Positions 1 through 64,000 of a DNA stretch of 64,000 nucleotides are shown piece by piece. Under the pieces are notes generated by a model that was not told the origin of the DNA, made no database searches, and saw nothing but the letters and a program-made list of their open reading frames with translations. The DNA lies in the IMG/VR virus record IMGVR_UViG_3300027714_000004, positions 62,001 to 126,000 of that record; one strand, written 5' to 3'. Position numbers and translations under genes: made by a program. Positions within the stretch are counted from its first letter, which is position 1; each line of letters starts with the position of its first letter. This stretch comes from a virus.

Positions 1-82
1 TTCTAGGCATCTCCATTTTTGAAGGAACCCACTTACGAACAGGTAGACGTGTACTGTTCTCTGCTAATGAGATAACGAAATG
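1..82 (+). CDS. 3' end of an unidentified gene (partial)
   Basis: An open frame (third frame) runs from the window edge to a TGA at 80-82 and encodes about 26 C-terminal residues containing FEGTHLRTGRRVLF. The stop overlaps the ATG of the next gene (ATGA), the usual coupling in this genome, which supports it being a real gene end. The fragment is too short for me to name a family. Confidence 0.5.
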
Positions 83-262
83 AAAACCTACGAAGAATTC
101 ATGAAACAGTTCGACGAAGAGATCACTAACAACACCACCGGAGTAGCTGGTGCAGGTGATAACCCAGAACAAATTGTCGTTGTACGCAAAAAACATGACC
201 GTAAGAAGAAGCGCAAAGATGCTGCCGCTATACTCCGAAGAATATTCCCCGATAAATTCTAA
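80..262 (+). CDS. Small basic hypothetical protein, 60 aa
   Basis: Starts at the ATG overlapping the stop of the upstream gene, so it is probably translationally coupled. The N-terminal third is acidic. The C-terminal half is strongly basic, with a Lys/Arg run (KKHDRKKKRKD) followed by a short hydrophobic helix. This could contact nucleic acid, but I recognise no family. It ends about 20 bp before a consensus promoter. Confidence 0.6.
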   Translation: MKTYEEFMKQFDEEITNNTTGVAGAGDNPEQIVVVRKKHDRKKKRKDAAAILRRIFPDKF

Positions 263-280
263 AAAAAATAGATTTACCCC

Positions 281-309
281 TTTACAGAGTACTCATAATA
301 CTATATAAT
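281..309 (+). promoter_or_regulatory. Sigma70-type promoter
   Basis: -35 TTTACA at 281-286 and -10 TATAAT at 304-309 with 17 bp spacing. It lies 26 bp upstream of the ATG at 335, whose leader carries an AAGGA ribosome binding site. Confidence 0.75.
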
Positions 310-334
310 CTATACCTACACTAAGGATTATATT

Positions 335-685
335 ATGAAACTACTGCACCACGCTGACTACATGATAGTCATTCTCGAAAAGATGAATGATGTTGAAGAA
401 GTTCTTGAAGAACTAGTTCCACACCAATTTTGTGAGAGCAATATAATCTATGTTGCTATGCAAGGTTACTCCGTTTTTGACAGAGTGTCCAAAGAAAGAT
501 TCCTAGTACAAAATCCAGAGAGCCCGTTCAGTAATCATCTGATGTGGGAAGGACTCTTTGACTCCGCAGAACAGGAAGACTATATACAAAAGTGTTGCGA
601 GAAGTTCTGGAACACTGGTAAGAAGATGGTTATCGAAGATTACGATTACCAAGAAGATGAACCTTTTTACGATTATAGCAAGTAA
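335..685 (+). CDS. Hypothetical protein, 116 aa
   Basis: ATG preceded by AAGGATTATATT, a clear Shine-Dalgarno sequence, under its own consensus promoter. The protein is acidic, rich in Glu, Asp and aromatics, with an acidic Tyr-rich C-terminus (YDYQEDEPFYDYSK). No membrane segment, signal peptide or known motif is visible. It sits immediately upstream of the ribonucleotide reductase operon, with a separate promoter between. Small acidic early proteins of this kind in phages often bind host proteins, but nothing here shows that. Confidence 0.65.
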   Translation: MKLLHHADYMIVILEKMNDVEEVLEELVPHQFCESNIIYVAMQGYSVFDRVSKERFLVQNPESPFSNHLMWEGLFDSAEQEDYIQKCCEKFWNTGKKMVIEDYDYQEDEPFYDYSK

Positions 686-690
686 AGGGG

Positions 691-719
691 TTGACAAGTA
701 GAGTCCCCTAGAGTATAAT
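691..719 (+). promoter_or_regulatory. Sigma70-type promoter for the nrd operon
   Basis: Perfect TTGACA at 691-696 and TATAAT at 714-719, 17 bp apart. The roughly 75-nt leader holds a small hairpin (GACATC 742-747 with GATGTC 757-762) before nrdA. Confidence 0.85.
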
Positions 720-797
720 ATAGCAGATCTACTACATAGAAGACATCACTAATAAAGATGTCCTGATATAACTTACACGCAATATAATGGAATAATA

Positions 798-2795
798 ATG
801 ACAGTTGAAGTGAAATATGAACGGGACGAATTACTCACAGATTATGCTGTGGGTATGCTAAAAGACTTCTATATGGTCGACGGAGAGACCTCTCCTCAAG
901 ATGCATATGCCAGAGCAGCGACTGCTTGGTCTATGTATAAAGGTCAGTTGGATGAAGTGTTGGCACGAAGACTGTATGAGTATGTTTCCAAGAAATGGTT
1001 CATGTTTTCCTCCCCCGTACTGTCAAATGCTCCGGTAGGTGATAAAAAATCTAAAGGATTGCCGATCTCATGTTTCCTTACATACGTACCTGATACGTTA
1101 GAAGGTTTAATCGAGCACTCTTCTGAGTTGCGTTGGTTGTCCGTGATGGGTGGTGGTGTCGGTGGCCACTGGGGTGACGTGCGTACGGTGTCTGACATTG
1201 CGCCTGGCCCGATTCCTTTCCTACACACAGTAGACGCAGACATGATTGCGTATCGTCAAGGGAAGACCCGTAAGGGGTCATATGCGGCATACCTAGATGT
1301 GCATCATCCAGACATTATAGAATTCCTAAATATACGTATCCCTACTGGGGACGTACAAAGGAAAGCATTGAACATTCACAATGCTATAAATATTACTGAT
1401 GAGTTTATGACCGCAGTAATAGGTAACACAGATTTTAACTTGCGTGACCCCAAAGATGGTTCAGTAAAAGAAGCTATCGATGCACGTAAGTTATGGGAAA
1501 GAATCCTTGAGGTTCGATTCCGTACGGGTGAACCGTACTTAAACTTTATTGACGCTGCGAATCGCGATCTCCCCCAACCTCTAAAGGATAAGGGACTAAA
1601 GATTCACGGGTCAAACTTATGTAATGAAATTCACTTACCGACATCAGAAGATAGAACTGCGGTATGTTGTCTGTCTTCCCTCAACTTAGAGTACTATGAG
1701 GATTGGAAGGACACCAACATTGTACGAGATATCGTCCGTATGTTGGATAACGTTCTTGAGTACTTTATTGAGAACGCACCGGACAGCATCTCTAGAGCAA
1801 GATACTCTGCGGAACGTGAAAGATCAATTGGATTGGGTGCAATGGGATTCCATTCACTCTTACAGAAACACTCTGTTGCTTGGGAGTCTGATAAAGCTCG
1901 GGAAATTAATAAAGTAGTTTTCGAGAATATTAAGAAACAAGCAGTAGAAGAGTCTTGGCTCCTTGCGAAAGAGCGAGGTGAATACTCGGACGGTTTAGGT
2001 TCAGGGGTGCGTAATTCGCATCTACTTGCAATAGCACCTAACGCATCGTCGGGAGTCATTTTATCAACGTCACCATCGATCGAACCACTGAAGGCTTGTG
2101 CATACACGCACAGAACTCGTGCTGGTTCTTTCCTAGTGAAGAACGTCTATCTGACCAAACTCCTACGGGATAAGGGTCATGATAACGCGTCCACGTGGAC
2201 TAGTATTATCACCAAGAAGGGGTCGGTGCAACACCTACCCTTCCTGAACGAAGGTGAGAAGGCAATATACAAGACCGCGGCGGAACTAGACCAGAATTGG
2301 GTGGTGACTCATGCAGCCGACAGACAACCATTTATCTGTCAGGGGCAGTCCGTTAATCTATTCTTCCCATCGGGTACACCTAAGAGTTATGTTAATAAGG
2401 TGCACTTCAACGCATGGAAGAAAGGATTGAAGGGATTGTACTATCTACGTACAGAAGCAAGTTCCCGTGCAGAGACCGTGTCAGACAAAGTAGAACGTGT
2501 TGCGTTACAAGAAGACAACCGTACTATAGTCTATGGAAAGGACAACTGTCCGTTCTGTAAAATGGCAGTAGAGGAACTTACGATACGCGGGATAGTATTC
2601 GATTACATTGATCTTGCGGAGATTAAGAAAACTGCCGCAGAGGTTACGGGTCGATCTGTAACGTCAGTTCCTCAGATCTACTATGAGGGAAGATATATCG
2701 GAGGTTACGAAGATCTCATGATACATCTCAAGGGTGGTGCCGACTATGAGTTGGTGCAAGGGAACGACGATGAGTGCAGGGCCTGTGAAGGGTAA
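798..2795 (+). CDS. nrdA: Class Ia ribonucleotide reductase large subunit with internal glutaredoxin domain
   Basis: Reduces ribonucleoside diphosphates to deoxyribonucleotides together with the small subunit encoded next to it. Catalytic features are visible: C92 in the SCFLTYV segment, NLCNEI (N273, C275, E277), C291 in CCLSSLNL, and a YYLRTE pair fitting the radical-relay tyrosines. The N-terminal ATP-cone typical of E. coli NrdA is absent, so dATP feedback through that domain is not expected. After the barrel comes a glutaredoxin domain (CPFC at 584-587, SVPQIY cis-proline loop). The chain still ends in a Cys pair (ECRACEG), like the usual C-terminal redox tail. The fused glutaredoxin could recharge this tail in cis. 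At 665 aa it is shorter than bacterial NrdA (about 760). Confidence 0.95.
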   Translation: MTVEVKYERDELLTDYAVGMLKDFYMVDGETSPQDAYARAATAWSMYKGQLDEVLARRLYEYVSKKWFMFSSPVLSNAPVGDKKSKGLPISCFLTYVPDTLEGLIEHSSELRWLSVMGGGVGGHWGDVRTVSDIAPGPIPFLHTVDADMIAYRQGKTRKGSYAAYLDVHHPDIIEFLNIRIPTGDVQRKALNIHNAINITDEFMTAVIGNTDFNLRDPKDGSVKEAIDARKLWERILEVRFRTGEPYLNFIDAANRDLPQPLKDKGLKIHGSNLCNEIHLPTSEDRTAVCCLSSLNLEYYEDWKDTNIVRDIVRMLDNVLEYFIENAPDSISRARYSAERERSIGLGAMGFHSLLQKHSVAWESDKAREINKVVFENIKKQAVEESWLLAKERGEYSDGLGSGVRNSHLLAIAPNASSGVILSTSPSIEPLKACAYTHRTRAGSFLVKNVYLTKLLRDKGHDNASTWTSIITKKGSVQHLPFLNEGEKAIYKTAAELDQNWVVTHAADRQPFICQGQSVNLFFPSGTPKSYVNKVHFNAWKKGLKGLYYLRTEASSRAETVSDKVERVALQEDNRTIVYGKDNCPFCKMAVEELTIRGIVFDYIDLAEIKKTAAEVTGRSVTSVPQIYYEGRYIGGYEDLMIHLKGGADYELVQGNDDECRACEG

Positions 2796-2813
2796 TCCAA
2801 CAGATTAATTTTC

Positions 2814-2831
2814 GGGGGTCAATGCACCCCC
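2814..2831 (+). other. Hairpin between nrdA and nrdB
   Basis: GGGGGT (2814-2819) pairs with ACCCCC (2826-2831) around a 6-nt loop. There is no U-run after it, so it is more likely an mRNA stability or processing element than a terminator. Confidence 0.45.
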
Positions 2832-2853
2832 TTACTATATTACAAGGACACAT

Positions 2854-3828
2854 ATGTCATTATTAAAAACTTCAGAAACATACAAACCTTTCCTATACCC
2901 ATGGGCGGTAGATCTGACAAAGAAGCACGAAGAGATCCACTGGGTCGAAGATGAAGCGGAATTGTCCGAAGACGTACAGGATTGGAAGACCAAACTCTCT
3001 GATAAAGAAAAAGTGTTTATCACTCATGTGCTACGATTGTTTACTCAGTCTGACGTACAGGTAGGTGAGAATTACCATGAGCTTCTAATACCTAAGTTTA
3101 AGAATAATGAAGTTCGTAACATGTTAGCATCCTTTGCTAATCGTGAGGGAGTACACCAACGTGCGTACGCCCTGTTGAACGACACCCTAGGGTTACCCGA
3201 CGAAGACTTCCACGCATTCCTAGAGTACAAAGAGATGGCGGATAAGATCTCCTTTATGAAAGAGGGTAACAGTTCTAGTCATATGGGTCTCGCACTATCT
3301 CTAGCACAATCTGTGTTCAACGAAGGTATGTCTGTATTTGCATCATTCGTTATGTTACTTAACTTCCAACGTTTTGGAAAGATGAAGGGTATGGCAACAA
3401 TCGTCGAGTGGTCAATCCGCGACGAGACTCTTCATGTACAAGGTAACGCGAAACTATTCCGTGAGTTCTGCGAAGAGCATCCACGGGTCGTTAACGACGA
3501 ACTGAAGTCTAAGATCTACCAGATGGCTGAGAATGCTGTTGCACTAGAAGACAAGTTCATTCAACTTGCATTTAAAGGGAATGAGGTACAGGGTCTAACT
3601 AAGAAAGAAGTCCGCGACTATATTCGTCATATTGCGGATCGTCGTCTACTTCAGTTAGGTATGAAACCTTCATTCAAACAAAAAACAAATCCTCTACCTT
3701 GGTTGGACTGGGTACTGAACGGAGCATCACACGACAACTTCTTTGAGAAACGTGTTACAGAATATTCCGCGAATGGTATGGAAGGTGAAGACTTCGGTTG
3801 GGATGAACTGGAACAAGAGGAATCGTAA
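2854..3828 (+). CDS. nrdB: Class Ia ribonucleotide reductase small (radical) subunit
   Basis: Holds the di-iron/tyrosyl-radical cofactor that starts catalysis in the large subunit. The expected ligands are present in order: D67, E98 and H101 with the radical tyrosine Y105 (pattern ExxHxxxY), E157, and E191/H194 in RDETLH. The length of 324 aa is a little below the E. coli protein (376). A good AAGGA ribosome binding site precedes the ATG. The stop overlaps the start of the next small ORF (TAATG), so it is part of a tightly coupled operon with nrdA. Confidence 0.96.
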   Translation: MSLLKTSETYKPFLYPWAVDLTKKHEEIHWVEDEAELSEDVQDWKTKLSDKEKVFITHVLRLFTQSDVQVGENYHELLIPKFKNNEVRNMLASFANREGVHQRAYALLNDTLGLPDEDFHAFLEYKEMADKISFMKEGNSSSHMGLALSLAQSVFNEGMSVFASFVMLLNFQRFGKMKGMATIVEWSIRDETLHVQGNAKLFREFCEEHPRVVNDELKSKIYQMAENAVALEDKFIQLAFKGNEVQGLTKKEVRDYIRHIADRRLLQLGMKPSFKQKTNPLPWLDWVLNGASHDNFFEKRVTEYSANGMEGEDFGWDELEQEES

Positions 3829-3965
3829 TGGAAATCGAGTATACTATTGACTGTCCCATATGTGATATTCAAACGATTGTTCGGGTACCATACGAAGATG
3901 ACATCCCACGTCACTGTCCTATGTGTAGTTCGGACATTGAAGCTGAGTCATCCGAAGAAGAGTGA
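3828..3965 (+). CDS. 45-aa zinc-ribbon-like protein
   Basis: The ATG overlaps the nrdB stop (TAATG), so translation is probably coupled. The protein has two CPxC pairs (CPIC near residue 9, CPMC near residue 30) about 20 residues apart, the layout of a minimal zinc ribbon, and ends in an acidic tail (ESSEEE). Its position as the last cistron of the nrd operon suggests a role linked to nucleotide synthesis or DNA, but the function is unknown. Confidence 0.7.
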   Translation: MEIEYTIDCPICDIQTIVRVPYEDDIPRHCPMCSSDIEAESSEEE

Positions 3966-3989
3966 GTTATCCTACCTATAAGTAGGTGT

Positions 3990-4406
3990 ATGAACTGGAC
4001 ATTTGAAAATACCCCCTTTGACCCTGAAGAGTCTTTCCTCGAAGACTTTCAGGGTTTCGTTTATCTGATTACTGAGCTCAACACGGGCAAGAAGTACATC
4101 GGAAAGAAATTCTTTTGGAAACCTAAAACACTGCCAGTGACGAAGACACGAAAGCGTAAAGTAAAGACGCGAGTAGTGTCGGACTGGAAGAAGTACTATG
4201 GATCTAGCCTAGAACTGAAGACGTTAGTAAAAGAGAATGGTGGGGACAACTACAAACGAGAAGTACTCAAACTGTGTCGCACCAAAGGAGAATGTTCCTA
4301 TTATGAGGCGAAACTACAGTTTGAGTTTGATGTTCTACTCAGAGATGATTTCTACAACGCGTTCATTGGATGCAAGATCCACGCGAAGCATCTCCCTAAA
4401 GATTAG
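3990..4406 (+). CDS. GIY-YIG-like putative endonuclease, 138 aa
   Basis: Near residues 24-40 it has VYLITELNTGKKYIGKK, which matches the two-part GIY-YIG nuclease signature, followed by a basic stretch and a late EAKLQFEFDVL segment that could supply the catalytic Glu. GIY-YIG proteins in T4-type phages include homing enzymes and host-DNA endonuclease II; which role applies here is not clear. The gene is 24 bp downstream of the zinc-ribbon ORF and overlaps tail-to-tail by 4 bp with the leftward gene at 4403-4720. Confidence 0.65.
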   Translation: MNWTFENTPFDPEESFLEDFQGFVYLITELNTGKKYIGKKFFWKPKTLPVTKTRKRKVKTRVVSDWKKYYGSSLELKTLVKENGGDNYKREVLKLCRTKGECSYYEAKLQFEFDVLLRDDFYNAFIGCKIHAKHLPKD

Positions 4407-4720
4407 ACATCCGCAGTAAAGACCTCGTCGAATCCAACTGGCGCAACTTCATAAGTCGAATTTCCGAGAATCATCATATCGCCCATTGACGTTGAACGTA
4501 GTCCGTACGTCTGGCCATCGATCTCTGGCAACGAAGTTAGCACAGTAACGTTTACCGAAGAATCCGGATTACCTTTACGACTCCACGAACCCTTCAGGTT
4601 TTGTGTGCGCAAGTATGCATAGGACAATGCCTCCTCACCAGTACGCTTGCCTACATTAACATCAGCAACCATCTTAGGGAATTTCTCGAACGCTTGGTGT
4701 ATCACGGTAACCTTATTCAT
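4403..4720 (-). CDS. Hypothetical protein, 105 aa
   Basis: Leftward gene whose ATG overlaps the stop of the gene upstream of it (TAATG), so the two form a coupled pair. No recognised domain. The N-terminal half is basic and polar; the C-terminal half looks beta-rich with many Gly, Ser and Thr. It converges on the GIY-YIG-like gene. Confidence 0.65.
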   Translation of the reverse strand: MNKVTVIHQAFEKFPKMVADVNVGKRTGEEALSYAYLRTQNLKGSWSRKGNPDSSVNVTVLTSLPEIDGQTYGLRSTSMGDMMILGNSTYEVAPVGFDEVFTADV

Positions 4721-4857
4721 TATTGAAACCCTCCTAGGGCAGTAATTTCCTTAATAAGTGCAGAGTACTGTCTATTGTACTCCGCTTCACTGTAAATCTC
4801 TGATGCCTCAATCAGCATCGCAAGGTCGTTCATTAGGTTAGAAATATAATCAGTCAT
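4720..4857 (-). CDS. Small hypothetical protein, 45 aa
   Basis: I place the start at 4857 (MTDYISNLMND) because a GAGAGAGA ribosome binding site lies just upstream, exactly as in the other promoter-leader cassette genes. A longer reading from 4932 would run through the promoter. The product is short, acidic and helical (NDLAMLIEASEIYSEAEYN). First gene of a two-gene leftward operon. Confidence 0.65.
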   Translation of the reverse strand: MTDYISNLMNDLAMLIEASEIYSEAEYNRQYSALIKEITALGGFQ

Positions 4858-4891
4858 AACAATTCTCTCTCTCAACTCAATTTGTACAGCT

Positions 4892-4920
4892 ATTATAGTC
4901 CTTTTGGGAACATATTGCAA
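4892..4920 (-). promoter_or_regulatory. Promoter-leader cassette, leftward copy
   Basis: On the minus strand: -35 TTGCAA (4920-4915), 17 bp, -10 TATAAT (4897-4892), then AGCTGTACAAATTGAG and GAGAGAGA before the ATG at 4857. This is the same arrangement as the rightward cassettes. Confidence 0.8.
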
Positions 4921-4969
4921 GGCATATATCATCTTTCTTTAGAACCTTTTTGCATATAGGGGGTAGGTA

Positions 4970-4986
4970 TATAACAAAATGGTCTA
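4970..4986 (+). repeat. 17-bp direct repeat, copy 1
   Basis: TATAACAAAATGGTCTA occurs here and again at 26732-26748, each time just upstream of a cassette promoter. The rest of the two promoter regions is also alike. Confidence 0.85.
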
Positions 4987-5005
4987 TATGTTATGGAAAT
5001 AAGTG

Positions 5006-5034
5006 TTGACATTTGTTTCATAAACAAGTATAAT
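5006..5034 (+). promoter_or_regulatory. Promoter-leader cassette
   Basis: TTGACA 5006-5011, 17 bp, TATAAT 5029-5034, followed by AGCTACATAAAGTCGAGTTG and the GAGAGAGA ribosome binding site. It is preceded by AATAAGT in the same phase as the right arm of the palindromes at 6012 and 6802. Confidence 0.88.
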
Positions 5035-5069
5035 AGCTACATAAAGTCGAGTTGAGAGAGAGAATTGTT

Positions 5070-5216
5070 ATGATTAAATATGTATTGAGAAACGTTGTTA
5101 ATGACCAGTTAATTAACTGTAAGATGTTTGACACTGCTGTCGATGCCATGTGGTATCGTCATACTTATCTTGAACGTGATACTGCTTGGGTTGACCATGT
5201 GGAGATTGAGAAATAA
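5070..5216 (+). CDS. Small hypothetical protein, 48 aa
   Basis: ATG at 5070 is 7 nt after a GAGAGAGA ribosome binding site in a cassette leader. The 48-residue product (MIKYVLRNVV..., ending HVEIEK) has no recognised motif. It is the only gene between two promoters and so forms a monocistronic early unit. Confidence 0.65.
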   Translation: MIKYVLRNVVNDQLINCKMFDTAVDAMWYRHTYLERDTAWVDHVEIEK

Positions 5217-5221
5217 AAGCC

Positions 5222-5250
5222 TTGCTTTTTGTGAAACCCTGTGGTATAAT
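5222..5250 (+). promoter_or_regulatory. Promoter-leader cassette
   Basis: TTGCTT 5222-5227, 17 bp, TATAAT 5245-5250, followed by AGCTATACAAATTGAGTTGA and GAGA before the ATG at 5281. Confidence 0.82.
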
Positions 5251-5280
5251 AGCTATACAAATTGAGTTGAGAGAAAAATT

Positions 5281-5784
5281 ATGAAAATTGTTATCCAGAC
5301 ACAACTACGCGAGAACTATGGTGCCCATACGTGGGACGGTGAAGGTAGATGTCCTCAACACTGGAAGTGTAAGGGTGGTAACACCTACTTCGTCGACTGC
5401 ACCTTAGAAGAGGCGCAAGACCCAGGCTACTGGTGTGAGTTAGCGTCTCTCATTAATGTACGTGACGAGTACTCTGATGAGTACATAATTAGTGACGCGT
5501 TAGTGGATGCGATTGATTTCGATCCATCTAACTACCTCGAACATTGGGAGAACCCAATCTATTTGGAGAGAACCAATGGGGTTAATTGGGACGCTCAACA
5601 GATTTCTGAGTACAGTGAATACTTCCCTGCTCATGGGATTCTGAAACAGAAAGTGACTTCTTGGATGATGTTCCCAAATGGGATTATAGAACACCACTCA
5701 GTTCTAGTCGAGACATGTGAGGGTGACTGGATGAACTGGAAAGACGCAAACGAATATTACTCTAAAATGAAAGGAAATGTATAA
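5281..5784 (+). CDS. Hypothetical protein, 167 aa
   Basis: Cassette-driven early gene. The protein is acidic, rich in Trp, Tyr and Asp, with Cys residues in the N-terminal third (GRCPQHWKCKGG) and no membrane segment. I do not recognise the family. Its stop overlaps the start of the next gene (TAATG), making a two-gene operon. Confidence 0.7.
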   Translation: MKIVIQTQLRENYGAHTWDGEGRCPQHWKCKGGNTYFVDCTLEEAQDPGYWCELASLINVRDEYSDEYIISDALVDAIDFDPSNYLEHWENPIYLERTNGVNWDAQQISEYSEYFPAHGILKQKVTSWMMFPNGIIEHHSVLVETCEGDWMNWKDANEYYSKMKGNV

Positions 5785-6008
5785 TGAATAAGAATGGTAT
5801 GGCATATTGCGATTACATCGCACACACAATTATTAGACCAGCAATGTTAGAAGACGGATACAATGAGTGTGGGGGTGTTATCAGAGAGGTAGGTCACGTG
5901 AAGATGGATCTGGAGCCTATAGATGGGTATATGTTATCCACCGACAAGACTTTGGACGTGATAGATATGAACGGTAAGAAGTATCGAATCACGGTTGAGG
6001 AAATTTAA
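5784..6008 (+). CDS. Hypothetical protein, 74 aa
   Basis: Start codon overlaps the stop of the upstream gene. The C-terminal part (DVIDMNGKKYRITVEEI) reads as a short beta-hairpin. No known motif. Confidence 0.65.
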   Translation: MNKNGMAYCDYIAHTIIRPAMLEDGYNECGGVIREVGHVKMDLEPIDGYMLSTDKTLDVIDMNGKKYRITVEEI

Positions 6009-6011
6009 TTA

Positions 6012-6030
6012 ACTTATTTTGAAAATAAGT
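6012..6030 (+). promoter_or_regulatory. 19-bp palindrome abutting a -35 box (site 1)
   Basis: ACTTATTTT-G-AAAATAAGT is a perfect inverted repeat that ends one base before TTGACA at 6032. The same element in the same phase occurs at 6802-6820 and 11510-11528. It could be an RNA polymerase UP element or an operator. Confidence 0.7.
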
Positions 6031-6031
6031 G

Positions 6032-6060
6032 TTGACAAACGTTTCGATAAGATGTATAAT
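6032..6060 (+). promoter_or_regulatory. Promoter-leader cassette
   Basis: TTGACA 6032-6037, 17 bp, TATAAT 6055-6060, then AGCTACATAAACTGATAATG and GAGAGAGA before the ATG at 6097. Confidence 0.88.
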
Positions 6061-6096
6061 AGCTACATAAACTGATAATGAGAGAGAGATTTGACT

Positions 6097-6369
6097 ATGG
6101 CTACTAACTACTTCGGTCTAAGAAAAAACCCTGAGTTCACCAACTTCCGCAACTACGTTCTGTCGTTCTATGCGTACGACGGTCTTTACCCTGTAGAAGG
6201 TCTCAGCGTTGAAGTCGTTGAACGTGCTATTGTTAAGTATATAGAAATCTGTTCTAGTCCTGCTCAACCAGAGTCTTGGGGTAATGGAGACTCTCTTGAC
6301 CGTGAGAGAGTCCGTGATCTGATTATCGACCCAACTTCTAGTAAACTTAAAGTCAAGGAGACTGTGTAA
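6097..6369 (+). CDS. Hypothetical protein, 90 aa
   Basis: The ATG at 6097 is preferred over an in-frame TTG at 6091 because the GAGAGAGA site sits at normal distance from it. The protein begins MATNYFGLRKNPEF and is otherwise featureless. Its stop is followed directly by the next ATG (TAATG), so it heads a three-gene operon (6097-6793). Confidence 0.68.
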   Translation: MATNYFGLRKNPEFTNFRNYVLSFYAYDGLYPVEGLSVEVVERAIVKYIEICSSPAQPESWGNGDSLDRERVRDLIIDPTSSKLKVKETV

Positions 6370-6641
6370 TGAAAGCAATCACTTATATATCTGACCCAAG
6401 CCATTCGTACCTGAAGGTTGATGTACGCACTGTAGAGAACCTAGGGTTCATGAACAAGATCTCTGAGTATTCTTTCTTCAATGACAAGAGCATATGGTTA
6501 GAGTGCGACTGTGATGCGCAACTGTTCTTCGATGCGTTAGATGAACGCGGCCTCCCCGAACCAACTATCTACATGAAATCCATTAATAGTCAGGGACGGT
6601 TCCGATTGTACCCACGGTTCTCTGCGAAGGCGGCCGCATGA
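6369..6641 (+). CDS. Hypothetical protein, 90 aa
   Basis: Second gene of the operon, coupled by stop/start overlap at both ends. Mixed alpha/beta sequence with three acidic Cys-containing residues in WLECDCDAQLFF. No family recognised. Confidence 0.65.
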   Translation: MKAITYISDPSHSYLKVDVRTVENLGFMNKISEYSFFNDKSIWLECDCDAQLFFDALDERGLPEPTIYMKSINSQGRFRLYPRFSAKAAA

Positions 6642-6793
6642 ATATGGACGTAATGAATCTTGAATGGGTTGACAGTTTAGGGGAGAGACATATTGTGTGG
6701 AATGTCCAGAACCCCGAAAAGATGAAGCGAGACCTCATCGCCCTCAACGTTCCGGAAGATAAGATTGAAATCTACGAAAAGGACGTATCTTAA
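6638..6793 (+). CDS. Small hypothetical protein, 51 aa
   Basis: The ATG overlaps the stop of the previous gene (ATGA). The 51-aa product ends VPEDKIEIYEKDVS. It has no recognised motif, but the coupling and the promoter that follows define it as the last cistron of the operon. Confidence 0.62.
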   Translation: MNMDVMNLEWVDSLGERHIVWNVQNPEKMKRDLIALNVPEDKIEIYEKDVS

Positions 6794-6801
6794 ATTAATT
6801 C

Positions 6802-6820
6802 ACTTATTTTCATAATAAGT
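6802..6820 (+). promoter_or_regulatory. Palindrome abutting a -35 box (site 2)
   Basis: ACTTATT-TTCAT-AATAAGT, with 7-bp arms, ends one base before the TTGACA at 6822, the same phase as at 6012-6030. Confidence 0.65.
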
Positions 6821-6821
6821 C

Positions 6822-6850
6822 TTGACAAGTAATGAAAACAAGTGTATAAT
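6822..6850 (+). promoter_or_regulatory. Promoter-leader cassette
   Basis: TTGACA 6822-6827, 17 bp, TATAAT 6845-6850, then AGCTGTATAAATTAATC and AGAGAGA before the ATG at 6885. Confidence 0.86.
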
Positions 6851-6884
6851 AGCTGTATAAATTAATCAAAAGAGAGAATATATT

Positions 6885-7838
6885 ATGTCTATGAATGATG
6901 TGCTTCAAATCGAAACTTCCGCGACTGTTGGTAAATGCCCTTGGGGTATCGGTACCGAGGTCTCTAACGATCTAACTCCTATCCAGATGATGCAGAAAGC
7001 AGGCGTCGATTGGTCAGTTGAGAAGATCCCTACTTACGCTCGACACAACCTTGTTGAAGTACCTACAGGTATGGAAGCACTTGTGCGTTCTACTGACAGC
7101 AAGATCCTAACCCAAGTGGGTGGTAACTGGAACCCAGTTCAAAACGAAACCGCATTCGAATTCTTCAACGATTACTGCTCTGCCGGTGATATGGAAATGA
7201 GTTCTGCTGGATCTTTGAAAGATGGTAAGATGGTCTACGCAATGGCTAAGGTCAAAGAGTCATTCGACATCCTTGGTGGTGATCAGGTCGATTCATATCT
7301 TTTATTCTCTAACCCACATGAGTACGGTAAGTCAATCGATGTTCGGTTCACTCCGGTTCGTGTAACTTGTATGAACAGTCTGTCCCTTGCGCTGAGGACT
7401 GGTTCGGTTAACTCAACTAAGATCAACCACCGTAAGGCATTTGATGCGGAGCAGGTTAAGGTCACTATGGGTCTTGCCCACGAGAAGTTTGACCAATACA
7501 AAGAGATGGCAGAGTTGTTATCAAAACGACAGTTCACTGCTGATACTCTTATTCAGTACTACAACTCTCTCTTCCCCGCACAAGCTCCTGCGGAAGAAGT
7601 TAGACACTATAATGACCTCGCACCGAATGCCAAGAAGGCATACGAGTTGTTAGAGACTCAGCCAGGCGCTGAGTACGGTCGTGGAACATGGTGGCAGGCG
7701 TTTAACTCAGTTACGTATCTAACTGACCACCGATTAGGTCGTACCGCTGACAGTCGAATGACTTCTGCATGGTACGGTGCAAACCAAGTCAAGAAGAAGC
7801 GTGCAGCTGAACTTGCAGTAGAAATGGCGGTGGCATAA
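6885..7838 (+). CDS. DUF932 phage/plasmid-like protein, 317 aa
   Basis: Matches the DUF932 (TIGR03299) family by the N-terminal pattern with PTYARHNLVEVP and ALVRSTDSKILTQVGGNW, and the mid-region VRFTPVRVTCMNSLSLAL. The family is common on phages and plasmids and often lies near defence or anti-defence genes, but its biochemical role is not established. This is the strongest cassette gene by length and the first of a three-gene unit (next start overlaps its stop). Confidence 0.85.
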   Translation: MSMNDVLQIETSATVGKCPWGIGTEVSNDLTPIQMMQKAGVDWSVEKIPTYARHNLVEVPTGMEALVRSTDSKILTQVGGNWNPVQNETAFEFFNDYCSAGDMEMSSAGSLKDGKMVYAMAKVKESFDILGGDQVDSYLLFSNPHEYGKSIDVRFTPVRVTCMNSLSLALRTGSVNSTKINHRKAFDAEQVKVTMGLAHEKFDQYKEMAELLSKRQFTADTLIQYYNSLFPAQAPAEEVRHYNDLAPNAKKAYELLETQPGAEYGRGTWWQAFNSVTYLTDHRLGRTADSRMTSAWYGANQVKKKRAAELAVEMAVA

Positions 7839-8110
7839 TGTATACTAGTAATCGAGAATATACCAATCGTTACGGGGACAAGTATGAGTTTGTCCCTTCC
7901 GAAGATGAACCTAAAAAGTATTACCTTGAAGGTGAACTGCAACATATGCGATGTGGTGGGAAGGAAGGTGTTGAAGGAATAGACATGACTGACTTGGGTA
8001 TGATAGACCCCAGTGGAGGCCCATACATAGATATTGGAACTATACTTGACGGTAAACCAATCACTCGACTTGGATTATATGCTGAAGTTGTAAGGGTGGA
8101 AACAGAATGA
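7838..8110 (+). CDS. Hypothetical protein, 90 aa
   Basis: ATG overlaps the DUF932 gene stop (TAATG). The protein starts with a Tyr/Asn-rich segment (YTSNREYTNRYGDKYEF) and is acidic overall. No known motif. Likely co-expressed with the DUF932 protein. Confidence 0.65.
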   Translation: MYTSNREYTNRYGDKYEFVPSEDEPKKYYLEGELQHMRCGGKEGVEGIDMTDLGMIDPSGGPYIDIGTILDGKPITRLGLYAEVVRVETE

Positions 8111-8496
8111 AAAAGACTAGATTTGACTTAGAAGATGAGATCATGGACTGCTGGGGAGTAGTCTCAGATTTGTCAACTGTAATGGAGTATTTGGATGACG
8201 ACTTCTTTGAAGGAATGTCCTCTGCTCAACAAGACAAGCTTCAGAACCTGTTGTTAGGTATGACAGAGATGTACGATGTCAAGTTCGCTAAGATGTTTAA
8301 TACCTTTGAAGGATGCATCGAGGAATTTGATGGCGAAGTGGCTCAGATACCTCTCGCTAAATCGTGGAAACTCTTTCCTGATGACGGTGATACCCCTCCG
8401 TGGAACTTAGAAGATGATGATTATGATTACGATCACGAGACTCGACTGAACGATGCAACTCCCAGTGAATGGGATAAGGCAACCGACCCGAAATAA
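8107..8496 (+). CDS. Acidic hypothetical protein, 129 aa
   Basis: Overlaps the upstream stop by 4 bp (ATGA). Strongly acidic, with a run of Asp/Tyr near the C-terminus (EDDDYDYDHE) and a helical N-terminal half. The charge resembles DNA-mimic proteins, but that is only a composition-based idea. Confidence 0.65.
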   Translation: MKKTRFDLEDEIMDCWGVVSDLSTVMEYLDDDFFEGMSSAQQDKLQNLLLGMTEMYDVKFAKMFNTFEGCIEEFDGEVAQIPLAKSWKLFPDDGDTPPWNLEDDDYDYDHETRLNDATPSEWDKATDPK

Positions 8497-8506
8497 CGTC
8501 ATTAAC

Positions 8507-8541
8507 CTCTCCCTGAGTATAAATAGTTTTAAAAGGGAGAG
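8507..8541 (+). promoter_or_regulatory. SD-sequestering inverted repeat spanning a late promoter
   Basis: CTCTCCCT (8507-8514) is complementary to AGGGAGAG (8534-8541), which contains the ribosome binding site of the gene at 8546. The left arm lies upstream of the late promoter at 8518-8525. Only read-through transcripts can therefore form the hairpin; late transcripts lack the left arm. Confidence 0.65.
8518..8525 (+). promoter_or_regulatory. T4-type late promoter (TATAAATA)
   Basis: Exact TATAAATA, the T4-type late -10 element, 20 bp upstream of the ATG at 8546. Confidence 0.75.
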
Positions 8542-8545
8542 ACTT

Positions 8546-8803
8546 ATGAAAACATCTCATTCGGTTATGTTGTGCTTCGCACTTTGGGTTGGTGGTACAT
8601 CACTTTTAATTAATGAATATATACATGTAGGAAAAGAAAAAGATGAAGCACTTCAGATATTAGAGAATGAAGTGCTTCGCTTAAAAAACATTAATATAGT
8701 ATATGATAGCATTATGCAAGAGTTTGTTTGGAGATGCGGAAACAAAGAAGAGATTCGCATCTCTGGACTATCTTTCATGTGTTATAAAATTGATAAGGTA
8801 TAG
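8546..8803 (+). CDS. Small membrane-anchored protein, 85 aa
   Basis: ATG at 8546 follows AAGGGAGAG at good spacing; an upstream in-frame ATG at 8453 lies inside the previous gene and is rejected. Residues about 6-23 (VMLCFALWVGGTSLLINEY) form one hydrophobic segment. A Glu/Lys-rich helix (KEKDEALQILENEVLRLK) follows, likely a coiled coil, with two Cys near the end. The N-in single-pass form and late promoter would suit a lysis accessory or spanin-like role, but this is unproven. Confidence 0.62.
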   Translation: MKTSHSVMLCFALWVGGTSLLINEYIHVGKEKDEALQILENEVLRLKNINIVYDSIMQEFVWRCGNKEEIRISGLSFMCYKIDKV

Positions 8804-8805
8804 CA

Positions 8806-9240
8806 ATGATTACATTTCGTAAAGAAGTCTTTGAAGTTTTCGAGGAATATAAAGAAGCAAGTTCCAGAGAAACTCGATTAGATGTTTTGAAAAAATATTC
8901 AGATAACTGGGCATTCCTAGATATTCTCCGTGGATCTTTCGACGACTCACTAGAATTCAATGTACCGGCCGGTCGACCCCCGTTCACCCCGAACAAACCA
9001 GAATCCTCACCTTCTACCCTCTTGAAGCAACACAAGCAGTTTGTGAAGTTTATTAAGGGTACTAAATCCGGTGACAATACACCTACCTATCGTAGAGAGA
9101 ATCAATTCGTCCAGCTTCTAGAATCTATTCATCCAGAAGATGCCGAGTACGTTCTGAAGATGGTGGCAAAGAAACCACCATGTCGTTACATAACCAAGAA
9201 AATAGTACAGGAGGCATTTCCAAATTTAATACGCGAGTAA
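8806..9240 (+). CDS. DUF6433-type conserved phage protein, 144 aa
   Basis: The motifs VLKKYSDNWAFLDILRGSFDDSLEF, PAGRPPFTPNKPESSPSTLLK (split here into parts: GRPPFTPN and PESSPSTLLK) and AFPNLI are those I associate with the DUF6433 family found in most marine T4-like phages. The function is unknown. It begins 2 bp after the upstream gene, so both likely share the late promoter at 8518. Confidence 0.75.
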   Translation: MITFRKEVFEVFEEYKEASSRETRLDVLKKYSDNWAFLDILRGSFDDSLEFNVPAGRPPFTPNKPESSPSTLLKQHKQFVKFIKGTKSGDNTPTYRRENQFVQLLESIHPEDAEYVLKMVAKKPPCRYITKKIVQEAFPNLIRE

Positions 9241-9274
9241 TCTTTTCGACTAACTAACTTCTGAGGAGAACCAT

Positions 9275-9370
9275 ATGTCGAGTGATGTACAACAGTTGAA
9301 CCAAGTAATAGTAACAAAAACCCAGTATTGTAATTTACTGGATACCTATACTCAACAACTTTCTCGTTAG
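9275..9370 (+). CDS. Mini-ORF, 31 aa
   Basis: ATG at 9275 has a strong GAGGAG ribosome binding site 6 nt upstream. The frame encodes 31 residues, Gln/Thr-rich (MSSDVQQLNQVIVTKTQ...). It may be a real small protein or a leader controlling the gene at 9447. No homology can be judged. Confidence 0.45.
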   Translation: MSSDVQQLNQVIVTKTQYCNLLDTYTQQLSR

Positions 9371-9410
9371 GAGGTGATCATCTCTTCAGGAGCGTACAGT
9401 GAGTCTCCTG
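9371..9410 (+). other. Structured intergenic element
   Basis: Two inverted repeats follow the mini-ORF: a near-perfect 14-bp palindrome GAGGTGATCATCTC (9371-9384), and CAGGAG (9387-9392) paired with CTCCTG (9405-9410). They sit between the mini-ORF and the gene at 9447 and could control read-through or translation. Confidence 0.4.
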
Positions 9411-9446
9411 TCGTAGTGATTGAAAATAATTTGGAATGGATATATA

Positions 9447-9689
9447 ATGCCACAGTATGATTTTAGAAACAAGGAAACCGGAGAGGTCACGGAAGTGCTT
9501 CTCCGTATTTCTGAATACGACCAATACCTAAGTGACAACCCTGAGTGGGAACGTTACTTTGCCGCAGAATCCGCACCTAAGATAGTAGCGGGAGTCAAGT
9601 CCACTATGGCGATGGCGGGTAAAGGATGGGAAACACATCTTACCAATATCAAGAAAGGTTCTGGTAGGGATAATTCAATCAAGGTTTAA
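9447..9689 (+). CDS. FmdB-like small protein lacking its cysteines, 80 aa
   Basis: I use the ATG at 9447 (MPQYDFRNKETGEVTEV) because this is the normal start of FmdB-like phage proteins (MPxYDFxxxxxGE). In bacterial FmdB the segment carries a CxxC zinc ribbon. Here the matching positions are Asn, Glu and Thr, so zinc binding is lost, as in many T4-like phage relatives. Followed by a SEYDQYLSDNPEWERY helix. Function unknown. Confidence 0.7.
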   Translation: MPQYDFRNKETGEVTEVLLRISEYDQYLSDNPEWERYFAAESAPKIVAGVKSTMAMAGKGWETHLTNIKKGSGRDNSIKV

Positions 9690-9694
9690 ATGAA

Positions 9695-9898
9695 ATGAAA
9701 TTCTTTAAGTGGTTAAAGTCCGGCCCAACGGGTGGTAGAAACATCGTAGACTCCTCGGGCCCTGATCCCGATGATCTTACGGTAGAGAATGCGTATAAAA
9801 CTAGGTGGGTATGGTATCACACTATACTCGCTCTCGAAATTTTAACGACCAACATCTTGTTGGCGTCTATCTTGGTGGTTCTTGCTATCAAGTTATAA
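9695..9898 (+). CDS. Single-pass membrane protein, 67 aa
   Basis: Soluble Gly/Pro/Asp-rich N-terminal half, then a C-terminal transmembrane segment (residues about 43-66, ending LLASILVVLAIKL). Short spacing to the genes on both sides suggests a shared transcript. It could be a lysis or inner-membrane modifier; there is no recognised family. Confidence 0.6.
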   Translation: MKFFKWLKSGPTGGRNIVDSSGPDPDDLTVENAYKTRWVWYHTILALEILTTNILLASILVVLAIKL

Positions 9899-9906
9899 GG
9901 TATATT

Positions 9907-10206
9907 ATGTTAATTAATGAATTGATTGAAAAGACTATAGAATGGCACCACGCTCGTAACCTAATCGACGGTGCGAACGATAAAGACCAATACATGAAAC
10001 TCATCCAAGAGTGCGGTGAGTTGTCCGACAACATCTGTAAGCAACAAGACATCCGAGACGACATTGGTGACATCATGGTCGTGTTGATTAATATTGCCGA
10101 GAGAAATGGAGTTACCCTTGAAGATTGTTTGGCCGTGGCGTACGACGACATTAAAGACCGTAAAGGAAAAATGGTCGATGGTGTCTTCATTAAAGAAGAG
10201 AAGTAA
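9907..10206 (+). CDS. MazG-like nucleotide pyrophosphohydrolase, 99 aa
   Basis: All-alpha NTP pyrophosphohydrolase of the MazG type. The metal-binding pattern is visible as QECGELSDN (E35, E38) and RDDIGDIMVVL (D52, D55), which fits ExxE...DxxD. I start at the ATG at 9907, as the upstream in-frame start lies inside the previous gene. The phage would use it to hydrolyse non-canonical dNTPs or to alter (p)ppGpp-linked physiology. A second MazG-like gene is at 28439. Confidence 0.78.
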   Translation: MLINELIEKTIEWHHARNLIDGANDKDQYMKLIQECGELSDNICKQQDIRDDIGDIMVVLINIAERNGVTLEDCLAVAYDDIKDRKGKMVDGVFIKEEK

Positions 10207-10210
10207 TACG

Positions 10211-10654
10211 ATGAACCGCGAAGCAGTATACAACCAACTCAAGATCGACGAAGGAGTGGTATATGAGATTTACCTCGACCACCTCAACTATCCAACGTTC
10301 GGAGTCGGTCACCTTATTAAGGAAAGTGACGGCGAGTTCGGAGCTAAGGTCGGAACAAAAATATCCCCCGAAAGAGTTAGCGAGGCATTCCAACAAGACC
10401 TCGACATCTCAATCAACGAATGTGTTGTACTATACGGAGAACGGTTCGATTGTTTCCCAGATGAGGTACAGCAAGTCTTGGTTAATATGATGTTTAACCT
10501 AGGTAGACCCCGACTGAGTAAGTTTAAGAACATGTATGCTGCGGTTCTCGAAGGAGACTGGAAGACTGCCGCTGTTGAAGGTCGCGATTCGAAATGGTAT
10601 CGTCAAGTAGGACTCAGGTCTGAACGATTAATGAGAAGGTTAGAGAATGTCTAA
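10211..10654 (+). CDS. e: T4-type lysozyme (endolysin, GH24), 147 aa
   Basis: Cleaves peptidoglycan between MurNAc and GlcNAc at lysis. The catalytic triad of T4 lysozyme is conserved as E14, D23 and T29 in the pattern IDEG...IYLDHLNYPTFGVGHL, and the C-terminal KWYRQVGLRSERLMRR fits the family end. T4 lysozyme is 164 aa. There is no signal or SAR segment, so it needs a holin for release; the 3-TM holin-like protein at 17620 is the best candidate. The gp5-like spike in this phage has no lysozyme domain. Confidence 0.9.
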   Translation: MNREAVYNQLKIDEGVVYEIYLDHLNYPTFGVGHLIKESDGEFGAKVGTKISPERVSEAFQQDLDISINECVVLYGERFDCFPDEVQQVLVNMMFNLGRPRLSKFKNMYAAVLEGDWKTAAVEGRDSKWYRQVGLRSERLMRRLENV

Positions 10655-11495
10655 TAATGTAATATTCCAATACATGATTGTAAATGATGCAGTCGATGCT
10701 CGTGGTAATATTAGAGGTTGGCTTGGTACACGGTCTTCCTTGTACAGAGAAGTAGCAGATATCTCTCGTACATCATTTGAAAAGTACGCAAAGAAGATTG
10801 GTGCAGAACACATCTATTCAGATGAACGAGTCGCTACCAAAGGTCACGAGTGTTCTACCTCACTCTTGCACGAGTGCGCACGTGTCTGGTTAGACCCTAT
10901 GTTCGACCAGTACGACAACCTACTATTCGTCGACACAGACATCGTGGTCAACACCGAAGAGAACATCTTTGACGTGATGGAGTCCGGTGCAGAGGTCTAT
11001 GGTGTCCTAGAGTCGGACTTTGTTACTGCAAATGGTAGCGGGTACAATGCATGGGATGGTGACGAAGAGAACTATAGGAACTTCTGTCGTAAGTTCGAGA
11101 TGCATGACTGTCCCATAGTCCCTGCAATGCCACCTAACAGACCTTCTAAGCTTACCATCATGAATACCGGAGTTGTACTCTGGACTAAGGAAGCGCGTCT
11201 ACGCGCACGTGAACTGTTCATGTCGTGGGAAGACTGGTGTTACACTGGTGACTTCCACATGTCTATTATGAACGACCAACCCTATATCTCCGCACAGTTG
11301 ATGAAGCACGAATTCGACGTAGAGACTATCGATACGACTTGGAACGATAGTCCACACTACGCAACGGTATCAGAGTTCTTCGAGAAAGCAAGGTTCTGTC
11401 ACTACACAGGTGGTGAGTGGAAGACCGATATGGTACGTCACTGGGAAGAGAAACGGTTCAAAACGACCCCTTGGGAACGCAGTCTTATCCCATAG
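10647..11495 (+). CDS. GT-A fold glycosyltransferase with DxD motif, 282 aa
   Basis: Probably transfers a sugar from a nucleotide-sugar donor. It has NLLFVDTDIVVN with D96-T97-D98 as the metal/UDP-sugar-binding DxD, and later IMNTGVVLW and a YTGGEWK segment, as seen in GT8-like enzymes. The ATG overlaps the lysozyme stop by 8 bp with an AAGGT ribosome binding site. First gene of the modification island. The acceptor is unknown. Confidence 0.72.
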   Translation: MSNNVIFQYMIVNDAVDARGNIRGWLGTRSSLYREVADISRTSFEKYAKKIGAEHIYSDERVATKGHECSTSLLHECARVWLDPMFDQYDNLLFVDTDIVVNTEENIFDVMESGAEVYGVLESDFVTANGSGYNAWDGDEENYRNFCRKFEMHDCPIVPAMPPNRPSKLTIMNTGVVLWTKEARLRARELFMSWEDWCYTGDFHMSIMNDQPYISAQLMKHEFDVETIDTTWNDSPHYATVSEFFEKARFCHYTGGEWKTDMVRHWEEKRFKTTPWERSLIP

Positions 11496-11509
11496 AGCCT
11501 AAATACTTC

Positions 11510-11528
11510 ACTTATTTTGAAAATAAGA
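11510..11528 (+). promoter_or_regulatory. Palindrome abutting a -35 box (site 3)
   Basis: ACTTATTTT-G-AAAATAAGA ends one base before TTGACA at 11530; only the last base breaks perfect symmetry. Same element and phase as at 6012 and 6802. Confidence 0.68.
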
Positions 11529-11529
11529 C

Positions 11530-11558
11530 TTGACAAACCTCTCCCATCTTGATATAAT
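11530..11558 (+). promoter_or_regulatory. Sigma70-type promoter
   Basis: TTGACA 11530-11535, 17 bp, TATAAT 11553-11558. The leader differs from the AGCTAC cassettes. Confidence 0.85.
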
Positions 11559-11581
11559 ATAGTCTGAAATGTGAGAGGTTT
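11535..11581 (+). promoter_or_regulatory. SD-sequestering inverted repeat spanning a promoter
   Basis: AAACCTCTC (11535-11543) is fully complementary to GAGAGGTTT (11573-11581), which contains the ribosome binding site for 11586. The left arm lies in the promoter spacer, upstream of the expected start near 11565. Only read-through RNA can form the stem. Confidence 0.6.
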
Positions 11582-11585
11582 TTTT

Positions 11586-11762
11586 ATGTCCGAGTTAAAT
11601 ACCACCAAGATAGAGTTGGCGACCAACTTAGTTAACCACTATATCTATGAACTAAAGAACCCCGATTGGGGACAATTGATGAGTTCCCTGCTAAATGAGG
11701 GGTTGACTTCTTCGGAAGTGTATGTTATAATGAACAAAGTAAAACAAGAGGGGGTTGTGTGA
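11586..11762 (+). CDS. Small hypothetical protein, 58 aa
   Basis: ATG at 11586 follows GAGAGG at 7-nt spacing; this beats an in-frame GTG at 11571. The product is helical and acidic (MSELNTTKIELATNLVNHY...). Its stop overlaps the GTG start of the HAD gene, so the pair is coupled. Confidence 0.65.
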   Translation: MSELNTTKIELATNLVNHYIYELKNPDWGQLMSSLLNEGLTSSEVYVIMNKVKQEGVV

Positions 11763-12334
11763 AAAATAAAGTAATTTTAGTAGACTGTGACGGTGTGTTG
11801 TTGGATTGGATGTATTCATTCCAAGCTTGGATGAAGCGTCACGGGTATGATGCGATTGATGTTGATAAGTACAAGATCCATGAGATCTTCGGTATCTACA
11901 AGACAGAAGGTAAGAAGTTGTGTCGTATGTTCAACGAGAGTGCAACGATCCGTAAGGTTCCGCCTCACAAAGATGCGATCAAGTACGTTAAGAAGTTGCA
12001 CGAAGAAGAAGGTTACATATTCCATGCAGTGACCTCTTTGAGTAACGATGAGTATGCACAACACCTACGTACCAAGAACCTATGTGAGTTGTTCGGGCCT
12101 ACGGTCTTCGAGAAGTATGTCTACCTAGACACGGGTGCTGACAAGGATGAAGCACTTGCAGTGTACAAAGACACCGGATGCATCTGGGTCGAAGATAAGG
12201 TGGAGAATGCACAGGCTGGTGCTGCGGTTGGTCTAGAGTCTTTAGTGATGAAACATGCGTACAACAGTGACTGTACCGAGTTTCCTCTGATGAACAACTG
12301 GAAAGAGATCTACGAGTACATTAAAGGTAAGTAA
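11759..12334 (+). CDS. HAD-family phosphatase, 5'(3')-deoxyribonucleotidase-like, 191 aa
   Basis: Motif I is DCDGVLLDW (nucleophile D9, acid D11), motif II HAVTSLSND, and motif IV WVEDKVENAQAG. This matches the NT5C-type HAD branch, which dephosphorylates (deoxy)nucleoside monophosphates. The GTG at 11759 is chosen because it overlaps the preceding stop, and the next Met lies after motif I. A role in nucleotide salvage or in trimming sugar phosphates for the neighbouring transferases is possible. A strong terminator follows. Confidence 0.75.
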   Translation: MKNKVILVDCDGVLLDWMYSFQAWMKRHGYDAIDVDKYKIHEIFGIYKTEGKKLCRMFNESATIRKVPPHKDAIKYVKKLHEEEGYIFHAVTSLSNDEYAQHLRTKNLCELFGPTVFEKYVYLDTGADKDEALAVYKDTGCIWVEDKVENAQAGAAVGLESLVMKHAYNSDCTEFPLMNNWKEIYEYIKGK

Positions 12335-12352
12335 TCCATTTAATTTCCTTTT

Positions 12353-12376
12353 GGGAGTCTTCGGACTCCCTTTTTT
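12353..12376 (+). terminator. Rho-independent terminator
   Basis: GGGAGTC (12353-12359), TTCG loop, GACTCCC (12364-12370), then six T. Ends the unit starting at 11530. Confidence 0.92.
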
Positions 12377-12384
12377 ATGGGTGG

Positions 12385-12392
12385 TATAAATA
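12385..12392 (+). promoter_or_regulatory. T4-type late promoter
   Basis: TATAAATA immediately after the terminator and 20 bp upstream of the chosen start at 12413. Confidence 0.8.
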
Positions 12393-12412
12393 TAGATTTA
12401 ATGAGGTGTCTG

Positions 12413-13870
12413 ATGAGATACGTAGGGTACAGTGAGTTTTATCATGATGCGGGTCTAGCTATCATTAGCGAAGACGGTGTGGTAGAATTTGCGACACACG
12501 GAGAACGATACTCTAAGAAGAAGAATGACCCTAGACTCCCCCAAGGGCTTTGGAACATGGTGAATGGAGATGACCACATCTCTTTCTATGAAGATCATGT
12601 AACCAAGTTCGATATACGTGGAGGGTTCGACGGTACCGGATATCCTAAAGACGCTGAGTACGATACATTCCATATGCATCACGAATCTCATTGCGCAACC
12701 GCATTCTATACCCGTCCGTGGGACTCGAAGGACGATACTGTCCTCGTCTCGATTGATGGGGTAGGTGAACTACAGACTGCGGTCATCATGGACTCTAACT
12801 TCAACCTAATCAAAGAGTGGCACTACCCTAAGTCGGTAGGACTAGTCTATACCCTTACTACTAAGTTCCTTGGTCTACGTCCACTTGAAGATGAGTACGT
12901 GGTAATGGGACTGTCTGCCTATCAGGATACCAACGAAGAGTCTCGTGCTATCACAGACTGGTTGATTAAATGGTACAATGAACTAGAAGACATCGCACCG
13001 GAGGTAGCACTAGGTGCTACAGTTGGGGGTGTAGACTCTCAACGTGAGAAAGATCGTCTACTATGGAGAGCAGAGTTCGAGAAGAAGATCCTCGCAGTAG
13101 AAGATAAGGTAGCGGCACGTGCTACCCAAGACTTTGCTGACTATGCGATCATGCAGATCATGGGTACGGCAGCGCAGTACGGTAAGAAACTATGTTACTC
13201 CGGTGGTTGTGCACAGAACGTGGTGATCAACTCTAGGTTGTTCGAACTGTTCGATGAGGTACATATCGCATGTTCACCTACAGACGCTGGGTCGGGTCTG
13301 GGTACAGCTGCACGTTCATGGGCAAAGGCAACGGGTAAGGATAAGTTGATCTGGTCTCCGTACTGTGGGTACGATATCGATAGTCCAATCAACCCTACCG
13401 AGGTTGTAGACCACCTACTCAACCATAAGGTATGTGGTATTGCGAACGGTAAGGCAGAGTTCGGGCCTCGTGCATTAGGTAATAGATCCCTGATTGCAGA
13501 CGTACGCTATGACGTACAGGATACAGTGAACGGAATCAAACGTAGACAGAAGTATCGTCCGTTTGCTCCTGCCATCCTAGAAGAGTATGCAGAAGAGTAC
13601 TTCAGCGGCCCTATGAATGACCATATGCAGTTCACCTCTAAGGCACTGCATGACTACGCACCTGTGACCCACGTAGATGGGACTGCACGGGTACAAATCG
13701 TGAAGAAGGACTGTGAGTCTATCTTCAGAAAGGTAATTGAAGAGTACCATGATAGAACTGGTGTTCCGATGCTACTCAATACATCTCTCAATATACGAGG
13801 CAGACCTATGGTCAATGACGAACATGATGCTGCGTTATGGGAACAAAAATACGAAGTAAAGGTATTCTAA
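12413..13870 (+). CDS. NodU/CmcH-family O-carbamoyltransferase, 485 aa
   Basis: Transfers a carbamoyl group from carbamoyl phosphate (through carbamoyl-AMP) to a hydroxyl, usually on a sugar. N-terminal YrdC/TsaD-like half: YVGYSEFYHDAGLAI, MHHESHCATAFYTRPW and SIDGVGELQTAV. C-terminal half: GKAEFGPRALGNRSLIAD and RRQKYRPFAPAIL, with GVPMLLNTSLNIRG. These are hallmark motifs of the family. I choose the ATG at 12413 (GAGGTG ribosome binding site) over 12401. Late promoter upstream, so it acts late. Its stop overlaps the next start. Confidence 0.9.
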   Translation: MRYVGYSEFYHDAGLAIISEDGVVEFATHGERYSKKKNDPRLPQGLWNMVNGDDHISFYEDHVTKFDIRGGFDGTGYPKDAEYDTFHMHHESHCATAFYTRPWDSKDDTVLVSIDGVGELQTAVIMDSNFNLIKEWHYPKSVGLVYTLTTKFLGLRPLEDEYVVMGLSAYQDTNEESRAITDWLIKWYNELEDIAPEVALGATVGGVDSQREKDRLLWRAEFEKKILAVEDKVAARATQDFADYAIMQIMGTAAQYGKKLCYSGGCAQNVVINSRLFELFDEVHIACSPTDAGSGLGTAARSWAKATGKDKLIWSPYCGYDIDSPINPTEVVDHLLNHKVCGIANGKAEFGPRALGNRSLIADVRYDVQDTVNGIKRRQKYRPFAPAILEEYAEEYFSGPMNDHMQFTSKALHDYAPVTHVDGTARVQIVKKDCESIFRKVIEEYHDRTGVPMLLNTSLNIRGRPMVNDEHDAALWEQKYEVKVF

Positions 13871-14196
13871 TGACCGAAGAACTAAAACCAATCAAACAAA
13901 AGATTGAACTTGAAGTAGAGTTCGATACCACCCAAAAGGAAGTGATCCCTAGTAGGTTCAGTGTCCTATTGGACTTTGCGGACGTGATCGATGCGTATCG
14001 ACTATTCCCACGTGCCTTCATAGCAACCTACCTGTTCCTATTGATCGATACCGCAGAATGGTTCATGACCATACCTGAACCTAATGCATCACAGGCAGGT
14101 CTTATCTCTGTTATCATCGGTGCGGGTGCTGCATGGTTCGGTCTATACACCTCTACAGGTTCTGGACGTTCATCAAAGAGTACTAAGTCTAACTAA
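13870..14196 (+). CDS. Two-pass membrane protein, 108 aa
   Basis: ATG overlaps the carbamoyltransferase stop (TAATG). It has two hydrophobic segments, about residues 51-70 (FIATYLFLLIDTAEWFM) and 79-97 (GLISVIIGAGAAWFGLYT), and a Ser/Lys-rich C-tail. DFADVIDAYRLFPRA and AAWFGLYTSTGSG match a small membrane protein common in marine phages, sometimes called holin-like. Its position inside the transferase operon also allows a membrane-anchoring role. Confidence 0.7.
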   Translation: MTEELKPIKQKIELEVEFDTTQKEVIPSRFSVLLDFADVIDAYRLFPRAFIATYLFLLIDTAEWFMTIPEPNASQAGLISVIIGAGAAWFGLYTSTGSGRSSKSTKSN

Positions 14197-15080
14197 TGAA
14201 ACCTTCCGAATTAGTAACTTGGAGAGGTACGCCAGGCGTAGGCGATTTCATGTGGGCATTGAATTGCTGTCACCAGTACGCAGCCGATCACAATATTCGG
14301 AAGATCAACTTAGAGCTTCATTGGGAGCATGGTGAAGACCACCTCCATCACTTCGAAGATCCAGAAACGATCATCGAACGATGTAATTACATACACAACT
14401 TCTATTACCAACAGGAACGGGTAGAGGTACATCATATATTCAATGCTCAAGGTAGGTATAGAGATTGGAAGTTTAATGATGATATTGTTTTGGAAACAAA
14501 TGGTGAGCGTAGAATAGTTGCGATAAAGAAACCTAAAGCGCGATATTATTTTGAATCCGGATACTACAATGACCAGCCGAATAATGATGTTCCTGATAGT
14601 AACTGGATATTCAGACAAGACGCATTTCAAGACTACGACCCCAACCGAATAGTTTTCTGGAGACCAACTTGGAATGCAGAGAAACCCCGCACTTGGAAAA
14701 GACTATTTTCAAATGACGATTGGGATGAGTTGATCGGACACTTCACGGATAAGGGGTTCAATATGCATGAAGTCTCCTATCGCACCCCCGTAAGAGAAGT
14801 GATGCATCTAATAGCAACTTCACGTATGGTTATATGTTACGATGGCATATGGCACTACATTGCAAAGAACTTTGCTAGACCACTCGCGGTAATCAGTGGA
14901 GAAGGTGTTACTAAATACCATACACCAAATGCCCTAAGACTGAATCCAGATATAAGGTCTATAGAAAATGGCGTCGATGTATGGTGGTGGATAGATCATA
15001 TGGAAGATTTGCTACAAGAGACCAAAAGAAGATCGGTAGAATACGAAGATAGAATAAGGACTCGTTATGGAAATGACTAG
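14196..15080 (+). CDS. GT-B/heptosyltransferase-like protein, 294 aa
   Basis: TAATG overlap with the upstream gene. N-terminal WRGTPGVGDFMWALN is like the GxGD opening of GT9 family heptosyltransferases. The C-terminal segment with ATSRMVICYDGIWHYIAKNF and PLAVISGEGV is like the donor-binding part of the same fold. The central half is divergent, so this is a tentative family call. The context of glycosyltransferases and a carbamoyltransferase supports sugar transfer. Confidence 0.58.
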   Translation: MKPSELVTWRGTPGVGDFMWALNCCHQYAADHNIRKINLELHWEHGEDHLHHFEDPETIIERCNYIHNFYYQQERVEVHHIFNAQGRYRDWKFNDDIVLETNGERRIVAIKKPKARYYFESGYYNDQPNNDVPDSNWIFRQDAFQDYDPNRIVFWRPTWNAEKPRTWKRLFSNDDWDELIGHFTDKGFNMHEVSYRTPVREVMHLIATSRMVICYDGIWHYIAKNFARPLAVISGEGVTKYHTPNALRLNPDIRSIENGVDVWWWIDHMEDLLQETKRRSVEYEDRIRTRYGND

Positions 15081-16053
15081 AGATACATTTCAGATTGATC
15101 GTGCAGTAATCGAGGTTGCGGGTGGATGCAACTATTCTTGCTCTATGTGTCCACAAGACCTGCGTGAAGGTGGTCGACATAAAGGGTTTCGTCGTATCAT
15201 GAAACTAGATGAGTTCGAGAAGTATGTTGCGGACTGCGCACAGTACGGATTGAATGTAGTCAACCTAGATGGATCTGGTGAAGCCACTATGGCAAAGAAC
15301 CTACCTGAGTATATCAAGGTAGTGAAGAAATACGGTGCCAAGGCATTCATCTTCTCTAATGGATTCAAGATGGAAGGTCAGTACATGCGCGACTGTGTTG
15401 ACGCGGGACTAGACTTCTATCGATTCTCATTCGTCGGTGCGGATGAACAAGACTATAGTAAGTGGATGTACAACGCGATAGGTGGCCACTACGCACAGAT
15501 CAAACGTAACATCCAAGAGATGGTTGCGTACGTAGAAGAGACTAAGGCAGACTGTGTTGTATCTACCTACCATCTAATCACTGACAACGATAACATCGAC
15601 AGTGAACTAGACAAGTACAAAGCATTGGTAGATGAACTAGGTGTCAAGACCGAGATATGGAAGATGCATAACTGGTCTGGTACTTGGGACATCGGAGATA
15701 ATGCGCGAGATGGTAAGATAAAGACTTGTGGTAGACCGTTCTCTCCAGACGTAGTGATACGTGCGGGTGGACTTGAGAAGCAGACAGGTGCGGTACATCC
15801 TTGTTGTCAGGTACTAGGTCGAGACGAGGAAGCAGTGTTAGGTCACTGTTCAGAGGATAACATCGCTGACATCTTCTTTGGTGAAGCATACGAGACTCTA
15901 CGTGAACAACATCGAACCGGAGACTACCCAGACTTCTGTAAGAGCTGCGATTTCTTAATCGATGACCCCGAAGTGTTGGTCTATACCAACCATGAACGGG
16001 ATTTGATGAAAATGCATGGAACTAATTTTGATCTTAACGATTATAGAGATTGA
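15067..16053 (+). CDS. Radical SAM protein with SPASM-like C-terminus, 328 aa
   Basis: The canonical radical SAM cluster motif is present as C21-x3-C25-x2-C28 (GGCNYSCSMCPQ), followed by a glycine-rich DGSGEATM SAM-binding segment. The C-terminal third has further Cys (KTCGRPF, HPCCQ, FCKSC), as in SPASM auxiliary-cluster enzymes. Such proteins carry out radical chemistry on sugars, peptides or cofactors. The start overlaps the previous gene by 14 bp, with AAGGAC upstream. It is the last gene before a late promoter. Confidence 0.85.
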   Translation: MEMTRDTFQIDRAVIEVAGGCNYSCSMCPQDLREGGRHKGFRRIMKLDEFEKYVADCAQYGLNVVNLDGSGEATMAKNLPEYIKVVKKYGAKAFIFSNGFKMEGQYMRDCVDAGLDFYRFSFVGADEQDYSKWMYNAIGGHYAQIKRNIQEMVAYVEETKADCVVSTYHLITDNDNIDSELDKYKALVDELGVKTEIWKMHNWSGTWDIGDNARDGKIKTCGRPFSPDVVIRAGGLEKQTGAVHPCCQVLGRDEEAVLGHCSEDNIADIFFGEAYETLREQHRTGDYPDFCKSCDFLIDDPEVLVYTNHERDLMKMHGTNFDLNDYRD

Positions 16054-16058
16054 ATCGT

Positions 16059-16066
16059 TATAAATA
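16059..16066 (+). promoter_or_regulatory. T4-type late promoter
   Basis: TATAAATA just after the radical SAM gene; leader of about 90 nt to the ATG at 16158. Confidence 0.75.
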
Positions 16067-16157
16067 ATATCACTTATCCGTATTCGACTGGCCAGTCCGA
16101 GATTTAATTCGCACCGTGCGGAAAGACACTTTTAAAAGAATATATAAAGGAATCCTC

Positions 16158-16871
16158 ATGGATAACGAACAAAGCATAGAAAAGTTAGCAGATCATTTTT
16201 TAGTCGGCAGCGCATTATCAGGACACTCATATGTCCAGAATCTATATGGCATGTATATCCGGTTCGAGCAAGAGATGGTAACCGAACGATCAAATATGTT
16301 TATTTCTAACGAAGCATATCATAAAGTATATAAACCCCTCATTGCAACCTCTCTCGATTTCCAGCCACATGGAGACACCGTTAATGTAGATGTCCTTAAA
16401 GAAGGTCAAGCATTAGGGAACCTTGAACCAGAGCAGTTGATGAGAATCACTCGTGACTATAAAGATGTGTTGGTGAACTTGTGGAAGACCCACTCTCCAG
16501 ATCTTTCTTGGGAAGACTTCATGCAAACTCCATTAGGGTTTGTTCTGATATCTGACTTCGAAACAGCGGCCAGTGAGTTTGTATATGATCTAGAGTTTTC
16601 CTATGAAGAACTTGTAACTTCTCCTCATCAGGTAATTACTTCTATCGTAGAGCACTTGCTTCCTAGAGAAAGTAATCCTGAACTAGAAACTTTTGGTCAA
16701 GCACATAGATCTATAAGTCTTAACGCTATTGATCGAGTTGTATCAGAATCCGCCATACGTACCCTACGTGAAGGACAGACTGACGGTATGCTAGATAGTG
16801 TAGGTGTTTACAAGCAGTTCTTGACACCAGATCAAGCTGGCGAAGTAGATGAGTTCGTATCGAACCTATAA
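16158..16871 (+). CDS. Late hypothetical protein, 237 aa
   Basis: I use the ATG at 16158 (AAAGGA ribosome binding site) rather than a GTG at 16116. A mostly helical, acidic protein in its own late unit, with a terminator behind it. The segment FSYEELVTSPHQVITSIVEHLLP is reminiscent of the C-terminal part of sulfotransferases (YEdL...dP...), but no PAPS-binding loop is visible, so I do not assign it. Confidence 0.65.
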   Translation: MDNEQSIEKLADHFLVGSALSGHSYVQNLYGMYIRFEQEMVTERSNMFISNEAYHKVYKPLIATSLDFQPHGDTVNVDVLKEGQALGNLEPEQLMRITRDYKDVLVNLWKTHSPDLSWEDFMQTPLGFVLISDFETAASEFVYDLEFSYEELVTSPHQVITSIVEHLLPRESNPELETFGQAHRSISLNAIDRVVSESAIRTLREGQTDGMLDSVGVYKQFLTPDQAGEVDEFVSNL

Positions 16872-16897
16872 TCCACTAGTTAAATTTTAGATAGATA

Positions 16898-16930
16898 AGA
16901 CGGGTTAGGAAACTTTCCCGTCTTTTTTTT
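16898..16930 (+). terminator. Rho-independent terminator
   Basis: AAGACGGG (16898-16905) pairs with CCCGTCTT (16918-16925) and is followed by a run of T. Confidence 0.92.
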
Positions 16931-16944
16931 GTTTTGAGAATATT

Positions 16945-17604
16945 ATGGTTAGGAAGAGTTTTTTAACAGGATGTGACTATAACACCGAATGGCAACTGCC
17001 GTGGTTTATAGAGAACTTCATCGAGCATTCGACAGGGATCTTACAGATCGCTGACTTTGGTATGTCCAATGATATGTTGGACTTGATCGAGCACCACCCT
17101 AGGTTCGGTAAACAAATATACATCCTTAGTTTTGAAAACAACCTAAGTGGTTGGTTCAAGAAACCTCGTGCAATATACACTGCAACTAGTGATGGGTTCA
17201 GTATATGTTGGCTAGATACCGACTGTCAGATAGACGGAGACATAGATTCTATATGGGATCATTTCGAAGGCGGTAGACTGGGGATGGTAGTAGACCGACC
17301 TTGGACTAAGAGAAGACCAGACAACGGGGAGTGGTACAACTCTGGGGTCGTTCTAAGCGACCGCAACCCTACCCTGACATCTTGGATGCACTCTTGTGAG
17401 GAAGATCAGACGGAGTCAGACCAGTACGTCCTGTACCATATGCACACCCCCATAGAACGAATAGGTAAGATATATCCTATACCTCACGAATATAATACGT
17501 TACGATTAGACTACATAGATAATGTAGCTGTAGATAATCCTATCGTTATACACCATACAGGTAAGAAAGGTAATGATGTGATTAGACAACAGATGAATGT
17601 TTAA
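16945..17604 (+). CDS. GT-A fold glycosyltransferase, 219 aa
   Basis: Shows a DxD in CWLDTDCQIDGD (D91-T92-D93), followed by EWYNSGVVLSDR and a terminal IHHTGKKG, the order expected for GT8-like enzymes with a metal-binding His near the end. It is shorter than the enzyme at 10647 and not closely similar outside these motifs. Second DxD transferase of the island. Its start is only 15 bp after a terminator, so its promoter is unclear. Confidence 0.72.
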   Translation: MVRKSFLTGCDYNTEWQLPWFIENFIEHSTGILQIADFGMSNDMLDLIEHHPRFGKQIYILSFENNLSGWFKKPRAIYTATSDGFSICWLDTDCQIDGDIDSIWDHFEGGRLGMVVDRPWTKRRPDNGEWYNSGVVLSDRNPTLTSWMHSCEEDQTESDQYVLYHMHTPIERIGKIYPIPHEYNTLRLDYIDNVAVDNPIVIHHTGKKGNDVIRQQMNV

Positions 17605-17619
17605 TATTGGAGAAATAAT

Positions 17620-18090
17620 ATGTTAAGTGGCTTAATAGGTTCGCTTTTGGGATTCGGGGGTTCACTTGTACCTGCGATAACGGATCACTTTAAATCCAAA
17701 AGAGACAACGAATTTGAACTAAAAAAGATGGAGAAGATGGCAGAACTACGTGCTGCTGGATTCGACCATGATATGGAGATGTTTCAGACGCAAGCGGCAG
17801 ACAATGAACACGCTCGTTTGATTCAACACGACATTAGTATTAATCAAGGGACTGGAATTATCGCGAACCTACAGAAATCTGTTCGTCCGATAATCACGTA
17901 CTCTTTCTTTATTCTATTCGCGATTATAGAATGGAATTTATTACAACAGGCATTAGAAACCGGCGCACTCATGGGGGACGCATTGGACGCCTTATGGGAT
18001 GAAGATACCAAAGCGATATTCGCTGCGATTATTTCTTTCTGGTTCGGTTCACGTGCAGTAGAGAAGGCGCGAGAACGCCCAATGAAATAA
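17620..18090 (+). CDS. 3-TM holin-family-like protein, 156 aa
   Basis: N-terminal hydrophobic segment (LSGLIGSLLGFGGSLVPAI), a charged helical linker, then VRPIITYSFFILFAIIEW and a final KAIFAAIISFWFGSRAVEK. This architecture and the last motif match the 3-TM holin family (GTA_holin_3TM type). It would permeabilise the inner membrane and release the lysozyme encoded at 10211. Confidence 0.72.
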   Translation: MLSGLIGSLLGFGGSLVPAITDHFKSKRDNEFELKKMEKMAELRAAGFDHDMEMFQTQAADNEHARLIQHDISINQGTGIIANLQKSVRPIITYSFFILFAIIEWNLLQQALETGALMGDALDALWDEDTKAIFAAIISFWFGSRAVEKARERPMK

Positions 18091-18100
18091 GGTGAAGGAA

Positions 18101-18451
18101 ATGTATAGTTATGAAGCAAAGATCCGCAGATGGGTGGATGGCGATACCGTTGACGTTGATATTGATCTTGGGTTCGGTCTTGTTTACAGTAATCAGCGGT
18201 TGCGTCTATATGGGATTGATGCTTATGAGTCGCGCACACGAGACCTTGACGAAAAGAAGAAAGGTCTTGAGGCAAAGGATTACGTCAAAAAGATGGCTCC
18301 CGAAGGAAGTACGGTAAGTATCATCACCCACAAGACAGGTAAGTACGGTAGAATCCTTGCAGAGGTCTTCGTAGAAGTTTCCTACAACGACTGGCAAAGT
18401 ATCAATTCACTTTTAATAAAAGAAGGCCATGCCACAGAATATCTTATTTAA
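18101..18451 (+). CDS. Staphylococcal-nuclease (SNase) homologue, 116 aa
   Basis: OB-fold Ca-dependent nuclease. Key residues are conserved: DGDT near residue 13, R35, D40 and E43 in RLRLYGIDAYESR, and R84 in KYGRILAE. There is no signal peptide, so it would act in the cytoplasm or at lysis. I take the ATG at 18101 with AAGGTG as ribosome binding site instead of the GTG at 18092. Could degrade host DNA. Confidence 0.85.
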   Translation: MYSYEAKIRRWVDGDTVDVDIDLGFGLVYSNQRLRLYGIDAYESRTRDLDEKKKGLEAKDYVKKMAPEGSTVSIITHKTGKYGRILAEVFVEVSYNDWQSINSLLIKEGHATEYLI

Positions 18452-18459
18452 GATAATCT

Positions 18460-18488
18460 TTGACCTAGTGAATAGGTTATGGTATACT
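18460..18488 (+). promoter_or_regulatory. Sigma70-type promoter
   Basis: TTGACC 18460-18465, 17 bp, TATACT 18483-18488, 22 bp before the ATG at 18511 with AAGGAAG. Confidence 0.75.
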
Positions 18489-18510
18489 GTGGGCATTATA
18501 AGGAAGAATC

Positions 18511-19161
18511 ATGAGACGAGTTAATGTACTGGGTAATGGCGATCACGCCAGTCTATACAAGAAAGGTACTGAAGGTGAATTGGTGGTATGTAACATGCCT
18601 CCAATTGAACTGAGTAAGGAAGATGTCTATGCTTCATGCATGGTCGACTTCAAGATGATGTCTGCCCTAGAAGAGGGTCAAGTTAACCTTGGAGATTATG
18701 ACTGGGTATTGGGTGCACGACCACGTAGATGGATGGAGCTGAAACCATCGTTCTACCTAAAGTATTCCCAGAACATTAAAGGGTTCCATACCTATGTTCC
18801 ACCCTATGCCCAGTTGCCCGGCAACAAATTATCAGATGCTGCTACCAACTACTCCTGCGGACATATGGCAGTAGACTATGCGTGTCGTATCATGAAAGCG
18901 ACCGAGGTACATTTGTACGGGTTCGATGCGATGTTTGACATGAATCTAAACAGTCATACTGATAACTTCTTGAAGAGTGATAGAAGCGCGTTGAACGTGC
19001 ACCGCATGGCGAGTAACTGGCGTCCTATTTGGCACGGGTTCTTTAAAGAGTTCTGTAACGTCAAGTTCGTTATCCATCACAACCATTCTGATATTAAGTT
19101 AATTTTACCAGATAATACAACTGTTGAAGTAGGAGAGTTAGATGTTAGAGAAGATTCTTAA
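18511..19161 (+). CDS. Rossmann-type protein, sialyltransferase/DUF115-like, 216 aa
   Basis: N-terminal VNVLGNGDHASLY is a Gly-rich nucleotide-binding-like start. CGHMAVDYACRIMKATEVHLYGFDAMFD resembles the substrate-sensing part of bacterial sialyltransferase or DUF115 proteins (usually Gx..A...A...G...I.L.GFD). The assignment is by pattern only. It sits next to the modification island and has its own early-type promoter. Confidence 0.5.
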   Translation: MRRVNVLGNGDHASLYKKGTEGELVVCNMPPIELSKEDVYASCMVDFKMMSALEEGQVNLGDYDWVLGARPRRWMELKPSFYLKYSQNIKGFHTYVPPYAQLPGNKLSDAATNYSCGHMAVDYACRIMKATEVHLYGFDAMFDMNLNSHTDNFLKSDRSALNVHRMASNWRPIWHGFFKEFCNVKFVIHHNHSDIKLILPDNTTVEVGELDVREDS

Positions 19162-19276
19162 TGATGTTCGAAAGTTCATCGAAGACACCGCACACGATTT
19201 TCAGTCGGTATGGGAGTTCAGACCCAATGTACTAATCTGGTGTATCATCTTTGGTACACTATTATTCTGGATATAA
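19142..19276 (+). CDS. Small C-terminal-anchored membrane protein, 44 aa
   Basis: ATG at 19142 lies inside the end of the previous gene with GGAGAG 6 nt upstream. Basic/acidic helix first, then a terminal hydrophobic segment (VLIWCIIFGTLLFWI) ending the chain. No family known. Followed by a terminator hairpin. Confidence 0.62.
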   Translation: MLEKILNDVRKFIEDTAHDFQSVWEFRPNVLIWCIIFGTLLFWI

Positions 19277-19300
19277 AAAAAGGGAACCGCAATGGTTCCC
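19275..19300 (-). terminator. Terminator for the leftward operon
   Basis: GGGAACC (19282-19288), loop GCAAT, GGTTCCC (19294-19300). Read leftward, the stem is followed by seven T (the A-run at 19275-19281). It may also slow rightward transcription. Confidence 0.85.
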
Positions 19301-19329
19301 TTCTTCGTTCTTACTGTCGGGTAAGTTCC

Positions 19330-20175
19330 TTAGAATATTTTGATCATGTTCTTCATGATTTCGCATTCTTCCGGACGGCCTTCTGATATCCAATCATCCC
19401 ACGATGAACGTAGTGCAAAGGATATATCAACCATAGTCTGGTTGTCTTTCTCTTCACCATTGATCCACTTAACGGCAGATGATGCACCGTAGTAGATATC
19501 AATCATATCAAATTCTGGGGTACACATAGGTGCAAATATCTCACGGACTTGATCGTCTTCAAACCCTACTTCTTGGTCTTGCATAGGAACACCTAGGAAT
19601 ACGACTGCGTCGAACTTCTCGTGTTCACCTTCTAGAGACCAAGATGATTGTCCATGCTTGTACTGATGAGAACATGTTAATGTCTTATCAATCATACCTG
19701 AAGCCATATACATCTCATGCATAGCGCCTTTGTACTTAGTCTCTGGTGGACGGACAATAGTGAACTTCGCATTGTATCCATACATGTCCATCACTAGAGG
19801 GATGCTCTGAGCGATAATGTTCATGTCTGGGAAAGTTGTCATATGTGCACGTTCTGGAGGAAGTAGGTCAACCATTCTGTCAGCGCGATAACTTAACATC
19901 CAGTGACTCTGACCTTCGTTTACGTGACCAACAAACAATACATTCTTATATCCTTTGGACATAATTGCATTACAGAACATTGGTGCACGAGACAACATTT
20001 CTTCGGACATATTGATCTCGTCAGACTTATGACGTAGGTACTTACCTTTCTTGACAGTTGCTTGATTCAAGGCAGTATTCATCTGTAGAGCAAGATGCTC
20101 TTTCTTTCCTTTTGAAACGAATTTCTGATTTTCTCCATCGGTTAAAATGGTTTCATCTGATGTGTTAAAAAACAT
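19330..20175 (-). CDS. Late hypothetical protein, 281 aa
   Basis: Leftward, second gene of a two-gene late unit with an AGGGATCC ribosome binding site. Met-rich (many DMN, MYMASGM segments). It has alternating strand/helix patterns (NVLFVGHVNEG, FDAVVFLGVPM) that suggest an alpha/beta fold. I do not recognise it. It might be a virion or assembly protein because of the late promoter. Confidence 0.65.
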   Translation of the reverse strand: MFFNTSDETILTDGENQKFVSKGKKEHLALQMNTALNQATVKKGKYLRHKSDEINMSEEMLSRAPMFCNAIMSKGYKNVLFVGHVNEGQSHWMLSYRADRMVDLLPPERAHMTTFPDMNIIAQSIPLVMDMYGYNAKFTIVRPPETKYKGAMHEMYMASGMIDKTLTCSHQYKHGQSSWSLEGEHEKFDAVVFLGVPMQDQEVGFEDDQVREIFAPMCTPEFDMIDIYYGASSAVKWINGEEKDNQTMVDISFALRSSWDDWISEGRPEECEIMKNMIKIF

Positions 20176-20178
20176 TGG

Positions 20179-20433
20179 TTAGGATCCCTTATAGATGTTT
20201 TGTATGTGTGTTTCGAATTGCTCGATCTTGTCCAATCGATTCGGCCATAAGATGTACTCCTTTTCAGGATTCGCCTTTAGGTTCGTCAATAACGGTTGAA
20301 TCGCATTGAATAGGTTATCGAGTCGTGTGTGGTAATCATCAGCATCAGAGGATATGGACTCTAACTGTTGGACAGCTTCGAGTTCCGACTCGTCTACTAC
20401 TGTGAAACCGAAATCAAATAGTTCTGTATTCAT
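20179..20433 (-). CDS. Conserved small protein of marine T4-like phages, 84 aa
   Basis: I choose the ATG at 20433 (MNTELFDFGFTVVDESELEAV) over a TTG at 20472. The C-terminal pattern ANPEKEYILWPNRLDKIEQFE is one I remember from short proteins in many marine T4-like genomes, though without a known function. The ATG lies only about 6 nt from the late promoter, and no Shine-Dalgarno sequence is seen, so the late mRNA may be leaderless. Confidence 0.7.
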   Translation of the reverse strand: MNTELFDFGFTVVDESELEAVQQLESISSDADDYHTRLDNLFNAIQPLLTNLKANPEKEYILWPNRLDKIEQFETHIQNIYKGS

Positions 20434-20438
20434 AGGGT

Positions 20439-20446
20439 TATTTATA
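20439..20446 (-). promoter_or_regulatory. T4-type late promoter, leftward
   Basis: TATAAATA on the minus strand, ending about 6 nt from the ATG at 20433. Confidence 0.72.
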
Positions 20447-20465
20447 CCTTTTTTTTGGTCAGCCC

Positions 20466-20494
20466 TTGACAAAGCTTGATATATCTGTTACAAT
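20466..20494 (+). promoter_or_regulatory. Sigma70-type promoter
   Basis: TTGACA 20466-20471, 17 bp, TACAAT 20489-20494, before the gene at 20523. Its -35 is about 20 bp from the leftward late promoter, so the two units diverge from one control region. Confidence 0.8.
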
Positions 20495-20522
20495 GTAGCT
20501 TCAGACCTAGAGGGGACTATAC

Positions 20523-21071
20523 ATGAATATTTTTAGATTACACGATGATCCAGTCATATCTGCACAGATGATGTGTGACAAGCACGTAGTTAAAATGGTT
20601 ACCGAGTACGGTCAACTACTCTCTACTGCACACCGAGTTCTTGACGGTACTGTCGAGAGACGACCTTCCAAATCCGGAAAACGCATGGTAGACCATTATT
20701 TAGTCGCTGAACAAGCCCGAGAGAATTTACTATACAAGGTTGCTCACAAGAACCACCCATCAGCAATCTGGTGTAGAGAGAACGATAAGAACTACCGATG
20801 GTTGTACAAACACTTTCAGGCAACTTCAAAAGAGTACACCAACCGTTACGGTCGTGTTCATATGACCTATGATAAGTTAGGTGGTATGTTATGGTTCGCA
20901 CCGAAGAATATTGACATACAATTGAAAGAAACTAAAATGCCTGAGTGTATGCCTGACTACTGTAAGACAGACAGTGTACCTGAGAGTTACCGCAAGTACT
21001 ATAACGAAGAGAAGAGTCACTTCGCAAAATGGTCTAACCGTGAGGTACCGGAGTGGTTTATAGAAAAGTAG
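20523..21071 (+). CDS. Conserved marine-phage protein, 182 aa
   Basis: Carries a distinct set of blocks: DPVISAQMMCDKHVVKMVTEYGQ (parts AQMMCDKHVVKM and AHRVL), NHPSAIWCR, NYRWLYKHF, MPDYCK and YYNEEKSHFAKWSNREVPEWF. I know these blocks from conserved hypothetical proteins in many phages and some bacteria. The conserved Cys, His, Trp and Arg suggest an enzyme, possibly acting on nucleic acid, but the function is unproven. Confidence 0.7.
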   Translation: MNIFRLHDDPVISAQMMCDKHVVKMVTEYGQLLSTAHRVLDGTVERRPSKSGKRMVDHYLVAEQARENLLYKVAHKNHPSAIWCRENDKNYRWLYKHFQATSKEYTNRYGRVHMTYDKLGGMLWFAPKNIDIQLKETKMPECMPDYCKTDSVPESYRKYYNEEKSHFAKWSNREVPEWFIEK

Positions 21072-21091
21072 GACTGTGGTCACTACGGGTT

Positions 21092-21208
21092 ATGTTAATT
21101 ATCTGGTTAAGTTTCTCCCAGAAGGCTGACGATGACCTATTCGGAGTACTTACCAGTATCCGACGATTTAATGAATGTAAGAGAGTTGTACACTTGACAA
21201 CCCCCTAG
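21092..21208 (+). CDS. Possible mini-ORF, 38 aa
   Basis: ATG at 21092 with only a weak GGG upstream. The product starts with a hydrophobic stretch (MLIIWLSFSQKA) that could be a short signal or anchor. It overlaps the next promoter at its end. It fills an otherwise empty 190-bp gap; it could be spurious. Confidence 0.3.
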   Translation: MLIIWLSFSQKADDDLFGVLTSIRRFNECKRVVHLTTP

Positions 21209-21223
21209 AATGTATAGTATAAT
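21194..21223 (+). promoter_or_regulatory. Sigma70-type promoter
   Basis: TTGACA 21194-21199 and TATAAT 21218-21223, spaced 18 bp, ahead of the gene at 21262. A short inverted repeat (TGTACATTGTACA) lies at the expected start site. Confidence 0.72.
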
Positions 21224-21261
21224 GTACATTGTACAGTTTATGAAACATATTGAGGTTTATT

Positions 21262-21558
21262 ATGATGCACGGTTCAATGCGACATACAACCACTGGTCGC
21301 AAGAAGAGTTACAATGCTTGGTCAACCAAGAAGAAAGTTGCCCCCAGATTCCAACCTATGGAAGTTGCTAGTGAGCCCTACAAAAGGGACAGTATAGTTT
21401 ATAACTCAGTAGATTCAGGTACTATGAATACCGAACGAAAGGAAAGAATGACCTACACCGGAACCTTAGTCAAAGGTATCGGTACCATGCACAAGTCGAA
21501 TGCGGTGCCCGTAATCGACGAACAACAGATGAAAGATTTAGCGAGGATGAGTCAATGA
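21262..21558 (+). CDS. Basic conserved hypothetical protein, 98 aa
   Basis: The ATG at 21262 (or 21265) follows TTGAGG. The basic, Thr/Lys-rich N-terminal half is likely disordered. The C-terminal YTGTLVKGIGTMHKSNAVPVI block is one I recall from other marine phage proteins. Function unknown. Overlaps the next gene by 4 bp. Confidence 0.65.
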   Translation: MMHGSMRHTTTGRKKSYNAWSTKKKVAPRFQPMEVASEPYKRDSIVYNSVDSGTMNTERKERMTYTGTLVKGIGTMHKSNAVPVIDEQQMKDLARMSQ

Positions 21559-21758
21559 CATTACCCTGTGAGAGACGATGGGCGGTGAATAACACACGAC
21601 AGTTCTTGATGGACTTACAAGATCCCAAGAAGACTCCAAGGATTCCGTCCGAGGTACGTAAACAGGCCTCTCGATGTCTTAGACACTACCCAGGCGAGTA
21701 CTATATGGAACGTGCCGCAGAAGATGCACCTAATGTATTTGGAGACTGGGGTGAGTGA
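21555..21758 (+). CDS. BPSL0761-family-like protein, 67 aa
   Basis: The start MTLPCERRWAVNNTRQFLMDL followed by PSEVRKQASRCLRHYPGE (shown here as PSEVRKQASRCLRHYP) is the arrangement of the BPSL0761 family: ERxxAVxxTRxFL, then xxVRxxAxxxLRHYP. Small helical protein of unknown function found in bacteria and phages. Overlaps both neighbours. Confidence 0.7.
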   Translation: MTLPCERRWAVNNTRQFLMDLQDPKKTPRIPSEVRKQASRCLRHYPGEYYMERAAEDAPNVFGDWGE

Positions 21759-22137
21759 CTATACACCAGACAATTGGGTTGTTATTAAGTTTACCCAACA
21801 AATGAAAAGTGGCAATACCGGATATGGTAGAACCGAAAAAGTATTTTACAAAGTACTTGGTGGATGGTCAGGTGGGTATCTTGGTAGTGATTCTTGGAGA
21901 CTGAACAGTGGCATCGTTGACGTTGAAGAGACTACTGATTCTTTCATCTTTATCGGTCATAGTGGTAGTCGGTACATATGCGACAAGACTCAGGAACGTC
22001 TAAGAATGAATACTGCTGGTATATGGGAACAAATGCAGGAAGTTAGTGAATCGACGGCCGGGGATGTTAAACTTGAGCTGATGGAACCTGATGACGAAAG
22101 AACTCGTAAAGATTGGAAGGTAATGCTATGTCTATGA
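21751..22137 (+). CDS. Hypothetical protein, 128 aa
   Basis: I use the GTG at 21751, which lies 6 nt after GGAG and overlaps the preceding stop. A longer frame from 21712 would overlap the upstream gene more. Mostly beta-rich, with many Gly, Ser and Trp (LGGWSGGYLGSDSWRL, FIFIGHSGSRYIC). No known family. The last 10 bp overlap the next start. Confidence 0.62.
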   Translation: MSDYTPDNWVVIKFTQQMKSGNTGYGRTEKVFYKVLGGWSGGYLGSDSWRLNSGIVDVEETTDSFIFIGHSGSRYICDKTQERLRMNTAGIWEQMQEVSESTAGDVKLELMEPDDERTRKDWKVMLCL

Positions 22138-22553
22138 ACGAAGACGAACGAGTTGCAAGAGTAGAGGGTCAACTTAGTCCCGAAGTTCAATCGGAGTTCT
22201 CGGGCAGTACAATGTCCAAGGCAGGGAGACTTGCTATGGAACTTAATGTCGAACGCAAACGTCTCAAGCAAGAGATGGAAGAACTACAATTAGAAGTCGA
22301 AGACCTGAAACCTGCAACACCTACGGGTACGATTGACAGTTATGTTAAGTGGGGAGCGACTGTACTTGGTGTGGTTGGAGTATTCGCTATGAGCGCAGGG
22401 TTTGGTATCACCGGACAGATATGTTATGCGTCAGCCGCTACTGCATGGGTGTATGTCGGTCACTGTTGGAATGACAAAGCAATTATGATAGGAAGTGCTA
22501 TATCAGGTACATCAGTACTAATGAACCTAGTGGACACTCTAGTAGCATCGTGA
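22128..22553 (+). CDS. Coiled-coil membrane protein, 141 aa
   Basis: ATG at 22128 follows GGAAGG. Residues about 35-60 are a coiled coil (VERKRLKQEMEELQLEVEDL). Three hydrophobic segments follow (VKWGATVLGVVGVFAMSAGF, ICYASAATAWVYVGH, AIMIGSAISGTSVLMNLV). Likely an inner-membrane protein of unknown role. It could be a superinfection or lysis-timing factor, but there is no motif for this. Confidence 0.65.
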   Translation: MSMNEDERVARVEGQLSPEVQSEFSGSTMSKAGRLAMELNVERKRLKQEMEELQLEVEDLKPATPTGTIDSYVKWGATVLGVVGVFAMSAGFGITGQICYASAATAWVYVGHCWNDKAIMIGSAISGTSVLMNLVDTLVAS

Positions 22554-22584
22554 CCAACTATCGCTGATTGGTCGAGCTTCTGCC

Positions 22585-22613
22585 TTGCATTATATCCAAA
22601 CCTATGAGATAAT
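22585..22613 (+). promoter_or_regulatory. Promoter-leader cassette (GATAAT subtype)
   Basis: TTGCAT 22585-22590, 17 bp, GATAAT 22608-22613, then AGCTACCTAATTGACTGATA and GAGAGA. About 50 bp are almost identical to the promoter at 23183. Confidence 0.83.
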
Positions 22614-22645
22614 AGCTACCTAATTGACTGATAGAGAGATAGATT

Positions 22646-22945
22646 ATGACTGCATTTACTAAAGAAAACTTCACTTGGGACGGCATGTACTTGATGTATC
22701 AAGGTATGTTCGAAGGTTCTCGCACTATGGAGCAAGTTTCTCCTAACTGTCACTCATCTTGGCACGGTAAGCCAGAACGCACTTTCGTTGCACGATTCAA
22801 GTATGGTTCTAAGCCGTGGAAGTCGTGGATGAATCACCTAGTTAAAAACTGTACTGTTGAGCAGTACATTGAGTTGACTCGAAACACTAGTCCGATGGAA
22901 GCAATGGAAACCCTTGGTTTCAAACCACGTAAGAGGAGAGCATAA
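22646..22945 (+). CDS. Hypothetical protein, 99 aa
   Basis: Cassette gene. Begins MTAFTKENFTWDGMYL and ends in a basic tail (PRKRRA). Trp and Met rich, with no known motif. Coupled to the next gene by overlapping stop and start. Confidence 0.67.
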   Translation: MTAFTKENFTWDGMYLMYQGMFEGSRTMEQVSPNCHSSWHGKPERTFVARFKYGSKPWKSWMNHLVKNCTVEQYIELTRNTSPMEAMETLGFKPRKRRA

Positions 22946-23151
22946 TGATAATGTACGGTTCAGTTGGTGAGATACTTTTATGGGAGACTCCTACTGGGGT
23001 CTCTTCTGGTGAGATCATGTTCGTTCATAAGGACATTGCGGGTGATGGTGTGGACTACTACAGTATTACATCTGGTTCCGAACCTATGGATCGATACTAT
23101 CTAGACAGTGATGCGATGTCGAAGATGAATGTGGTTAATCTATCTGCGTGA
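22945..23151 (+). CDS. Hypothetical protein, 68 aa
   Basis: ATG at 22945 in TAATGATAATG; the second ATG at 22951 is an alternative. Small beta-rich acidic protein. No family recognised. Confidence 0.6.
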   Translation: MIMYGSVGEILLWETPTGVSSGEIMFVHKDIAGDGVDYYSITSGSEPMDRYYLDSDAMSKMNVVNLSA

Positions 23152-23182
23152 CTAGTTTCTTTGTTTGGGTCACGCTTATGCC

Positions 23183-23211
23183 TTGCATTCTACCCAAACC
23201 TATGAGATAAT
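23183..23211 (+). promoter_or_regulatory. Promoter-leader cassette (GATAAT subtype)
   Basis: TTGCAT 23183-23188, 17 bp, GATAAT 23206-23211, with AGCTACCTAATTGATTGA and GAGAG before the ATG at 23241. Confidence 0.83.
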
Positions 23212-23240
23212 AGCTACCTAATTGATTGAGAGAGTAGATT

Positions 23241-23498
23241 ATGAAAGACAGAATATTCGACTATGCCAAGACTGATGATACCCAGTTCTTCTACTTTAAT
23301 CGTGTTGCAGACTGCTTCACTACCAAGATGGATTGGTATGACAATGATGACGTTGATATGATCGTTGTTGACGCAACTAATACCTCGCAAGAGACTGACA
23401 ACATTTTCTCTTTCCTCTACCAAACAGAACCTAACGCGGATCAGGTCTGGATGCGATTTGCCCAAGAATTCTACGGAGATGCATATGTCAACGCTTAG
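23241..23498 (+). CDS. Acidic hypothetical protein, 85 aa
   Basis: Cassette gene. Strongly acidic and aromatic (FFYFNRVADCF, WYDNDDVDMIVVDA). No known domain. The end overlaps the next start by 14 bp. Confidence 0.66.
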   Translation: MKDRIFDYAKTDDTQFFYFNRVADCFTTKMDWYDNDDVDMIVVDATNTSQETDNIFSFLYQTEPNADQVWMRFAQEFYGDAYVNA

Positions 23499-23751
23499 TC
23501 TAGAAGAAGCCTGTCACTACTTGTGGCGCGAAGAGATTACGGATTGGGGTTCGTACACCTACGTCCAGAATCATATCTACATTAGTAAGGGTACCGACCT
23601 CGTAGGATTCGTTCCTCGCAGTACAGGTATCATTAAGATGTTCAATACCCCTAAGAAGTCTTGGTCAGTTGCTCGACGCAAGTTCCGCAAGTTTACCAAG
23701 AAAGATATAAAAAAGGTTATTGATATGCAAAATGGTTCTAAACAGGACTAA
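23485..23751 (+). CDS. Hypothetical protein, 88 aa
   Basis: The ATG at 23485 follows GGAGATGCAT; a longer frame upstream lies within the previous gene. Basic C-terminal third (RRKFRKFTKKDIKK). No family recognised, but a nucleic-acid contact is plausible from charge. Confidence 0.64.
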   Translation: MSTLSLEEACHYLWREEITDWGSYTYVQNHIYISKGTDLVGFVPRSTGIIKMFNTPKKSWSVARRKFRKFTKKDIKKVIDMQNGSKQD

Positions 23752-23769
23752 CTATTTAGCTACACGCCC

Positions 23770-23798
23770 TTGCTTTTTTAAAACAAGTATGAGATAAT
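23770..23798 (+). promoter_or_regulatory. Promoter-leader cassette (GATAAT subtype)
   Basis: TTGCTT 23770-23775, 17 bp, GATAAT 23793-23798, then AGCTACCTAATTGACTGATA and GAGA. Confidence 0.82.
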
Positions 23799-23830
23799 AG
23801 CTACCTAATTGACTGATAGAGAAATGACTT

Positions 23831-24001
23831 ATGAAAATTATCCTTATTGATGACATAAAGAACGTTCGAAACTTCAAGTCTGGTTATGAGTTGGTCGAGT
23901 ATGAAGCAGGTACTGACCCTATGGACGGTTTCTGTCTACTGGGTTTCGATGAAGTCGGAATGTTCTGTACCAACCCTCGTTACGCTTTCCTTGGAGCTTA
24001 A
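23831..24001 (+). CDS. Small hypothetical protein, 56 aa
   Basis: ATG at 23831 in a cassette leader. 56 residues (MKIILIDDIKNVRNF... ending YAFLGA), a likely small alpha/beta fold with two Cys. Too short for a family call. Four bases separate it from the metallopeptidase gene. Confidence 0.62.
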   Translation: MKIILIDDIKNVRNFKSGYELVEYEAGTDPMDGFCLLGFDEVGMFCTNPRYAFLGA

Positions 24002-24005
24002 TATA

Positions 24006-24680
24006 ATGTCAAACTACTTTAGTTACCCAACCTACGGTTCTGATGAACACAAATACAATCAGTACCTTGGTAACCACGTCAACAAACAAAACAAGGGTAG
24101 TCGCGGTCAGGACTCTGAACGCCAGAAGACCTACCGAGCAGAGTGGACGTTCCAGTCTAAGGTAACCAACCCTAAGTTTGCGTCTATCGATGAGGCTCAG
24201 AAGTTCGCCAAGAAGATCTATAAGTCCAAGACTTGGGTTAAGTTATGGAACAAGTCGATAGAGAATGACGTTAGTCGCATCTTCGGTGCGCAACCTAAAG
24301 TTGTCGCGATGGGTAGTCGTACGAAAAAGTTAAGTGGATTCACCGATGGATTCACTGTGACACTAGACTTGGTCACTGGTCTGAACAAGTACACCCTGTT
24401 ACACGAACTTGCGCATTGTCTTGGTCATATGCACCACGGTCGTTCGTTTCGACAATGTCTCTTGGGTCTGGTCGGTACCTTCATGGGATCTGAAGAGAAG
24501 AAGATTCTTAAAGGAGAGTTTAAGAAAGCAAAGTTGAAGTGCGGTGATGCTCGGAAACCTCAGACGTTCGAAGTCTGGATGGAGTCAAAGAAACGTATGG
24601 CTGCAATGCGAGAAGCAAACGAAAGTATGAAAGACGATATAAAGTTTTTACATAAGATGCGTAGCAAAGGTTGTATGTAA
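24006..24680 (+). CDS. Zincin metallopeptidase-like protein, 224 aa
   Basis: Has the zinc motif HELAHCLGHMHHGRSF (H133, E134, H137, then H144-G145), matching the HExxH...HGxxF form of SprT/WLM-like and phage metallopeptidases. The N-terminal half is basic (GSRGQDSERQKTYRAEW). Could process phage or host proteins. I use the ATG at 24006 because the upstream part of the frame overlaps the previous gene in another frame. Confidence 0.75.
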   Translation: MSNYFSYPTYGSDEHKYNQYLGNHVNKQNKGSRGQDSERQKTYRAEWTFQSKVTNPKFASIDEAQKFAKKIYKSKTWVKLWNKSIENDVSRIFGAQPKVVAMGSRTKKLSGFTDGFTVTLDLVTGLNKYTLLHELAHCLGHMHHGRSFRQCLLGLVGTFMGSEEKKILKGEFKKAKLKCGDARKPQTFEVWMESKKRMAAMREANESMKDDIKFLHKMRSKGCM

Positions 24681-24847
24681 TGAATGAACAAATAGATACG
24701 TGCGAAGACTGTCGTATAGAAATAACCACCAAAGGTATCGAAGTTGACAGCAGTACAGGGAACTTATACCTAGAGGGAGTAGTTTTAGTGATAGTAATAG
24801 CAGTCTTATATATTGGTAAGAAACTAGTTGACAAATACATTAAATGA
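24680..24847 (+). CDS. Small membrane protein with CxxC, 55 aa
   Basis: ATG overlaps the metallopeptidase stop (TAATG). Short polar N-terminus with a CEDC pair at residues 8-11, then one transmembrane segment (EGVVLVIVIAVLYIGKKLV). Translational coupling suggests a link with the peptidase. A hairpin follows. Confidence 0.62.
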   Translation: MNEQIDTCEDCRIEITTKGIEVDSSTGNLYLEGVVLVIVIAVLYIGKKLVDKYIK

Positions 24848-24864
24848 ATAGTTAGGTTTCCCTA

Positions 24865-24926
24865 GGTGGGGAAGGTATTACGGATATTGCTACTTATTGC
24901 TAAGTGTACTAACCCCACCATTTTTT
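24865..24926 (+). terminator. Long-loop terminator-like element
   Basis: GGTGGGG (24865-24871) pairs with CCCCACC (24913-24919), and a run of T follows at 24921-24926. The 41-nt loop is unusual and could fold further. Confidence 0.65.
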
Positions 24927-24961
24927 ATTCCAAATTGTTCTAAAGAAATGTGAAATAGCCC

Positions 24962-24990
24962 TTGTGTTTTCAAAAGAAGTGTGAGATAAT
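24962..24990 (+). promoter_or_regulatory. Promoter-leader cassette (GATAAT subtype)
   Basis: TTGTGT 24962-24967, 17 bp, GATAAT 24985-24990, then AGCTACCTAATTGATTGATA and GAGAG. Confidence 0.8.
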
Positions 24991-25020
24991 AGCTACCTAA
25001 TTGATTGATAGAGAGTGATT

Positions 25021-25215
25021 ATGAAAAAAGACTTCCCAACCCTTTGCGGACTCCTCGGAGCGATTCTTATGGCAATCTTTGCCTTTCACATGAATCCCGT
25101 GATCGCGATAGTTGGATTGTCTTTGTTGTCTGTTCAATCAGTTAATGCAAAGTTGTGGAACCTTGTCGCTCTGAACGCGATAAGCATTTGTGGATTTGTT
25201 ACTCAATTACTCTAA
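25021..25215 (+). CDS. Small hydrophobic membrane protein, 64 aa
   Basis: ATG at 25021 follows the cassette's GAGAG site. Almost the whole chain is hydrophobic, with two or three membrane spans (CGLLGAILMAIFAFHM, VIAIVGLSLLSV, ALNAISICGFVTQLL). No known family. Confidence 0.65.
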   Translation: MKKDFPTLCGLLGAILMAIFAFHMNPVIAIVGLSLLSVQSVNAKLWNLVALNAISICGFVTQLL

Positions 25216-25225
25216 GGAATTTATT

Positions 25226-25441
25226 ATGAATTTGATTGGTCAGAAAGTTGAAGCAAACTGGGGCGCAATGTACCCTATCGCAGAAGGTGTTGTATGCGGA
25301 CACTTCGGTAAGAATAATGTTATCATTCGATGGGAAGATGGTACCAAGAGTGAACTTGATGCCAATTCAATTCATGAACTTGGTTACCGTAGTGTGAATG
25401 GTTCACCTATCGGAGTATTCTTCGGTGAGGTCGCGGCATGA
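25226..25441 (+). CDS. Hypothetical protein, 71 aa
   Basis: ATG at 25226 with AAGGA upstream. Beta-rich small protein, probably an SH3- or Tudor-like barrel by pattern (VEANWGAMYPIAEGVVCG, NNVIIRWEDGT). Overlaps the next gene. Confidence 0.62.
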   Translation: MNLIGQKVEANWGAMYPIAEGVVCGHFGKNNVIIRWEDGTKSELDANSIHELGYRSVNGSPIGVFFGEVAA

Positions 25442-25653
25442 TCGATAATATTAGTGTAGACTCTGATGGACTAATTGAACTCTATAACGGTGACAATCTC
25501 CTCGCAGCAGGTCGGTCACCACATTTCCTATCCTATGCGATACGACAACATGATGGCCCTGCTCCGGTGATTCGTACCTCGACTGCATGGCAAGAGTCTG
25601 AGATACTTGAGGAACTGGATTATATTTGGCAACAAACTTGTGAGTTACTATAA
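25438..25653 (+). CDS. Hypothetical protein, 71 aa
   Basis: Overlaps both neighbours (ATGA; TAATG). Acidic, no motif recognised. Third gene in the unit from the promoter at 24962. Confidence 0.62.
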   Translation: MIDNISVDSDGLIELYNGDNLLAAGRSPHFLSYAIRQHDGPAPVIRTSTAWQESEILEELDYIWQQTCELL

Positions 25654-26066
25654 TGGATAGGGTAGTCAAACTAAACTTCGACCGTAAGGTGAGGTACCTC
25701 AAGGACAAGGATACTGAGGAGTGTCGTCGACTCTTTGAGAAGATAATGGATCACTACGGTCAGTTCCTAGAATCGCCACACGGGTGGGATCTTCGCTCTA
25801 TCGCAACGTATGAGAAGGTGGTACGCAATTGTGGACTATCGGTTAATGAGTTTCTGTCGGAGACCTTCACCATAGCAGCTCCCAAACCAAAGAAGAAGAC
25901 CGCTGTCAAGAAACCTACCGTGACCAAGAAGAAGGTTCCGGTCAAGAAACCTATTGTCAAGAAGAAACCTGTAGTGAGAAAGAAACCCACTACCGTGACC
26001 AAAAAGAAGACCTCGGTCACTAAGAAGACCCTTCCTAAGAAGAAATCGATAAAAAAGGTCGCATAG
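25653..26066 (+). CDS. Lys-rich histone-H1-like protein, 137 aa
   Basis: The N-terminal half (about 70 aa) is an ordinary helical domain. From about residue 76 to the end it is a Lys/Pro/Val/Thr-rich tail of repeated KKKP/VKKP/VTKKK units, like histone H1 tails and bacterial H1-like proteins. It should bind nucleic acid without sequence preference. It may compact phage DNA or affect host chromatin. The DNA of the tail is repetitive (aagaaaccta-type units), so its length may vary between isolates. Confidence 0.72.
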   Translation: MDRVVKLNFDRKVRYLKDKDTEECRRLFEKIMDHYGQFLESPHGWDLRSIATYEKVVRNCGLSVNEFLSETFTIAAPKPKKKTAVKKPTVTKKKVPVKKPIVKKKPVVRKKPTTVTKKKTSVTKKTLPKKKSIKKVA

Positions 26067-26070
26067 GCCC

Positions 26071-26098
26071 TTGACATTTCCCCTCAGTATGATATAAT
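26071..26098 (+). promoter_or_regulatory. Promoter-leader cassette
   Basis: TTGACA 26071-26076, 16 bp, TATAAT 26093-26098, then AGCTACCTAATTGATTGA and GAGAGA before the ATG at 26128. Confidence 0.84.
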
Positions 26099-26127
26099 AG
26101 CTACCTAATTGATTGAGAGAGAACGTT

Positions 26128-26538
26128 ATGAATCCAGTAAATATCGCAGGTCGCATCCGAGAGAAGAAACGCATCGAAGCGTATATCCATGCTATCGCGA
26201 AAGAGTTAGGTATTCACCGACTCTATAGCAAGGTTCTCCTTGTAACCTTCTCTACTAAACTCCCTGATGATGCCCAAGGTCTCTGCTGGGGTGACTATAA
26301 GAGTCACGCTGAGATCTCTATAGCCCGTACTTGTCAGGGTGAGGCATTCACCCTAGAAGAGATGATGCAGACCCTAGCGCACGAACTAGTTCACGCTAAA
26401 CAGTATCTTCGACGTGAACTGTGTGGTTACAGTTTTGCTTGGAAGGGACGTAAACCTCGCAACTACAAGTACGAGAACGCTCCTTGGGAGAAAGAGGCAT
26501 ACGGCCTAGAAGAAGAATTATTCAAAAAACACTGGTAA
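26128..26538 (+). CDS. SprT-like zincin metalloprotease, 136 aa
   Basis: Has LAHELVHAKQY (H85, E86, H89) and a downstream WEKEAYGLEEELF that could provide the third ligand or conserved Glu, like SprT-type and other minimal zincins. The N-terminal part (IAGRIREKKRIEAYIHAIAK) is basic and helical. Second metallopeptidase-like gene within 2.5 kb. Substrate unknown. The ATG at 26128 fits the GAGAGA site. Confidence 0.75.
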   Translation: MNPVNIAGRIREKKRIEAYIHAIAKELGIHRLYSKVLLVTFSTKLPDDAQGLCWGDYKSHAEISIARTCQGEAFTLEEMMQTLAHELVHAKQYLRRELCGYSFAWKGRKPRNYKYENAPWEKEAYGLEEELFKKHW

Positions 26539-26544
26539 TAAGAT

Positions 26545-26736
26545 ATGAATCAAATAATGGAAGCGCACCAAGAACTGTTGGGTGATCTGGAACTAATCAT
26601 TGATACCCTATGCCATCCGGCTTACGAGACCTTTTCAGAAGAAGTTAAAGAGTCTATAACAAAAGAGCGCAATCGTCTGGAGATGTTACTCGAAGTTCTG
26701 GAAGAAGACCCGTTATATGAAAGGGGTTCTTTATAA
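26545..26736 (+). CDS. Acidic helical protein, 63 aa
   Basis: Begins 6 bp after the metalloprotease gene, so probably co-transcribed. Very acidic and helical throughout (ELLGDLELIIDTL, RLEMLLEVLEEDP). No family recognised. Confidence 0.6.
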   Translation: MNQIMEAHQELLGDLELIIDTLCHPAYETFSEEVKESITKERNRLEMLLEVLEEDPLYERGSL

Positions 26737-26748
26737 CAAAATGGTCTA
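26732..26748 (+). repeat. 17-bp direct repeat, copy 2
   Basis: TATAACAAAATGGTCTA, identical to 4970-4986; again just upstream of a cassette promoter. Confidence 0.85.
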
Positions 26749-26757
26749 AAGAATATG

Positions 26758-26786
26758 TTGACTTTTGTTTAGGAAACAAGTATAAT
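26758..26786 (+). promoter_or_regulatory. Promoter-leader cassette
   Basis: TTGACT 26758-26763, 17 bp, TATAAT 26781-26786, then AGCTACATAAAGTCGAGTTG and GAGAGAGG. Confidence 0.86.
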
Positions 26787-26820
26787 AGCTACATAAAGTC
26801 GAGTTGAGAGAGGAAATATT

Positions 26821-27027
26821 ATGAAAGGTTTATTTGAAATAGTTTTTGGTGTTGCCGCGATGGTTGCCATTGGTTATGTCTTCGCTGCGCCGGGCATATG
26901 GGATACCCCTGATGTTCACTTCAGCAATCTGACACAAGAATGTGTGAAGGTTATCAATTACAAAACTGCTGACGTTTACAGCTGTACGAACCTTCCAGAC
27001 CTCTACACTCACGTGTGGGTGAGATAA
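26821..27027 (+). CDS. Small exported or membrane-anchored protein, 68 aa
   Basis: N-terminal hydrophobic segment (FEIVFGVAAMVAIGYVFAAPG) that could be a signal anchor with a cleavage-like AAP site, then a short polar domain with two Cys (QECVK, YSCTN) that could form a disulfide outside the membrane. Coupled to the next gene. Confidence 0.62.
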   Translation: MKGLFEIVFGVAAMVAIGYVFAAPGIWDTPDVHFSNLTQECVKVINYKTADVYSCTNLPDLYTHVWVR

Positions 27028-27200
27028 TGGATATCCTACTTGAGGTTCTAGGGTGGTCTCTATTTAGTTTCCTTGCCTTCCTAATGTATATCAACCTTCA
27101 TATGGAAAACGAGAAACATGAACAAGAGAGACTTCCACTGATGTGGGAAGAAGGCGGGTTTTTGAATGATTTTTGGCAATGGCTAAAAAAGTTCAAATAA
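27027..27200 (+). CDS. Small membrane protein, 57 aa
   Basis: ATG at 27027 overlaps the upstream stop. One N-terminal transmembrane segment (LEVLGWSLFSFLAFLMYI), then a charged tail with several Trp. Probably works with the preceding membrane protein. Confidence 0.6.
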   Translation: MDILLEVLGWSLFSFLAFLMYINLHMENEKHEQERLPLMWEEGGFLNDFWQWLKKFK

Positions 27201-27204
27201 TGCC

Positions 27205-27233
27205 TTGACTTTTGTTTCGAAAAGAAGTATAAT
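27205..27233 (+). promoter_or_regulatory. Promoter-leader cassette
   Basis: TTGACT 27205-27210, 17 bp, TATAAT 27228-27233, then AGGTACTTAGTTAATTGAGT and GAGAGAG. Confidence 0.85.
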
Positions 27234-27270
27234 AGGTACTTAGTTAATTGAGTTGAGAGAGAAAAAGATT

Positions 27271-27654
27271 ATGGCACATGTAACCCAAGAAGACAAAAAG
27301 AAGTTAGCCCCCCAAATCAAAGCTGTCTTGAAGAAGTACAAGATGAAAGGTAGCATTGCGGTTAAACACCACAGCACTTTAGTCTGTAACATTAAGAGCG
27401 GTGCGTTAGACATCCTCAAGGCAGCTGATGCTGCTCAGTACGGACGCGACTACATTCAAGTCAACCCTTACTGGATTAAAGACAACTACAACTGCCCGAC
27501 TGTTGTTGCGTTCTTGACTGAACTGAAAGCGGCAATGGAAGGAGAAGACTACTTCTGTGAAGACGACAGTCAGACTGACTACTTCTTCCGTAGCCACTAC
27601 ACCGATATCAACGTCGGAAACTACAACACTCCTTATGTATTGGATGCAGCGTAA
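27271..27654 (+). CDS. Conserved phage/plasmid hypothetical protein, 127 aa
   Basis: ATG at 27271. The blocks KKKLAPQIKAVLKKY, VKHHSTLVCNIKSGALD, YIQVNPYWI and TDINVGNYN form a pattern I recall from conserved hypothetical proteins carried by many phages and plasmids. No catalytic residues are obvious. Function unknown. Confidence 0.7.
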   Translation: MAHVTQEDKKKLAPQIKAVLKKYKMKGSIAVKHHSTLVCNIKSGALDILKAADAAQYGRDYIQVNPYWIKDNYNCPTVVAFLTELKAAMEGEDYFCEDDSQTDYFFRSHYTDINVGNYNTPYVLDAA

Positions 27655-27821
27655 TGACTGATATGACTTTTCGTGCGTGGAGCAATCAGATGTGGTATGA
27701 TCATTGCGATGAGGTAGAGGTCTGGACTGGTAAACTTCCGAACTACACTGCTAAAGAATACTTTGTGAAGTATAAGTGGTTCCTGAAACGTGAATACCAG
27801 TACGCTAAAAAGTTAAAATAA
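27654..27821 (+). CDS. Small hypothetical protein, 55 aa
   Basis: ATG overlaps the previous stop (TAATG). Aromatic and basic (MTDMTFRAWSNQMWYDH..., ending QYAKKLK). No family known. Confidence 0.6.
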   Translation: MTDMTFRAWSNQMWYDHCDEVEVWTGKLPNYTAKEYFVKYKWFLKREYQYAKKLK

Positions 27822-27824
27822 GCC

Positions 27825-27853
27825 TTGACAATTGTTTGTGAAACATGTATAAT
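27825..27853 (+). promoter_or_regulatory. Promoter-leader cassette (diverged leader)
   Basis: TTGACA 27825-27830, 17 bp, TATAAT 27848-27853. The leader is ACTTGTATTGAATTGATAAA and GAGAGAG. Confidence 0.82.
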
Positions 27854-27886
27854 ACTTGTATTGAATTGATAAAGAGAGAGATGATT

Positions 27887-28120
27887 ATGTTTTATGCGAA
27901 ACCAAAGATGACCAATCACCATGACGCAGCTTACTTCAACACCGTTACCGAAGCTGTTTCATTCCTAAACGAGTACAACCAGTTAGGCCCTGAACATGAG
28001 AGTGACGGATTTTCCAATAGTGTCGCTAAACTTCAAGCCGAAGACTTTTGGATGCTAGGTAAGTTGACTGGCCCAGAGGGTGTCCAGTTTAAGAATAACA
28101 AAGTAGTGGAGGTAGCGTAA
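27887..28120 (+). CDS. Hypothetical protein, 77 aa
   Basis: The ATG at 27887 gives normal spacing from GAGAGAG; an ATG 6 bp earlier (27881) is possible. No motif recognised. Followed after 1 bp by the next gene. Confidence 0.62.
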   Translation: MFYAKPKMTNHHDAAYFNTVTEAVSFLNEYNQLGPEHESDGFSNSVAKLQAEDFWMLGKLTGPEGVQFKNNKVVEVA

Positions 28121-28121
28121 C

Positions 28122-28439
28122 ATGGGTATGATTGCTGAGATTTTTCGTTCTGATATGAGTGACTGTTCTAACGGTGGTATGAGTTCACAGTACACTGCGG
28201 TGACTGTAGTGAATGTTGATGGCCCGTTCGAACCTACTGTTGGTCGACCTGCCGTTGAGATAGTTAAAGGGTACCTAGAAGGTACATGTCACATTCGTCC
28301 AGTTTACTTAGCGGAAGACCGTCCTATGATGGGTGGTACTTATATCGCGACATCAGATAGTCGATTCAATGAAAAGGTTAGAGAGATAACTGGTGGACGA
28401 CACGCTGGTGCGGTTCCTTTCCACGATAGGTCTGAATAA
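28122..28439 (+). CDS. Hypothetical protein, 105 aa
   Basis: Mixed alpha/beta protein with a Gly/Met-rich N-terminus (CSNGGMSSQYTAVTVVNVDG). Starts 1 bp after the upstream stop and overlaps the MazG-like gene start (TAATG). No family recognised. Confidence 0.63.
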   Translation: MGMIAEIFRSDMSDCSNGGMSSQYTAVTVVNVDGPFEPTVGRPAVEIVKGYLEGTCHIRPVYLAEDRPMMGGTYIATSDSRFNEKVREITGGRHAGAVPFHDRSE

Positions 28440-28699
28440 TGTTAAAACATAATGATTCCTCGACTGAACTGTTAACCATCTTACAAGAAGAATGTGCAGA
28501 GGTTATTGTAGAAGTTTCCAAAATAAAACGATTCGGTCAAGATCAACAGAACATTGACCGTCTCGCCAAAGAAGTGGGTGACTTAGTCTGTATGATTGAG
28601 TTGCTCCAAGAATGGGAAGTGGTATCTTATAGTGCGGTTGAAGATGCACGTCAAGAGAAGCTTCTTAAACTTGCCAAGTGGTCTGACCTTCCTTTATGA
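28439..28699 (+). CDS. MazG-like NTP pyrophosphohydrolase, 86 aa
   Basis: Canonical pattern: EECAE (E17, E18, E21) followed by KEVGDL (E45, D48), the EExxE...ExxD metal-binding motif of MazG-type enzymes. More canonical than the MazG-like protein at 9907. Likely hydrolyses a non-canonical (d)NTP. Coupled to the upstream gene. Confidence 0.8.
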   Translation: MLKHNDSSTELLTILQEECAEVIVEVSKIKRFGQDQQNIDRLAKEVGDLVCMIELLQEWEVVSYSAVEDARQEKLLKLAKWSDLPL

Positions 28700-28713
28700 T
28701 TCGGAGAACTGAT

Positions 28714-28866
28714 ATGTCAAAGAAAACATCTGTAACAAGATCCAATCCGGTCGCGAAGTACGCGTCGAAGGTCAATCGTGCCGCTACTCACATGGATAGG
28801 AAGAAAGAATCCAAGAAGCAGGGGCAGTACTCTAAAGAAGAACTATATCCTAATAACGGATTTTAA
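28714..28866 (+). CDS. Small basic protein, 50 aa
   Basis: ATG at 28714 has a strong GGAGA ribosome binding site. Very basic (AKYASKVNRAATHMDRKKESKK), probably nucleic-acid binding or disordered. Same operon as the MazG-like gene by spacing (14 bp). Confidence 0.62.
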   Translation: MSKKTSVTRSNPVAKYASKVNRAATHMDRKKESKKQGQYSKEELYPNNGF

Positions 28867-28879
28867 TTCTTCTTGCCCC

Positions 28880-28908
28880 TTGACACAAACCATATAATAA
28901 GGTATAAT
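28880..28908 (+). promoter_or_regulatory. Sigma70-type promoter directly abutting a start codon
   Basis: TTGACA 28880-28885, 17 bp, TATAAT 28903-28908. The ATG at 28909 follows the -10 box with no gap. Confidence 0.75.
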
Positions 28909-29142
28909 ATGTCCATATCAAAAGAAGTACGTTATGCAATGATTCGACGAGCAGCACTGAAGATTCAAAAGCATAATAAGCACAGTAAGATTATTAAATC
29001 AAATAAACGTCTTGCTGATGAAGTAGTAAGTCTTGATCGACAGGACTATAAGTCGAACGTACGTTGGAGTGACGAAGAGAGATATGTTGATGCTCACTTC
29101 TCCGATGTACATAAAGCCACCCAAAATAAGGATTGGAATTAA
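28909..29142 (+). CDS. Basic hypothetical protein, 77 aa
   Basis: ATG at 28909 has TAAGGT as ribosome binding site, but both overlap the -10 region of the promoter at 28880. Transcripts from that promoter would begin around 28915 and could only start translation at the internal ATG at 28939 (MIRRAALKIQKHN). Two N-terminal forms are thus possible. Basic helical protein; no family. Confidence 0.6.
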   Translation: MSISKEVRYAMIRRAALKIQKHNKHSKIIKSNKRLADEVVSLDRQDYKSNVRWSDEERYVDAHFSDVHKATQNKDWN

Positions 29143-29438
29143 TGTCTGAAGTACCAACAAACCTAATTGACCTAGGTCAATATCCGAAGAACGATGTAGA
29201 ACTGATCGCACGAGAGTTCCTACGTTGTGTCTACTTGGATACTCTAGATCTCTACGTCAAAGACTATTCAAGTCTAGGCGAAGATGATGAGTCGCGTAAG
29301 AATGTTATCGCTAGTCTGCAAGCTTTTGAATATACAATTTCCGTATTAGACGGTAATCAAGACTTCCTTGATGCTATCCATACAGAAGCAGAAGCTGCTG
29401 CAGCTAAACCAGAAGATGAAGAATTTGAACGTTTCTAA
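29142..29438 (+). CDS. Acidic hypothetical protein, 98 aa
   Basis: ATG overlaps the upstream stop (TAATG). Acidic and helical with an Ala/Glu-rich C-terminus (TEAEAAAAKPEDEEF). No family recognised. Part of the transcription unit leading to gp33 and gp32. Confidence 0.65.
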   Translation: MSEVPTNLIDLGQYPKNDVELIAREFLRCVYLDTLDLYVKDYSSLGEDDESRKNVIASLQAFEYTISVLDGNQDFLDAIHTEAEAAAAKPEDEEFERF

Positions 29439-29448
29439 GGAGAAACAC

Positions 29449-29721
29449 ATGTATAGTTATGATAAAGTAATTGAACAATTGAAGACCAATGTACTTCAGG
29501 TTACCTTTGACAAGGTAAATGGAGAGCGAAGAATTATGCCATGTACCCTACAGATTGATTACATGACTGACCCTTCCAAAGAATTGTCCGAGTCTAAAGT
29601 AAGCCAAGTAGAGTCCAAGTCGGTGAATAAATCTGTCATCCGTGCATTCGCAATTGATAAGCAATCTTGGAGATCTTTCCGAGTTGACAATATCTCAGCG
29701 ATTGAGGTAATAAATGGATGA
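29449..29721 (+). CDS. DUF2693/WYL_2-like small beta-barrel protein, 90 aa
   Basis: LKTNVLQVTFDKVNGERRIMPCTL followed by KQSWRSFRVDNISAIE (pieces NVLQVTFDKVNG and WRSFRV) is the pattern of the DUF2693 family (Sm/SH3-like barrel) common in marine T4-like phages. The role is unknown, with nucleic-acid binding suspected from the fold. It has a GGAGAAA ribosome binding site and overlaps gp33 by 8 bp. Confidence 0.72.
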   Translation: MYSYDKVIEQLKTNVLQVTFDKVNGERRIMPCTLQIDYMTDPSKELSESKVSQVESKSVNKSVIRAFAIDKQSWRSFRVDNISAIEVING

Positions 29722-29953
29722 ATTAAAACTCGAAGATAAACTGATCACCAAGAAGTCCTTCTCTTCTATGACAGAGAGTTTCGTGTTCCGGAACAGAATG
29801 ACCTATATGGATACTATAGTACATCTATGTGAAAAGAATAACCTAGAGTTAGAAGATGTTAAAAAATACTTGTCTACCACAATTGTGGAACATCTAGAAA
29901 GTGAAGCACGTCAGTTGAATTTCCTGCCAAAACAGAATCAACTAGACGTATAA
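29714..29953 (+). CDS. 33: gp33-like late-transcription co-activator, 79 aa
   Basis: In T4, gp33 bridges RNA polymerase and the sliding clamp so that gp55 can fire late promoters. The block MTYMDTIVHLCEKNNLELEDVKKYL and EARQLNFLP (parts MTYMDTIVHLCEK, DVKKYL) matches the short gp33 proteins annotated in marine T4-like phages. The location directly before gp32 fits the T4 order 33-59-32. The presence of many TATAAATA promoters in the window agrees. No gp59 lies between. Confidence 0.72.
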   Translation: MDELKLEDKLITKKSFSSMTESFVFRNRMTYMDTIVHLCEKNNLELEDVKKYLSTTIVEHLESEARQLNFLPKQNQLDV

Positions 29954-29980
29954 GTAGTACTGCCCTTATGGGTAATCTCA

Positions 29981-30002
29981 TACATTGTTTATACATTGTT
30001 TA
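29981..30002 (+). repeat. 11-bp tandem repeat in the gp32 leader
   Basis: TACATTGTTTA occurs twice head-to-tail (29981-29991, 29992-30002) in the AT-rich 5' region of gp32. T4 gp32 represses its own translation by binding its unstructured leader; this repeat may play that part. Confidence 0.6.
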
Positions 30003-30032
30003 TATTTAAGTTAATATTATTAAGGAAGTTTT

Positions 30033-30977
30033 ATGTCTTTTGCAAACCTCAAGTCCAAGTCTATGGACATCTCAAAGCTAGTCACCGCTGCAAACGTAGC
30101 AACCGGACAAGCAAGTAACACAAACAAATATCAAGACGATCGCAAGTGGAAGCCTACTGTTGATGAACAGGGTAATGGCTACGCAGTTATTCGTTTTCTT
30201 CCTGCTACTGAAGGTCAAGATCTTCCGTGGGTACGCTACTGGGATCACGCCTTTAAAGGTATTACCGGACAGTGGTACATCGAACGTTCATTGACTACAC
30301 TAGGTCAGAACGATCCATTAGGTGAGTTGAACTCTCGTCTATGGAACTCAGGTATCGAAGAAGACAAGGAAACTGCACGTAAGCAGAAGCGCCGTCTGCA
30401 CTACGTTACTAACATCCAAGTTATTAACGACCCCGCAAACCCTGCCAACAACGGTAAGGTAATGATCTACGAGTTCGGTAAGAAGATCTTTGATAAGATC
30501 ATGGATCAGATGCAACCAGAATTTCCTGGCGAGACTCCGGTCAATCCTTTCGACTTCTGGACAGGTGCTGATTTCGAACTGAAGATTCGTAAAGTTGCGG
30601 GTTACAGAAACTATGATAAGTCGGACTTCAAGTCGCCTTCTGCATTCCTAGGATCAGATGAGACTCAGTTGGAATCAGTGTATAACTCACTGTATGACTT
30701 AAACGAGTTCATTATCCCCAACTACCCGAACGCGTTTGACTCGAACTGGTTCAAGTCTTATGACGATCTCAAGTCTAAGTTGGAAACTGTACTAGGTCTT
30801 GCGACTGGTGCTGGGTCAACACTGAAGAACGAAGCATTAGCACAGACTGCTGAAGCTGCTCCGATTCGATCAGCAGTTGAACCTACTGTTGTCGCTGCTG
30901 CTCCTGCTGCGGTTGCTGCTGTCGCAGAAGAAGATGACACACTGTCTTACTTCGCGCAGATGGCTGCCGAAGATTAA
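30033..30977 (+). CDS. 32: gp32-type single-stranded DNA-binding protein, 314 aa
   Basis: Coats ssDNA in replication, recombination and repair. Matches gp32 at KWKPTVDEQGNGYAVIRFLP, PWVRYWDHAFKG, TNIQVINDPANPANNGKVMIY and FGKKIFDKI. It ends in an acidic tail (EEDDTLSYFAQMAAED), as needed for protein partners. The Cys/His zinc site of T4 gp32 is absent, as in related marine phages. Ribosome binding site AAGGAAG. A strong terminator follows. Confidence 0.93.
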   Translation: MSFANLKSKSMDISKLVTAANVATGQASNTNKYQDDRKWKPTVDEQGNGYAVIRFLPATEGQDLPWVRYWDHAFKGITGQWYIERSLTTLGQNDPLGELNSRLWNSGIEEDKETARKQKRRLHYVTNIQVINDPANPANNGKVMIYEFGKKIFDKIMDQMQPEFPGETPVNPFDFWTGADFELKIRKVAGYRNYDKSDFKSPSAFLGSDETQLESVYNSLYDLNEFIIPNYPNAFDSNWFKSYDDLKSKLETVLGLATGAGSTLKNEALAQTAEAAPIRSAVEPTVVAAAPAAVAAVAEEDDTLSYFAQMAAED

Positions 30978-31005
30978 TAATCCCAGTGTAGTGTGAAACC
31001 GGAAA

Positions 31006-31030
31006 GGGACTCGAAAGAGTCCCTTTTTTT
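31006..31030 (+). terminator. Rho-independent terminator after gp32
   Basis: GGGACTC (31006-31012), GAAA loop, GAGTCCC (31017-31023), seven T. It separates the gp32 unit from the convergent tape-measure operon. Confidence 0.93.
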
Positions 31031-32531
31031 ATACTGATCTTCCTTGGTCGAAGGGATCCGCAGAATTATTCGAAGCTACGAGTACAGGGGCAGGAGCACT
31101 AGCAGCAGGTGCCGCAGATGTTCTAGAACTATTATCCATCATGACGATGTTAGCAGTCGCTTTAACTACATCGTTCTCCTTGACTGCACTATTTAACTGA
31201 TTTGATCCAGTTGGTTTGTTGGTTGCTCCCGCCGCAGAAATATCGTCCTTACCATTGAGAAGGTAATCCAACCCCTTTCCAGACTCACCCCCCGAACCGA
31301 TCAATATCGCTAAGTTCGCAAAGGAGAATACTTCCTTAGCTCTTTTAAATACTCTAGCCATCATTTCGGTCATATTGGTGAAGACTTCTTTCATAAACTC
31401 TACTGGCGAATCTATGAAGTTTGCAATACCTTCTTTAATAGACTCGTACGCTGCACCGAAACTGAATGAGTCTAAGAACGCCGAGAATTTCTTGAATCCG
31501 AGTTTTTCGGATACCCAAGAGATTGCGTCCTTAACCATATCCGCAAGGTCGACAACAAAGAATTTTAATAGGTCGTCTATGATATTTTTGAGCGTACCGA
31601 AACCAAATTCACCGGACATTAAATCACTAACAATATTCTTACCTACGATGAATGCAGCTGCTAGAGGGGCGAATATTTTTGATACTAGTTTAAAAACTGA
31701 CCCAAAGGTTTTCGCGAAAGAACCAAATTTAGTTCCTAGTTTCTGAAAGAACTCCATCACCTTTGCGATAGGGCCAGTAGTTTTACTTCCTCCTGCAAAG
31801 GAAAGGGTTTTCCCCAGAACTTCGAAGGGTTTCATGAATGACTTAAATCTCTCGCTCACCTTCGCTATAACTTGACCTAACTTACTTTCGGTGAACATGA
31901 CCTTTAACTTAGTTCCCCATCCAGATATCATTTTACCGACAAAGGTGAAACCCTCTCTTACTTTACCGAGTCCAGTCATGAATACTTGTGTTATCGCCTT
32001 TCCGATTTCGATAGGGAATTTTACGATCTTGGATATGAATTTAGGTGTCAGGAACTTGATAATCGCACCTAACGGTTTGAATAGTCCTGATATAGATCCT
32101 GCAAGAGTACCCATTGCAACTGCCGCAAGAGATGCGAACAGTCCTAATCTAGTTAGCATCTCCGATGGTTTGTCGTCTTTCTTCGGGTCGTCCTCTTCCT
32201 TCGAGGCACCTATATTTTGAATAGCTTCCAACAGGGAACTTTGCCAGATCTTAGTTTCGTTTCTACTTTCCAGATCATCTCCGGATGTATTAGATCCACC
32301 TTTAGATAGGTTTCTACGGATGTAACCAAGATGACCAAACATCTGACTCAGAAGATTCTCGCTACGACCCACGCGCATAACGACATTTTCCATGACACCT
32401 TTCAGTGCCTCAGAATTGCTGGTCTGTACCTTAGTCTGGTTTTCTTGCCCGTCAATAAGCACTTTACTTTGTACGGACTGTCCATCGCGGACAGATTCTA
32501 GTTTACCAGATACTTCTTTGAGAGTTGCCAT
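31029..32531 (-). CDS. 29: Tail tape-measure / gp29-like protein, 500 aa
   Basis: Long helical protein with hydrophobic segments (LGLFASLAAVAMGTLAGSISG, IFAPLAAAFIVGKNI), repeated Lys/Phe-rich amphipathic helices and an Ala/Pro/Ser-rich tail. These are typical of tape-measure proteins that set tail length and occupy the tube lumen. It follows the tail-assembly chaperone genes in transcription order, as tape measures usually do. The size is near T4 gp29 (590 aa). Ribosome binding site AAGGGT. Confidence 0.78.
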   Translation of the reverse strand: MATLKEVSGKLESVRDGQSVQSKVLIDGQENQTKVQTSNSEALKGVMENVVMRVGRSENLLSQMFGHLGYIRRNLSKGGSNTSGDDLESRNETKIWQSSLLEAIQNIGASKEEDDPKKDDKPSEMLTRLGLFASLAAVAMGTLAGSISGLFKPLGAIIKFLTPKFISKIVKFPIEIGKAITQVFMTGLGKVREGFTFVGKMISGWGTKLKVMFTESKLGQVIAKVSERFKSFMKPFEVLGKTLSFAGGSKTTGPIAKVMEFFQKLGTKFGSFAKTFGSVFKLVSKIFAPLAAAFIVGKNIVSDLMSGEFGFGTLKNIIDDLLKFFVVDLADMVKDAISWVSEKLGFKKFSAFLDSFSFGAAYESIKEGIANFIDSPVEFMKEVFTNMTEMMARVFKRAKEVFSFANLAILIGSGGESGKGLDYLLNGKDDISAAGATNKPTGSNQLNSAVKENDVVKATANIVMMDNSSRTSAAPAASAPAPVLVASNNSADPFDQGRSV

Positions 32532-32534
32532 ATC

Positions 32535-32774
32535 TTACCCTTGTTGTTTTGCTCTTTCGTTTTTCTCTTTGATGTCTTCTATCAACATCGTCAAGTAAAT
32601 CTCTCTCTCCCACGGAATCATTGTTTCGACCTCTTCCAACGAGTAACTAAAATTATTAAGAAGCTGGAAGTTAACCTGATAGTAATTCATCAGGTTATCG
32701 TGAGAGAGATTAACTAAAAAAAATCGTCCATCCCCTTCAATGTTCTTTCGTTCTTGTGGGAGCAAGACGTACAT
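32535..32774 (-). CDS. gp51-like chaperone extension, probably made by -1 frameshift
   Basis: The frame is open from 32774, but the conserved part is LVNLSHDNLMNYYQVNFQLLNN onward, with ETMIPWEREIYLTMLIED, which is like small T4-like gp51 or GpT-type chaperone extensions. Neither possible ATG (32774; the Met of MNYYQ) has a ribosome binding site. The -1 frame joins the end of the gp26-like gene at a T TTT TTT slippery site, so the natural product is likely a gp26 fusion. Ends 3 bp before the tape measure start. Confidence 0.68.
   Translation of the reverse strand: MYVLLPQERKNIEGDGRFFLVNLSHDNLMNYYQVNFQLLNNFSYSLEEVETMIPWEREIYLTMLIEDIKEKNERAKQQG
32672..32723 (-). other. Candidate -1 frameshift signal
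   Basis: Read leftward: slippery T TTT TTT at 32723-32717 (0-frame gat ttt ttt), followed at once by the 0-frame TAG (32716-32714). Nineteen bases further on is a perfect 9-bp stem, TAACCTGAT (minus-strand left arm 32697-32689) with ATCAGGTTA (32680-32672), around an 8-nt loop. Confidence 0.7.
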
Positions 32775-33421
32775 TCAAATTCTATTGTTTGTGTTACTGA
32801 AGGTACCGAACTAATGAAGTTGGTGATCTTCTCGAACTGTTCTGAAGACATCGAATCTATGAATCCCATGACCTCTTCCTTGGACTCATCTTTCATAGAA
32901 ATTCTTTCTTCTTCGGTTAAGACTGAGTCGATACATGCTATGGAGAGCTGTAACATACTTTCCATTTCTGACTTTGAATCTAACAGGGTATCATTCGACA
33001 AGAAATCTTCGTATGATGGGTACTTCATCTTGATAGATATTTTATCGTTGAGTGCAATTACGCTATCTACAACTTCCCCTACTACTTCGACCTTGTCTAT
33101 ATCAACTTTGACTTCGTTCTCGGTTTCACATTCAGAGCATTTAGCATTTATATCTGCTGACTCACCGACAGATTTTGCACGTATCTTAGTGAATAGGTAA
33201 TCTACATCGAAAGTTGCCAAAGTTCCTTTAATAGGTTCTTCTATACAAGCTTCAATAGTATTCACCACAGAACGCAACATGTCCTTACGGTCTTGTGTTT
33301 CGTATGCGATCATCAGTGCTTTCTGTTCTTTAACTAGGAAGGGACGAAAGGTCGTCTGCTGTCCAGTTGATGGTACGGTAACAGTATAACTTGGGGTATC
33401 ATTCAGTTTTGGTAATGCCAT
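32714..33421 (-). CDS. 26: gp26-like baseplate/tail assembly chaperone, 235 aa
   Basis: Belongs to the T4_baseplate (gp26) type by FRPFLVKEQKALMIAYET near the start and RSVVNTIEACIEEPIKG. It carries a zinc ribbon formed by CSEC (mid-protein) and CTSC (near the end), flanking a variable helical part. It helps assemble the baseplate hub and tape measure. The gene ends in a run of eight T read leftward, giving the frameshift site described separately. Confidence 0.85.
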   Translation of the reverse strand: MALPKLNDTPSYTVTVPSTGQQTTFRPFLVKEQKALMIAYETQDRKDMLRSVVNTIEACIEEPIKGTLATFDVDYLFTKIRAKSVGESADINAKCSECETENEVKVDIDKVEVVGEVVDSVIALNDKISIKMKYPSYEDFLSNDTLLDSKSEMESMLQLSIACIDSVLTEEERISMKDESKEEVMGFIDSMSSEQFEKITNFISSVPSVTQTIEFECTSCSHKNERTLKGMDDFF

Positions 33422-33443
33422 GATTTATCCTATAATGTAATAA

Positions 33444-34064
33444 TTAAATATATTTTCCGAGATTGAGACTTATCTTGGGTTTTATCAGTTCTCTTTCATC
33501 CTTCACTACTTTCCATTTGGTGTAGGACAATTGTACCGAGAATTCTACTAGTTGGTCTGCTTCGTTAGACAAAGAGATCGCGTTCAATGATGTTGGGAAC
33601 GCATCTTCTAGTTCTACTGAGTATATAGAACTTCCTAATATATCGAAATCTATACTCAGTGGGCCGAGATCGAATCCGATCCTCATCTGAGGTTTGACAA
33701 GTTGATGTAAGGTGACCTTCTTCTGGTACTGATCCTTATATGCAATATTGCCTCTCTCTTCGTCAATCATCAACGATGTCCACTCGTCGAAGTACTTCTT
33801 CACGCCATAGTCGTTTAACATAATGAAGGTAAGGTTAACGTCCTCCATTAGAAACCCGTTAACGACCTTTTCATTGTACACTCCGACATTCCAATCAAGG
33901 GTTGTCAGTTGCTTGCCGGGCAGGTCAATAGACTTACATAGGACGTTAATGTCACGCCCACCCATGTCTTCTGTCAATGACGGTAAACCAATAGCAAACT
34001 GATTCGCCATGGCCATGCCATTTTTCTGTGCCAGTTTACTTTTTAAATCTTCTATCCCAGACAT
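33444..34064 (-). CDS. Tail-tube-fold protein (gp19/gp54-like), 206 aa
   Basis: The block LCKSIDLPGKQLTTLDWNVGVYNEKVVNGFL followed by VNLTFIMLNDYGVKKYFDEW (parts SIDLPGKQLTT, LTFIMLNDY, KKYFDEW) is the typical opening of tail-tube-like folds (aaxLPG..., then a strand and an FxxW helix). Its place among baseplate genes suggests a tube initiator (gp54-like) rather than the major tube protein. The call is made by fold pattern. Confidence 0.65.
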   Translation of the reverse strand: MSGIEDLKSKLAQKNGMAMANQFAIGLPSLTEDMGGRDINVLCKSIDLPGKQLTTLDWNVGVYNEKVVNGFLMEDVNLTFIMLNDYGVKKYFDEWTSLMIDEERGNIAYKDQYQKKVTLHQLVKPQMRIGFDLGPLSIDFDILGSSIYSVELEDAFPTSLNAISLSNEADQLVEFSVQLSYTKWKVVKDERELIKPKISLNLGKYI

Positions 34065-34067
34065 CGA

Positions 34068-34658
34068 TTAACCACCTATCATTTTCTTGGAGTCGCTGTA
34101 GACTTTCTTAGAGTTCGCCTTCTTGAACTGTGCGGTTGGTAAGAACGTAGCAATCTCCCACTCAGGTGCGGGTACCATTGCGAACTTACTTTGCACATGA
34201 TCAGTTAGGTAGTGCTTGAAACATGGTTTAAAATATTTCAACTTACTTGTTCTTGCCAACAACTCATATGACATCTTAAATCGAGTGGAGTTATTAAACT
34301 TATTGTTGTTAGTAATATCCATCAACGCATCCAACATCTTAGCACGTAGGATAGGTGGAAGGTAATGTAGGTTCAACCCATAGAACCCACCCTCGGCAGG
34401 CCCTACAACTATCACTAATGGAAACGTATCGTAGTACGGTAGTGTGTCCTTATGCTTGGGATCATAGAAGAACATGTACATACTACCAATAGTTTCTTGT
34501 GCAGTCTGTTGTAAAGGTTCTTCCTTCATCAGAGCATCTCTCTTGATACTACGAAGGTTCTTTATCTTATTCCGGAACCAATCACGCGATTCTTTGGTGC
34601 GAGGAGTGATACCTGCACGAAACGCTTGTAGTTCTAATCGTTGAAATATGTTAGACAT
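34068..34658 (-). CDS. Conserved T4-like virion or assembly protein, 196 aa
   Basis: Has blocks MYMFFYDPKHKDTLPYYDTFPL, GFYGLNLHYLPPILRAKMLD and KPCFKHYLTDHVQSKF (each conserved in marine T4-like genomes as I recall). In such genomes it lies near gp4 and gp53 and is sometimes annotated as DNA end protector gp2; I cannot confirm that. It has its own late promoter at 34686. Confidence 0.65.
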   Translation of the reverse strand: MSNIFQRLELQAFRAGITPRTKESRDWFRNKIKNLRSIKRDALMKEEPLQQTAQETIGSMYMFFYDPKHKDTLPYYDTFPLVIVVGPAEGGFYGLNLHYLPPILRAKMLDALMDITNNNKFNNSTRFKMSYELLARTSKLKYFKPCFKHYLTDHVQSKFAMVPAPEWEIATFLPTAQFKKANSKKVYSDSKKMIGG

Positions 34659-34685
34659 GAATGATTCCGTTAAAATTCTTACTTC

Positions 34686-34693
34686 TATTTATA
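34686..34693 (-). promoter_or_regulatory. T4-type late promoter, leftward
   Basis: TATAAATA on the minus strand, 28 bp upstream of the ATG at 34658, overlapping the stop of the gene at 34689-35267. Confidence 0.75.
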
Positions 34694-35267
34694 CAGAAAA
34701 CATCCATTGATTTGAATCAAGTGTGTAGTCTTTCGATACAAAGTTGACTAACTTACTGATATCGTCGTATGCTACATCTAATACTAGGAACTGTTTATTC
34801 CTAATAGGGTCACTGGTGAACCACTTTATGGCTGTTGATTGATGTTGAACTCTATATGTCATCCACTCCCACACTACTTCTCTGGGGGTGAGGGGTTTCC
34901 CTGCAACCATTACCTGCTGACACTTCTCCAGTAGAGGAGAACTCATCCTACTCGCTAACCAACTCGCTTCGGTAACATAGTTTAATATAAAGTATGCATC
35001 CGGATACGCCTCGTACAGTTGTCGGTAGTATTGGTTACCTTCGATGTAGTCGTCGTTTTCAAAATAAGTCATCTCGGTATAGACAACACTGTCACTGATG
35101 GTGAGTAGTGGATCGTTACCTGCTACGAGGTTACGTTTGATAGTCTTCGCAAGATTTCTTCTGCCCGAACTTACGCTTGCGACAGAGCAACCGCTGTCTC
35201 GCATAAGATCGCTTAATGGTTGGTTGGCTGAATGATCCATACCAATGAAGAATATTTTAGGGTTCAT
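34689..35267 (-). CDS. Sulfotransferase-like protein lacking the PAPS loop, 192 aa
   Basis: The order PKIFFIGMDHSANQPLSDLM, YFILNYVTEASWLASRM and KQFLVLDVAYDDISKLVNFV resembles bacterial and phage sulfotransferases (kIFxIGxxRxGTtsL ... fILtxRdpexWlxSr ... LLvldl). The RxGT 5'-phosphosulfate loop is replaced by HSANQP, and the RDP is lost. It may be a degenerate or divergent enzyme. It is set between gp4 and structural genes. Confidence 0.5.
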   Translation of the reverse strand: MNPKIFFIGMDHSANQPLSDLMRDSGCSVASVSSGRRNLAKTIKRNLVAGNDPLLTISDSVVYTEMTYFENDDYIEGNQYYRQLYEAYPDAYFILNYVTEASWLASRMSSPLLEKCQQVMVAGKPLTPREVVWEWMTYRVQHQSTAIKWFTSDPIRNKQFLVLDVAYDDISKLVNFVSKDYTLDSNQWMFSV

Positions 35268-35776
35268 TTCTTTTTCTTTCTAAAAGGTGCTAGTTTCTTT
35301 AGGGGTTTCTTGGTACGCATCTTCTGGGTAGACTTGGGCATGATGCCCATAGCAGTCAGTTCCTTCTCAGTCCATATCTCGAAGTGGTACCCACGATCAT
35401 CTGCATACTTCTTAGCAGCCTTCCACTTGGATTGGTTCTTGATGTATGTCATACCTTCGTTCAGGATGGTTCGACGAGACTTACCTTGTTTACGTTCAGG
35501 TACCTTAGTCTCCTTGAAAGGTTTGACTTCAACTAGAACAACACGACCAGACTTGTACTTGATAACAAAGTCCATGAAGTATCGGTGTGGTCGGTTGTCT
35601 GTTTCGCAGATGTAAGGTAGCACGAGCTCCTCGGACATCCATTGTACTACGTCCAAACTGTCGTCACACCACTTCATTACGTAGCGTTCCCACCCCGAAC
35701 GGTAGACAACGTTGTCCGCATCCCCAGCATACTTCTCAGGGTTCTTTGGTTTGTATCTACCTTTATATGTTTTCAT
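35264..35776 (-). CDS. 4: gp4 head-completion protein (nuclease-like fold), 170 aa
   Basis: Needed for joining heads to tails in T4 (gene 50/4). Clear match: NVVYRSGWERYVMKWCDDSLDVVQWMSEE (start and end parts YRSGWERYVMKWCD and VVQWMSEE), HRYFMDFVIKYKSG and VLVEVKPFKET. The D...ExK arrangement resembles a PD-(D/E)xK nuclease. Basic C-terminus. First gene of the leftward late operon. Confidence 0.9.
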   Translation of the reverse strand: MKTYKGRYKPKNPEKYAGDADNVVYRSGWERYVMKWCDDSLDVVQWMSEELVLPYICETDNRPHRYFMDFVIKYKSGRVVLVEVKPFKETKVPERKQGKSRRTILNEGMTYIKNQSKWKAAKKYADDRGYHFEIWTEKELTAMGIMPKSTQKMRTKKPLKKLAPFRKKKK

Positions 35777-35789
35777 TCTGAATTATATG

Positions 35790-35797
35790 TATAAATA
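35790..35797 (+). promoter_or_regulatory. T4-type late promoter, rightward
   Basis: TATAAATA; expected start about 35803, driving gp48 and the baseplate operon from 35832. Confidence 0.82.
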
Positions 35798-35806
35798 GTG
35801 TAACTA

Positions 35807-35814
35807 TATTTATA
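35807..35814 (-). promoter_or_regulatory. T4-type late promoter, leftward
   Basis: TATAAATA on the minus strand; expected start about 35800, driving gp4 and the leftward late operon. The two -10 elements are only 9 bp apart and the two start sites cross over. Confidence 0.78.
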
Positions 35815-35831
35815 AACATAGGTTTACCCTT

Positions 35832-36899
35832 ATGGCAGATCCAAAAGAACCAGAAGTAAAGAAAAGAGACCTTAAAGAGACGGAGTCTCTATATTACCCC
35901 TTTCATAAGAATGAGAGGTATGGTGCCTGTATCACATTCCATCCTAAAATTCTAATTGCACCAGAAGTCGATGGGACAATGGATGAGCAAGGCCTTCGTG
36001 AAATGATTGCCGATAAGAAGCGGAAAGACAAAAAGGCATTAGATGAACTCGAAGAGAAAGTGAAAAACGGGGAAGCGACTCAGGAACAACTTGATGAAGC
36101 TCGTATAGCGATGGAGAACAAGTACTCTTCTATTGCGAATGTCTCTAAAAGCAGTCTTCTTCAAAAAACCAAGACAGATTCTAATAAGAGAGTGAAGTTG
36201 TACCTACCTGTTGGGTTATCGACTACCGATGGTCTATCGTACACCAATGTTGATTTGGGTATGACTGGTGCCGCCGGTCTTGCGGCATTAGAAAGTGGTT
36301 CTGGATTGTCCGGAATGGTTGGTAGTGCTCTGAAAAATGGATTCCAGTCCGTTACTGATTTATTCGCAGGGAATATCGGTGGTAACGATTTAGGTAAGTT
36401 GGCTGCGGTTCGAGGTTCACAGAGTCTACTAGGTAAGGCAATGCCCGAAGAGTTGAGAAATGCGGTCACCCTTGCAGCTGGTGTTACGATCAACCCTAAC
36501 ACCCGTGCCATGTTCAAGGGAGTTGCTTTGAGGGAATTTCAATTCCAGTTCAAGTTCATCCCTAGATCAGCGGAAGAGGCGCGAGAGGTTGAAGCGATCA
36601 TCTATAGGTTTAGAGAGTTTGCATATCCCGAAAGTCTGGAACTGACTAGTGGTGTTAGTGCGGGTTACAAATACCCCAACATGTTTTCAATAAACCTAGA
36701 CTACTATAATGGAGAAAATCCAGAAGGTATTCCTATTGGTACCAAAATAAAAGATTGCTACTTGAAGTCTATCACTACGAACTACAACTCCTCTTCTCAG
36801 GCATACCACAAAGATGGTAAACCAGTAGAGTACGATTTGACTCTAAGTTTCACAGAAGATGTAGCACTCAACAAGAAAGATATTAAGGACGGTTACTAA
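35832..36899 (+). CDS. 48: gp48 baseplate tail-tube cap protein, 355 aa
   Basis: In T4, gp48 and gp54 link baseplate and tail tube. The segment PNTRAMFKGVALREFQFQFKFIPRSAEEA (parts NTRAMFKGV, FQFQFKFIPRS) with a following IIYRFREFAYPE is the family core. The C-terminal KDCYLKSITTNYN and YDLTLSFTEDVAL match too. Length is close to T4 gp48 (364). Stop overlaps the gp53 start. Confidence 0.85.
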   Translation: MADPKEPEVKKRDLKETESLYYPFHKNERYGACITFHPKILIAPEVDGTMDEQGLREMIADKKRKDKKALDELEEKVKNGEATQEQLDEARIAMENKYSSIANVSKSSLLQKTKTDSNKRVKLYLPVGLSTTDGLSYTNVDLGMTGAAGLAALESGSGLSGMVGSALKNGFQSVTDLFAGNIGGNDLGKLAAVRGSQSLLGKAMPEELRNAVTLAAGVTINPNTRAMFKGVALREFQFQFKFIPRSAEEAREVEAIIYRFREFAYPESLELTSGVSAGYKYPNMFSINLDYYNGENPEGIPIGTKIKDCYLKSITTNYNSSSQAYHKDGKPVEYDLTLSFTEDVALNKKDIKDGY

Positions 36900-37624
36900 T
36901 GTCATATTTCAGATCCTTTCCCACAGTAGCGTACGTGTACGGTGATGGTAATAGTATATCCTTGACGGATAACCTTGCTGCCTATGCAGAGATCATCGAT
37001 ACCGTGAAAGACAATACGTCATTCTATCAAGATTATTATATCCAGATAGGGGAAAGACCCGACCACGCTGCGTACACGTTGTACAAAAACCCTCTACTAC
37101 ACTGGACATTCTTTTTGATGAATCCTAAGTTGAGGGAGAGAGGATGGCCTGAACTCCAACATAAAGTGTTGGAGAAGGTTAAGTTGGACTATCCTAATAT
37201 TGTACTGACTACTCGTGACGAGATATTTGCTACGTTCAAAGTAGGTCAAGAGGTGACGGGACAAACGTCATTGGCGACTGGTGTGGTGGTTAGTAAGAAT
37301 CTGGATCTAGGTCAAGTTGTTATCAAAACAATCCTAGGTACCTTCGATCCCACCGGAGAACAAGTGAACTCCGTTGTGGGTCTCGACATAGAGATACTCC
37401 ATACTGTTTCTGTTGGCCCTGAGTACCTGTCTGCGAAACACTATACCGTGGATGGTGAACAGGTTAGTATCAATCCTTATATCGGCCCTAGTATAACTGA
37501 TTATGAAGTTACTCACTATGAGCACTACATATCCGAAAACGATGAACTAAAGCAAATACGAGCTTTAAAACCATCTACTATAAGGTCTATATCAAGGGCG
37601 TTTGCTGACGCTTTGGAGTCATAA
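36899..37624 (+). CDS. 53: gp53 baseplate wedge protein, 241 aa
   Basis: The N-terminal FYQDYYIQIGERPDHAAYTLYKNPLLHWTFFLMN region (parts ERPDHAAYTLY and LLHWTFFLMN) is the hallmark of gp53 proteins. The middle (about residues 105-190) is extra compared with T4 gp53 (196 aa) and reads as a small beta-domain (GQEVTGQTSLATGVVVS). TAATG overlap on both sides. Confidence 0.85.
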   Translation: MSYFRSFPTVAYVYGDGNSISLTDNLAAYAEIIDTVKDNTSFYQDYYIQIGERPDHAAYTLYKNPLLHWTFFLMNPKLRERGWPELQHKVLEKVKLDYPNIVLTTRDEIFATFKVGQEVTGQTSLATGVVVSKNLDLGQVVIKTILGTFDPTGEQVNSVVGLDIEILHTVSVGPEYLSAKHYTVDGEQVSINPYIGPSITDYEVTHYEHYISENDELKQIRALKPSTIRSISRAFADALES

Positions 37625-38940
37625 TGGCATCTAGTGAAAATAGTACACCCTTTTCTTTTGAAAGTATACAATTGGTTTCAAGTCACGAGAAGAAAATACC
37701 CTTCGAGATATCTGGTCTCGTGACCGATCTAGATGTGTTCGAACATCTGGACAAACCATACCTGACTGCAATGATGGTATTCCAAGACACTCGAAACATT
37801 GTCAATGGCGGCAATATACGGGGAGGGGATACTGTAAAGGTTAAGATACGCAACAATGATAACACCTCTGGTAGTATGTTCGTTGATAAATCTTTTCGTA
37901 TCGATAAGGTGATATCTTCAACTAGAATGGAACAGAATGAGAATAGCGAAAGCGTTGTCTTTCACCTGATAGAGAACCACTGGTACGAATCTAACCTATA
38001 CAATGTCAATAAATCCTATAGCGGATCTACCACTGAGATCCTATCTAAGATATCATCGGAGTTCCTATCCAACCGAAAGATAGAATCGTCTAAGACTGAC
38101 ATACAGAGCTTCAAAGTTATTGTACCTAACCTCACCCCAATCGAATCTATGTCTTGGTTGAAGAATAGATCGACCACAGATGGGGGATATCCGTTCTACC
38201 TGTTCTCCACACTCGTAGACAATGACCTACACTTCAAAGATCTGAAGACCATGATGTCCGAAAAACCTTGGAACGAGTTGATACCACACTCATTCGCAGC
38301 CTCCAATCAGGGTTCAGGTGAGGTCGAGATGAGAAGAACAATCAAGACGTACTCTCACAAAAACAGTGATAACCTGTTGACTCTTATCAATAAGGGATTG
38401 ATCGGTGCTAAACATCAGTACTTGAATGTCACTAAGAATATCTTGGATGAGGTCAAGTTCGATATACAGAAAGATGTTATTACTAAACTTAATACAGACG
38501 GGATCTCTAATGAAGATCGACCTTTGTATTCCGAAGACTTCAAGATAGGGGAAGACTCCTTCAATAAAATAGAGAGTCGTTTAATATCTCAAGTCAATGC
38601 GACTTCTGCATACCCTAAAGATAAAAGTTACTCGGAAAGTGATACTGTGGGTGAGTACAGAAGAGATATAATAAGTCGAACAGTACTAAATTTGATGCAA
38701 AGTGGCCCAATGACCATAACAGTCAATGGATTCGACTTTGCTAACAAGAACTATAATAGTGTGGGTAGTGTTATGCGTATAGCATTCCTTCTAACGAGTT
38801 ACAACGAAAATACATCTAAAACCTTTGATGGTAAGAAATCTGGCGACTACCTAGTATATTCTGCGAAACATTCGTTTAAGTCTGAAGGTTATGATGTTAC
38901 TGTATCTTGCATAAAATTGACAGATGGAGACTTTGAATGA
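37624..38940 (+). CDS. gp27-like baseplate hub protein, 438 aa
   Basis: Large beta-rich protein beginning with SIQLVSSHEKKIPFEISGLVTDLDVFEHLDKPYLTA (parts SGLVTDLDVFE, KPYLTAMMVF), then FHLIENHWYESN and PIESMSWLKNRS. These are like the hub proteins (gp27/gpD type) of T4-like marine phages. It would form the trimeric hub beneath the tube. Followed with overlap by the spike gene, as in gp27-gp5 complexes. Confidence 0.75.
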   Translation: MASSENSTPFSFESIQLVSSHEKKIPFEISGLVTDLDVFEHLDKPYLTAMMVFQDTRNIVNGGNIRGGDTVKVKIRNNDNTSGSMFVDKSFRIDKVISSTRMEQNENSESVVFHLIENHWYESNLYNVNKSYSGSTTEILSKISSEFLSNRKIESSKTDIQSFKVIVPNLTPIESMSWLKNRSTTDGGYPFYLFSTLVDNDLHFKDLKTMMSEKPWNELIPHSFAASNQGSGEVEMRRTIKTYSHKNSDNLLTLINKGLIGAKHQYLNVTKNILDEVKFDIQKDVITKLNTDGISNEDRPLYSEDFKIGEDSFNKIESRLISQVNATSAYPKDKSYSESDTVGEYRRDIISRTVLNLMQSGPMTITVNGFDFANKNYNSVGSVMRIAFLLTSYNENTSKTFDGKKSGDYLVYSAKHSFKSEGYDVTVSCIKLTDGDFE

Positions 38941-39629
38941 TACCGAATACCTTTATAGACTTTTACGGTGACCAGACTCGTTGGTTCCTAGGTACAGTAG
39001 TCGATCTTAAAGATCCTATGGAACTCGGTAGGGTGAAGGTCGACGTATTTGGTATGTACGATAATATCAAAGATGAGGATCTACCTTGGGCTCAGATCGT
39101 TATGCCTGTCACCGAAGGTGGTACAAAAGGATTCGGTAAGAACCTAGGTATCCAGATTGGTGCTCAAGTATTCGGAATGTTCCTTGACGGAAAGAACTCT
39201 CAGTTACCTCTAGTTATGGGGTCAGTCCCTAAAGTAGAGGGAGAAGAACTGTCTACCAACGATTCGACGCGTGGTACCAACCCATATGATCCTGACCTGT
39301 TCGTAGGTTCGGACGAGGTGCCTGTACCCTATGGTGCAAAGTACCCTACCAACCAAGTCTCGGAGACTGCGGGCGGTCACCTAAAAGAGTACGATGATAC
39401 CGAGGGTGCTAAACGTATTCGCGAACGTCATGCGAACGGTACATTCTACCAGATGAACGATGATGGTGATATGGTCACACACGTGGTCAAGGATCGGTAC
39501 ACAGTCGTCGCTGGGGAAGATAAGATACATGTGAGTGGAAACGTGAAGGTTATTGTAGGCGGGGATGTAGACCTCTCTGCGACTGGTACCGTATCTATCA
39601 ATGCCGCAAACATTAAACTGAATTCGTAA
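38937..39629 (+). CDS. 5: gp5-like central spike, without lysozyme domain, 230 aa
   Basis: The N-terminal OB-fold is recognisable (WFLGTVVDLKDPMELGRVKV, and LPWAQIVMPVTEGG). The C-terminal part is a short beta-helix (HVSGNVKVIVGGDVDLSATG). T4 gp5 has a lysozyme domain in the middle (575 aa in total); it is missing here, so the spike is a puncture device without enzyme. Confidence 0.85.
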   Translation: MIPNTFIDFYGDQTRWFLGTVVDLKDPMELGRVKVDVFGMYDNIKDEDLPWAQIVMPVTEGGTKGFGKNLGIQIGAQVFGMFLDGKNSQLPLVMGSVPKVEGEELSTNDSTRGTNPYDPDLFVGSDEVPVPYGAKYPTNQVSETAGGHLKEYDDTEGAKRIRERHANGTFYQMNDDGDMVTHVVKDRYTVVAGEDKIHVSGNVKVIVGGDVDLSATGTVSINAANIKLNS

Positions 39630-41008
39630 TGACACCTGAGATGCCAACCATCAGTCTAGAGTTACCTTGCTCTGATTCTCTCCTTCCTACTAAAGCGGAG
39701 TACGTCCAATTCTATAATGATATTGCGATGATCCCTAGTAAGTTGAAGGCATACAAGTCAAGCATCGATCTCAATAAGATTGCTGCGGATAAGAAGAAAC
39801 AACTAGAAGACGAAGCCGCTAAACTTGAAGGAGAGGTAGATAAACTCTCGGAGAAAGACATAGAGGCTGAGGTAAAGAAAGAGGTTGACAAGTACCTGAC
39901 CCAACTGACTGGTATAGAAGATATCATCGGACAGGTAGAAGAGTTCATGGAGATGCAAGAGACTATCCTATCTCCTTGGTGGTCGACAGGTAACATACGT
40001 AATTGGCAAAAAGAAGCTAACGATGCATGGTCGGAACTTATCGACGAGTTCCATATCTACATCCCCGTCAAGATGCTAGAACTGATATCGAGTGTAGTTC
40101 CCGTGGATTTCAAGGTATCTATAATGGGTATCAGTGTTGATATACTGAAGATACTGGAGAAGGAAGAACAGGAACGTCTGAAGACACAGATTACAGAACA
40201 GGTAGAACTCTATTATAACATGGTTCCTGCTGGATATCAATACCATAAAGGTGAATTTGGTATTAAGTGTGATGAATGGAAGGGTAAACTAACTTGGGCT
40301 TATTTCAAAAACGAAGTACTCAAGTGGTGCACCAACCTATTACAATCAACCTTCGGTGCATTGATCGATGCATTCAAAGAGATATGGGACACCTTGGGTC
40401 TACCTAGTCTACCTACTCTATTGAACTTCGATGTAGAGACTTTCATCCGTGAACAAATAGACTTGATCAAAGAACAAGCGTTGGGTCAAAAGGCATCCCT
40501 TGAAGCAGAGCTAGAACGACTCAAGAAGGACGCCGAGACACTGGAGGCAGATGCTAAGAAATTAGCGGAGGACACCAAGAAGGACGTAGAGAAATTAGCG
40601 GAGGACACCAAGAAGGATGCCCAAGAAAAGATTGCTAAGTTGGAAGAGGATATCGCAAACTTCACTATCAATGGATTCATCGTCGACGAACTCAAAAAAG
40701 TATCCTTGTTCGGTGTGACTCTTATAGATGTCATTGGGGGTGAGATCGATACCAATGTTGTGGTACCTGAAGAACAGATAAACGAAATGGTACGTGCGGC
40801 TAGAGATTGGTTTGCACAATGGCAGAAAGAACTGATCAACATGTGGATCAATGAGATCAAATCATTCCTAGATGCTATAGGACTAGGTGCGGTCTTAGAT
40901 TTCCTAACCCTCACCTTCTGTGATGTATTGAAGTTAATTGGGGTTCCGATGTCAATAGATTTAACTTTACCTGAATTACCTCAGATAGACGTTGCGGTTT
41001 CTGTATAA
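39629..41008 (+). CDS. Coiled-coil virion protein in baseplate operon, 459 aa
   Basis: Long helical protein with a charged coiled coil at about residues 285-345 containing two exact 11-residue repeats (KLAEDTKKDVE/KLAEDTKKDAQ). It lies between the spike and gp25, so it should be a baseplate or hub component. Similar large proteins are found at this point in marine T4-like phages. The end overlaps the late promoter at 41004. Confidence 0.65.
   Translation: MTPEMPTISLELPCSDSLLPTKAEYVQFYNDIAMIPSKLKAYKSSIDLNKIAADKKKQLEDEAAKLEGEVDKLSEKDIEAEVKKEVDKYLTQLTGIEDIIGQVEEFMEMQETILSPWWSTGNIRNWQKEANDAWSELIDEFHIYIPVKMLELISSVVPVDFKVSIMGISVDILKILEKEEQERLKTQITEQVELYYNMVPAGYQYHKGEFGIKCDEWKGKLTWAYFKNEVLKWCTNLLQSTFGALIDAFKEIWDTLGLPSLPTLLNFDVETFIREQIDLIKEQALGQKASLEAELERLKKDAETLEADAKKLAEDTKKDVEKLAEDTKKDAQEKIAKLEEDIANFTINGFIVDELKKVSLFGVTLIDVIGGEIDTNVVVPEEQINEMVRAARDWFAQWQKELINMWINEIKSFLDAIGLGAVLDFLTLTFCDVLKLIGVPMSIDLTLPELPQIDVAVSV
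40558..40617 (+). repeat. 33-bp-spaced direct repeat
   Basis: 27 bp (starting GAAATTAGCGGAGGACACCA) occur twice, at 40558-40584 and 40591-40617. The 33-bp period encodes an 11-residue (hendecad) coiled-coil repeat. Confidence 0.8.
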
Positions 41009-41011
41009 ATA
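41004..41011 (+). promoter_or_regulatory. T4-type late promoter
   Basis: TATAAATA overlapping the stop of the previous gene; 23 bp before the gp25 ATG. Confidence 0.8.
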
Positions 41012-41033
41012 GTATGAAAAGAGTTTAATCATT

Positions 41034-41474
41034 ATGGCAAAAGAATTCTCAATACAAGACGGTAACCTTTCTAATAGACCAATCACGGTTAGCATACCCC
41101 ATGTTAATAGTGATGTTGATTGTTCTTTTGAAAAGAAACCTTCGGGCGACATATATAAAAAGACAGAGGCAGCTGCCGTTCGTCAATCAGTAAAGAACTT
41201 ATTGATGACTAACTACGGTTCCGTGCCATTCCGACCTCTTCTCGGTGCTAACCTAGGAGATCTTCTGTTTAACCTGTCGACCAACTTAGAAAGTGAAGAC
41301 GTACGTATTGCCATACGAGAAACTTTACGAGATCACGAACCTAGAGTTAGAGTAAAAAAGGTTGACGTGAATATTAAAGACGAATATAATAGTGTTAGTA
41401 TACAAGTGACTTTTGAAGTAATTAGTACATCAGTGACTGACTCTGTGAACGTGAACATCGCGAGGATACGATAA
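41034..41474 (+). CDS. 25: gp25 baseplate wedge protein, 146 aa
   Basis: GPW/gp25 family. KKTEAAAVRQSVKNLLMTNYGSVPFRPLLGANLGDLLF (parts VRQSVKNLLMTNYGSVPFRP and LGANLGDLLF) is the family core, with I...VNVNIARIR at the end. A wedge component between gp53 and gp6, close to the T4 length (132). Confidence 0.92.
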   Translation: MAKEFSIQDGNLSNRPITVSIPHVNSDVDCSFEKKPSGDIYKKTEAAAVRQSVKNLLMTNYGSVPFRPLLGANLGDLLFNLSTNLESEDVRIAIRETLRDHEPRVRVKKVDVNIKDEYNSVSIQVTFEVISTSVTDSVNVNIARIR

Positions 41475-43247
41475 ATGACAATAAAAACTTCTGATCTAGA
41501 TTTTGCAAACATTAAACAAAGTCTAATAGAACACTTCCAACAGAGTGACGATTTCAATGATTACGATTTTGATGGTAGTGGACTCTCTAGTCTCCTAGAT
41601 GTACTTGCGTACAATACACACATCAATGGATTGACAGCCAACATGGCGATCAATGAATCCTTTCTGTCTTCATCTCAGATACGATCTTCAGTACTTGCTC
41701 ACGCCGAAGCGTTGGGGTACACTACGAAGTCTCGTACAGGTTCAACTGCTCTAGTTAACTTAACTATCGATGCACTACCCCTCGAAGATGTTTTGACAAT
41801 ACCTTTGTACCACAGATTCTCAGCAGACGTTGATGAAGTAGCCTTCACCTTCTCTACTCAGGAACAGTTTACCGCATACAAAGAAAATGACCAGTTCTTT
41901 TTCGAAAATGTTCGGATTCATGAGGGTGCTACTAAATCAAACACCTTTATCGTATCTGACGAAGACTCTGCATATGTGATAGCAGATAAGAACATAGATA
42001 CGTCTACCATGCTCGTTAAGGTATTCGAGAACTTCAACACGACATCTTACACCACATACATCAATATCGAAAGTTCGGTTACTATCGGTGACGAGTCTAG
42101 AGTGTACATTGTAAAGGAAGTCTCGAATGGTTATTTCGAAATCTTCTTCAGTGATGGTAACGTATTGGGTACGACTCCTGCGGTAGGTAGTAAGGTTCAG
42201 GTAGAATATTTACAGACCCGTGGCCCAGAGTCTAACGGTGCTACTCTATTCTCCGCTGAATTCCTGAATGGAAGACCGATTACTGTCGAAACTGTATCTA
42301 AGTCGTCAGGAGGTTCCGAGAGAGAATCCCTATCTCAGATAAAGAAGAATGCTCCTAGAGTATACACTGCACAGCAGAGACTCGTCACTGCGGCAGATTA
42401 CGAGAATTTGATTAAGAGTAAGTTTTCAGAATATATAAACGATGTTGTTGCATGGGGTGGCCACGATAATATACCACCTGAGTTCGGTAAAGTCTTTGTT
42501 AGTCTAAACTTCAATGAGGGTACTGACGAACAGAAGAAAACAGCGACCGAGACTCTTATCCAAGATAATCTGACCTCTAACCTCGCTATTATGTCAATCG
42601 ATACCAAATTCGTTGACCCACAAGAGACGTTCCTCGAACTAACGTGTAGATTCAACCTAGACCCTACTAAGTCAGAGACCCCTGAGGCTATGCAGGTAGC
42701 GGTGAAGAATATCATCAAGACACACTTCAATTCCTCACTAGAGACCTTCGACGCAGTCTTCCGTAGATCCAATCTATTGAAAGATATCGACGATCTGAGT
42801 TCTGCTATACTGAACTCTCGTTTGGACGTTGTAGGTCAACAGAGAGTATTGATAGAAAATAATAACCAAAGGGACTATACAATAAATTTCCCTTATGCGA
42901 TTGCTGCTCCGGACAAAGACGACTATACTGTAAAGACCTCTATATTCAAATATCAGGGTCAGGATGTGTATATCAAGAATGTTCTTGGGTCAAACCGACT
43001 ACAGATATTCGACCTAAGTAATGTTGTTAGAGAGAGAAACATAGGATGTTATGAACCCGCGACAGGAGAGGTTTTCTTCACGGCACTTTCAGTAGACACT
43101 CTGAACCCCATTACATTGAAAGTATCTGTGACTCCTGCTAATACTAGTACAGTACGTCCACTAAGAAATTATATCATCATGTTGGACGAAGACGCATTAT
43201 CTGCCAATGCAGTAATTGACACTCAGTCTACCAGAGTATTATTGTAA
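41475..43247 (+). CDS. 6: gp6 baseplate wedge protein (baseplate J-like), 590 aa
   Basis: Matches the gp6 / baseplate J family by YDFDGSGLSSLLDVLAYNTHINGLTANMA (parts GLSSLLDVLAYNTH, ANMAINESFL), and by PRVYTAQQRLVTAADYENL. Forms the ring of the wedge with gp7 and gp53. T4 gp6 is 660 aa. It starts 1 bp after the gp25 stop. Confidence 0.92.
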   Translation: MTIKTSDLDFANIKQSLIEHFQQSDDFNDYDFDGSGLSSLLDVLAYNTHINGLTANMAINESFLSSSQIRSSVLAHAEALGYTTKSRTGSTALVNLTIDALPLEDVLTIPLYHRFSADVDEVAFTFSTQEQFTAYKENDQFFFENVRIHEGATKSNTFIVSDEDSAYVIADKNIDTSTMLVKVFENFNTTSYTTYINIESSVTIGDESRVYIVKEVSNGYFEIFFSDGNVLGTTPAVGSKVQVEYLQTRGPESNGATLFSAEFLNGRPITVETVSKSSGGSERESLSQIKKNAPRVYTAQQRLVTAADYENLIKSKFSEYINDVVAWGGHDNIPPEFGKVFVSLNFNEGTDEQKKTATETLIQDNLTSNLAIMSIDTKFVDPQETFLELTCRFNLDPTKSETPEAMQVAVKNIIKTHFNSSLETFDAVFRRSNLLKDIDDLSSAILNSRLDVVGQQRVLIENNNQRDYTINFPYAIAAPDKDDYTVKTSIFKYQGQDVYIKNVLGSNRLQIFDLSNVVRERNIGCYEPATGEVFFTALSVDTLNPITLKVSVTPANTSTVRPLRNYIIMLDEDALSANAVIDTQSTRVLL

Positions 43248-43248
43248 A

Positions 43249-44271
43249 ATGTATAATATAGAAATCAACCCTAAGAGGAATAAGATATCCTTCCATAATT
43301 CTAAAGTTGTTGAAGCGTTACCTGATTTCTATGATACCGAGTATCCATTATTCATTAAGTTCTTAGAAACTTACTATGACTATATGGATGGTGATGCCGA
43401 TGGGTCTTTTTCTAGAGTTATACGTGACCTATTCCACGGACGAAATATCTCCGCGTTAACATCTACAGTAGACGATCAAGGGAATCCCGTATATAACGAC
43501 TTCCTCGATCTGTTGTTCGATGAGATAGGGGATGGATTAAATTCGTCATCCTTCCATGACAACCCAAGAATGATGGCTCGGTTAATCTCTGACTTCTATC
43601 GTTCTAAAGGTACACAGATATCTGCTGAACAGTTCTTCAAAGCATTCTTCAATGAAGATGTCGAAGTAACGTATCCAAAGAGAAACATCTTCATACTGAA
43701 TGACCAACCCGGCGGTTCCTTAATTGGGCCAGAGTCGTTGAAGTACATTCAAGATGATAAGAGATACCAGATATTCTCGGTTCTTTTGAAAACAGGTCTA
43801 TCGTTCAGTGACTACGAAGACTTGTATAAGAGAATGGTACATCCTGCTGGATTCTACCTATCGGCAGACGTAGTTATCAATGGTCACGCTATAATGGGTG
43901 TACGTGCAGGTCTACCTACAGATCCACTCGCTCCCGCTGAATACCCAATGCAACTTGTCAGTCAGTCATCAGGTGCAAATGTTGTTCCAGAGTTCAACTT
44001 ATTGAACATGGCACATCCATCAGGGGCAGGTGGTATATCTCAGTTCAACTTACTGACTGCGTCAGATCCAGTTGACAGTCAATTACTGATCAGTTCTATG
44101 AAGATACTCGATCAGTATCATGATATGTCTCTAAGTAGATTGCAAGAGATCCACGGAACTATTGCTGAGTGGGGATCACCGAATTCGGTCACTATGGACG
44201 ACCAAAACATTCTCATGTCAGATACCGCTTATTGTAAAGATGCTGATGAAGCAGAAGATACACTACCATGA
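43249..44271 (+). CDS. Baseplate wedge-associated structural protein, 340 aa
   Basis: ATG at 43249 (an upstream in-frame start overlaps gp6). The motif VEALPDFYDTEYPLFIKFLETYYDYMD (parts LPDFYDTEYPLFIKFLE) is well conserved at this site in marine T4-like phages; its number in the T4 scheme is not clear. C-terminal half with FNLLNMAHPSG and FNLLTASDPVD repeats and QEIHGTIAEWG. Likely part of the wedge or fibre attachment. Confidence 0.7.
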   Translation: MYNIEINPKRNKISFHNSKVVEALPDFYDTEYPLFIKFLETYYDYMDGDADGSFSRVIRDLFHGRNISALTSTVDDQGNPVYNDFLDLLFDEIGDGLNSSSFHDNPRMMARLISDFYRSKGTQISAEQFFKAFFNEDVEVTYPKRNIFILNDQPGGSLIGPESLKYIQDDKRYQIFSVLLKTGLSFSDYEDLYKRMVHPAGFYLSADVVINGHAIMGVRAGLPTDPLAPAEYPMQLVSQSSGANVVPEFNLLNMAHPSGAGGISQFNLLTASDPVDSQLLISSMKILDQYHDMSLSRLQEIHGTIAEWGSPNSVTMDDQNILMSDTAYCKDADEAEDTLP

Positions 44272-44307
44272 AATTAAACAAACATAACAGAAATTTAGGG
44301 AAGTATA

Positions 44308-46500
44308 ATGACTAGACAAATCATAGGATTAGGTGCTGCTGCCAACAATAATAGTGGTGATACCCTACGAGCAGCTGGTAATAAGATTAATGATAATTTC
44401 AATGAAATCTATTCCCTACTTGAACTTACAGGTACAGATGGGACTGGAGTAACTCTTGCAGACTTAGAGTCTCTTATTGGTACATCGGTAGATAGCGCCC
44501 TAGGTTCTAGTAACTTGACTGGTGACCTCGCAGCACTTGTTGAGACCAACCAAGCAGACATTACGTATATCTTATCACAACTTACCACTGTTCAAGGATT
44601 GATTGATAGTGATACAGATGCGAGTGCCACAGCACGTGCAGATTTGTTAACCTATATCGATGTTAATGGAATCGACATCACGGTACTTTCTCAAGACATC
44701 GTAGACCTTAAAGTAACTCTAGAGAATAGTATTGCCGCTGCAAACAGTACTCTAACTGCACGTATCGACCAAACCGAAGATTCTCTTACTGTACTTGCAT
44801 CTGATGTAACTGCATTGGAAGTACAAACATCGACCGACCTTGGTGATGCAGTGTCTGCCGCAACAAGTTCATTGACTACCCGTATTGATGCAACTGATGA
44901 ATCGTATTCAGTCATAGCGTCCGATGTCACTGACTTGAAAGTTGGTTTAGCACTAATTGACTCCGACTTCATATCTGGGATCGCAGGCGCTACTGCTAAC
45001 ACCACACTCTTAGCTCGTCTTGACGCTAACTCTGATTCGATAAGTACGCTATCCGGACAATACACAAACCTCGGTACGACTCTTGATATCTTGGATAGTG
45101 GTGCAGTAACAACAATAGCCGCAGATGCGGATAAGGTACTGGAAGCAAGCATCACCGTGACAACAGATGGTAAAATAGCTGTAGTTAGTAAAAGTGTAAC
45201 CGATCTTACAACTATTCTGAAGGATAGTGAAAACGGAACTGTTTTAACAGGTAGTGCTGTAAACGCACTATCTACTCGTCTTGACGCAGATAGTAACAAG
45301 ATGTCTAGTGTAAGTGAGTCCTTAACCACTCTTACCGCTACTTTGAAGGATAGTCCTAATGGTACAATCCTCACTGGTAGTGCATTATCTTCACTATCTG
45401 CCGCAGTGTATGATTCTGAAAATGGTATTGGGTCTTTAAGTTCGGACATCGTCAGTCTAAACAATTCGTTAAAAGACAGTCCTAATGGAACTCTCATTAG
45501 TGCTAGTGCGGTATCTAGTTTAACTTCAGCAGTATTTCATGACTCCACTGGTCTTTCATCATTAAACAGTGACTTCACTGAGTTGAAGGGAACCCTAGGA
45601 GATTCGACAGGTGGAATTATTGCTAGTGTAGCAGCATTCGAAAGATTATCAGCTGACCTAAATTACAACTCTGATACTGGTACCACTTCCATAGATGCTA
45701 GTAAACTAACTAACTTGTCAGCTGCGATTGGAGACACAGTAAACGCAAGCGGTAGTGATGAATTATCAATATTATTATATGATAATTCTGATGGTGTTGG
45801 TGCACTGGGTACAAAGTTAACTACTCTAACCAATACCCTGAAGGATAGTCCTAATGGTACAGTACTCTCTGGTAGTGCGGTATCAGGACTTACCTCTCGT
45901 ATGGATGCGGATAGTGCTAGCCTTTCAGTATTAAACAGCGACTACACTAGGTTGAAGGGTACCCTAGAAGATTTGTCAACTGGACTTTTTGCTGAGGTCG
46001 AAGCACTAGAAGAATTGACTTCTAAGATAGTATTGGACTCTGCCGGAAACCTCGTAGTATCTGCTTCGAGTATTACTGACCTATCATCAACGATTGGTGG
46101 TGTTGTTTCTTCGGCAACATCTGGTATGATTACTTCTGCCACTTTAGCGGCAGCATTAGATAGTGGTGATCACGTTCCAGACCTAACATCCAAATACTTC
46201 GTCAACTTGAATGCCGGAGTCTTTGCAGGGTTCGAACTATTAAGTGGTGCTTCGGTATCATCTCTCGTTATGAGTGTAAATGACTTTAAGGTACAGACAC
46301 CAAGTGGTGACAACACCCCCTTTAGTGTTAACACTGAGGACGGTATTGTTGAGATGGAGAATGTACGACTTAAAGGTGAACTAGATATTGAACAAACGGT
46401 TGCTGGCGAAGGTACGTTGAAGATAGACAATCAGACGATAGTAATCAAAGACGCTTTGGGAAATGATCGTGTTAGATTCGGTAAACTAACACCAACTTAA
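44308..46500 (+). CDS. Tail-fibre protein A with repeated segments, 730 aa
   Basis: N-terminal SGDTLRAAGNKINDNFNEIYS is a common attachment motif of marine phage fibres. The middle is made of repeats such as LKDSPNGTxLxGSAVSxL, and SLSxLxSDYTxLKGTLxDS, likely trimeric coiled coil/beta. The C-terminal block (VRLKGELDIEQ, KIDNQTIVIKDALGNDRVRFG) is like the gpJ-type fibre end. Paralogue of 58326-59405. Probably a baseplate-attached fibre. Confidence 0.75.
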   Translation: MTRQIIGLGAAANNNSGDTLRAAGNKINDNFNEIYSLLELTGTDGTGVTLADLESLIGTSVDSALGSSNLTGDLAALVETNQADITYILSQLTTVQGLIDSDTDASATARADLLTYIDVNGIDITVLSQDIVDLKVTLENSIAAANSTLTARIDQTEDSLTVLASDVTALEVQTSTDLGDAVSAATSSLTTRIDATDESYSVIASDVTDLKVGLALIDSDFISGIAGATANTTLLARLDANSDSISTLSGQYTNLGTTLDILDSGAVTTIAADADKVLEASITVTTDGKIAVVSKSVTDLTTILKDSENGTVLTGSAVNALSTRLDADSNKMSSVSESLTTLTATLKDSPNGTILTGSALSSLSAAVYDSENGIGSLSSDIVSLNNSLKDSPNGTLISASAVSSLTSAVFHDSTGLSSLNSDFTELKGTLGDSTGGIIASVAAFERLSADLNYNSDTGTTSIDASKLTNLSAAIGDTVNASGSDELSILLYDNSDGVGALGTKLTTLTNTLKDSPNGTVLSGSAVSGLTSRMDADSASLSVLNSDYTRLKGTLEDLSTGLFAEVEALEELTSKIVLDSAGNLVVSASSITDLSSTIGGVVSSATSGMITSATLAAALDSGDHVPDLTSKYFVNLNAGVFAGFELLSGASVSSLVMSVNDFKVQTPSGDNTPFSVNTEDGIVEMENVRLKGELDIEQTVAGEGTLKIDNQTIVIKDALGNDRVRFGKLTPT

Positions 46501-46517
46501 TCTAAGGAGATTATACG

Positions 46518-46832
46518 ATGTCTAATTATGGAATGGAAATTATAAGTCCAGATAGTGACGGTAATGGTAACTCGATAGTATCGCGAGTTGTTTTCTCCGA
46601 TAGTATTAGAACCTCCAATATCCAACTACACGAGACAATATCCTTGGCCAAGAATACAAGTACATTTATCTCTTGTCTAGATGCTAACGATCCCTCTAAA
46701 ATAATAATCACCTTTGAACAGGCCCGTGGTTTTGTTATAAGTAACAAGACCCCTCTTGGGTTTACAGTAACTAATGAATACCAGTACATGAACACTCTTA
46801 CTGGTACAGTCATCGCAGTGAGAATTGGATAA
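46518..46832 (+). CDS. DUF6453-like small virion protein, 104 aa
   Basis: Starts MSNYGMEIISPDSDGNGN, similar to the MSYGLxIxNxxG start of the two proteins at 59407 and 59778 and to the N-terminus of the giant protein at 46832. Beta-rich, about 100 aa. Probably a fibre-associated head domain or tip. GGAG ribosome binding site. Confidence 0.65.
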   Translation: MSNYGMEIISPDSDGNGNSIVSRVVFSDSIRTSNIQLHETISLAKNTSTFISCLDANDPSKIIITFEQARGFVISNKTPLGFTVTNEYQYMNTLTGTVIAVRIG

Positions 46833-49800
46833 TGTCATACGGATTAAAAATTACGGGAAACGATGATGGCGGTAACTTCACGGTTGCCGACACTGATCTA
46901 GGCATGGTCAACTTAGTAGTTACCGATGTCGGTAGAGCATCGTCCTTCAATCTTGTAGGGGGTATTCAGCCGGGCGACTATATTTACGTGAGATATCCTT
47001 CTGCGCCTGGCGGTGGAGGGTATACTCCTATACAGATGGGAGAAGGTCTATCAGCGGTTCAGATAGATAGACCTTTAATCTATAATATAGATGCTGTCTT
47101 AGTTGCGGGTTCCCCTACCTCAGACATGACCATAAACTTTAAAGGTTCCGCATGGAAGTGGCTTAATTCTCCTAATTCATATCAATCTGATACACTCTAC
47201 ACATACAATGATTTCGTAGTAGATATGGATTACTTTGTAGTCCGTAAGGCTTCTACCATCAATGCACTGGGATTGGACACCTCAGAGGATTACGGTTTCC
47301 AACTACTCAACGTAGACAGTGTATCTGGTGCTAGTGAAATCGCACTTGATTCCAGAAGTTTTACCTCTGACAAAACCTTTTACATAGAAGGGTATCTGCC
47401 CCCAGACAATAACTTCGGCGAGATAAATGGCAATTCTACCACGTTATCCTATACAGATGGTTGTTACGTCAATCTAGAATGGTCTGCCAGATCAGCGGTT
47501 CCTTTCTTTCCGTCCTTCGGAGCAGCACCCCTTCTCGGACTTTCTATCACGGATACTATGGCATATAGTATTGACGGAGATACTACTATAGTAGGTGGTG
47601 GTGGAGAACCAGAATTACGAATCTGGTCTAGTTATAATGCAATATTTGCAGCTAAACTAGGAGCGGGTATATCTTCTTCCACACCACCCAATGAGTCAGG
47701 TGGTGGTACTGTAACTCCTCCACCAACTGAACCCAACGAAATCACAGGTACAATCGACTACGTATCTGGAAACACTGTGACCGAAGGTAACACAATATCC
47801 TTTAACGCAGTAACGTCTGTATCATCCAATTACCACACTCGCGTCTTTAGACTGTCTGGGTCGGCAGGGGATGCAGGAAAAGATTTCAATACCGTAACAT
47901 CTCCATTCACCGGAACCTCCCATACCGTGACGTTGAGCACATATGACACGAGCTCTGGTCAACAGACATTTAATAATATCTATAGTCAGGGTTATGTCGG
48001 AACTTACTCTAGAGACAGAGTATCTGCCTACACAAGAGAAGTAGCAGCTTCGTATAGTAGAACCTTCGTTGGCAACTTCATTGGTAACTATTCAGGTACT
48101 ACTTCTTACCAGACCGACTTCTCTAGTAACTATAATCAAACGGTTGATTACACAAGAACTATTTCGCGTACCGAATCATTCATCGGTAACTATTCACGTT
48201 CGAGATTAGCGGTATCCACACGAACTTCTATATACTCTAGAAATATATCGTATACCGGAAACTTCCTAGGGAACTATGCAGGAGCATACTCAAGAACTCG
48301 TACAAAAACTTCCTCCTACACCAGAGATTTTTCTAGGACGGACTCATATACGGGTAATTATGAAGCTTCGCGGGTGCTTTATGAAGGTGGTGATGAAGTT
48401 ACCTTCCCACTATTCTTCGTTTCATATTACTCTAGAGTCAGACCCTCTTCATTTGCGGGTACCTACACACGAAATAGAGCAGACAGTAATTCATACACAG
48501 GGTACTATAGTAGAACCAGTACCAGAACAGTACCTGCTTCATATCTAGGAACGTACAGTAGAAACAGAGTAAGTACATATGCTAGGTCTAGAGCAACCAG
48601 TGGTTCCCAAGTATTGACCTTCAATGGTACATACACTCGATACTTTTCTGGTGCTTACAGTCGGACAGGTTACTATTCAGGAGCATACACAGCATTTTAT
48701 ACCGGAAACTTTGGGCAGACAGCAGATTACTCTAGATTTCGTCAAGTATCCTTTACAGGAAACTATAGCAGGAACGTTACATCTACCAATACCTTCTCTC
48801 GTAGTTTCACTAATACTACCCCGTACTCGTCGGCGTATAGTCGTACGACCACGGGTACCATTACGGATCCAGCGTCCACGAGGAACGTTAATTACTCTAG
48901 GTCTTTCGTAGGGGACTATGCGAACACTGGTACCTTTATGGGTAACTTTGTAGGAAACTACCTTAGGTATTTTACAAGAAACGTAGGTTACGCTAGAACC
49001 ACCGTTGGATATCAGTATCTCCCAACTCCTAGAACCTACTGGTACGAGTATCCACATGCAGAACAGATTGACGAGCCAGGGGGCCCTCCCGCTATTCTCC
49101 TACGACATATCGTAGTTTATGTCGGTAACGTAATTGTTGCAACAGGAATATCTTCGAGCCTTAATCCCACAACATATCTTTTATCGGGTGGTGTATATTA
49201 CCATAAAGGTTCTCTTAATTATTCTTCAGCAGGTGATCAGACTTACTTTAGTATTGGTCAGAGTCTTGATGGTGGGCCACCGTCAGCGGGAACATCGTAT
49301 TACACTAGAACCGGATACTATGCAAGTTCTTACGCGGGTGCCTATGCAAGAACATTTGCTGGGACTGGTACCTTTTCAAGATCTCGTCTAATGGAATATT
49401 CAAGAGTCGTTCCATATACTTTGGTTCGTACTAGTACCTATACTGGGTATTACTCTAGAAGTTATACCTCAGGCGCAGTGAGAACTGCTTCATATACTGC
49501 GTACTATGCTGGCACAGCATCATATACTAGAAACCGTGCGGCTACCTACGGAGGAAACTACACGGGTGCTGCTGTAAGTTACATATATGATCCCGAATCT
49601 GGACAGTCAAGAGTTGTATCTCCATTCTCATCACGTCAACGTATTGCTTACTATTCGGGTACCTACACAAGAGGTCTTAGTTATAGCAGAAATAGACCAA
49701 TGTCCTATGCAGGAGCATACACCAGAACTAGCGCATACTCTGCAAGTTACGTAGGGAACTACAGCAGAACTTTATCGGATAGTTATTCGGGGACATATGC

Positions 49801-50878
49801 CAATACCTATATCGGTAACTATACTGGAGCATACTCTAGAACTATCACTCAAGGTACGACATTCACAGGTAACTATGCGGGTACAGGAACACAGAACTTC
49901 ACGGGTACATATTCTAGATGGACTACGAATAGCTTCACCCGAACCCGATTACATACTATTACCAGAACCAGTTCATACTCAAGAGGCCTTTCCTTCATAG
50001 GGGAGTATACCGGAATGTATACGCGGGATAGTGTGATAACTAGACCATCTACTCTGGACTACAATGGAATTGCAATATTCACAGAGAATTTTGCGGGAGA
50101 ATACACCAGAAATAGTGGTAGTGGATTTACGAAACTCTCTACGTATTCTAGAACAAATAGTTTTCTGGGTAATTATATCGGAAACTTTTCTAGAACAGAA
50201 ACTGGTACTCCAGAGTCTACTAGAAACAGAACCAGTTCATACACAAGGACTGGGGGAGCTAGTTACGAGAGAAATATAGTAGACAGTTATGTGGGTACAT
50301 ACATTGGTAATTACACGGGCGCATCAACTCGCACACCATCCAATACTTCTGAGATTGGTTGGCAGGGAGAGAGGTTCGTTATCGAATTGAGAAGAGGTTC
50401 GGACGCTACTTCTATAGCTGCGGCAAGAGGGACTATACCAGCATTGGATTCAAAGGAGTTTACTCTTATTGATAATGATACTGGTCTATTTGTAGCTATG
50501 TCTCCTCAAGTGTTGCACCATACCGCAACCCAACACGAACTTGTATTTGACTTCTTCACCGAAGGTACGTCAGTGGTTCCTGCTAGAATTTATAGAGGTT
50601 CCTCAATACTAGTTAACTCGTTCAACTTGGTATCTAATCAAAGAAATTCGGTGATGGTGAATGAAGTCCCACCGGAAGGTTCTAATTACATTTACACTCT
50701 GAAGGTGTTCGATGGTTCGAGTTGGGTATTGTCGTCATACTATCAGGTAACTAAAGTAACCGATACTGACTATACACCCCCAACAGATGGCGGTGGCGCC
50801 CCGACTCCGACCTATACTGCTCCCACTCCTGCTTATTATACGGGTGGTACACCCTCACCACCAAGCAACGAAAATTAA
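46832..50878 (+). CDS. Giant aromatic tetrapeptide-repeat fibre protein A, 1348 aa
   Basis: Residues 1 to about 300 form a DUF6453-like head (MSYGLKITGNDDGG...), a beta domain and a Gly/Pro/Thr-rich linker. From about residue 385 to about 1165 the chain is a repeat in which an aromatic or Arg recurs every fourth position, e.g. FVGN-FIGN-YSGT and YSRT-RTKT units. It is broken by a non-repetitive domain at about 730-820. The C-terminal 180 residues hold one or two globular domains and a Pro/Thr/Gly tail. Expected to be a long fibre or adhesin. The ribosome binding site is weak and the start overlaps the preceding stop. Confidence 0.7.
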   Translation: MSYGLKITGNDDGGNFTVADTDLGMVNLVVTDVGRASSFNLVGGIQPGDYIYVRYPSAPGGGGYTPIQMGEGLSAVQIDRPLIYNIDAVLVAGSPTSDMTINFKGSAWKWLNSPNSYQSDTLYTYNDFVVDMDYFVVRKASTINALGLDTSEDYGFQLLNVDSVSGASEIALDSRSFTSDKTFYIEGYLPPDNNFGEINGNSTTLSYTDGCYVNLEWSARSAVPFFPSFGAAPLLGLSITDTMAYSIDGDTTIVGGGGEPELRIWSSYNAIFAAKLGAGISSSTPPNESGGGTVTPPPTEPNEITGTIDYVSGNTVTEGNTISFNAVTSVSSNYHTRVFRLSGSAGDAGKDFNTVTSPFTGTSHTVTLSTYDTSSGQQTFNNIYSQGYVGTYSRDRVSAYTREVAASYSRTFVGNFIGNYSGTTSYQTDFSSNYNQTVDYTRTISRTESFIGNYSRSRLAVSTRTSIYSRNISYTGNFLGNYAGAYSRTRTKTSSYTRDFSRTDSYTGNYEASRVLYEGGDEVTFPLFFVSYYSRVRPSSFAGTYTRNRADSNSYTGYYSRTSTRTVPASYLGTYSRNRVSTYARSRATSGSQVLTFNGTYTRYFSGAYSRTGYYSGAYTAFYTGNFGQTADYSRFRQVSFTGNYSRNVTSTNTFSRSFTNTTPYSSAYSRTTTGTITDPASTRNVNYSRSFVGDYANTGTFMGNFVGNYLRYFTRNVGYARTTVGYQYLPTPRTYWYEYPHAEQIDEPGGPPAILLRHIVVYVGNVIVATGISSSLNPTTYLLSGGVYYHKGSLNYSSAGDQTYFSIGQSLDGGPPSAGTSYYTRTGYYASSYAGAYARTFAGTGTFSRSRLMEYSRVVPYTLVRTSTYTGYYSRSYTSGAVRTASYTAYYAGTASYTRNRAATYGGNYTGAAVSYIYDPESGQSRVVSPFSSRQRIAYYSGTYTRGLSYSRNRPMSYAGAYTRTSAYSASYVGNYSRTLSDSYSGTYANTYIGNYTGAYSRTITQGTTFTGNYAGTGTQNFTGTYSRWTTNSFTRTRLHTITRTSSYSRGLSFIGEYTGMYTRDSVITRPSTLDYNGIAIFTENFAGEYTRNSGSGFTKLSTYSRTNSFLGNYIGNFSRTETGTPESTRNRTSSYTRTGGASYERNIVDSYVGTYIGNYTGASTRTPSNTSEIGWQGERFVIELRRGSDATSIAAARGTIPALDSKEFTLIDNDTGLFVAMSPQVLHHTATQHELVFDFFTEGTSVVPARIYRGSSILVNSFNLVSNQRNSVMVNEVPPEGSNYIYTLKVFDGSSWVLSSYYQVTKVTDTDYTPPTDGGGAPTPTYTAPTPAYYTGGTPSPPSNEN
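47975..50340 (+). repeat. 12-bp-period coding repeat region (protein A)
   Basis: Encodes the tetrapeptide repeats: codons for Tyr/Phe (tat, tac, ttc, ttt) or Arg recur every 12 bases in the + frame, interrupted at about 49020-49300 and by shorter stretches. At the DNA level the units are diverged, so the repeat is old rather than recently expanded. Confidence 0.85.
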
Positions 50879-50903
50879 TTTGAAAATCTATTGTTAAAAC
50901 TGT

Positions 50904-50911
50904 TATAAATA
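50904..50911 (+). promoter_or_regulatory. T4-type late promoter
   Basis: TATAAATA 30 bp upstream of the ATG at 50941. Confidence 0.8.
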
Positions 50912-50940
50912 GTATAATGAAAAATGTAAGGTAACCCCTG

Positions 50941-51420
50941 ATGAACTTGAAACTTGTAGTATATGTAACAATCGATACTGGAAAGATATCTAGAATCGCA
51001 TTACCCAACCATAATATAGATGCCGAAGGTGTCTCTGAAGATGGAACTTTGCGTATTATCCATATACATGAAGGTAATGTACCTGAAGGATGTAATGATC
51101 TAAGATACTTCCTAGACTATCACTGGTACGACCAAGAGACCGAATCTTTTGAGTTTATCGGACTACCACCTAATCGTCATGCTGAATGGAGTTCTGCGGA
51201 CGGTTGGACTTGGGACGAAGATCTACTGTTGCAAGACATTCTCCTAGAAAGAACCAAATTCTTATTTGCCTCCGATTGGACTCAGGCATTAGACGTTCCC
51301 CTAACAGAATCCAAACTCCAAGAGTGGAGAGACTATAGACAGGCATTGAGAGATCTCTCGACTAATGTCGGAAGTGTGTCTTCAGTGTCAGAAGTTGTTT
51401 GGCCAACAGTACCGAATTAA
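50941..51420 (+). CDS. Phage tail-fibre assembly chaperone (APC/Tfa-like), 159 aa
   Basis: C-terminal pattern RTKFLFASDWTQALDVPLTESKLQEWRDYRQALRDL (parts ASDWTQALDVPL and WRDYRQALRDL) and a final WPTVP are the phage tail-assembly-chaperone signature. It should fold or trimerise the fibre encoded just upstream. Paralogue at 60537. Begins its own late unit, continuing into gp8. Confidence 0.83.
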   Translation: MNLKLVVYVTIDTGKISRIALPNHNIDAEGVSEDGTLRIIHIHEGNVPEGCNDLRYFLDYHWYDQETESFEFIGLPPNRHAEWSSADGWTWDEDLLLQDILLERTKFLFASDWTQALDVPLTESKLQEWRDYRQALRDLSTNVGSVSSVSEVVWPTVPN

Positions 51421-51436
51421 ATAATAGGAATATACA

Positions 51437-52765
51437 ATGCTAGCCATCGTAAGACAAACAATGAGATCCCGTTTAGCAAAGGACTTATTACAAAGCGCCC
51501 AAGATATATCAAACCATTACTTTATTGGTATTGGTAAGTCTGACATTTTCAACGAGACCGACACAGTAATTGCTGCTGTCGACACGTCGAATGAAGAGAA
51601 AGAATTCAGAAACAATCTACAATCTGTTAAAAGTCTTGAAGCATCATCATTGGTGATCCCTCGTGTCAATTGGTCTAGTGGTTCATTGTACTCTGCTTGG
51701 TCGGATAAAGAGACTACATACCCATCCTATGTGATGAATGAACAGAAAGAAGTGTACCTTTGTTTGGCACAGGGTGGTACTAAAGATAATCCAAACTTGT
51801 CGACTGTATCTCCAAACTATGGTCTTGTTGGGCCAGATGCTTATCTAACTCCTTTTGTGACTTCTGATAACTATGAGTGGAAATATATGTTTTCGCTATC
51901 ACCAGAACGAGTAGTTAGTTTCCTATCTGCTAACTACATTCCCGTACTGGTATCAGACAAACTACCTGCCGAAGCAGGCCCATTCGAAGATCTATTGATC
52001 GAAGTTCAAGATTCTGCCATTCCAAGACAATTGGTTTCCGTAGAGATTGTTGAAGATGGAACTGGTTATGTCGATGGAGACCTTCCATTAATCATCGATG
52101 GTGATGGAGCAGATGCTGCTGGTACTGTTACTATATTAGGTAATAAGGCAGTTAGAGTTACCATGACTAATCGTGGAACCGACTACAGACATGCGAGTGT
52201 CAGTATTGGCGGTGTAGGAACAGGATGCGTATTAAGAGCTGTTCTATCCGATAGTAATGGACTGGGCAATGATCAGGCAAATGATTTTAAAACAAGTTCA
52301 GTTATGTTCACCATAAAACCAAATGGCGTTGAGGGTGATACTTTTATTGTAGAGAACACTTTCCGTCAAATGGGTTTGTTGAAAGATCTTAACAATTCTG
52401 CTGACGATACTCCGTTCATGGGTACGGGACTCAAAGTACTACCTTATGTAAGATTGACCGCAGCTTCTGGATTTACTTCGGGTAACCAAATTCAAGGTAC
52501 CGATTCAAACGCAGTTGGGTACATTAATGAATCTGTAAACAACAACGTATACTTCCACCAGAATGAAAGTACTGGATTTAAGTCTTTCACTATAGGTGAA
52601 CAAGTCACTGAAATTGGTGGATCTGCTAGTGGTGTCGTCTCTCTTGTATACGCAGACAATGGCGTAGATCGGTTCTCTGGCGAAGTCCTATATATTGAGA
52701 ACAGACACAGAATACAACGTGACGCACAACAACAAGAAGACATTAAGTTAGTAATCACCGTTTAA
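51437..52765 (+). CDS. 8: gp8 baseplate wedge protein, 442 aa
   Basis: gp8 features: NHYFIGIGKSDIF near the start, ASSLVIPRVNWSSGSLYSAW, YVMNEQKEVYLCL, and DNYEWKYMFSLSPERVVSFL with NYIPV. T4 gp8 has 334 aa; here extra repeats of beta-strands with Gly lie in the C-terminal half. Dimeric wedge protein binding gp7, gp10 and gp6 in T4. Confidence 0.85.
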   Translation: MLAIVRQTMRSRLAKDLLQSAQDISNHYFIGIGKSDIFNETDTVIAAVDTSNEEKEFRNNLQSVKSLEASSLVIPRVNWSSGSLYSAWSDKETTYPSYVMNEQKEVYLCLAQGGTKDNPNLSTVSPNYGLVGPDAYLTPFVTSDNYEWKYMFSLSPERVVSFLSANYIPVLVSDKLPAEAGPFEDLLIEVQDSAIPRQLVSVEIVEDGTGYVDGDLPLIIDGDGADAAGTVTILGNKAVRVTMTNRGTDYRHASVSIGGVGTGCVLRAVLSDSNGLGNDQANDFKTSSVMFTIKPNGVEGDTFIVENTFRQMGLLKDLNNSADDTPFMGTGLKVLPYVRLTAASGFTSGNQIQGTDSNAVGYINESVNNNVYFHQNESTGFKSFTIGEQVTEIGGSASGVVSLVYADNGVDRFSGEVLYIENRHRIQRDAQQQEDIKLVITV

Positions 52766-52780
52766 GGTTTAGGATTAATC

Positions 52781-55700
52781 ATGGCAGAATTTACAAATAA
52801 AACGTTCGAAGAAACATATCGCGATTTTTATAAGGCCGAAGACGGTTATCATAAGGTATTGTTTAACTCCGGACGTGCACTACAAGCACGTGAACTTATC
52901 GAGTCACAGACAATCATCCAAGAAGAGATTGCACGGTTCGGTCGTAACATATTCAAAGAAGGTGCTCTGGTAAATCCAGGCGGCGCCACCGTGAATAACC
53001 AACTAGAATATATTCGTCTAACGGCAGCTGCTGTTATCGATACGGACTTGGTGGGCAAAACGCTAACCAACGGAACTATCGAAATGAAAGTTCTAGAAGT
53101 TGTTGAAGCTGACCTCATTGATCCCGTTACTACTTTGTACGTACAGTACACAGACACATCTCTTATCGTCGATACTACTAAAGCACCTCGTGTATCTTCA
53201 CTAGACATCTTGCTTCGCGTTGATGCTCTGACCACCACGGTTCTTACTGTCATTGATGATAGCAGTGATCCTATTCCTGCATCTGGACTCGGAACTAAAG
53301 CATACTTCTCTGCGGGTGACTTCTTTGTTCAAGGACACTTTGTCTATATGGAAGGTGGTAGTTCTTTCATCGACAAGTATAGCAAATCTCCTACAACTGA
53401 TATTGGTTTCTTAATCGAACAGAATATCATCACTGAAGGTGAAGATGTTGACCTATACGACAATCAGGGTCAGGTTCCTAACCAGACTGCGCCTGGCGCA
53501 CATCGTTATCAGATCAAGTTGGTTCCTACTACTAGAGATCAAGTTCTGGTAGAAGAGAACTTTGTATTCATAGCACGTGTTGTTGACGGTGTCATTACTC
53601 GTGAAGTCAGTACATTCGACGGATACAACCGAATCAATGACCTTCTCGCCCAGCGCACAAAAGAAGAATCTGGTAACTACGTTGTCGATGAGTTCAAAGC
53701 AATCTTTGAAGAGAATGTTCTTGACGATACTCTACTCACCCTAGATGTGACCGAAGGTATCGCTTATGTTGATGGTTACAGACTAGAGATTGGTACGACT
53801 GATATTCCTGTTGATAAAGCAAGAGATCTTATTACCAAAACAAACGAACCAGTACCTGCCGCATATGGTAACTATGTTTATATTGACGAGGCTGCCTCTG
53901 AAGGTTTTGGTCGATTTGACGAGTTCGGTTATGTAAGACTCAAGACTTCTTTAAATAATACCATAGGTTATGCTAACGTACGTGGCGTACAACGAGATGC
54001 AGTTGGTACAAGAGTATATATCTTCAACATCCGTATGAATGACATTTTCGACGGTGGTACTGGTGACAAGATTGGTGTAGAGAGTTTCTCTAATGTTACT
54101 CAGTTTGATGATCCTTTCCCCGGCTATGCTGGTACTCCTCCAGTAACAGTCTTGGTAAATAGTATTATATACGAAGCATCAGATAATAGCTTGTTGTTCC
54201 CTTTACCTAGGACTAGTCCTTCGACAACCCCCTTCACTAGTAACTACACAGTTCAGCGATATACTAGACAGATTGCATCCGGTAGTGGTGAGATTAGTCT
54301 CTCAGGTGTTGAATCTACTGGATGGGTAATTTGTGAGACTGCTGGGCCAATCCTGGCTGTCTCTCCGAGCATATCGGGTACATATACCGGACTAACTCCT
54401 AACCTATCACACGATATTGCTTATTACGTAGAACTCAGTAATGTCCAATCACGTACTAAACAAATTACTACGATAGAGACGGTGACATCTCTTCCAAGTG
54501 TAGACTATCAAAAAAGACCTATATTCACTGGAGAGGTTGATGGTATCGCCCTACAATCTGTTAAGTTCCGAGACAGTGTTGCTACTGCTTGGGTAGATGC
54601 AGAAGACATCACTCACCAGTTCATCTTCGATGGTGGTCAACGTGATAACTTCTATGACCAAGTAGTTGTGTACCTTAAATCAGGATACTTACTCCCTACA
54701 GGAGCAAATCATGAGACACAGGCAATCTTCACTCACTATGATCATCAAGACGACGGAGTGTACTTTTCGTCAAGTTCATATGTAGATGATACATATGAAA
54801 CTATTCCAGACCATACTACTGCAACAGGTACAGTGATTTCTCTACGTGACGTATTGGATTTCCGTCCTACAAGAAAATTTACTTACACCGGAGAGTTTGA
54901 TGTAACCGCAGAACTTCCTCAGAACGCGTCTGCTATCACGATCAACACTATACAATATTATCTATCTCGTATTGACATCCTCGTTGCCAATGCAACTGAT
55001 AGTCGAGGAGAGATCGGATTTGGTGAGCTACAGGTTATTCGAGGGGAATCTAACATAGACCCACGTGAACCCGAAATACCAACGGGTTCTATGGCATTGT
55101 ACAAGTTCCGATTGAATCCATATACCTTTAATTCATCTGATCTCGTAAGCACTTATATTCCAAACAAGCGTTTCACGATGAAAGATATCGGTAAACTGGA
55201 ACGCCGCGTCGAAGACCTATACGAACTGACCACGTTGAGTCTACTAGAGTCTAACACTAACTCATTGACTGTATTGGATGCCAATGGTAATGCAAGAACC
55301 AAAGCTGGTTTCATCGCAGATAACTTTAGCACATTCACTTTTTCTGATATTGATAATCCGCAATACCGAGCATCTATAGATCCACAGGGTCTATTGAAAC
55401 CGTCATTCCGTGAAAACTCAGTTCGACTGGCGTACAGTACCGACAATGTTAATGCTGTTGAGAAACATGGTGACCTAGTAACCCTACCATATTCGGATGC
55501 TCCTCTGGTATCACAGTTGCTTGCGACCGATACTATGAATGTAAATCCATTTGCGGTTCTTACACAAACTGGACACATGGATCTTTCTCCATCTTCGGAT
55601 GAGTGGGTAGAGACACGTAACCTACCAAATGTTATGCAAACTACGGTACGTCGATTCGAGACTCCACGTACACGTCCTGCTTTAAGGAATAATAGAAATA

Positions 55701-58093
55701 GTAACAACTTCACAAACGATGGTCTGTTTACTACGATATCCAGAGACATTTCGTTCAGAGAGACAAACCTCAGTATCCAAGACTTCATTGGCGAACAGAT
55801 ATTGGACGTTGAGATTATCCCGTTCATGAGATCTCGTGTAGTTAACTTTGCGGCCAAAGGACTACGTCCAAACACTAAGATGTTCGCATTCTTAGGTAAT
55901 AAGGACATGAGTTCATGGGTAAGACAAGAAACCTCTTCATCTAGATTCTCGGATAACCCCCAAGAGTTCGGTAGTCAGTATGCGAACGCAACTGAATATC
56001 CTGCTGTATTTGGTGGCCCAACTCTTCTAGTGACAGATGCCAACGGTGAATTATCAGGTAGTTTCTTCGTACCTAATACAACCGCCATTAACTTCCGAAC
56101 TGGTAAGCAAGAGTTTAAACTCCTTGACATTAGTGTTAATGACAATGATGAATCAACATCGTTGACTCGTGCAACCTATACCTCTACAGGTTCAATTGAG
56201 GGTGTACAGCGAACTGTACGTTCCACACGACTTGTTGATCTCCGTGCTGGTAGATTAGATCCTCTTGCACAGACATTCTTTGTCGACCAAATAGAGAACC
56301 CTAACGGACTGTTTATAACTAAGGCACGTGTCTTTGTAGATACTAAAGATGACACTATCCCTTTACAGGTACAGATTCGTTCGGTAGAGAACGGTATACC
56401 GACCACACGTATCATTCCAGGCTCAGTTAAGTTCATCGATCCTAGTTCAATATCAATCCCAACTAACAGTGTTAGTGGTGATGGAACAAGCGTTGCGACT
56501 ACAATTGAAGATGTTCAGGCATCTCCGACAATAGTTGAATTTGACGAACCAATTTACTTGACAAGTGGCGAAGAATATGCGATAATACTACTCGCTGAGT
56601 CGGAGCAGTATAACGTATACATTGCTGAGACTTATCAGAATGTATTCGGTTCACGTGAAGATAGAATAACAAAACAACCTACTCTAGGTTCTCTATTCTT
56701 ATCACAGAACGGATTCACTTGGACACCAGACCAAACTAAAGACTTAATGTTCGAATTAGATCGTGCAGAGTTTGTTGCTTCAGGTGATCTAATTCTTGAC
56801 AATTCTCCGTTACCGAAAGTTACTCTAGGAAGTGATCCACTCGAAACTACTTCTGGTAGTCCAACAGTCAGAGTATACCACGAAGGTCATGGTCTAAGTC
56901 ACAATGATAGTGTTTCTATCGCAGACGTAGCCAATGCAATCGGTGGACTAGCTTCTTCGGTATTCGAAGGTACCTTTACCGTATCTACCCCATCATGGGA
57001 TGGTTATAACATCACTGTTGCATCTAACGCAACTTCATCAGCAAAAGGTGGTGGTGATGATGTAACACTTTCTCAACAAGTAGTGTATGATGATTTCGTA
57101 CCACAGATACAGACTATTGTACCTAACTCCACAAGCATTACTGCGAAGTTGTTACAACCAACCGTCTCGTCTTATGGCAGTACTCGATCAACTACGCGGT
57201 TTTTATATGGTTTACCTGCTGGATGGTCATTCGCAAAGTCAGTCTTCTTGAACAACTACAACTCTAATGTATCACCGAGTGTTGTTGCATCGTCAGAGAA
57301 CGCTGGTGGTTCAGAGACTATGAAGTTTAACTTGAGTATGTCTACAGACGATACCAAGGTCTCTCCGGTAGTTGATCTTCAACGAGTATCTGTATTAGCT
57401 CTAGAGAATGTCATTGACACTATCGATGCTGCACAACATATTACAGTACCTGTTATCATAGATGAATCTTCGGCGGGGGTGAAAGTTATATTTTCCGCTA
57501 ATCGACCATCAACTGCCAACTTCGAAGTGTATATGAAATCCGCAGTAAACGAAGATGCATTGGTCTCAACAGACGACGATGGTGTATTTACAACAGAATG
57601 GGTACAAGCTAGTATAGACAAAGAATTACCTTCGGACGATAACCCAGAAACTTTCCGTGACTACGAATATACACTTGACACAAACCAGTTCACTGCGTTC
57701 CAAGTTAAGATTGTAATGCACTCTACTAACAGTTCTAAGTCTCCGGTCATAAGAGACTTACGTGCTATTGCATTGATAACAGGTAGTGGTGGAACTATTG
57801 GAGATCCTGCTCCACTCCAGAGTTTAAGTCTAGCTCCGCAGAATACCGCATTAGGAACTACTGTAGCTGATCCTGCTATTGATCCTGCTATTGATCCAGT
57901 AGTTGATCCAGTAGTCGATCCAGTAGTCGATCCAGTAGTCGATCCAGTAGTCGATCCAGTAGTCGATCCAGTCGATACTGGAACAACCCCTGACGGCGGT
58001 GGAGACTCTGGTGATGATGGAGAGGGGGAAACTCCTATTGAGGATGAAGGACTACCCACAGACCCCGTTAGCGGAGACCTAAACCCAGATTAA
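52781..58093 (+). CDS. DUF4815-type giant baseplate/fibre protein, 1770 aa
   Basis: N-terminal FEETYRDFYKAEDGYHKVLFNSGRALQARELIESQTIIQEEIARFG (parts YKAEDGYHKVLF, GRALQARELIE) marks the DUF4815 type, common in marine T4-like phages. The rest is beta-rich with several fibre-like domains, including ATSSAKGG and NRTRPS-type loops. It ends in tandem DPVV repeats and an acidic tail (DPVSGDLNPD). Thought to be a proximal fibre or the largest baseplate component. The gene is 16 bp downstream of gp8. Confidence 0.78.
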   Translation: MAEFTNKTFEETYRDFYKAEDGYHKVLFNSGRALQARELIESQTIIQEEIARFGRNIFKEGALVNPGGATVNNQLEYIRLTAAAVIDTDLVGKTLTNGTIEMKVLEVVEADLIDPVTTLYVQYTDTSLIVDTTKAPRVSSLDILLRVDALTTTVLTVIDDSSDPIPASGLGTKAYFSAGDFFVQGHFVYMEGGSSFIDKYSKSPTTDIGFLIEQNIITEGEDVDLYDNQGQVPNQTAPGAHRYQIKLVPTTRDQVLVEENFVFIARVVDGVITREVSTFDGYNRINDLLAQRTKEESGNYVVDEFKAIFEENVLDDTLLTLDVTEGIAYVDGYRLEIGTTDIPVDKARDLITKTNEPVPAAYGNYVYIDEAASEGFGRFDEFGYVRLKTSLNNTIGYANVRGVQRDAVGTRVYIFNIRMNDIFDGGTGDKIGVESFSNVTQFDDPFPGYAGTPPVTVLVNSIIYEASDNSLLFPLPRTSPSTTPFTSNYTVQRYTRQIASGSGEISLSGVESTGWVICETAGPILAVSPSISGTYTGLTPNLSHDIAYYVELSNVQSRTKQITTIETVTSLPSVDYQKRPIFTGEVDGIALQSVKFRDSVATAWVDAEDITHQFIFDGGQRDNFYDQVVVYLKSGYLLPTGANHETQAIFTHYDHQDDGVYFSSSSYVDDTYETIPDHTTATGTVISLRDVLDFRPTRKFTYTGEFDVTAELPQNASAITINTIQYYLSRIDILVANATDSRGEIGFGELQVIRGESNIDPREPEIPTGSMALYKFRLNPYTFNSSDLVSTYIPNKRFTMKDIGKLERRVEDLYELTTLSLLESNTNSLTVLDANGNARTKAGFIADNFSTFTFSDIDNPQYRASIDPQGLLKPSFRENSVRLAYSTDNVNAVEKHGDLVTLPYSDAPLVSQLLATDTMNVNPFAVLTQTGHMDLSPSSDEWVETRNLPNVMQTTVRRFETPRTRPALRNNRNSNNFTNDGLFTTISRDISFRETNLSIQDFIGEQILDVEIIPFMRSRVVNFAAKGLRPNTKMFAFLGNKDMSSWVRQETSSSRFSDNPQEFGSQYANATEYPAVFGGPTLLVTDANGELSGSFFVPNTTAINFRTGKQEFKLLDISVNDNDESTSLTRATYTSTGSIEGVQRTVRSTRLVDLRAGRLDPLAQTFFVDQIENPNGLFITKARVFVDTKDDTIPLQVQIRSVENGIPTTRIIPGSVKFIDPSSISIPTNSVSGDGTSVATTIEDVQASPTIVEFDEPIYLTSGEEYAIILLAESEQYNVYIAETYQNVFGSREDRITKQPTLGSLFLSQNGFTWTPDQTKDLMFELDRAEFVASGDLILDNSPLPKVTLGSDPLETTSGSPTVRVYHEGHGLSHNDSVSIADVANAIGGLASSVFEGTFTVSTPSWDGYNITVASNATSSAKGGGDDVTLSQQVVYDDFVPQIQTIVPNSTSITAKLLQPTVSSYGSTRSTTRFLYGLPAGWSFAKSVFLNNYNSNVSPSVVASSENAGGSETMKFNLSMSTDDTKVSPVVDLQRVSVLALENVIDTIDAAQHITVPVIIDESSAGVKVIFSANRPSTANFEVYMKSAVNEDALVSTDDDGVFTTEWVQASIDKELPSDDNPETFRDYEYTLDTNQFTAFQVKIVMHSTNSSKSPVIRDLRAIALITGSGGTIGDPAPLQSLSLAPQNTALGTTVADPAIDPAIDPVVDPVVDPVVDPVVDPVVDPVVDPVDTGTTPDGGGDSGDDGEGETPIEDEGLPTDPVSGDLNPD
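57869..57964 (+). repeat. 12-bp tandem repeat (DPVV/DPAI), eight units
   Basis: Two GATCCTGCTATT units, one GATCCAGTAGTT, then five identical GATCCAGTAGTC (57905-57964). They encode DPAI x2 then DPVV x6 at the end of the giant protein. Exact identity implies recent expansion or slippage. Confidence 0.93.
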
Positions 58094-58096
58094 ACT

Positions 58097-58336
58097 ATGA
58101 ATAATCATCAAAGAGTAGAAGGTCATAACAACTTAGTACGGGATAGGCGAACTGGTGTTGTCCTAAATAACAATAAGACTGAAATCGAAAACGCAAGAAA
58201 ACTAAGTATAATACAACAAGAAAAAGAGGATCATATCAACACTCTTACTAATGAGATAGACTCACTAAGAACAGATATGGATCAAATAAAAGAATTGCTT
58301 TTTCGTTTAGTAAAGGATAAAGAAGATGGCAGATAA
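58097..58336 (+). CDS. Small coiled-coil protein, 79 aa
   Basis: Starts MNNHQRVEGHNNLVRD and ends in a coiled coil (INTLTNEIDSLRTDMDQIKELLF). Short proteins of this kind (VEGHxNLVRDxxTxxV) occur at fibre loci in marine T4-like phages, probably as structural or adaptor parts. Overlaps the next gene by 11 bp. Confidence 0.7.
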   Translation: MNNHQRVEGHNNLVRDRRTGVVLNNNKTEIENARKLSIIQQEKEDHINTLTNEIDSLRTDMDQIKELLFRLVKDKEDGR

Positions 58337-59405
58337 TATACAAGTAGTACATCTCGCAGATAACATCAATGCGGCATTCGATAAGATCAATGAGAACTTT
58401 GAATTGGTTGCGACAGGTGCCTTTGGTGGGGGTGGTGATAGTAGTAGTACAGATTACTCCGATCTAGAAGCTGGCATTCTAGCAAACGCAACTGCGATCA
58501 CTGGGATAGGGACAAGTATCACCAATATAGGTGGGAACATTAGTATTGTTTCCTCTCAGTACACTGACTTGAGTGCTACCGTTGGCGGTCTGGTATTTGG
58601 TGGAATTGATTCCGGTGTTCTTACTAGTGCGATTGCTACTGCCAACACTCAACTCGTTGCACGAATAGATGCCACTGAGAACAGTATCTCTGTATTGTCT
58701 GGAGACTACACTAACCTAAATGTGTCATTGAATCAAATTCTCTCGGATGGTATTACCCTTACTCCAGAACAGGTAACCTCAGCCGTTGGTGGTGCTCTAG
58801 AAGCACTGACTACACGTATAAATCTAGATAGTGATAGGCTAGTGATCGAAGGACAAAAGATTGTAAATCTTACCGCAGAAGTATTTACTGTTGATGCTGG
58901 TGGTAATACAGTTAACGCAATTAGTAATGCTACTAATCTTCTGCAACAGTCTATCAACATTGTCAACGGAAGAATATATGCAGCAGACGCAATAATGAAG
59001 ACCGAATTAGAAACTAAGATCGGTACTGACATTGCGACTGCGTCTTCAACTCTACAGACTCAGATCAATAACTTGGGTGGAACAACTGCAACATGGAATC
59101 TTGACCTAGTTGCTGGTACAGAGTCCAACCCACACATTGCTGGTATAAAGTTCGGTAATGACGGTGCAACCGCAGATTTCGCGTTGACCGCAGACACCTT
59201 CCGAATTGTAAATGCTACTAATAATGAGATTCAACCATTCACTGTTTCTGGTAATGAAGTCCAATTGTCAAATGCAACAGTTACGGGAAATCTAAATATA
59301 GGTTCAAACCTCAGTGGTGCGCATACCGAAATTAAAGATGATGTCATCAAGGTGTTTGACCCAACTGGACAACTACGAGTTAAACTAGGCAACTTGGCCG
59401 GATAA
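58326..59405 (+). CDS. Tail-fibre protein B (paralogue of 44308), 359 aa
   Basis: N-terminal ADNINAAFDKINENFELV is the fibre attachment-type motif. Repeats such as ARIDATENSISVLSGDYTNLN resemble those in 44308-46500. The C-terminus (VTGNLNIGS, HTEIKDDVIKVFDPTGQLRVKLG) is homologous to the end of that protein. Half as long, with fewer repeats. The start overlaps 58336. Confidence 0.74.
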   Translation: MADNIQVVHLADNINAAFDKINENFELVATGAFGGGGDSSSTDYSDLEAGILANATAITGIGTSITNIGGNISIVSSQYTDLSATVGGLVFGGIDSGVLTSAIATANTQLVARIDATENSISVLSGDYTNLNVSLNQILSDGITLTPEQVTSAVGGALEALTTRINLDSDRLVIEGQKIVNLTAEVFTVDAGGNTVNAISNATNLLQQSINIVNGRIYAADAIMKTELETKIGTDIATASSTLQTQINNLGGTTATWNLDLVAGTESNPHIAGIKFGNDGATADFALTADTFRIVNATNNEIQPFTVSGNEVQLSNATVTGNLNIGSNLSGAHTEIKDDVIKVFDPTGQLRVKLGNLAG

Positions 59406-59406
59406 T

Positions 59407-59781
59407 ATGAGTTATGGATTAGAAATACGCAATTCGTCAGGGACTGTTATAGTCAACGAATTTAGCAATCTAGGGTCTCTTGTGGCACATGGTGTCATTT
59501 CAGCAGACAATGCTAAATACGATTCCGCGGCTGCCGCTAATCCTAATTGGGCATTAAATCCTATCTGGTTTGCTCCTGCTTGGTTCGCTTATGGTGAACG
59601 TGCTGCTATAACTATAAGTGTTCCTGATTATATAAATGATGCTCAGTATCATGCAATCGTCTCAGGCCCGTCATCTTTATTTGTTTCGGGAGCAGAAGTT
59701 ATAAGTACGTCCACTGGTAGTATAACCGTTAAAAGAAATGATAAATTTGATGCATATTTTTATATTGTGAGAAAGGGATGA
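59407..59781 (+). CDS. DUF6453-like small virion protein, 124 aa
   Basis: Begins MSYGLEIRNSSGTVIVNEF, the DUF6453-type start. Beta-rich, with FAPAWFAYGERAAITISV. Paralogue of the next gene and of 46518 and the N-terminus of 46832. Probably a fibre tip or head domain. Overlaps the next gene (ATGA). Confidence 0.68.
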   Translation: MSYGLEIRNSSGTVIVNEFSNLGSLVAHGVISADNAKYDSAAAANPNWALNPIWFAPAWFAYGERAAITISVPDYINDAQYHAIVSGPSSLFVSGAEVISTSTGSITVKRNDKFDAYFYIVRKG

Positions 59782-60500
59782 GTTACGGACTACAGATAAA
59801 AAACGGATCCAATAATATTATTATTGACGAAGCCTTTAAGAATTTTCAGATTGCTGCGATTGGTACATCAGCAGCCGGTACAGCTTTGCCAATCACAGGC
59901 AACCTTATGACGGAGGGTGGTTTGGTCTTTGCTAAACCAAGTGGAGTTAACACAAGCGATTCCGCTGGATGGCATATCGGTATAGAGATGAACTTTTACT
60001 CTGCTCACACAGGACAGTTCGATGTGAACCTGACCAGTACGTATTCTGGTGGTGTTGATAGATCAACCTCTGCAATAACATCCCCCAATCTTGGTAAGCA
60101 AGCTCCTAATATAGATTGGATATACATAAAACCTTCGGCAACCCCAACAAGTACGGAATATGGATTGGAAGTATATGCCGCAGATGGCACTATGTCTTTC
60201 TCATCTGAAGTTAGTGGTATGTTCAATATAATTTCAACTGCGGTAAGTAACCCCAGTACTAAGTCCGGTAACCACTTTTTCACTCCTTGGTACGCAGGAT
60301 CTGGACGAGACGTGTTTGATTGTTACGTATGTATCGGGAACTTCCTACACTTCCATATCTCCTCGACGACTTGGGGATGGGCGCATACTGCGAAGTGGCA
60401 GTCATCCGGTAATAAGTTGACATTGATTCAACCAGACTGGGTGTATCCTAATAACACAGTCCCTGCAATGTATCTCATGGGACAACTGTCGGGTAACTAA
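59778..60500 (+). CDS. DUF6453-like virion protein, 240 aa
   Basis: Starts MSYGLQIKNGSNNIIIDEAF and contains a second similar block in its middle (TEYGLEVYAADGTMSFSSE), so it is a tandem of two related domains. Beta-rich, no enzymatic motif. Part of the fibre module; the repeated block suggests duplication of the 59407-type domain. Confidence 0.68.
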   Translation: MSYGLQIKNGSNNIIIDEAFKNFQIAAIGTSAAGTALPITGNLMTEGGLVFAKPSGVNTSDSAGWHIGIEMNFYSAHTGQFDVNLTSTYSGGVDRSTSAITSPNLGKQAPNIDWIYIKPSATPTSTEYGLEVYAADGTMSFSSEVSGMFNIISTAVSNPSTKSGNHFFTPWYAGSGRDVFDCYVCIGNFLHFHISSTTWGWAHTAKWQSSGNKLTLIQPDWVYPNNTVPAMYLMGQLSGN

Positions 60501-60536
60501 TTCGACAAATTAATTTAGTAAAGGAACGTTTTAAAA

Positions 60537-60992
60537 ATGAGTAAAATATTAGCATACACGCATAAAGATACTGGAGAAGTTACTTCGGTAGTTACAATGT
60601 CTCTAGACGGTGGTTGTCCGGAAGATGGTGAAAGTGTAGGTGATTCTATTGTAAGAGACATTACCGACATTGCTCAAGATGATTGGGCTTCGTACTCTGA
60701 AACTAAGTACTGGGATAATGGTTGGGTTACCCGTGGAGAGAAACCTTCGTCAAATCATATATGGCAAGACGGTGAATGGGTATTCAATGTAGTACACTTC
60801 TCTTTTCAAGTTCGTATAAGAAGACTAGAACTTCTAAATCAAAGTGACTGGACTCAAATGCCAGACAGTCCTCTATCCGAAGAGATGAAGACTGCATGGG
60901 GAGAGTATCGACAAGAACTCCGTGATATGACCATACTTCTTTCGGATATAGTCTCCGAAGAAGAACTTGATTGGCCTGCAACCCCAGAATAA
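60537..60992 (+). CDS. Phage tail-fibre assembly chaperone (APC/Tfa-like), 151 aa
   Basis: C-terminal RLELLNQSDWTQMPDSPLSEEMKTAWGEYRQELRDM (parts LLNQSDWTQMPDSPLS, WGEYRQELRDM) and final WPATPE match 50941-51420 and the tail-assembly-chaperone family. It precedes a terminator and the second giant repeat protein. Confidence 0.83.
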   Translation: MSKILAYTHKDTGEVTSVVTMSLDGGCPEDGESVGDSIVRDITDIAQDDWASYSETKYWDNGWVTRGEKPSSNHIWQDGEWVFNVVHFSFQVRIRRLELLNQSDWTQMPDSPLSEEMKTAWGEYRQELRDMTILLSDIVSEEELDWPATPE

Positions 60993-61020
60993 AAAACTAT
61001 ATTGTAATAACTACTAATAA

Positions 61021-61054
61021 ATGTGCATAGTCTTAGATCATGCACATTTTTTTT
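61021..61054 (+). terminator. Rho-independent terminator
   Basis: ATGTGCAT (61021-61028) pairs with ATGCACAT (61040-61047), followed by seven T. Confidence 0.88.
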
Positions 61055-61055
61055 G

Positions 61056-61063
61056 TATAAATA
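61056..61063 (+). promoter_or_regulatory. T4-type late promoter
   Basis: TATAAATA directly after the terminator, starting a separate late unit for the giant repeat protein at 61112. Confidence 0.82.
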
Positions 61064-61111
61064 CCATTAAGAAATACTACATTAACTGATAATTAATAGA
61101 GAGAGTCATCC

Positions 61112-63751
61112 GTGTCCGCATCCAGTATACCCCTAAAAATTAAAAATAGCGCAGGTGACCTACAGGAATTCAGCCCCGAAGAAGAAATGTTTCTTGCGGT
61201 AAAATTGGGAGAGTCTTTATCAGAGTCTTCTGCTGGTGATATCGGAGACATTAGTCTAACGGGTGATGTTAATATAGGATCGTTTGTAGACACGTACTAC
61301 AACGAAGTTACGGGTACTCACCCAGCATCAAACATTACAGGAACTACCGTTACTACTACATTAAAACAGGTAGGTGGTTCTGCGTCAGAGACTGGATCAG
61401 ATTTCATAAGACCTATAGGTTATTATCAAAGCAGTTCAAATGCTGGATTCTACGATATGGTAGATCTAGATTTGAATAATTTAACAACTCGTGCACTGAG
61501 AACTGTTGAGACATTAGGTCTTCAGGGTACATTCGAATTATCATCAACTACGCCAGGCACTGATTGGGTAAAACATGTAGATAACGTGTTTACAGATACC
61601 ATCGGTGACGGTACCTCGGTAGTATACCATATTTGGAAACGTGTGACACTAGCAACTCCACCAGCGGGTCTAGCCACCGTACGACCAATGGCAACAACTT
61701 ATGACGGATCTACCTTTGATGGGTTTAAAGAAATGTCAGACGATCAGATCAAGGCTACCCTTGGTCAACGTGCTAAAACTCTTCGAGCAACAGTAGGATC
61801 TATTGGTTCTTATCAGTTGCGTTCATCCGCTCAAGGAGCTCCCACTTCAGCAGGTACTTGGGATGCACGTGGTTCTGCTACTAATACTCAACGAACCCTT
61901 GTTGACGCCGACTATTCTCGTACTCGTAATTCTGCATATACTCGCACTAGAGTTTCTGCATATTCACGTGATCGACAGTCTACATATACCCTAGACCGCA
62001 CAGAATCATTCTCAAGGAATTTTACTGGTGACTTCGCTGGTACATATACTAGAGACTTCGCTGGTACATATACTAGCGATTTTACTGGAGTATATTCTAG
62101 AACTCGTCCTTCAACATATAGTCGTAGTAGACTAGAGGCATTCACTGGTTATTTTGCGGGTACTTATAATCGTGCACGAGTATCTACCTATACTAGTGAT
62201 AGGATAGAAGGGTTCTCTTCAGCATATTCACGTGCACGAGTATCTACCTATACACGTAGTCGTATTACCGACTTCGCTGGAAACTTCGTTGCAGGATATT
62301 CTAGAGGATTTGCTTCAGATTATTCGCGAACCTTTATCGGTGCATATTCATCTTCTTACTTTGGTGATTTTGTAGGAAACTATGCTCGTACTTCTACTCT
62401 AGTTTCCACACGCACTCGGTACTCTACATACACACGAAATAGTATAACTAACACTCCCGTCTCTTATATGGGTAATTTCGTAGGGTATTATACTGGAGAT
62501 TTCGCAAGTTCATACTCAAGAACTACATCGGGCACATATGCTCGGACGTTAGCATACTCTCGTACACTGTATTATACTGTTAGTTTCGTAGGAAACTTTT
62601 CTCGCGCAGCTGCGGGGTATTACACCGGAAACTATGCTCGTACACGAGATATGTCATATTGGGCATATTACGCTCGTAATATTGCTTACACAGGGTATTA
62701 CTCTCGCAGCGCCAGTCAAGGTGCATCATATTTCAGAAACATGGTGTCTACTCGTTTCCGATATGGTACTACCAGAAACGCTCAGGCATTTCCCAGCGAC
62801 ACCTCTCTCGACGGTAATTTAATTATACCTTGGTATTTTGCGGGGGACTTTGCAACTGCATTTGAATATGTTGCATACTACCCAGGCGGCACCTACACAC
62901 GTTCAAGACTTGTCTCTAACACTTATGCCAGAGTCATCCCCCTCTACTACGTGGGAAATTATAGTAGGACTGTAGGCGTTAACTACGTAGGTAACTATGC
63001 GAGAACGCGTGTAGCAAGCAGTCAAGGTACTGGTTACTATGCGACCACCTCAAACTACTCTTCTTCATACACGGGATATTACTCTAGAAACCAGACTCTT
63101 ACTTATGCTGGTGCTTATGCACGAGCTCGTGCGAGTGTTGTACAAGATACATTTGTAGGTGACTACGCAAGAACATTTGCAGGTGCCTTCTCTAGTCAAT
63201 TTGTTGGCGAATATACCACAACATCTACAAGAACTCGATTAGCTTCGTTTGTCAGAAATAGAGTGCAGGCGTATACGAACACACGATCTTCGACATATTC
63301 TCGTGATCGTGTTGCTAATTTTGCAGGAGAGTTTACTGGTAACTACACAACAACATTCTCTGGAGACTATTCTCGAACCTTTGCTGGTAACTTTGTAGGT
63401 AACTATACCACAACCTTTATTGGTGACTTTGCAGGAGCATATGCTAATACCTTTACAGGAGAATTTGTTGGAGACTTCACTACTAATTATGTAGGCAACT
63501 ATAGTCGTGTACGTGTATCTGCGTACGCTCGACTACGTACCTCAACCTATACTGGCCCTTACACAAGTGACCGCGCATCGACGTACATCGGAAATTTCAC
63601 TTCGGACTACACGCGTGAATTTGTTGGAAACTATTCGAGAGATTTTGCTGGTCAATATTCACGTGCTTACCTCGGAAACTATACTGGTACAACTATTAGT
63701 GATGTGATCTATACCCCAGAAACATATACCTTATACGTAAGGATTGCATAA
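61112..63751 (+). CDS. Giant aromatic tetrapeptide-repeat fibre protein B, 879 aa
   Basis: GTG start at 61112 with AGAGAGAG ribosome binding site. Residues 1 to about 265 are a globular fibre-like N-terminal domain (SASSIPLKIKNSAGDL..., ending NTQRTLVDAD). Residues about 268-862 repeat an aromatic or Arg every fourth position, e.g. FVGD-FTTN-YVGN-YSRV and YSRT-RPST units. It ends in a short strand (YTPETYTLYVRIA). Same repeat class as 46832-50878 but with few interruptions. Likely a fibre or adhesin; I know of no characterised homologue. Confidence 0.7.
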   Translation: MSASSIPLKIKNSAGDLQEFSPEEEMFLAVKLGESLSESSAGDIGDISLTGDVNIGSFVDTYYNEVTGTHPASNITGTTVTTTLKQVGGSASETGSDFIRPIGYYQSSSNAGFYDMVDLDLNNLTTRALRTVETLGLQGTFELSSTTPGTDWVKHVDNVFTDTIGDGTSVVYHIWKRVTLATPPAGLATVRPMATTYDGSTFDGFKEMSDDQIKATLGQRAKTLRATVGSIGSYQLRSSAQGAPTSAGTWDARGSATNTQRTLVDADYSRTRNSAYTRTRVSAYSRDRQSTYTLDRTESFSRNFTGDFAGTYTRDFAGTYTSDFTGVYSRTRPSTYSRSRLEAFTGYFAGTYNRARVSTYTSDRIEGFSSAYSRARVSTYTRSRITDFAGNFVAGYSRGFASDYSRTFIGAYSSSYFGDFVGNYARTSTLVSTRTRYSTYTRNSITNTPVSYMGNFVGYYTGDFASSYSRTTSGTYARTLAYSRTLYYTVSFVGNFSRAAAGYYTGNYARTRDMSYWAYYARNIAYTGYYSRSASQGASYFRNMVSTRFRYGTTRNAQAFPSDTSLDGNLIIPWYFAGDFATAFEYVAYYPGGTYTRSRLVSNTYARVIPLYYVGNYSRTVGVNYVGNYARTRVASSQGTGYYATTSNYSSSYTGYYSRNQTLTYAGAYARARASVVQDTFVGDYARTFAGAFSSQFVGEYTTTSTRTRLASFVRNRVQAYTNTRSSTYSRDRVANFAGEFTGNYTTTFSGDYSRTFAGNFVGNYTTTFIGDFAGAYANTFTGEFVGDFTTNYVGNYSRVRVSAYARLRTSTYTGPYTSDRASTYIGNFTSDYTREFVGNYSRDFAGQYSRAYLGNYTGTTISDVIYTPETYTLYVRIA
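61913..63694 (+). repeat. 12-bp-period coding repeat region (protein B)
   Basis: Runs of tetrad units such as FAGN-FVGN-YTTT-FIGD-FAGA-YANT are seen across the region; nearly every fourth codon is Tyr, Phe or Arg. Two 24-bp blocks encoding DFAGTYTR and similar are close copies near 62030-62080. Confidence 0.88.
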
Positions 63752-63772
63752 TACCCTTTATTGTGGTATAAT
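63744..63772 (+). promoter_or_regulatory. Sigma70-type promoter
   Basis: TTGCAT 63744-63749, 17 bp, TATAAT 63767-63772. It overlaps the end of the repeat-protein gene; its leader carries a GTGGGTC/GACCCAC hairpin. Confidence 0.75.
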
Positions 63773-63785
63773 GAGAGATAGAGAG

Positions 63786-63806
63786 GTGGGTCTACTAATG
63801 ACCCAC
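63786..63806 (+). other. Leader hairpin
   Basis: GTGGGTC (63786-63792), 7-nt loop, GACCCAC (63800-63806). It is not followed by a T run, so it is probably a leader structure rather than a terminator. Confidence 0.5.
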
Positions 63807-63860
63807 TTATCTAAGTACTATATACATTATAATTTGAATTGAACTCTCTGGAGATATTTA

Positions 63861-64000
63861 ATGAGTCGTAAGCAGTGGATGGATAATGCATTCTGGGAAA
63901 CGGATGAAAAGAAAGAACTGAACTGTATCCTAGAACTTGAAGATGATGTTGGTCGTGTAACACGTCAACAGATGCTTTTACACCGAACTAACAAAGATGG
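63861..64000 (+). CDS. 5' part of an unidentified gene
   Basis: ATG with TGGAGA ribosome binding site. The open frame runs past the window edge (MSRKQWMDNAFWETDEKK... RVTRQQM). The start resembles a small conserved marine-phage protein beginning MxKKxWMxNAxWExxExK, with unknown function. Confidence 0.65.
   Translation, partial: MSRKQWMDNAFWETDEKKELNCILELEDDVGRVTRQQMLLHRTNKD

Follow-up and report, generated by a model that had tools for sequence, protein, structure and literature searches.

What does a cluster of sugar-active genes in a marine phage make, and on what acceptor is the product placed? Sugar islands are already known in phages, and the chemistry of the glycans that phages make has been poorly explored. 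We have analyzed such an island in an uncultured ocean virus of bacteria, a T4-like marine phage whose relatives are classed in the Kyanoviridae. The window is the whole stretch of 64,000 nt that was analyzed, and open reading frames were found in it at every gene position assigned in an earlier, sequence-only reading.

That reading had described an island for the synthesis or modification of a glycan. A late-expressed island of this kind is well supported by the sequences, because several sugar-active families share one stretch, and because in divergent relatives much larger polysaccharide clusters stand behind the GT9-like/radical SAM gene pair of the island. A sulfotransferase and conserved late promoters strengthen this part of the claim; the sialyltransferase that it included has not stood. 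Taken as a whole, the island would serve the late assembly and decoration of a glycan, with a virion surface protein as the likeliest acceptor, a reading in which our confidence is evenly divided.

Gene families of the island

Table 1. Features of the island, in window coordinates.
Feature	Position	Strand	Basis or remark
GT8-like glycosyltransferase, DTD motif	10647..11495	+	Pfam PF01501, homologues
HAD-superfamily phosphatase/5′-nucleotidase-like enzyme, DxDGVL motif	11759..12334	+	phrog_420, NT5C
T4-type late promoter TATAAATA	12385..12392	+	Exact match, before carbamoyltransferase (unit 1)
NodU/TobZ-type O-carbamoyltransferase	12413..13870	+	Pfam domains, PDB matches, motifs
Small predicted membrane protein, phrog_10198	13837..14196	+	Membrane nature judged from sequence
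GT-B glycosyltransferase, GT9 (heptosyltransferase/TibC-like) fold	14196..15080	+	AlphaFold2 model, Foldseek
Radical SAM enzyme, BtrN-like auxiliary Fe-S (twitch/SPASM) domain	15067..16053	+	Pfam, BtrN alignment; overlaps GT9-like gene
T4-type late promoter TATAAATA	16059..16066	+	Exact match, before sulfotransferase (unit 2)
Sulfotransferase	16158..16871	+	ORF opens 16116; homologue Pfam matches
Second GT8-like glycosyltransferase, DTD motif	16945..17604	+	PF01501
Holin-like gene	17620		Unit 2
Nuclease-like gene	18092		Unit 2
Conserved protein, DUF115/MptE-like at best	18511..19161	+	Model, BFVD

By its sequence, the carbamoyltransferase is intact. Its C domain matched PF16861 with E = 2.2e-45 (154.7 bits, cut-off 27) and its N domain PF02543 with E = 1.9e-27 (97.0 bits, cut-off 24), and the protein matches NovN, GdmN and TobZ in the PDB. 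The HHxxH-type motif is present in 57 and FGPRALG in 58 of 59 homologues. Translation is likely to start at the ATG at 12413 rather than at 12377, where the longest ORF opens, since an AGG-type site precedes this ATG and the late promoter sits at 12385.

Two glycosyltransferases carry a DxD motif, which 54 of 67 homologues of the protein encoded at 10647 keep in a fixed pattern and which is present in all 22 homologues of that at 16945. Their PF01501 scores (E = 8e-5, 22.8 bits, and E = 1.4e-3, 18.7 bits, respectively) lie just below the cut-off of 24.3, and we therefore call both GT8-like only. The first was matched in 61 of the 67 related loci with sufficient upstream sequence; the second is found in a minority of relatives, 16 of 51 loci with sufficient downstream sequence. 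The HAD-family protein matched phrog_420 (1.6e-36) and, at a borderline level, NT5C (3.8e-5), with the DxDGVL motif in 58 of 63 homologues. Thus the NodU/CmcH carbamoyltransferase, the two DxD enzymes and the HAD-family enzyme of the sequence-only reading are all upheld, with borderline sequence support for GT8.

The ORF opening at 16116 had been overlooked. We identify its product as a sulfotransferase from the sequences of its homologues: PF13469 was matched in 7 of 28 (E to 1.8e-7) and PF00685 in 6 of 28 (E to 9.5e-5), while the window's own protein gave no sulfotransferase-family match by itself. The family carries the motifs RD..KDV and YEELV, and the likely start is the ATG at 16158, which follows AAAGGAA. 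Like the second GT8-like gene, the sulfotransferase is absent from many relatives.

The protein encoded at 18511 had been called sialyltransferase-like. Its model (pLDDT 90) gave no match in the PDB at E ≤ 0.001; in BFVD it matched uncharacterised phage proteins (to 2.5e-13) and, weakly, DUF115 (1.7e-3). GT29 was matched in 1 of 26 homologues, with E = 0.15. No sialyltransferase emerged when the protein was searched by sequence, against PDB folds or against viral folds, and that identity is not supported; the protein is DUF115/MptE-like at best. The span also includes non-glycan genes, encoding the small membrane protein and the holin-like and nuclease-like proteins. Genes for a sugar-nucleotide epimerase and for a UDP-sugar dehydrogenase-like enzyme are also present in the genome.

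The GT9-like transferase and its radical SAM partner

The protein encoded at 14196 matched no sequence family. Its AlphaFold2 model (pLDDT 88) was compared with the PDB using Foldseek, giving 28 chains at E ≤ 0.001, of which 27 are GT9 enzymes. TibC was the best match (E = 3e-5), with WaaC (1e-4) and WaaF nearly as good. The GT-B fold is shared with these heptosyltransferases with a Foldseek probability of 1.0, at 11-15% identity and a TM of about 0.4-0.5. The AlphaFold2 models were built without rows from the record of phage C48C1. Pfam Glyco_transf_9 fell below its cut-off for this family, matching only 2 of 32 homologues (E = 0.08), and we therefore speak of a GT9-like fold rather than of a GT9 member. 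Structure-based assignment has evidently confirmed what had been proposed as a GT-B-like enzyme.

The downstream protein was correctly recognized as a radical SAM/SPASM enzyme, matching both PF04055 (2.1e-11, 44.7 bits, cut-off 29.5) and PF13186 (2.7e-7). The CxxxCxxC motif is present in 79 of 80 homologues, and Cys 21/25/28, 221, 246/247 and 291/294 are invariant across 19 diverse homologues. The best PDB match to the auxiliary domain is BtrN (4M7S/4M7T), a radical SAM dehydrogenase. The alignment with BtrN extends to both the core and the auxiliary Fe-S domain, taking in the radical SAM motif and the region of the auxiliary cysteines. In this alignment, where sequence similarity is weak (E = 4e-5), C246 and C291/C294 coincide with BtrN cysteines, and C221 lies upstream, beyond the aligned stretch. 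The auxiliary domain is putatively of the twitch form.

The GT9-like and radical SAM genes are adjacent in all of the approximately 79 loci that hold both, and in most of these loci the two genes share a few bases. Of the four island families aligned, the radical SAM enzyme is the most conserved, with a mean column identity of 80% compared with 66% for 18511, 54% for the GT9-like protein and 47% for the sulfotransferase; its function is therefore under strong constraint. It is present in 323 viral contig stretches, and its close relatives were found in viruses only. A cellular origin was considered on account of two close GTDB matches, and was rejected; in all likelihood, phage contigs had here been binned into MAGs, because both matches are accompanied by the neighboring genes of this phage. 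The pair thus appears to be widespread and virus-only. We found no study of a paired GT9-like transferase and radical SAM enzyme.

Downstream of the same pair, two divergent relatives (L066 and L083) carry about 9 kb of glycan-type genes, including GT25, GT8, methyltransferase, NDP-sugar epimerase, HAD-nucleotidyltransferase and sulfotransferase; L066 alone has second radical SAM genes too. A distant homologue in Magnetococcales lies amid SDR, Gfo/Idh-like and methyltransferase ORFs (families judged by eye), a neighborhood that we read as a glycan-type cluster.

Late promoters, acceptor and proposed pathway

The sequence-only reading had placed part of the island under late promoters at 12385 and 16059. 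Both are exact copies of TATAAATA and are kept in relatives: the motif precedes the sulfotransferase in 35 of 35 related loci (1.4 expected) and the carbamoyltransferase in 32 of 49 (1.6 expected), and none was found before the remaining glycan genes of the island in these loci. The window contains 11 copies against 4.1 expected, a number reached in 0 of 100 shuffles. A first late operon would comprise the carbamoyltransferase, small membrane protein, GT9-like transferase and radical SAM genes, and a second the sulfotransferase, GT8-like, holin-like and nuclease-like genes and 18511. Co-transcription alone does not prove a single pathway, because the operons also carry the holin-like and nuclease-like genes.

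In the pathway that we propose, glycosyltransferases would place sugars on the acceptor, and the GT9-like enzyme would add a particular sugar. Before or after transfer, the radical SAM enzyme may oxidise, epimerise or otherwise remodel that sugar through hydrogen-atom abstraction, as suggested by the action of BtrN-type radical SAM enzymes on sugars or cyclitols. The carbamoyltransferase and sulfotransferase would then cap hydroxyls. The most likely target is the virion, probably a surface protein, because expression of these genes would coincide with virion assembly; second in likelihood is the envelope of the host. TibC is a protein heptosyltransferase with a protein acceptor, and WaaC and WaaF act on the LPS core.

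Alternatively, the island might remodel LPS, capsule or another surface glycan of the host in a seroconversion-like manner, blocking superinfection or stopping progeny from sticking to lysed cells. GT9, GT8 and GT25 are typical LPS-core families, large LPS gene clusters have been reported in cyanophages P-SSM2 and S-SSM7 (PMC3037559), and the island genes sit amid lysis-type genes. However, we recognized neither a flippase nor a polymerase nor an O-antigen ligase in the island, and the conserved promoters would act late for superinfection exclusion. Such timing would also be compatible with alteration of the host envelope late in infection. We consider this reading rather unlikely.

The radical SAM/SPASM enzyme could instead modify a peptide or virion protein, in RiPP- or protein-type maturation, among a mixed set of neighbors. 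Peptides are the substrates of many such enzymes, and several RiPP maturase models match this one weakly. Yet its invariant partner is a glycosyltransferase and not a peptide, BtrN is a cyclitol enzyme, and the small gene at 13837 is missing from about one third of loci, making peptide maturation improbable.

Least probable of all is DNA hypermodification, in which 5-hydroxymethylcytosine (5hmC) of the phage DNA would be the substrate of the carbamoyltransferase and glycosyltransferases. In its favor, a carbamoyltransferase acting on 5hmC has been described in association with phages (PMC8670742), the relative C48C1 encodes a TET/JBP dioxygenase, and this genome has a C5-cytosine methyltransferase. 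The reading is disfavored, however, because a thymidylate synthase/dCMP hydroxymethylase homologue occurs in 0 of 19 records and TET in only 1 (C5-methylase in 2, both together in 0). The three specificity positions (TobZ 408/421/423; PMC8670742), which were located with the help of NovN, where the spacings of 13 and 2 residues match, read I-G-R here. The solved NovN and GdmN have W-G-R and the 5hmC enzyme has I-C-T; the enzyme of the island thus agrees with the 5hmC enzyme at 1 of 3 positions and with the non-DNA class at 2 of 3. Moreover, carbamoyltransferases of unmodified contigs stood beside glycosyltransferases (PMC8670742).

Returning to a virion glycan, we tentatively propose that the two enzymes form a module, confined to viruses, which adds a sugar and remodels it by radical chemistry, leading to a previously undescribed sulfated, O-carbamoylated virion glycan in widespread marine phages; in this full form the proposal is unlikely. 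Radical SAM chemistry performed on a sugar of the virion or surface would, if true, represent a new enzyme function. Since the pair is tied to conserved late promoters, its role is directly testable. The wider question is which decorations marine T4-like phages add to their virions or hosts, and whether adsorption is affected.

Comparison with other marine phages

The combination of O-carbamoylation with radical SAM chemistry had been considered unusual in a phage. That view is weakened, as Pelagibacter phage Mosig EXVC030M (MT647606, Kyanoviridae) has both and most related IMG/VR loci share the gene arrangement found here. In Mosig the carbamoyltransferase likewise adjoins genes for radical SAM and GT8-like proteins and further sugar genes, but it is only about 28% identical to that of the island, and the Mosig radical SAM proteins gave no match to 15067 at E ≤ 0.001. 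The Mosig island also has a DegT aminotransferase and a nitroreductase-like gene. We found no literature on a sulfotransferase with a radical SAM enzyme in marine phages.

Phage C48C1 (OQ984149), on which we found no literature, has the same gene order, with radical SAM and carbamoyltransferase proteins 93% and 76% identical to those here; BLAST did not recognize its downstream glycosyltransferase as homologous to 16945. Its island is mostly annotated as hypothetical. A cyanobacterial host was considered but did not gain support, no psbA-type gene being found in this record or in that of C48C1.

Cyanophages P-SSM2 and S-SSM7 resemble this phage in that large clusters of glycan genes, together with carbamoyltransferases, occur in a T4-like marine background, and "stuffer DNA" had been considered as the function of the cyanophage LPS cluster (PMC3037559). 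What distinguishes the present island from those clusters is its conserved core of a GT9-like transferase and a radical SAM enzyme, together with late promoters that are conserved as well.

A conserved enzyme pair in a variable island

The window (bases 62001-126000 of a 145,426-base virus record) carries T4-like genes, among them those for ribonucleotide reductase, a SegE-like nuclease and phage lysozyme. Of its named relatives, Phage C48C1 (OQ984149, Kyanoviridae; no host given in the record) is the closest, and the gene order at the island is the same there. Scanning IMG/VR revealed 323 stretches coding for the radical SAM protein (start at 15067), and 80 loci were kept for comparison. Wherever a locus has both genes, the GT9-like glycosyltransferase gene (14196) immediately precedes the radical SAM gene, and in most such loci the two overlap by 3 to 13 bases, counted from the ORF ends. 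Upstream, 67 loci had enough sequence; matches were found to the carbamoyltransferase (12413) in 62, the GT8-like transferase (10647) in 61 and the HAD gene (11759) in 59, these being weak or placed elsewhere in some divergent loci. Downstream, the sulfotransferase gene (16116) is present in 36/51 loci with enough sequence, the 18511 gene in 41 and the second GT8-like gene (16945) in only 16. The GT9-like/radical SAM pair is thus the core, and the surrounding genes vary.

Behind the pair in the divergent loci L066 and L083 come genes for GT25 and GT8 transferases, methyltransferases, sulfotransferases, an NDP-sugar epimerase and a HAD-nucleotidyltransferase fusion; L066 adds another radical SAM gene. 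No other finding argues as strongly for a glycan pathway as these neighbours do.

Among annotated phage records the radical SAM protein was found in C48C1 only (E<=0.001). When 84,980 species genomes were scanned by conserved peptide patterns, a method that may have overlooked distant cellular relatives, just two close copies came up, all other matches being 25-31% identical. Both copies adjoin the window phage's neighbouring genes, so each is very probably part of a phage contig that was binned into a MAG.

Glycan clusters and carbamoyltransferases of T4-like marine phages are already on record (PMC3037559), and Pelagibacter phage EXVC030M (Mosig) carries a carbamoyltransferase/radical SAM/GT8 island of its own, which its announcement (PMC7892664) does not discuss. 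The novelty lies in the conserved pairing of GT9-like and radical SAM genes, which was seen in viruses only, and in the conserved late promoters and sulfotransferase that accompany it. No paper on the pair was found, most subscription journals and preprints lying outside the search.

Late promoters

The window contains 11 copies of the T4-type late promoter TATAAATA, where 4.1 would be expected, and no shuffle reached 11. It precedes the sulfotransferase gene in 35/35 non-identical related loci (1.4 expected) and the carbamoyltransferase gene in 32 of 49 (1.6 expected). No other glycan gene of the island had it upstream in these loci. Upstream regions elsewhere in the loci served as the control; the loci share ancestry, so that the counts are not independent events. 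Four further loci have GATAAATA at the carbamoyltransferase promoter place. The two promoters define one unit running from the carbamoyltransferase to the radical SAM gene, and a second from the sulfotransferase to 18511. Together with a good ribosome site, the late promoter also bears out the carbamoyltransferase start at 12413 proposed in the sequence-only reading.

Enzymes of the island

The carbamoyltransferase scores well over both Pfam cut-offs, its PDB matches are NovN, GdmN and TobZ, and its metal-site and ligand motifs are kept in nearly all homologues. The earlier designation of 15067 as radical SAM/SPASM was upheld by a canonical CxxxCxxC motif and a C-terminal SPASM-type domain (Pfam search), the cysteine region of which aligns with BtrN. 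Cysteines are conserved in the homologue alignment at 21/25/28, 57, 110, 163, 221, 246/247 and 291/294. Judged by the cluster ligands of BtrN, this pattern fits one putative auxiliary cluster.

The GT9-like protein has no Pfam match; its confident model, from 31 homologues, matches GT9 heptosyltransferases, TibC first and then WaaC/WaaF. Both GT8-like proteins have borderline GT8 scores and contain DxD motifs. The sulfotransferase had been missed by the sequence-only reading. Its homologues match sulfotransferase families, the window copy taken alone matching none, and the alignment contains RD..KDV and YEELV stretches, as expected of sulfotransferases. The label of sialyltransferase given to 18511 was rejected, since its confident predicted structure has no PDB match; DUF115/MptE-like is the best lead, a weak one.

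Candidate targets of the modification

Late expression would be better timed for virion assembly than for early takeover or for superinfection exclusion, and for this reason the virion is our first-choice target. The host envelope is a possible glycan target. Since phage contigs are known to encode a 5hmC carbamoyltransferase (PMC8670742), modification of phage DNA by this route was examined specifically, and the weight of the evidence is against it. Of the three reported specificity positions, two keep G and R in the carbamoyltransferase, as in antibiotic enzymes, while at the third, position 408, it shares I with the 5hmC enzyme. The search for partner genes covered 19 records, some of them fragments, that contain the island or a related carbamoyltransferase. 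It gave no thymidylate synthase homologue; TET was found in C48C1 only, and a C5-methylase in two other records only.

Further features of the window, its genome (G000:C1, including stretch L004) and related phages
Record	Position	Feature	Remarks
Window	19330-20472 (-)	Two minus-strand genes	Kept in most related loci; TATAAATA at 20439, same strand
G000:C1	27792-28940 (L004:7792-8940)	C5-cytosine DNA methyltransferase	Otherwise only in the record of locus L030, among 19
G000:C1	35166-37093 (L004:15166-17093)	NAD-dependent sugar epimerase, then UDP-sugar dehydrogenase-like gene	C-terminal domain of the latter not detected
G000:C1	48381-49799	Protein with C48C1 counterpart CDS0082	64% conserved; CDS0082 contains CxxCH motifs, starts like a lipoprotein and resembles a di-haem peroxidase (by eye)
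OQ984149.1 (C48C1)	43111-45416	CDS0053 resembling SdhB, CDS0055 isocitrate lyase (by eye)	Possible TCA-cycle auxiliary genes
OQ984149.1 (C48C1)	49583-53030	Unannotated TET/JBP dioxygenase (E 3.3e-19), then possible glycosyltransferase and UDP-galactopyranose-mutase-like gene (both by eye)	Possible DNA-modification cassette
NC_047734.1 (cyanophage S-RIM44)	193287-195542	Carbamoyltransferase annotated in two adjoining pieces	Immediately after thyX

Follow-up and report, generated by a model that had tools for sequence, protein, structure and literature searches.

Parallel trimers account for most of the well-known tail fibres, and what controls the register of repetitive beta-structures has long been asked. 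Intramolecular antiparallel coiled coils, alpha-helical and built on heptads, are found in SMC/Rad50 proteins, and long hairpins build the beta-barrel tubes of pore-forming proteins. In phages, the receptor-binding tip of T4 gp37 has a six-stranded trimeric needle with out-and-back antiparallel strands and the receptor-binding head at the distal turn, and the needle contains His motifs that bind iron. One structural account gives this needle as approximately 150 x 25 Å, treats T4 gp11 as a trimer, and describes a 'flower' motif of T4 gp10, gp11 and gp12 in which a helix is followed by beta-strands with big inter-strand insertions (PMC3004832).

Here we analysed a window of 64,000 nucleotides of a viral record (IMG/VR IMGVR_UViG_3300027714_000004, positions 62,001 to 126,000) encoding two giant repeat proteins, A and B. 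Both open reading frames are present where the initial annotation had placed them (Table 1). It had also assigned them to a fibrous part of the tail, and the neighbourhood agrees: neighbours of A and B match T4 gp9/10 N-terminal, Phage_Tail_Tip and, twice, Phage_tail_APC in Pfam. Baseplate genes lie upstream in the block, including 44308..46500, the product of which matches PF07880 T4_gp9_10_N (E 1.2e-5; 25.9 bits, cut-off 25) and phrog_677, 'baseplate wedge tail fiber protein connector' (E 4.7e-8), and the same tail/baseplate block contains a PF09327 match at 58326. A and B both lie in a tail/baseplate block with a fibre assembly chaperone adjoining. The N-terminus of A resembles by eye the proteins at 59407 and 59778; its residues 1-343 had no match among phage records.

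Table 1. Positions in the window of proteins A and B, their regions and adjoining genes.
Feature	Position	Strand	Remarks
ORF of protein A	46832-50878	+	1348 aa
A residues 1-387, N-terminal region	46832..47992	+	MSYGLKI..., by eye unlike the B N-domain
A residues 388-630, proposed outgoing strand	47993..48721	+	stem score
A residues 631-931, inner tetrads and tip domain (~718-829 non-tetrad)	48722..49624	+	
A residues 932-1167, proposed returning strand	49625..50332	+	pairs with 388-630
A residues 1168-1348, C-terminal domain	50333..50878	+	no Pfam match
ORF of protein B	61112-63751	+	879 aa, GTG start
B residues 1-251, proposed anchoring N-domain	61112..61864	+	tandem helix + beta units, the last running into the hairpin
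B residues 252-539, proposed outgoing hairpin strand of tetrads	61865..62728	+	stem pairing
B residues 540-587, tip without tetrads, putative receptor-binding head	62729..62872	+	stem centre
B residues 588-876, proposed returning tetrad strand into C-terminal strand TYTLYVRIA	62873..63739	+	stem pairing
Baseplate/fibre connector upstream of A	44308..46500	+	PF07880 and phrog_677
Tail-fibre assembly chaperone paralogue adjoining A	50941..51420	+	PF16778 Phage_tail_APC, E 1.8e-15
Tail-fibre assembly chaperone paralogue directly upstream of B	60537..60992	+	PF16778 Phage_tail_APC, E 2e-14

The expectation that neither protein would be a recognised one stood up to searches of Pfam, PHROGs and NCBIfam, which returned 0 families for A and 0 for B (catalogued hexapeptide, pentapeptide and other repeats included), and to a PDB sequence search made for B only, which gave no chain at E <=10. 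No such protein was found in the open-licence PMC literature as judged from titles and abstract openings.

Autocorrelation of Tyr/Phe over lags 1-24, compared with 500 residue shuffles, gave peaks in B at lags 4, 8, 12, 16, 20 and 24 (z 10.8, 13.2, 11.0, 11.4, 10.7 and 10.1), with z between -1.5 and -4.9 at every other lag. The lag-4 peak suggested as a check is also present in A (z 8.1), followed by lag 8 (z 4.9); further peaks of A at lags 14, 18 and 22 (z 5.2, 4.9 and 3.8; lag 10, z 2.0) indicate repeated phase jumps of +2, and parsing A gave 17 jumps, 16 of +2 and one of +1. The strict period of 4 originally claimed therefore holds for B but not for A, where the rule preserved is 'even' spacing, like that of beta-strands, rather than strict 4. 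Residue identity in B is strongest at lag 8 and weaker at lag 4. In both proteins the repeat has the form [Y/F/R]-x-[G/R/S]-x, with 126 parsed tetrads in B and 141 in A. In tallies from 13 B-type proteins, including the window's B, position 1 is Y (49%), F (24%) or R (20%), in a parse that itself favours Y/F/R there, and position 3 is G (40%), R (34%), S (11%) or T (6%); position 4 is N (32%), T (26%) or D (15%). TRF found a single short 24-nt array within gene B and none within gene A, and DNA inverted repeats reaching 16 bases are absent from gene B; the repeat is not a simple DNA array.

The repeat had been read as one uniform fibre region. Instead, each repeat region consists of a tip without repeats and a tract on either side of it; the two tracts are near-equal in length and match each other in ANTIPARALLEL order. 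B contains 288 antiparallel pairs (252-539 with 588-876) and one 1-residue bulge; across 11 proteins the lengths of tract 1 and tract 2 correlate with r=0.989. When registers were scanned, 11/11 single-tip B-type proteins had their maximum of aromatic:Arg pairs within an offset of 0 to 2 from the end-anchored mirror register. Each of the 11 was compared with 20 tetrad-shuffled versions scanned over 161 registers, and its count exceeded the highest found in any of them (z 5.0-13.2). Since the two tracts run antiparallel around the tip, aromatic and Arg residues appear as cross-strand partners. The aromatic and Arg ladders imagined earlier were thus right in bringing the two together, but would be replaced by the partners (Y:R, F:S/T, R:G) of an out-and-back hairpin.

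Pair counts at the register i+j=constant bear this out statistically. In the 11 B-type proteins, Tyr:Arg pairs number 893 against 203 expected, Arg:Arg 0 against 103 and aromatic:aromatic 22 against 212, compared with 486/197, 147/98 and 170/210 (observed/expected) in shuffles whose register was re-optimised. Like residues also pair in B-type proteins (N:N 176 against 41 expected, V:V 95 against 22). The tetrad code derived from 1275 tetrad pairs has FxGx:RxSx (343/84), YxRx:YxRx (286/125) and YxGx:RxAx (72/13) above expectation, with RxSx:RxSx (0/30) and YxRx:RxSx (0/122) absent. B-type proteins are related to one another, as are the short members, so these counts are not independent. Outside the training set Arg:Arg pairs are not avoided throughout: paralogue L037 has 4 (6.4 expected), the second L038 stem 2 (6 expected) and L040 2 (0 expected).

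Homologues carry a second signature of pairing. When tract 1 and tract 2 were aligned independently in 39 homologue pairs, stem partners mapped exactly onto stem partners in 14458/17714 columns (82%), and in 13079/16307 columns already displaced by indels. Of 127 tract-1 indels that span >=4 residues and lie within the outer 70% of their tract, 43 are matched by an identical one at the mirror position in tract 2, against 3 at the parallel position and 11.5 at random positions. Among double substitutions, the own partner scored above a swapped one in just 757/1266.

With the code trained on B-type proteins, the stem of A scored 65.8 (40 tetrad shuffles: mean 20.1, max 24.9). It has 228 pairs, comprising Y:R 27 (6 expected), R:R 1 (2) and aromatic:aromatic 1 (7); its strands carry indels relative to each other, and an inner part (87 and 102 residues) lies outside the resolved stem. 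A was one of nine held-out proteins taken from tetrad-rich ORFs lacking the N-domain motif, the others being four A-type proteins, two B paralogues and two L126 proteins, and stem z was >=18 in 9/9 relative to 20 tetrad shuffles each. Left out of this run were the A-type frames of L019 (1 difference from L020) and L021 (23 differences), paralogue L030, fragment L031, window-A pieces L005-L007, the L135 partial frame and the short members; the short members were covered instead by a pairing-matrix test on 45 loci, mostly other ones.

The N-domain of B is 47-77% identical to 15 aligned relatives; it has no Pfam match, and the window's own domain has none in PHROGs. An HMM of its second anchor unit matched the spliced last unit in 23/23 sequences (E 5.5e-10 to 0.01; only 2.9e-5 to 0.01 in B-type sequences; reversed controls E >=0.09). 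Among 36 short relatives the lengths of the two arms are closely correlated (r=0.995), with a median difference of 3 residues, and 35/36 have arms equal to within 8 residues. The turn motif used here had been tightened, setting aside 13/49, after the result of a first finder, dropped as too loose, which gave no arm correlation (r=-0.27, 43/49). For one short member, L072, AlphaFold2 (mean pLDDT 87.5) predicted the base of the hairpin: strands 236-256 and 284-312 form a lengthened version of the preceding unit's hairpin 144-154/159-169, and the stretch equivalent to the C-terminus of B is part of the second predicted strand (E284-312). pLDDT is <=56 from ~251 to 290, so the confident part comprises the anchor unit and roughly the first tetrad per arm. 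For full B (13 sequences) AlphaFold2 gave no structure for the tracts (mean pLDDT 30.7; ~20 over most of the tracts, with few short strands).

In 35/36 homologue pairs (9 proteins, the window's own tip left out) the tip is the least conserved region. Identity in these pairs is.73 for the N-domain,.65/.68 and.52/.50 for the outer and inner parts and.25 for the tip, declining toward the tip along both strands, which are under purifying selection (dN/dS 0.10-0.26, 5 homologue pairs). The initial annotation had the fibre binding host surface glycans; any receptor binding would more probably be the work of the variable tip. A tip module shared by A, B and neighbours was considered and rejected, as a three-seed HMM recovered just two L002 copies, again in L024; L024 is the same contig as L002, and the third seed was itself missed. 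A hairpin interrupting a Calx-beta-like domain in A was also dropped, phmmer of a neighbour protein against the A flanks, apart and joined, being unsupportive.

We consider it highly probable that A and B are tail-fibre chains that each emerge from an anchoring domain as one beta-strand of great length, form a distal head and go back antiparallel to the anchor, the two strands being zipped by the tetrad code. Within one face, each position-1 residue would lie opposite position 3 of the partner tetrad, placing Tyr with Arg or Gly, Phe with Ser/Thr/Gly, and Arg with Tyr or Gly, and almost never Arg with Arg or aromatic with aromatic; the other face would pair like with like (Val:Val, Asn:Asn/Asp, Ala:Ala/Thr). 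In B, residue i would sit near ~1127-i, for example 350 near 777. The mixed tetrads plausibly set the register across hundreds of residues, since a plain YTG hairpin would be able to slip. Small helix + beta units in a row would form the B anchor, and the hairpin loop of the last unit would have overgrown into the fibre, which makes the C-terminus that unit's closing strand. At ~0.33 nm per residue we infer a stem of up to ~95 nm, probably with three chains per fibre and the small/polar face inside. The neighbouring APC chaperone may assist folding, and the exchangeable head at the tip would bind the host.

The best surviving alternative, itself unlikely, keeps the hairpins but assembles them other than as a trimeric needle: as a two-stranded ribbon on its own, as a dimer, or as a multi-chain beta-barrel tube of greater width. 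A Foldseek search of the L072 model against PDB and BFVD found no match at E <=0.001, and its rows include many long-barrel-hairpin proteins, every one at E >=0.79 and not significant. Phage fibres of such a kind are usually trimers. The best VIA row is also a trimer, T4 gp11 (1el6_A, Z 2.4, 44 residues, rmsd 3.4; other rows Z 2.3 and 2.1, values that can be chance): L072 residues 126-169 + 211-314 align to T4 gp11 (1el6) and to T4 (5iv5) and Klebsiella phage KP1 (9f4b) baseplate chains, over 42-44 residues, the 5iv5 and 9f4b chains being of similar length.

It is improbable that the topology is correct but each arm is a solenoid or compact coil, the two coils lying antiparallel side by side. 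Equal arms and mirror indels require antiparallel packing only; a single-register residue code with 636 ungapped stem pairs in L011 and 597 in L017, however, suggests direct strand contact. In 76 homologue pairs (identity >=70%, tip included) indels are mostly even (867/1072), and 388 of these even ones are not multiples of 4, which fits no single coil unit. Still less probable, and strongly disfavoured by tract lengths, mirror indels and the antiparallel code, is the uniform parallel fibre of the initial annotation, a period-4 solenoid or ladder without fold-back. The clean period 4 of B speaks for it, as does a parallel self-match that equals or exceeds the antiparallel one in many Arg-poor members: only 28/45 reach z above 3 over shuffles, the parallel control is above the antiparallel stem in 28/45, and the pairing matrix fails to separate the two in the 45 tested. 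The parallel control is nonetheless far under the antiparallel score for A, B and L015, and under it in 7/9 held-out proteins, being above it in both L126 proteins. A disordered or elastic Tyr/Phe/Arg/Gly-rich linker of the sticker-spacer type accords with the low-complexity composition and the low pLDDT of the B tracts, but is the least credible reading, as a disordered chain needs no exact spacing, even indels, one-to-one code or compensating indels, and the strands are under purifying selection.

Returning to the zipped hairpin, we lean towards regarding these proteins as a new fibrous class, giant intramolecular beta-stems with their register written by a base-pair-like tetrad code (FxGx/RxSx, YxRx/YxRx, YxGx/RxAx). 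If so, complementarity would set length, partner and the position of one-sided domains, with insertions matched in both strands, and phages would adjust fibre length by paired tetrad changes and exchange heads as cassettes. Such a stem would differ from parallel trimers in growing by matched tetrads, holding both ends at the anchor and displaying a replaceable head. Very long beta pairing would gain a residue code that can be tested directly, and fibre design a possible scaffold. A family widespread in environmental phages but lacking annotation would be given an identity; mirror covariation could partly fold proteins left blank by structure prediction.

The family is widespread in IMG/VR. In bacterial/archaeal genomes 1/64 candidate stretches passed, a Paenibacillus 12-nt microsatellite read as (YTGF)n and an artefact; an intergenic match in Enterococcus phage Riverwalk and matches in Escherichia phages BabyEgg and BEBK14 (E 1 and 8) were also dropped. 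The one named phage found is Phage C48C1 (OQ984149, Kyanoviridae), whose WJE88074.1, a 'hypothetical protein' of 3347 aa, is a B homologue with 42% identity across 98% of B. Its stem (358-1296:1370-2407) has 893 pairs, with R:R 0 against 16 expected, and a gene annotated 'tail assembly chaperone' occupies the same place as 60537..60992 in the window. It differs in being far longer than B, with several non-repeat domains inserted and a second stem.

Among described structures the gp37 needle is the nearest known design; in sequence searches, profiles A1 and A4 gave best E 0.57 and 0.67, neither one gp37. At ~150 x 25 Å it is far shorter than the 288-pair stem of B or the 893-pair stem of Phage C48C1. 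Out-and-back antiparallel pairing of the gp37 type is found in the B family by sequence statistics only; a non-tetrad tip, putatively the receptor-binding head, stands at the turn. The iron-binding His motifs are absent: the His residues of B are at 70, 155 and 173 only, with none in the stem (252-539, 588-876). The anchor may resemble the 'flower' motif of T4 gp10/gp11/gp12, without a sequence match to those proteins, in being a helix + beta-strands with a big inter-strand insertion. With SMC/Rad50 no kinship is proposed, and alpha-helical heptads contrast with a beta-type tetrad code; the topology is alike, in that a chain would run out for hundreds of residues, form a distal head and return in register.

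Both of the giant proteins to which the initial annotation ascribed an aromatic repeat, A and B, are encoded in the window. The claimed period of four is real in each, but the phase in A often jumps. Within B, Tyr/Phe recurs with z above 10 at lags 4, 8, 12, 16, 20 and 24 and is depleted at all other lags to 23; the recurrence at lag 4 in A has a z of 8.1. The jumps, frequent in A and in homologues, are mostly of +2 residues, so that 'even' is a stronger rule than four, as in a β-strand, where successive side chains point to opposite faces. A simple DNA array is not the source of the repeat, and DNA inverted repeats are absent from gene B. Arrays of another kind occur in two related ORFs: at the C-terminus of a 1770-aa protein of the window, 12-nt units in tandem encode (DPVV)n/(DPAI)n, and near the end of the related ORF in locus L002 lies a (PEPE)-rich array. 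A 12-nt microsatellite of Paenibacillus translates as (YTGF)n, indicating that simple DNA repeats easily mimic the tetrad repeat in searches.

Neither A nor B matched Pfam, PHROGs or NCBIfam, and a PDB sequence search with B found nothing. Among 50,697 phage records there was one credible relative, a 3347-aa 'hypothetical protein' of Phage C48C1 (Kyanoviridae). From IMG/VR, 25 loci were found with the N-terminal anchor of B (the N-domain) and 48 with a 16-row alignment of it; an alignment of ten short relatives matched 238 of 271 candidate stretches, and 80 were kept. Long members with a complete ORF span 850 to 3347 aa. The short members, of approximately 310-530 aa, combine a related N-domain with a brief YTGxYTGx tract and end in a C-terminus of the same type. 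The Phage C48C1 fibre gene carries an almost exact direct duplication of ~75 aa (KTRHRSYLYYST...SGQY), either recent or an assembly artefact.

Coordinates of A, B and features discussed here (L-numbers, loci or contigs with relatives of A or B unless noted; others, window)
Feature	Location	Details
A	46832-50878 (+)	1348 aa; strands 388-630 and 932-1167; three bulges; stem assigned outside the inner part
B	61112-63751 (+)	879 aa; N-domain 1-251, outgoing strand 252-539, tip 540-587, returning strand 588-876
A-type gene	L019-L022, L026, L027	directly before a chaperone-sized gap, then B
B paralogue (MSNNKTLPLKLKDSDGNLQQ...)	L030:5713-8949, L032:5593-8949, L037:5773-8949	end ~50 bases upstream of B
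Variant tract (YLGDFQSTQDRD)	L040:9001-12606	
Adjacent Arg-poor tetrad proteins	L126:2071-3753 and 3757-7515	561 and 1253 codons, stop to stop
Phage C48C1 fibre gene	L001:12001-22044	WJE88074.1
Small proteins, MSYGL(E/Q)I...	59407-59781 and 59778-60500	
Nol-like carbamoyltransferase	12377-13870	phrog_1601, E 2.6e-69
1770-aa protein	52781-58093	
12-nt tandem array	57868-57972	
(YTGF)n microsatellite, Paenibacillus	L137:5001-5156	

The tetrads lie in two tracts around a non-tetrad centre, and indels between aligned pairs of B-type proteins mirror one another about it (12, 16 and 30 in tract 1 against 30, 16 and 12 in tract 2 for L011/L018). Tract lengths are nearly equal (258/248 in B, 339/334 in A, 614/634 in L011, 470/461 in L015; r=0.989 over 11 B-type proteins), and together these features suggested that the tracts pair antiparallel. 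When reversed tract 2 was slid along tract 1 and aromatic:Arg contacts were counted, the peak fell at the end-anchored register (offset 0 to 2) in all 11 B-type proteins; in A, the twelfth protein scanned, internal indels prevent one register from holding throughout. Tract 2 was then shuffled by tetrads 20 times per protein, each shuffle being scored at its best among 161 registers; in none of the 11 proteins did a shuffle equal the real count (z 5.0-13.2). Each tract was also aligned alone for 39 homologue pairs whose tracts are both at least 60% identical. Of 17714 columns, 82% carried stem partners exactly onto stem partners, as did 80% of the 16307 that indels had already shifted. Both residues of a stem pair were substituted in 1266 cases against 668 expected, with the own partner beating a swapped one in only 757 of the 1266. 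Within the outer 70% of its length, tract 1 has 127 indels of at least 4 residues; 43 of them had an identical indel at the mirror place, compared with 3 at the parallel place and 11.5 at random places.

Counting 5600 residue pairs in this register over 11 B-type proteins revealed a pairing code. Tyr:Arg pairs were observed 893 times against 203 expected (486/197 in re-optimised shuffles), while Arg:Arg pairs were never observed (103 expected; shuffles 147/98) and aromatic:aromatic pairs occurred 22 times against 212 (shuffles 170/210). At the level of tetrads (observed/expected), FxGx:RxSx (343/84), YxRx:YxRx (286/125), YxGx:RxAx (72/13) and FxRx:YxSx (25/1) are enriched, and RxSx:RxSx (0/30) and YxRx:RxSx (0/122) are avoided. 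On the other face like pairs with like (V:V 95/22, N:N 176/41).

The matrix learnt on these 11 proteins was then applied to untrained ones. The antiparallel stem of A scored 65.8, whereas its shuffles averaged 20.1 ± 1.6 (n=40, maximum 24.9) and its parallel control reached 20.6. All nine untrained proteins, A included, exceeded 20 shuffles (z at least 18), and antiparallel beat parallel in seven, the exceptions being both Arg-poor L126 proteins, where the scores were about equal. The larger of these has YNQ/FTG-type tetrads, and the pair perhaps follow another pairing code. B itself scored 106 (shuffles 19, parallel control 42) with a matrix lacking B and its nearest relative, L009. Of the three second B-type paralogues, those of L032 and L037 were scored and each gave a stem, that of L037 with 4 Arg:Arg pairs against 6.4 expected. 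L040 has a different repeat behind a related N-domain and a weak stem by the B matrix (score 40, 2 Arg:Arg pairs). The matrix performed weakly on 45 relatives, most of them short and Arg-poor: z exceeded 3 in 28, and the parallel control outscored the antiparallel stem in 28. Short relatives were tested without the code, by measuring the arms either side of a local turn motif. A first motif proved too loose, with many false turns and arm lengths that did not correlate (r=-0.27), and was dropped; the motif tightened after this value was seen, from local sequence only, has a single occurrence in 36 of 49 relatives. The arms of these 36 are 20 to 124 residues long, and the median difference between the two is 3 residues, with 35 of the 36 pairs within 8 (r=0.995).

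Among 13 proteins folded with the matrix, the longest main stems have 893 pairs (Phage C48C1) and 901 (L036). The returning strands of L031, L036, L037 and L041 carry inserted stretches of 179-227 residues, three of them with a second of 43-65, and the register resumes past each. L001, L036, L038 and L039 have a second stem, in no case crossing the first.

At the anchor, sequence comparison suggests that the hairpin splits the last N-domain unit. With an HMM built on the unit before it, the spliced last unit was recognised in all 23 sequences tested (10 short ones and the 13 of 16 B-type ones with a complete ORF; E from 5.5e-10 to 0.01, against 0.09 or worse for reversed sequences), mostly via the N-terminal part of the unit, with the C-terminal strand weak in several. 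An AlphaFold2 model of the short relative L072 (314 aa, 35 sequences, pLDDT 87.5) places strands at 236-256 and 284-312, a lengthened counterpart of the hairpin 144-154/159-169; pLDDT is 56 or less from ~251 to 290, so the model backs the hairpin base only. Among 181 PDB neighbours re-examined, three chains, T4 gp11 and two like-sized baseplate chains, gave Z 2.1-2.4, and the modelled likeness is a lead at most. Both strands become less conserved as they near the tip, which ranked lowest in conservation among six regions in 35 of 36 pairs. Tips of close relatives show dN of 0.31-0.95 with dS saturated in 2 of 5 pairs, implying that they have been exchanged or are too diverged to align.

Two small proteins share their beginning with A by eye, the one at 59778-60500 matching phrog_4062 (function unknown, E 3.4e-6); they are perhaps further tail-tip parts. 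A Nol-like carbamoyltransferase lies distant from the tail block.

We propose that the chain would emerge from the β-hairpin loop of the anchor, extend to a distal head and come back. One face would zip the strands by setting Tyr/Phe across from Arg, Gly, Ser or Thr, and the opposite face by like with like. Mixed tetrads would assign each stretch a preferred partner, allowing a stem of hundreds of residues to find one register. Three chains probably form a trimer with the small/polar face turned inward, the adjacent APC chaperone (PF16778) probably aids folding and the tip may bind the receptor. A β-strand rises 0.33 nm per residue, at which the stem of B would measure up to ~95 nm and the longest ~300 nm.

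By analogy, the nearest known design to this putative hairpin is T4 gp37, of which iron-binding histidines are a defining detail. The two would work alike, but these histidines are absent from the stem of B and no sequence kinship with gp37 was found, and we therefore do not file these proteins as gp37 members. Published accounts describe gp37 as a collar, a six-stranded antiparallel needle and a distal head (PMC9659904, PMC7291167), the needle being ~150 × 25 Å (PMC3004832). In searches of open-licence papers we found no description of a protein like A or B, nor did we find a library entry. We rate the out-and-back antiparallel phage needle as known and its tetrad-coded giant variant as new, and there is a fair chance that this predicted β-stem deserves a class of its own.
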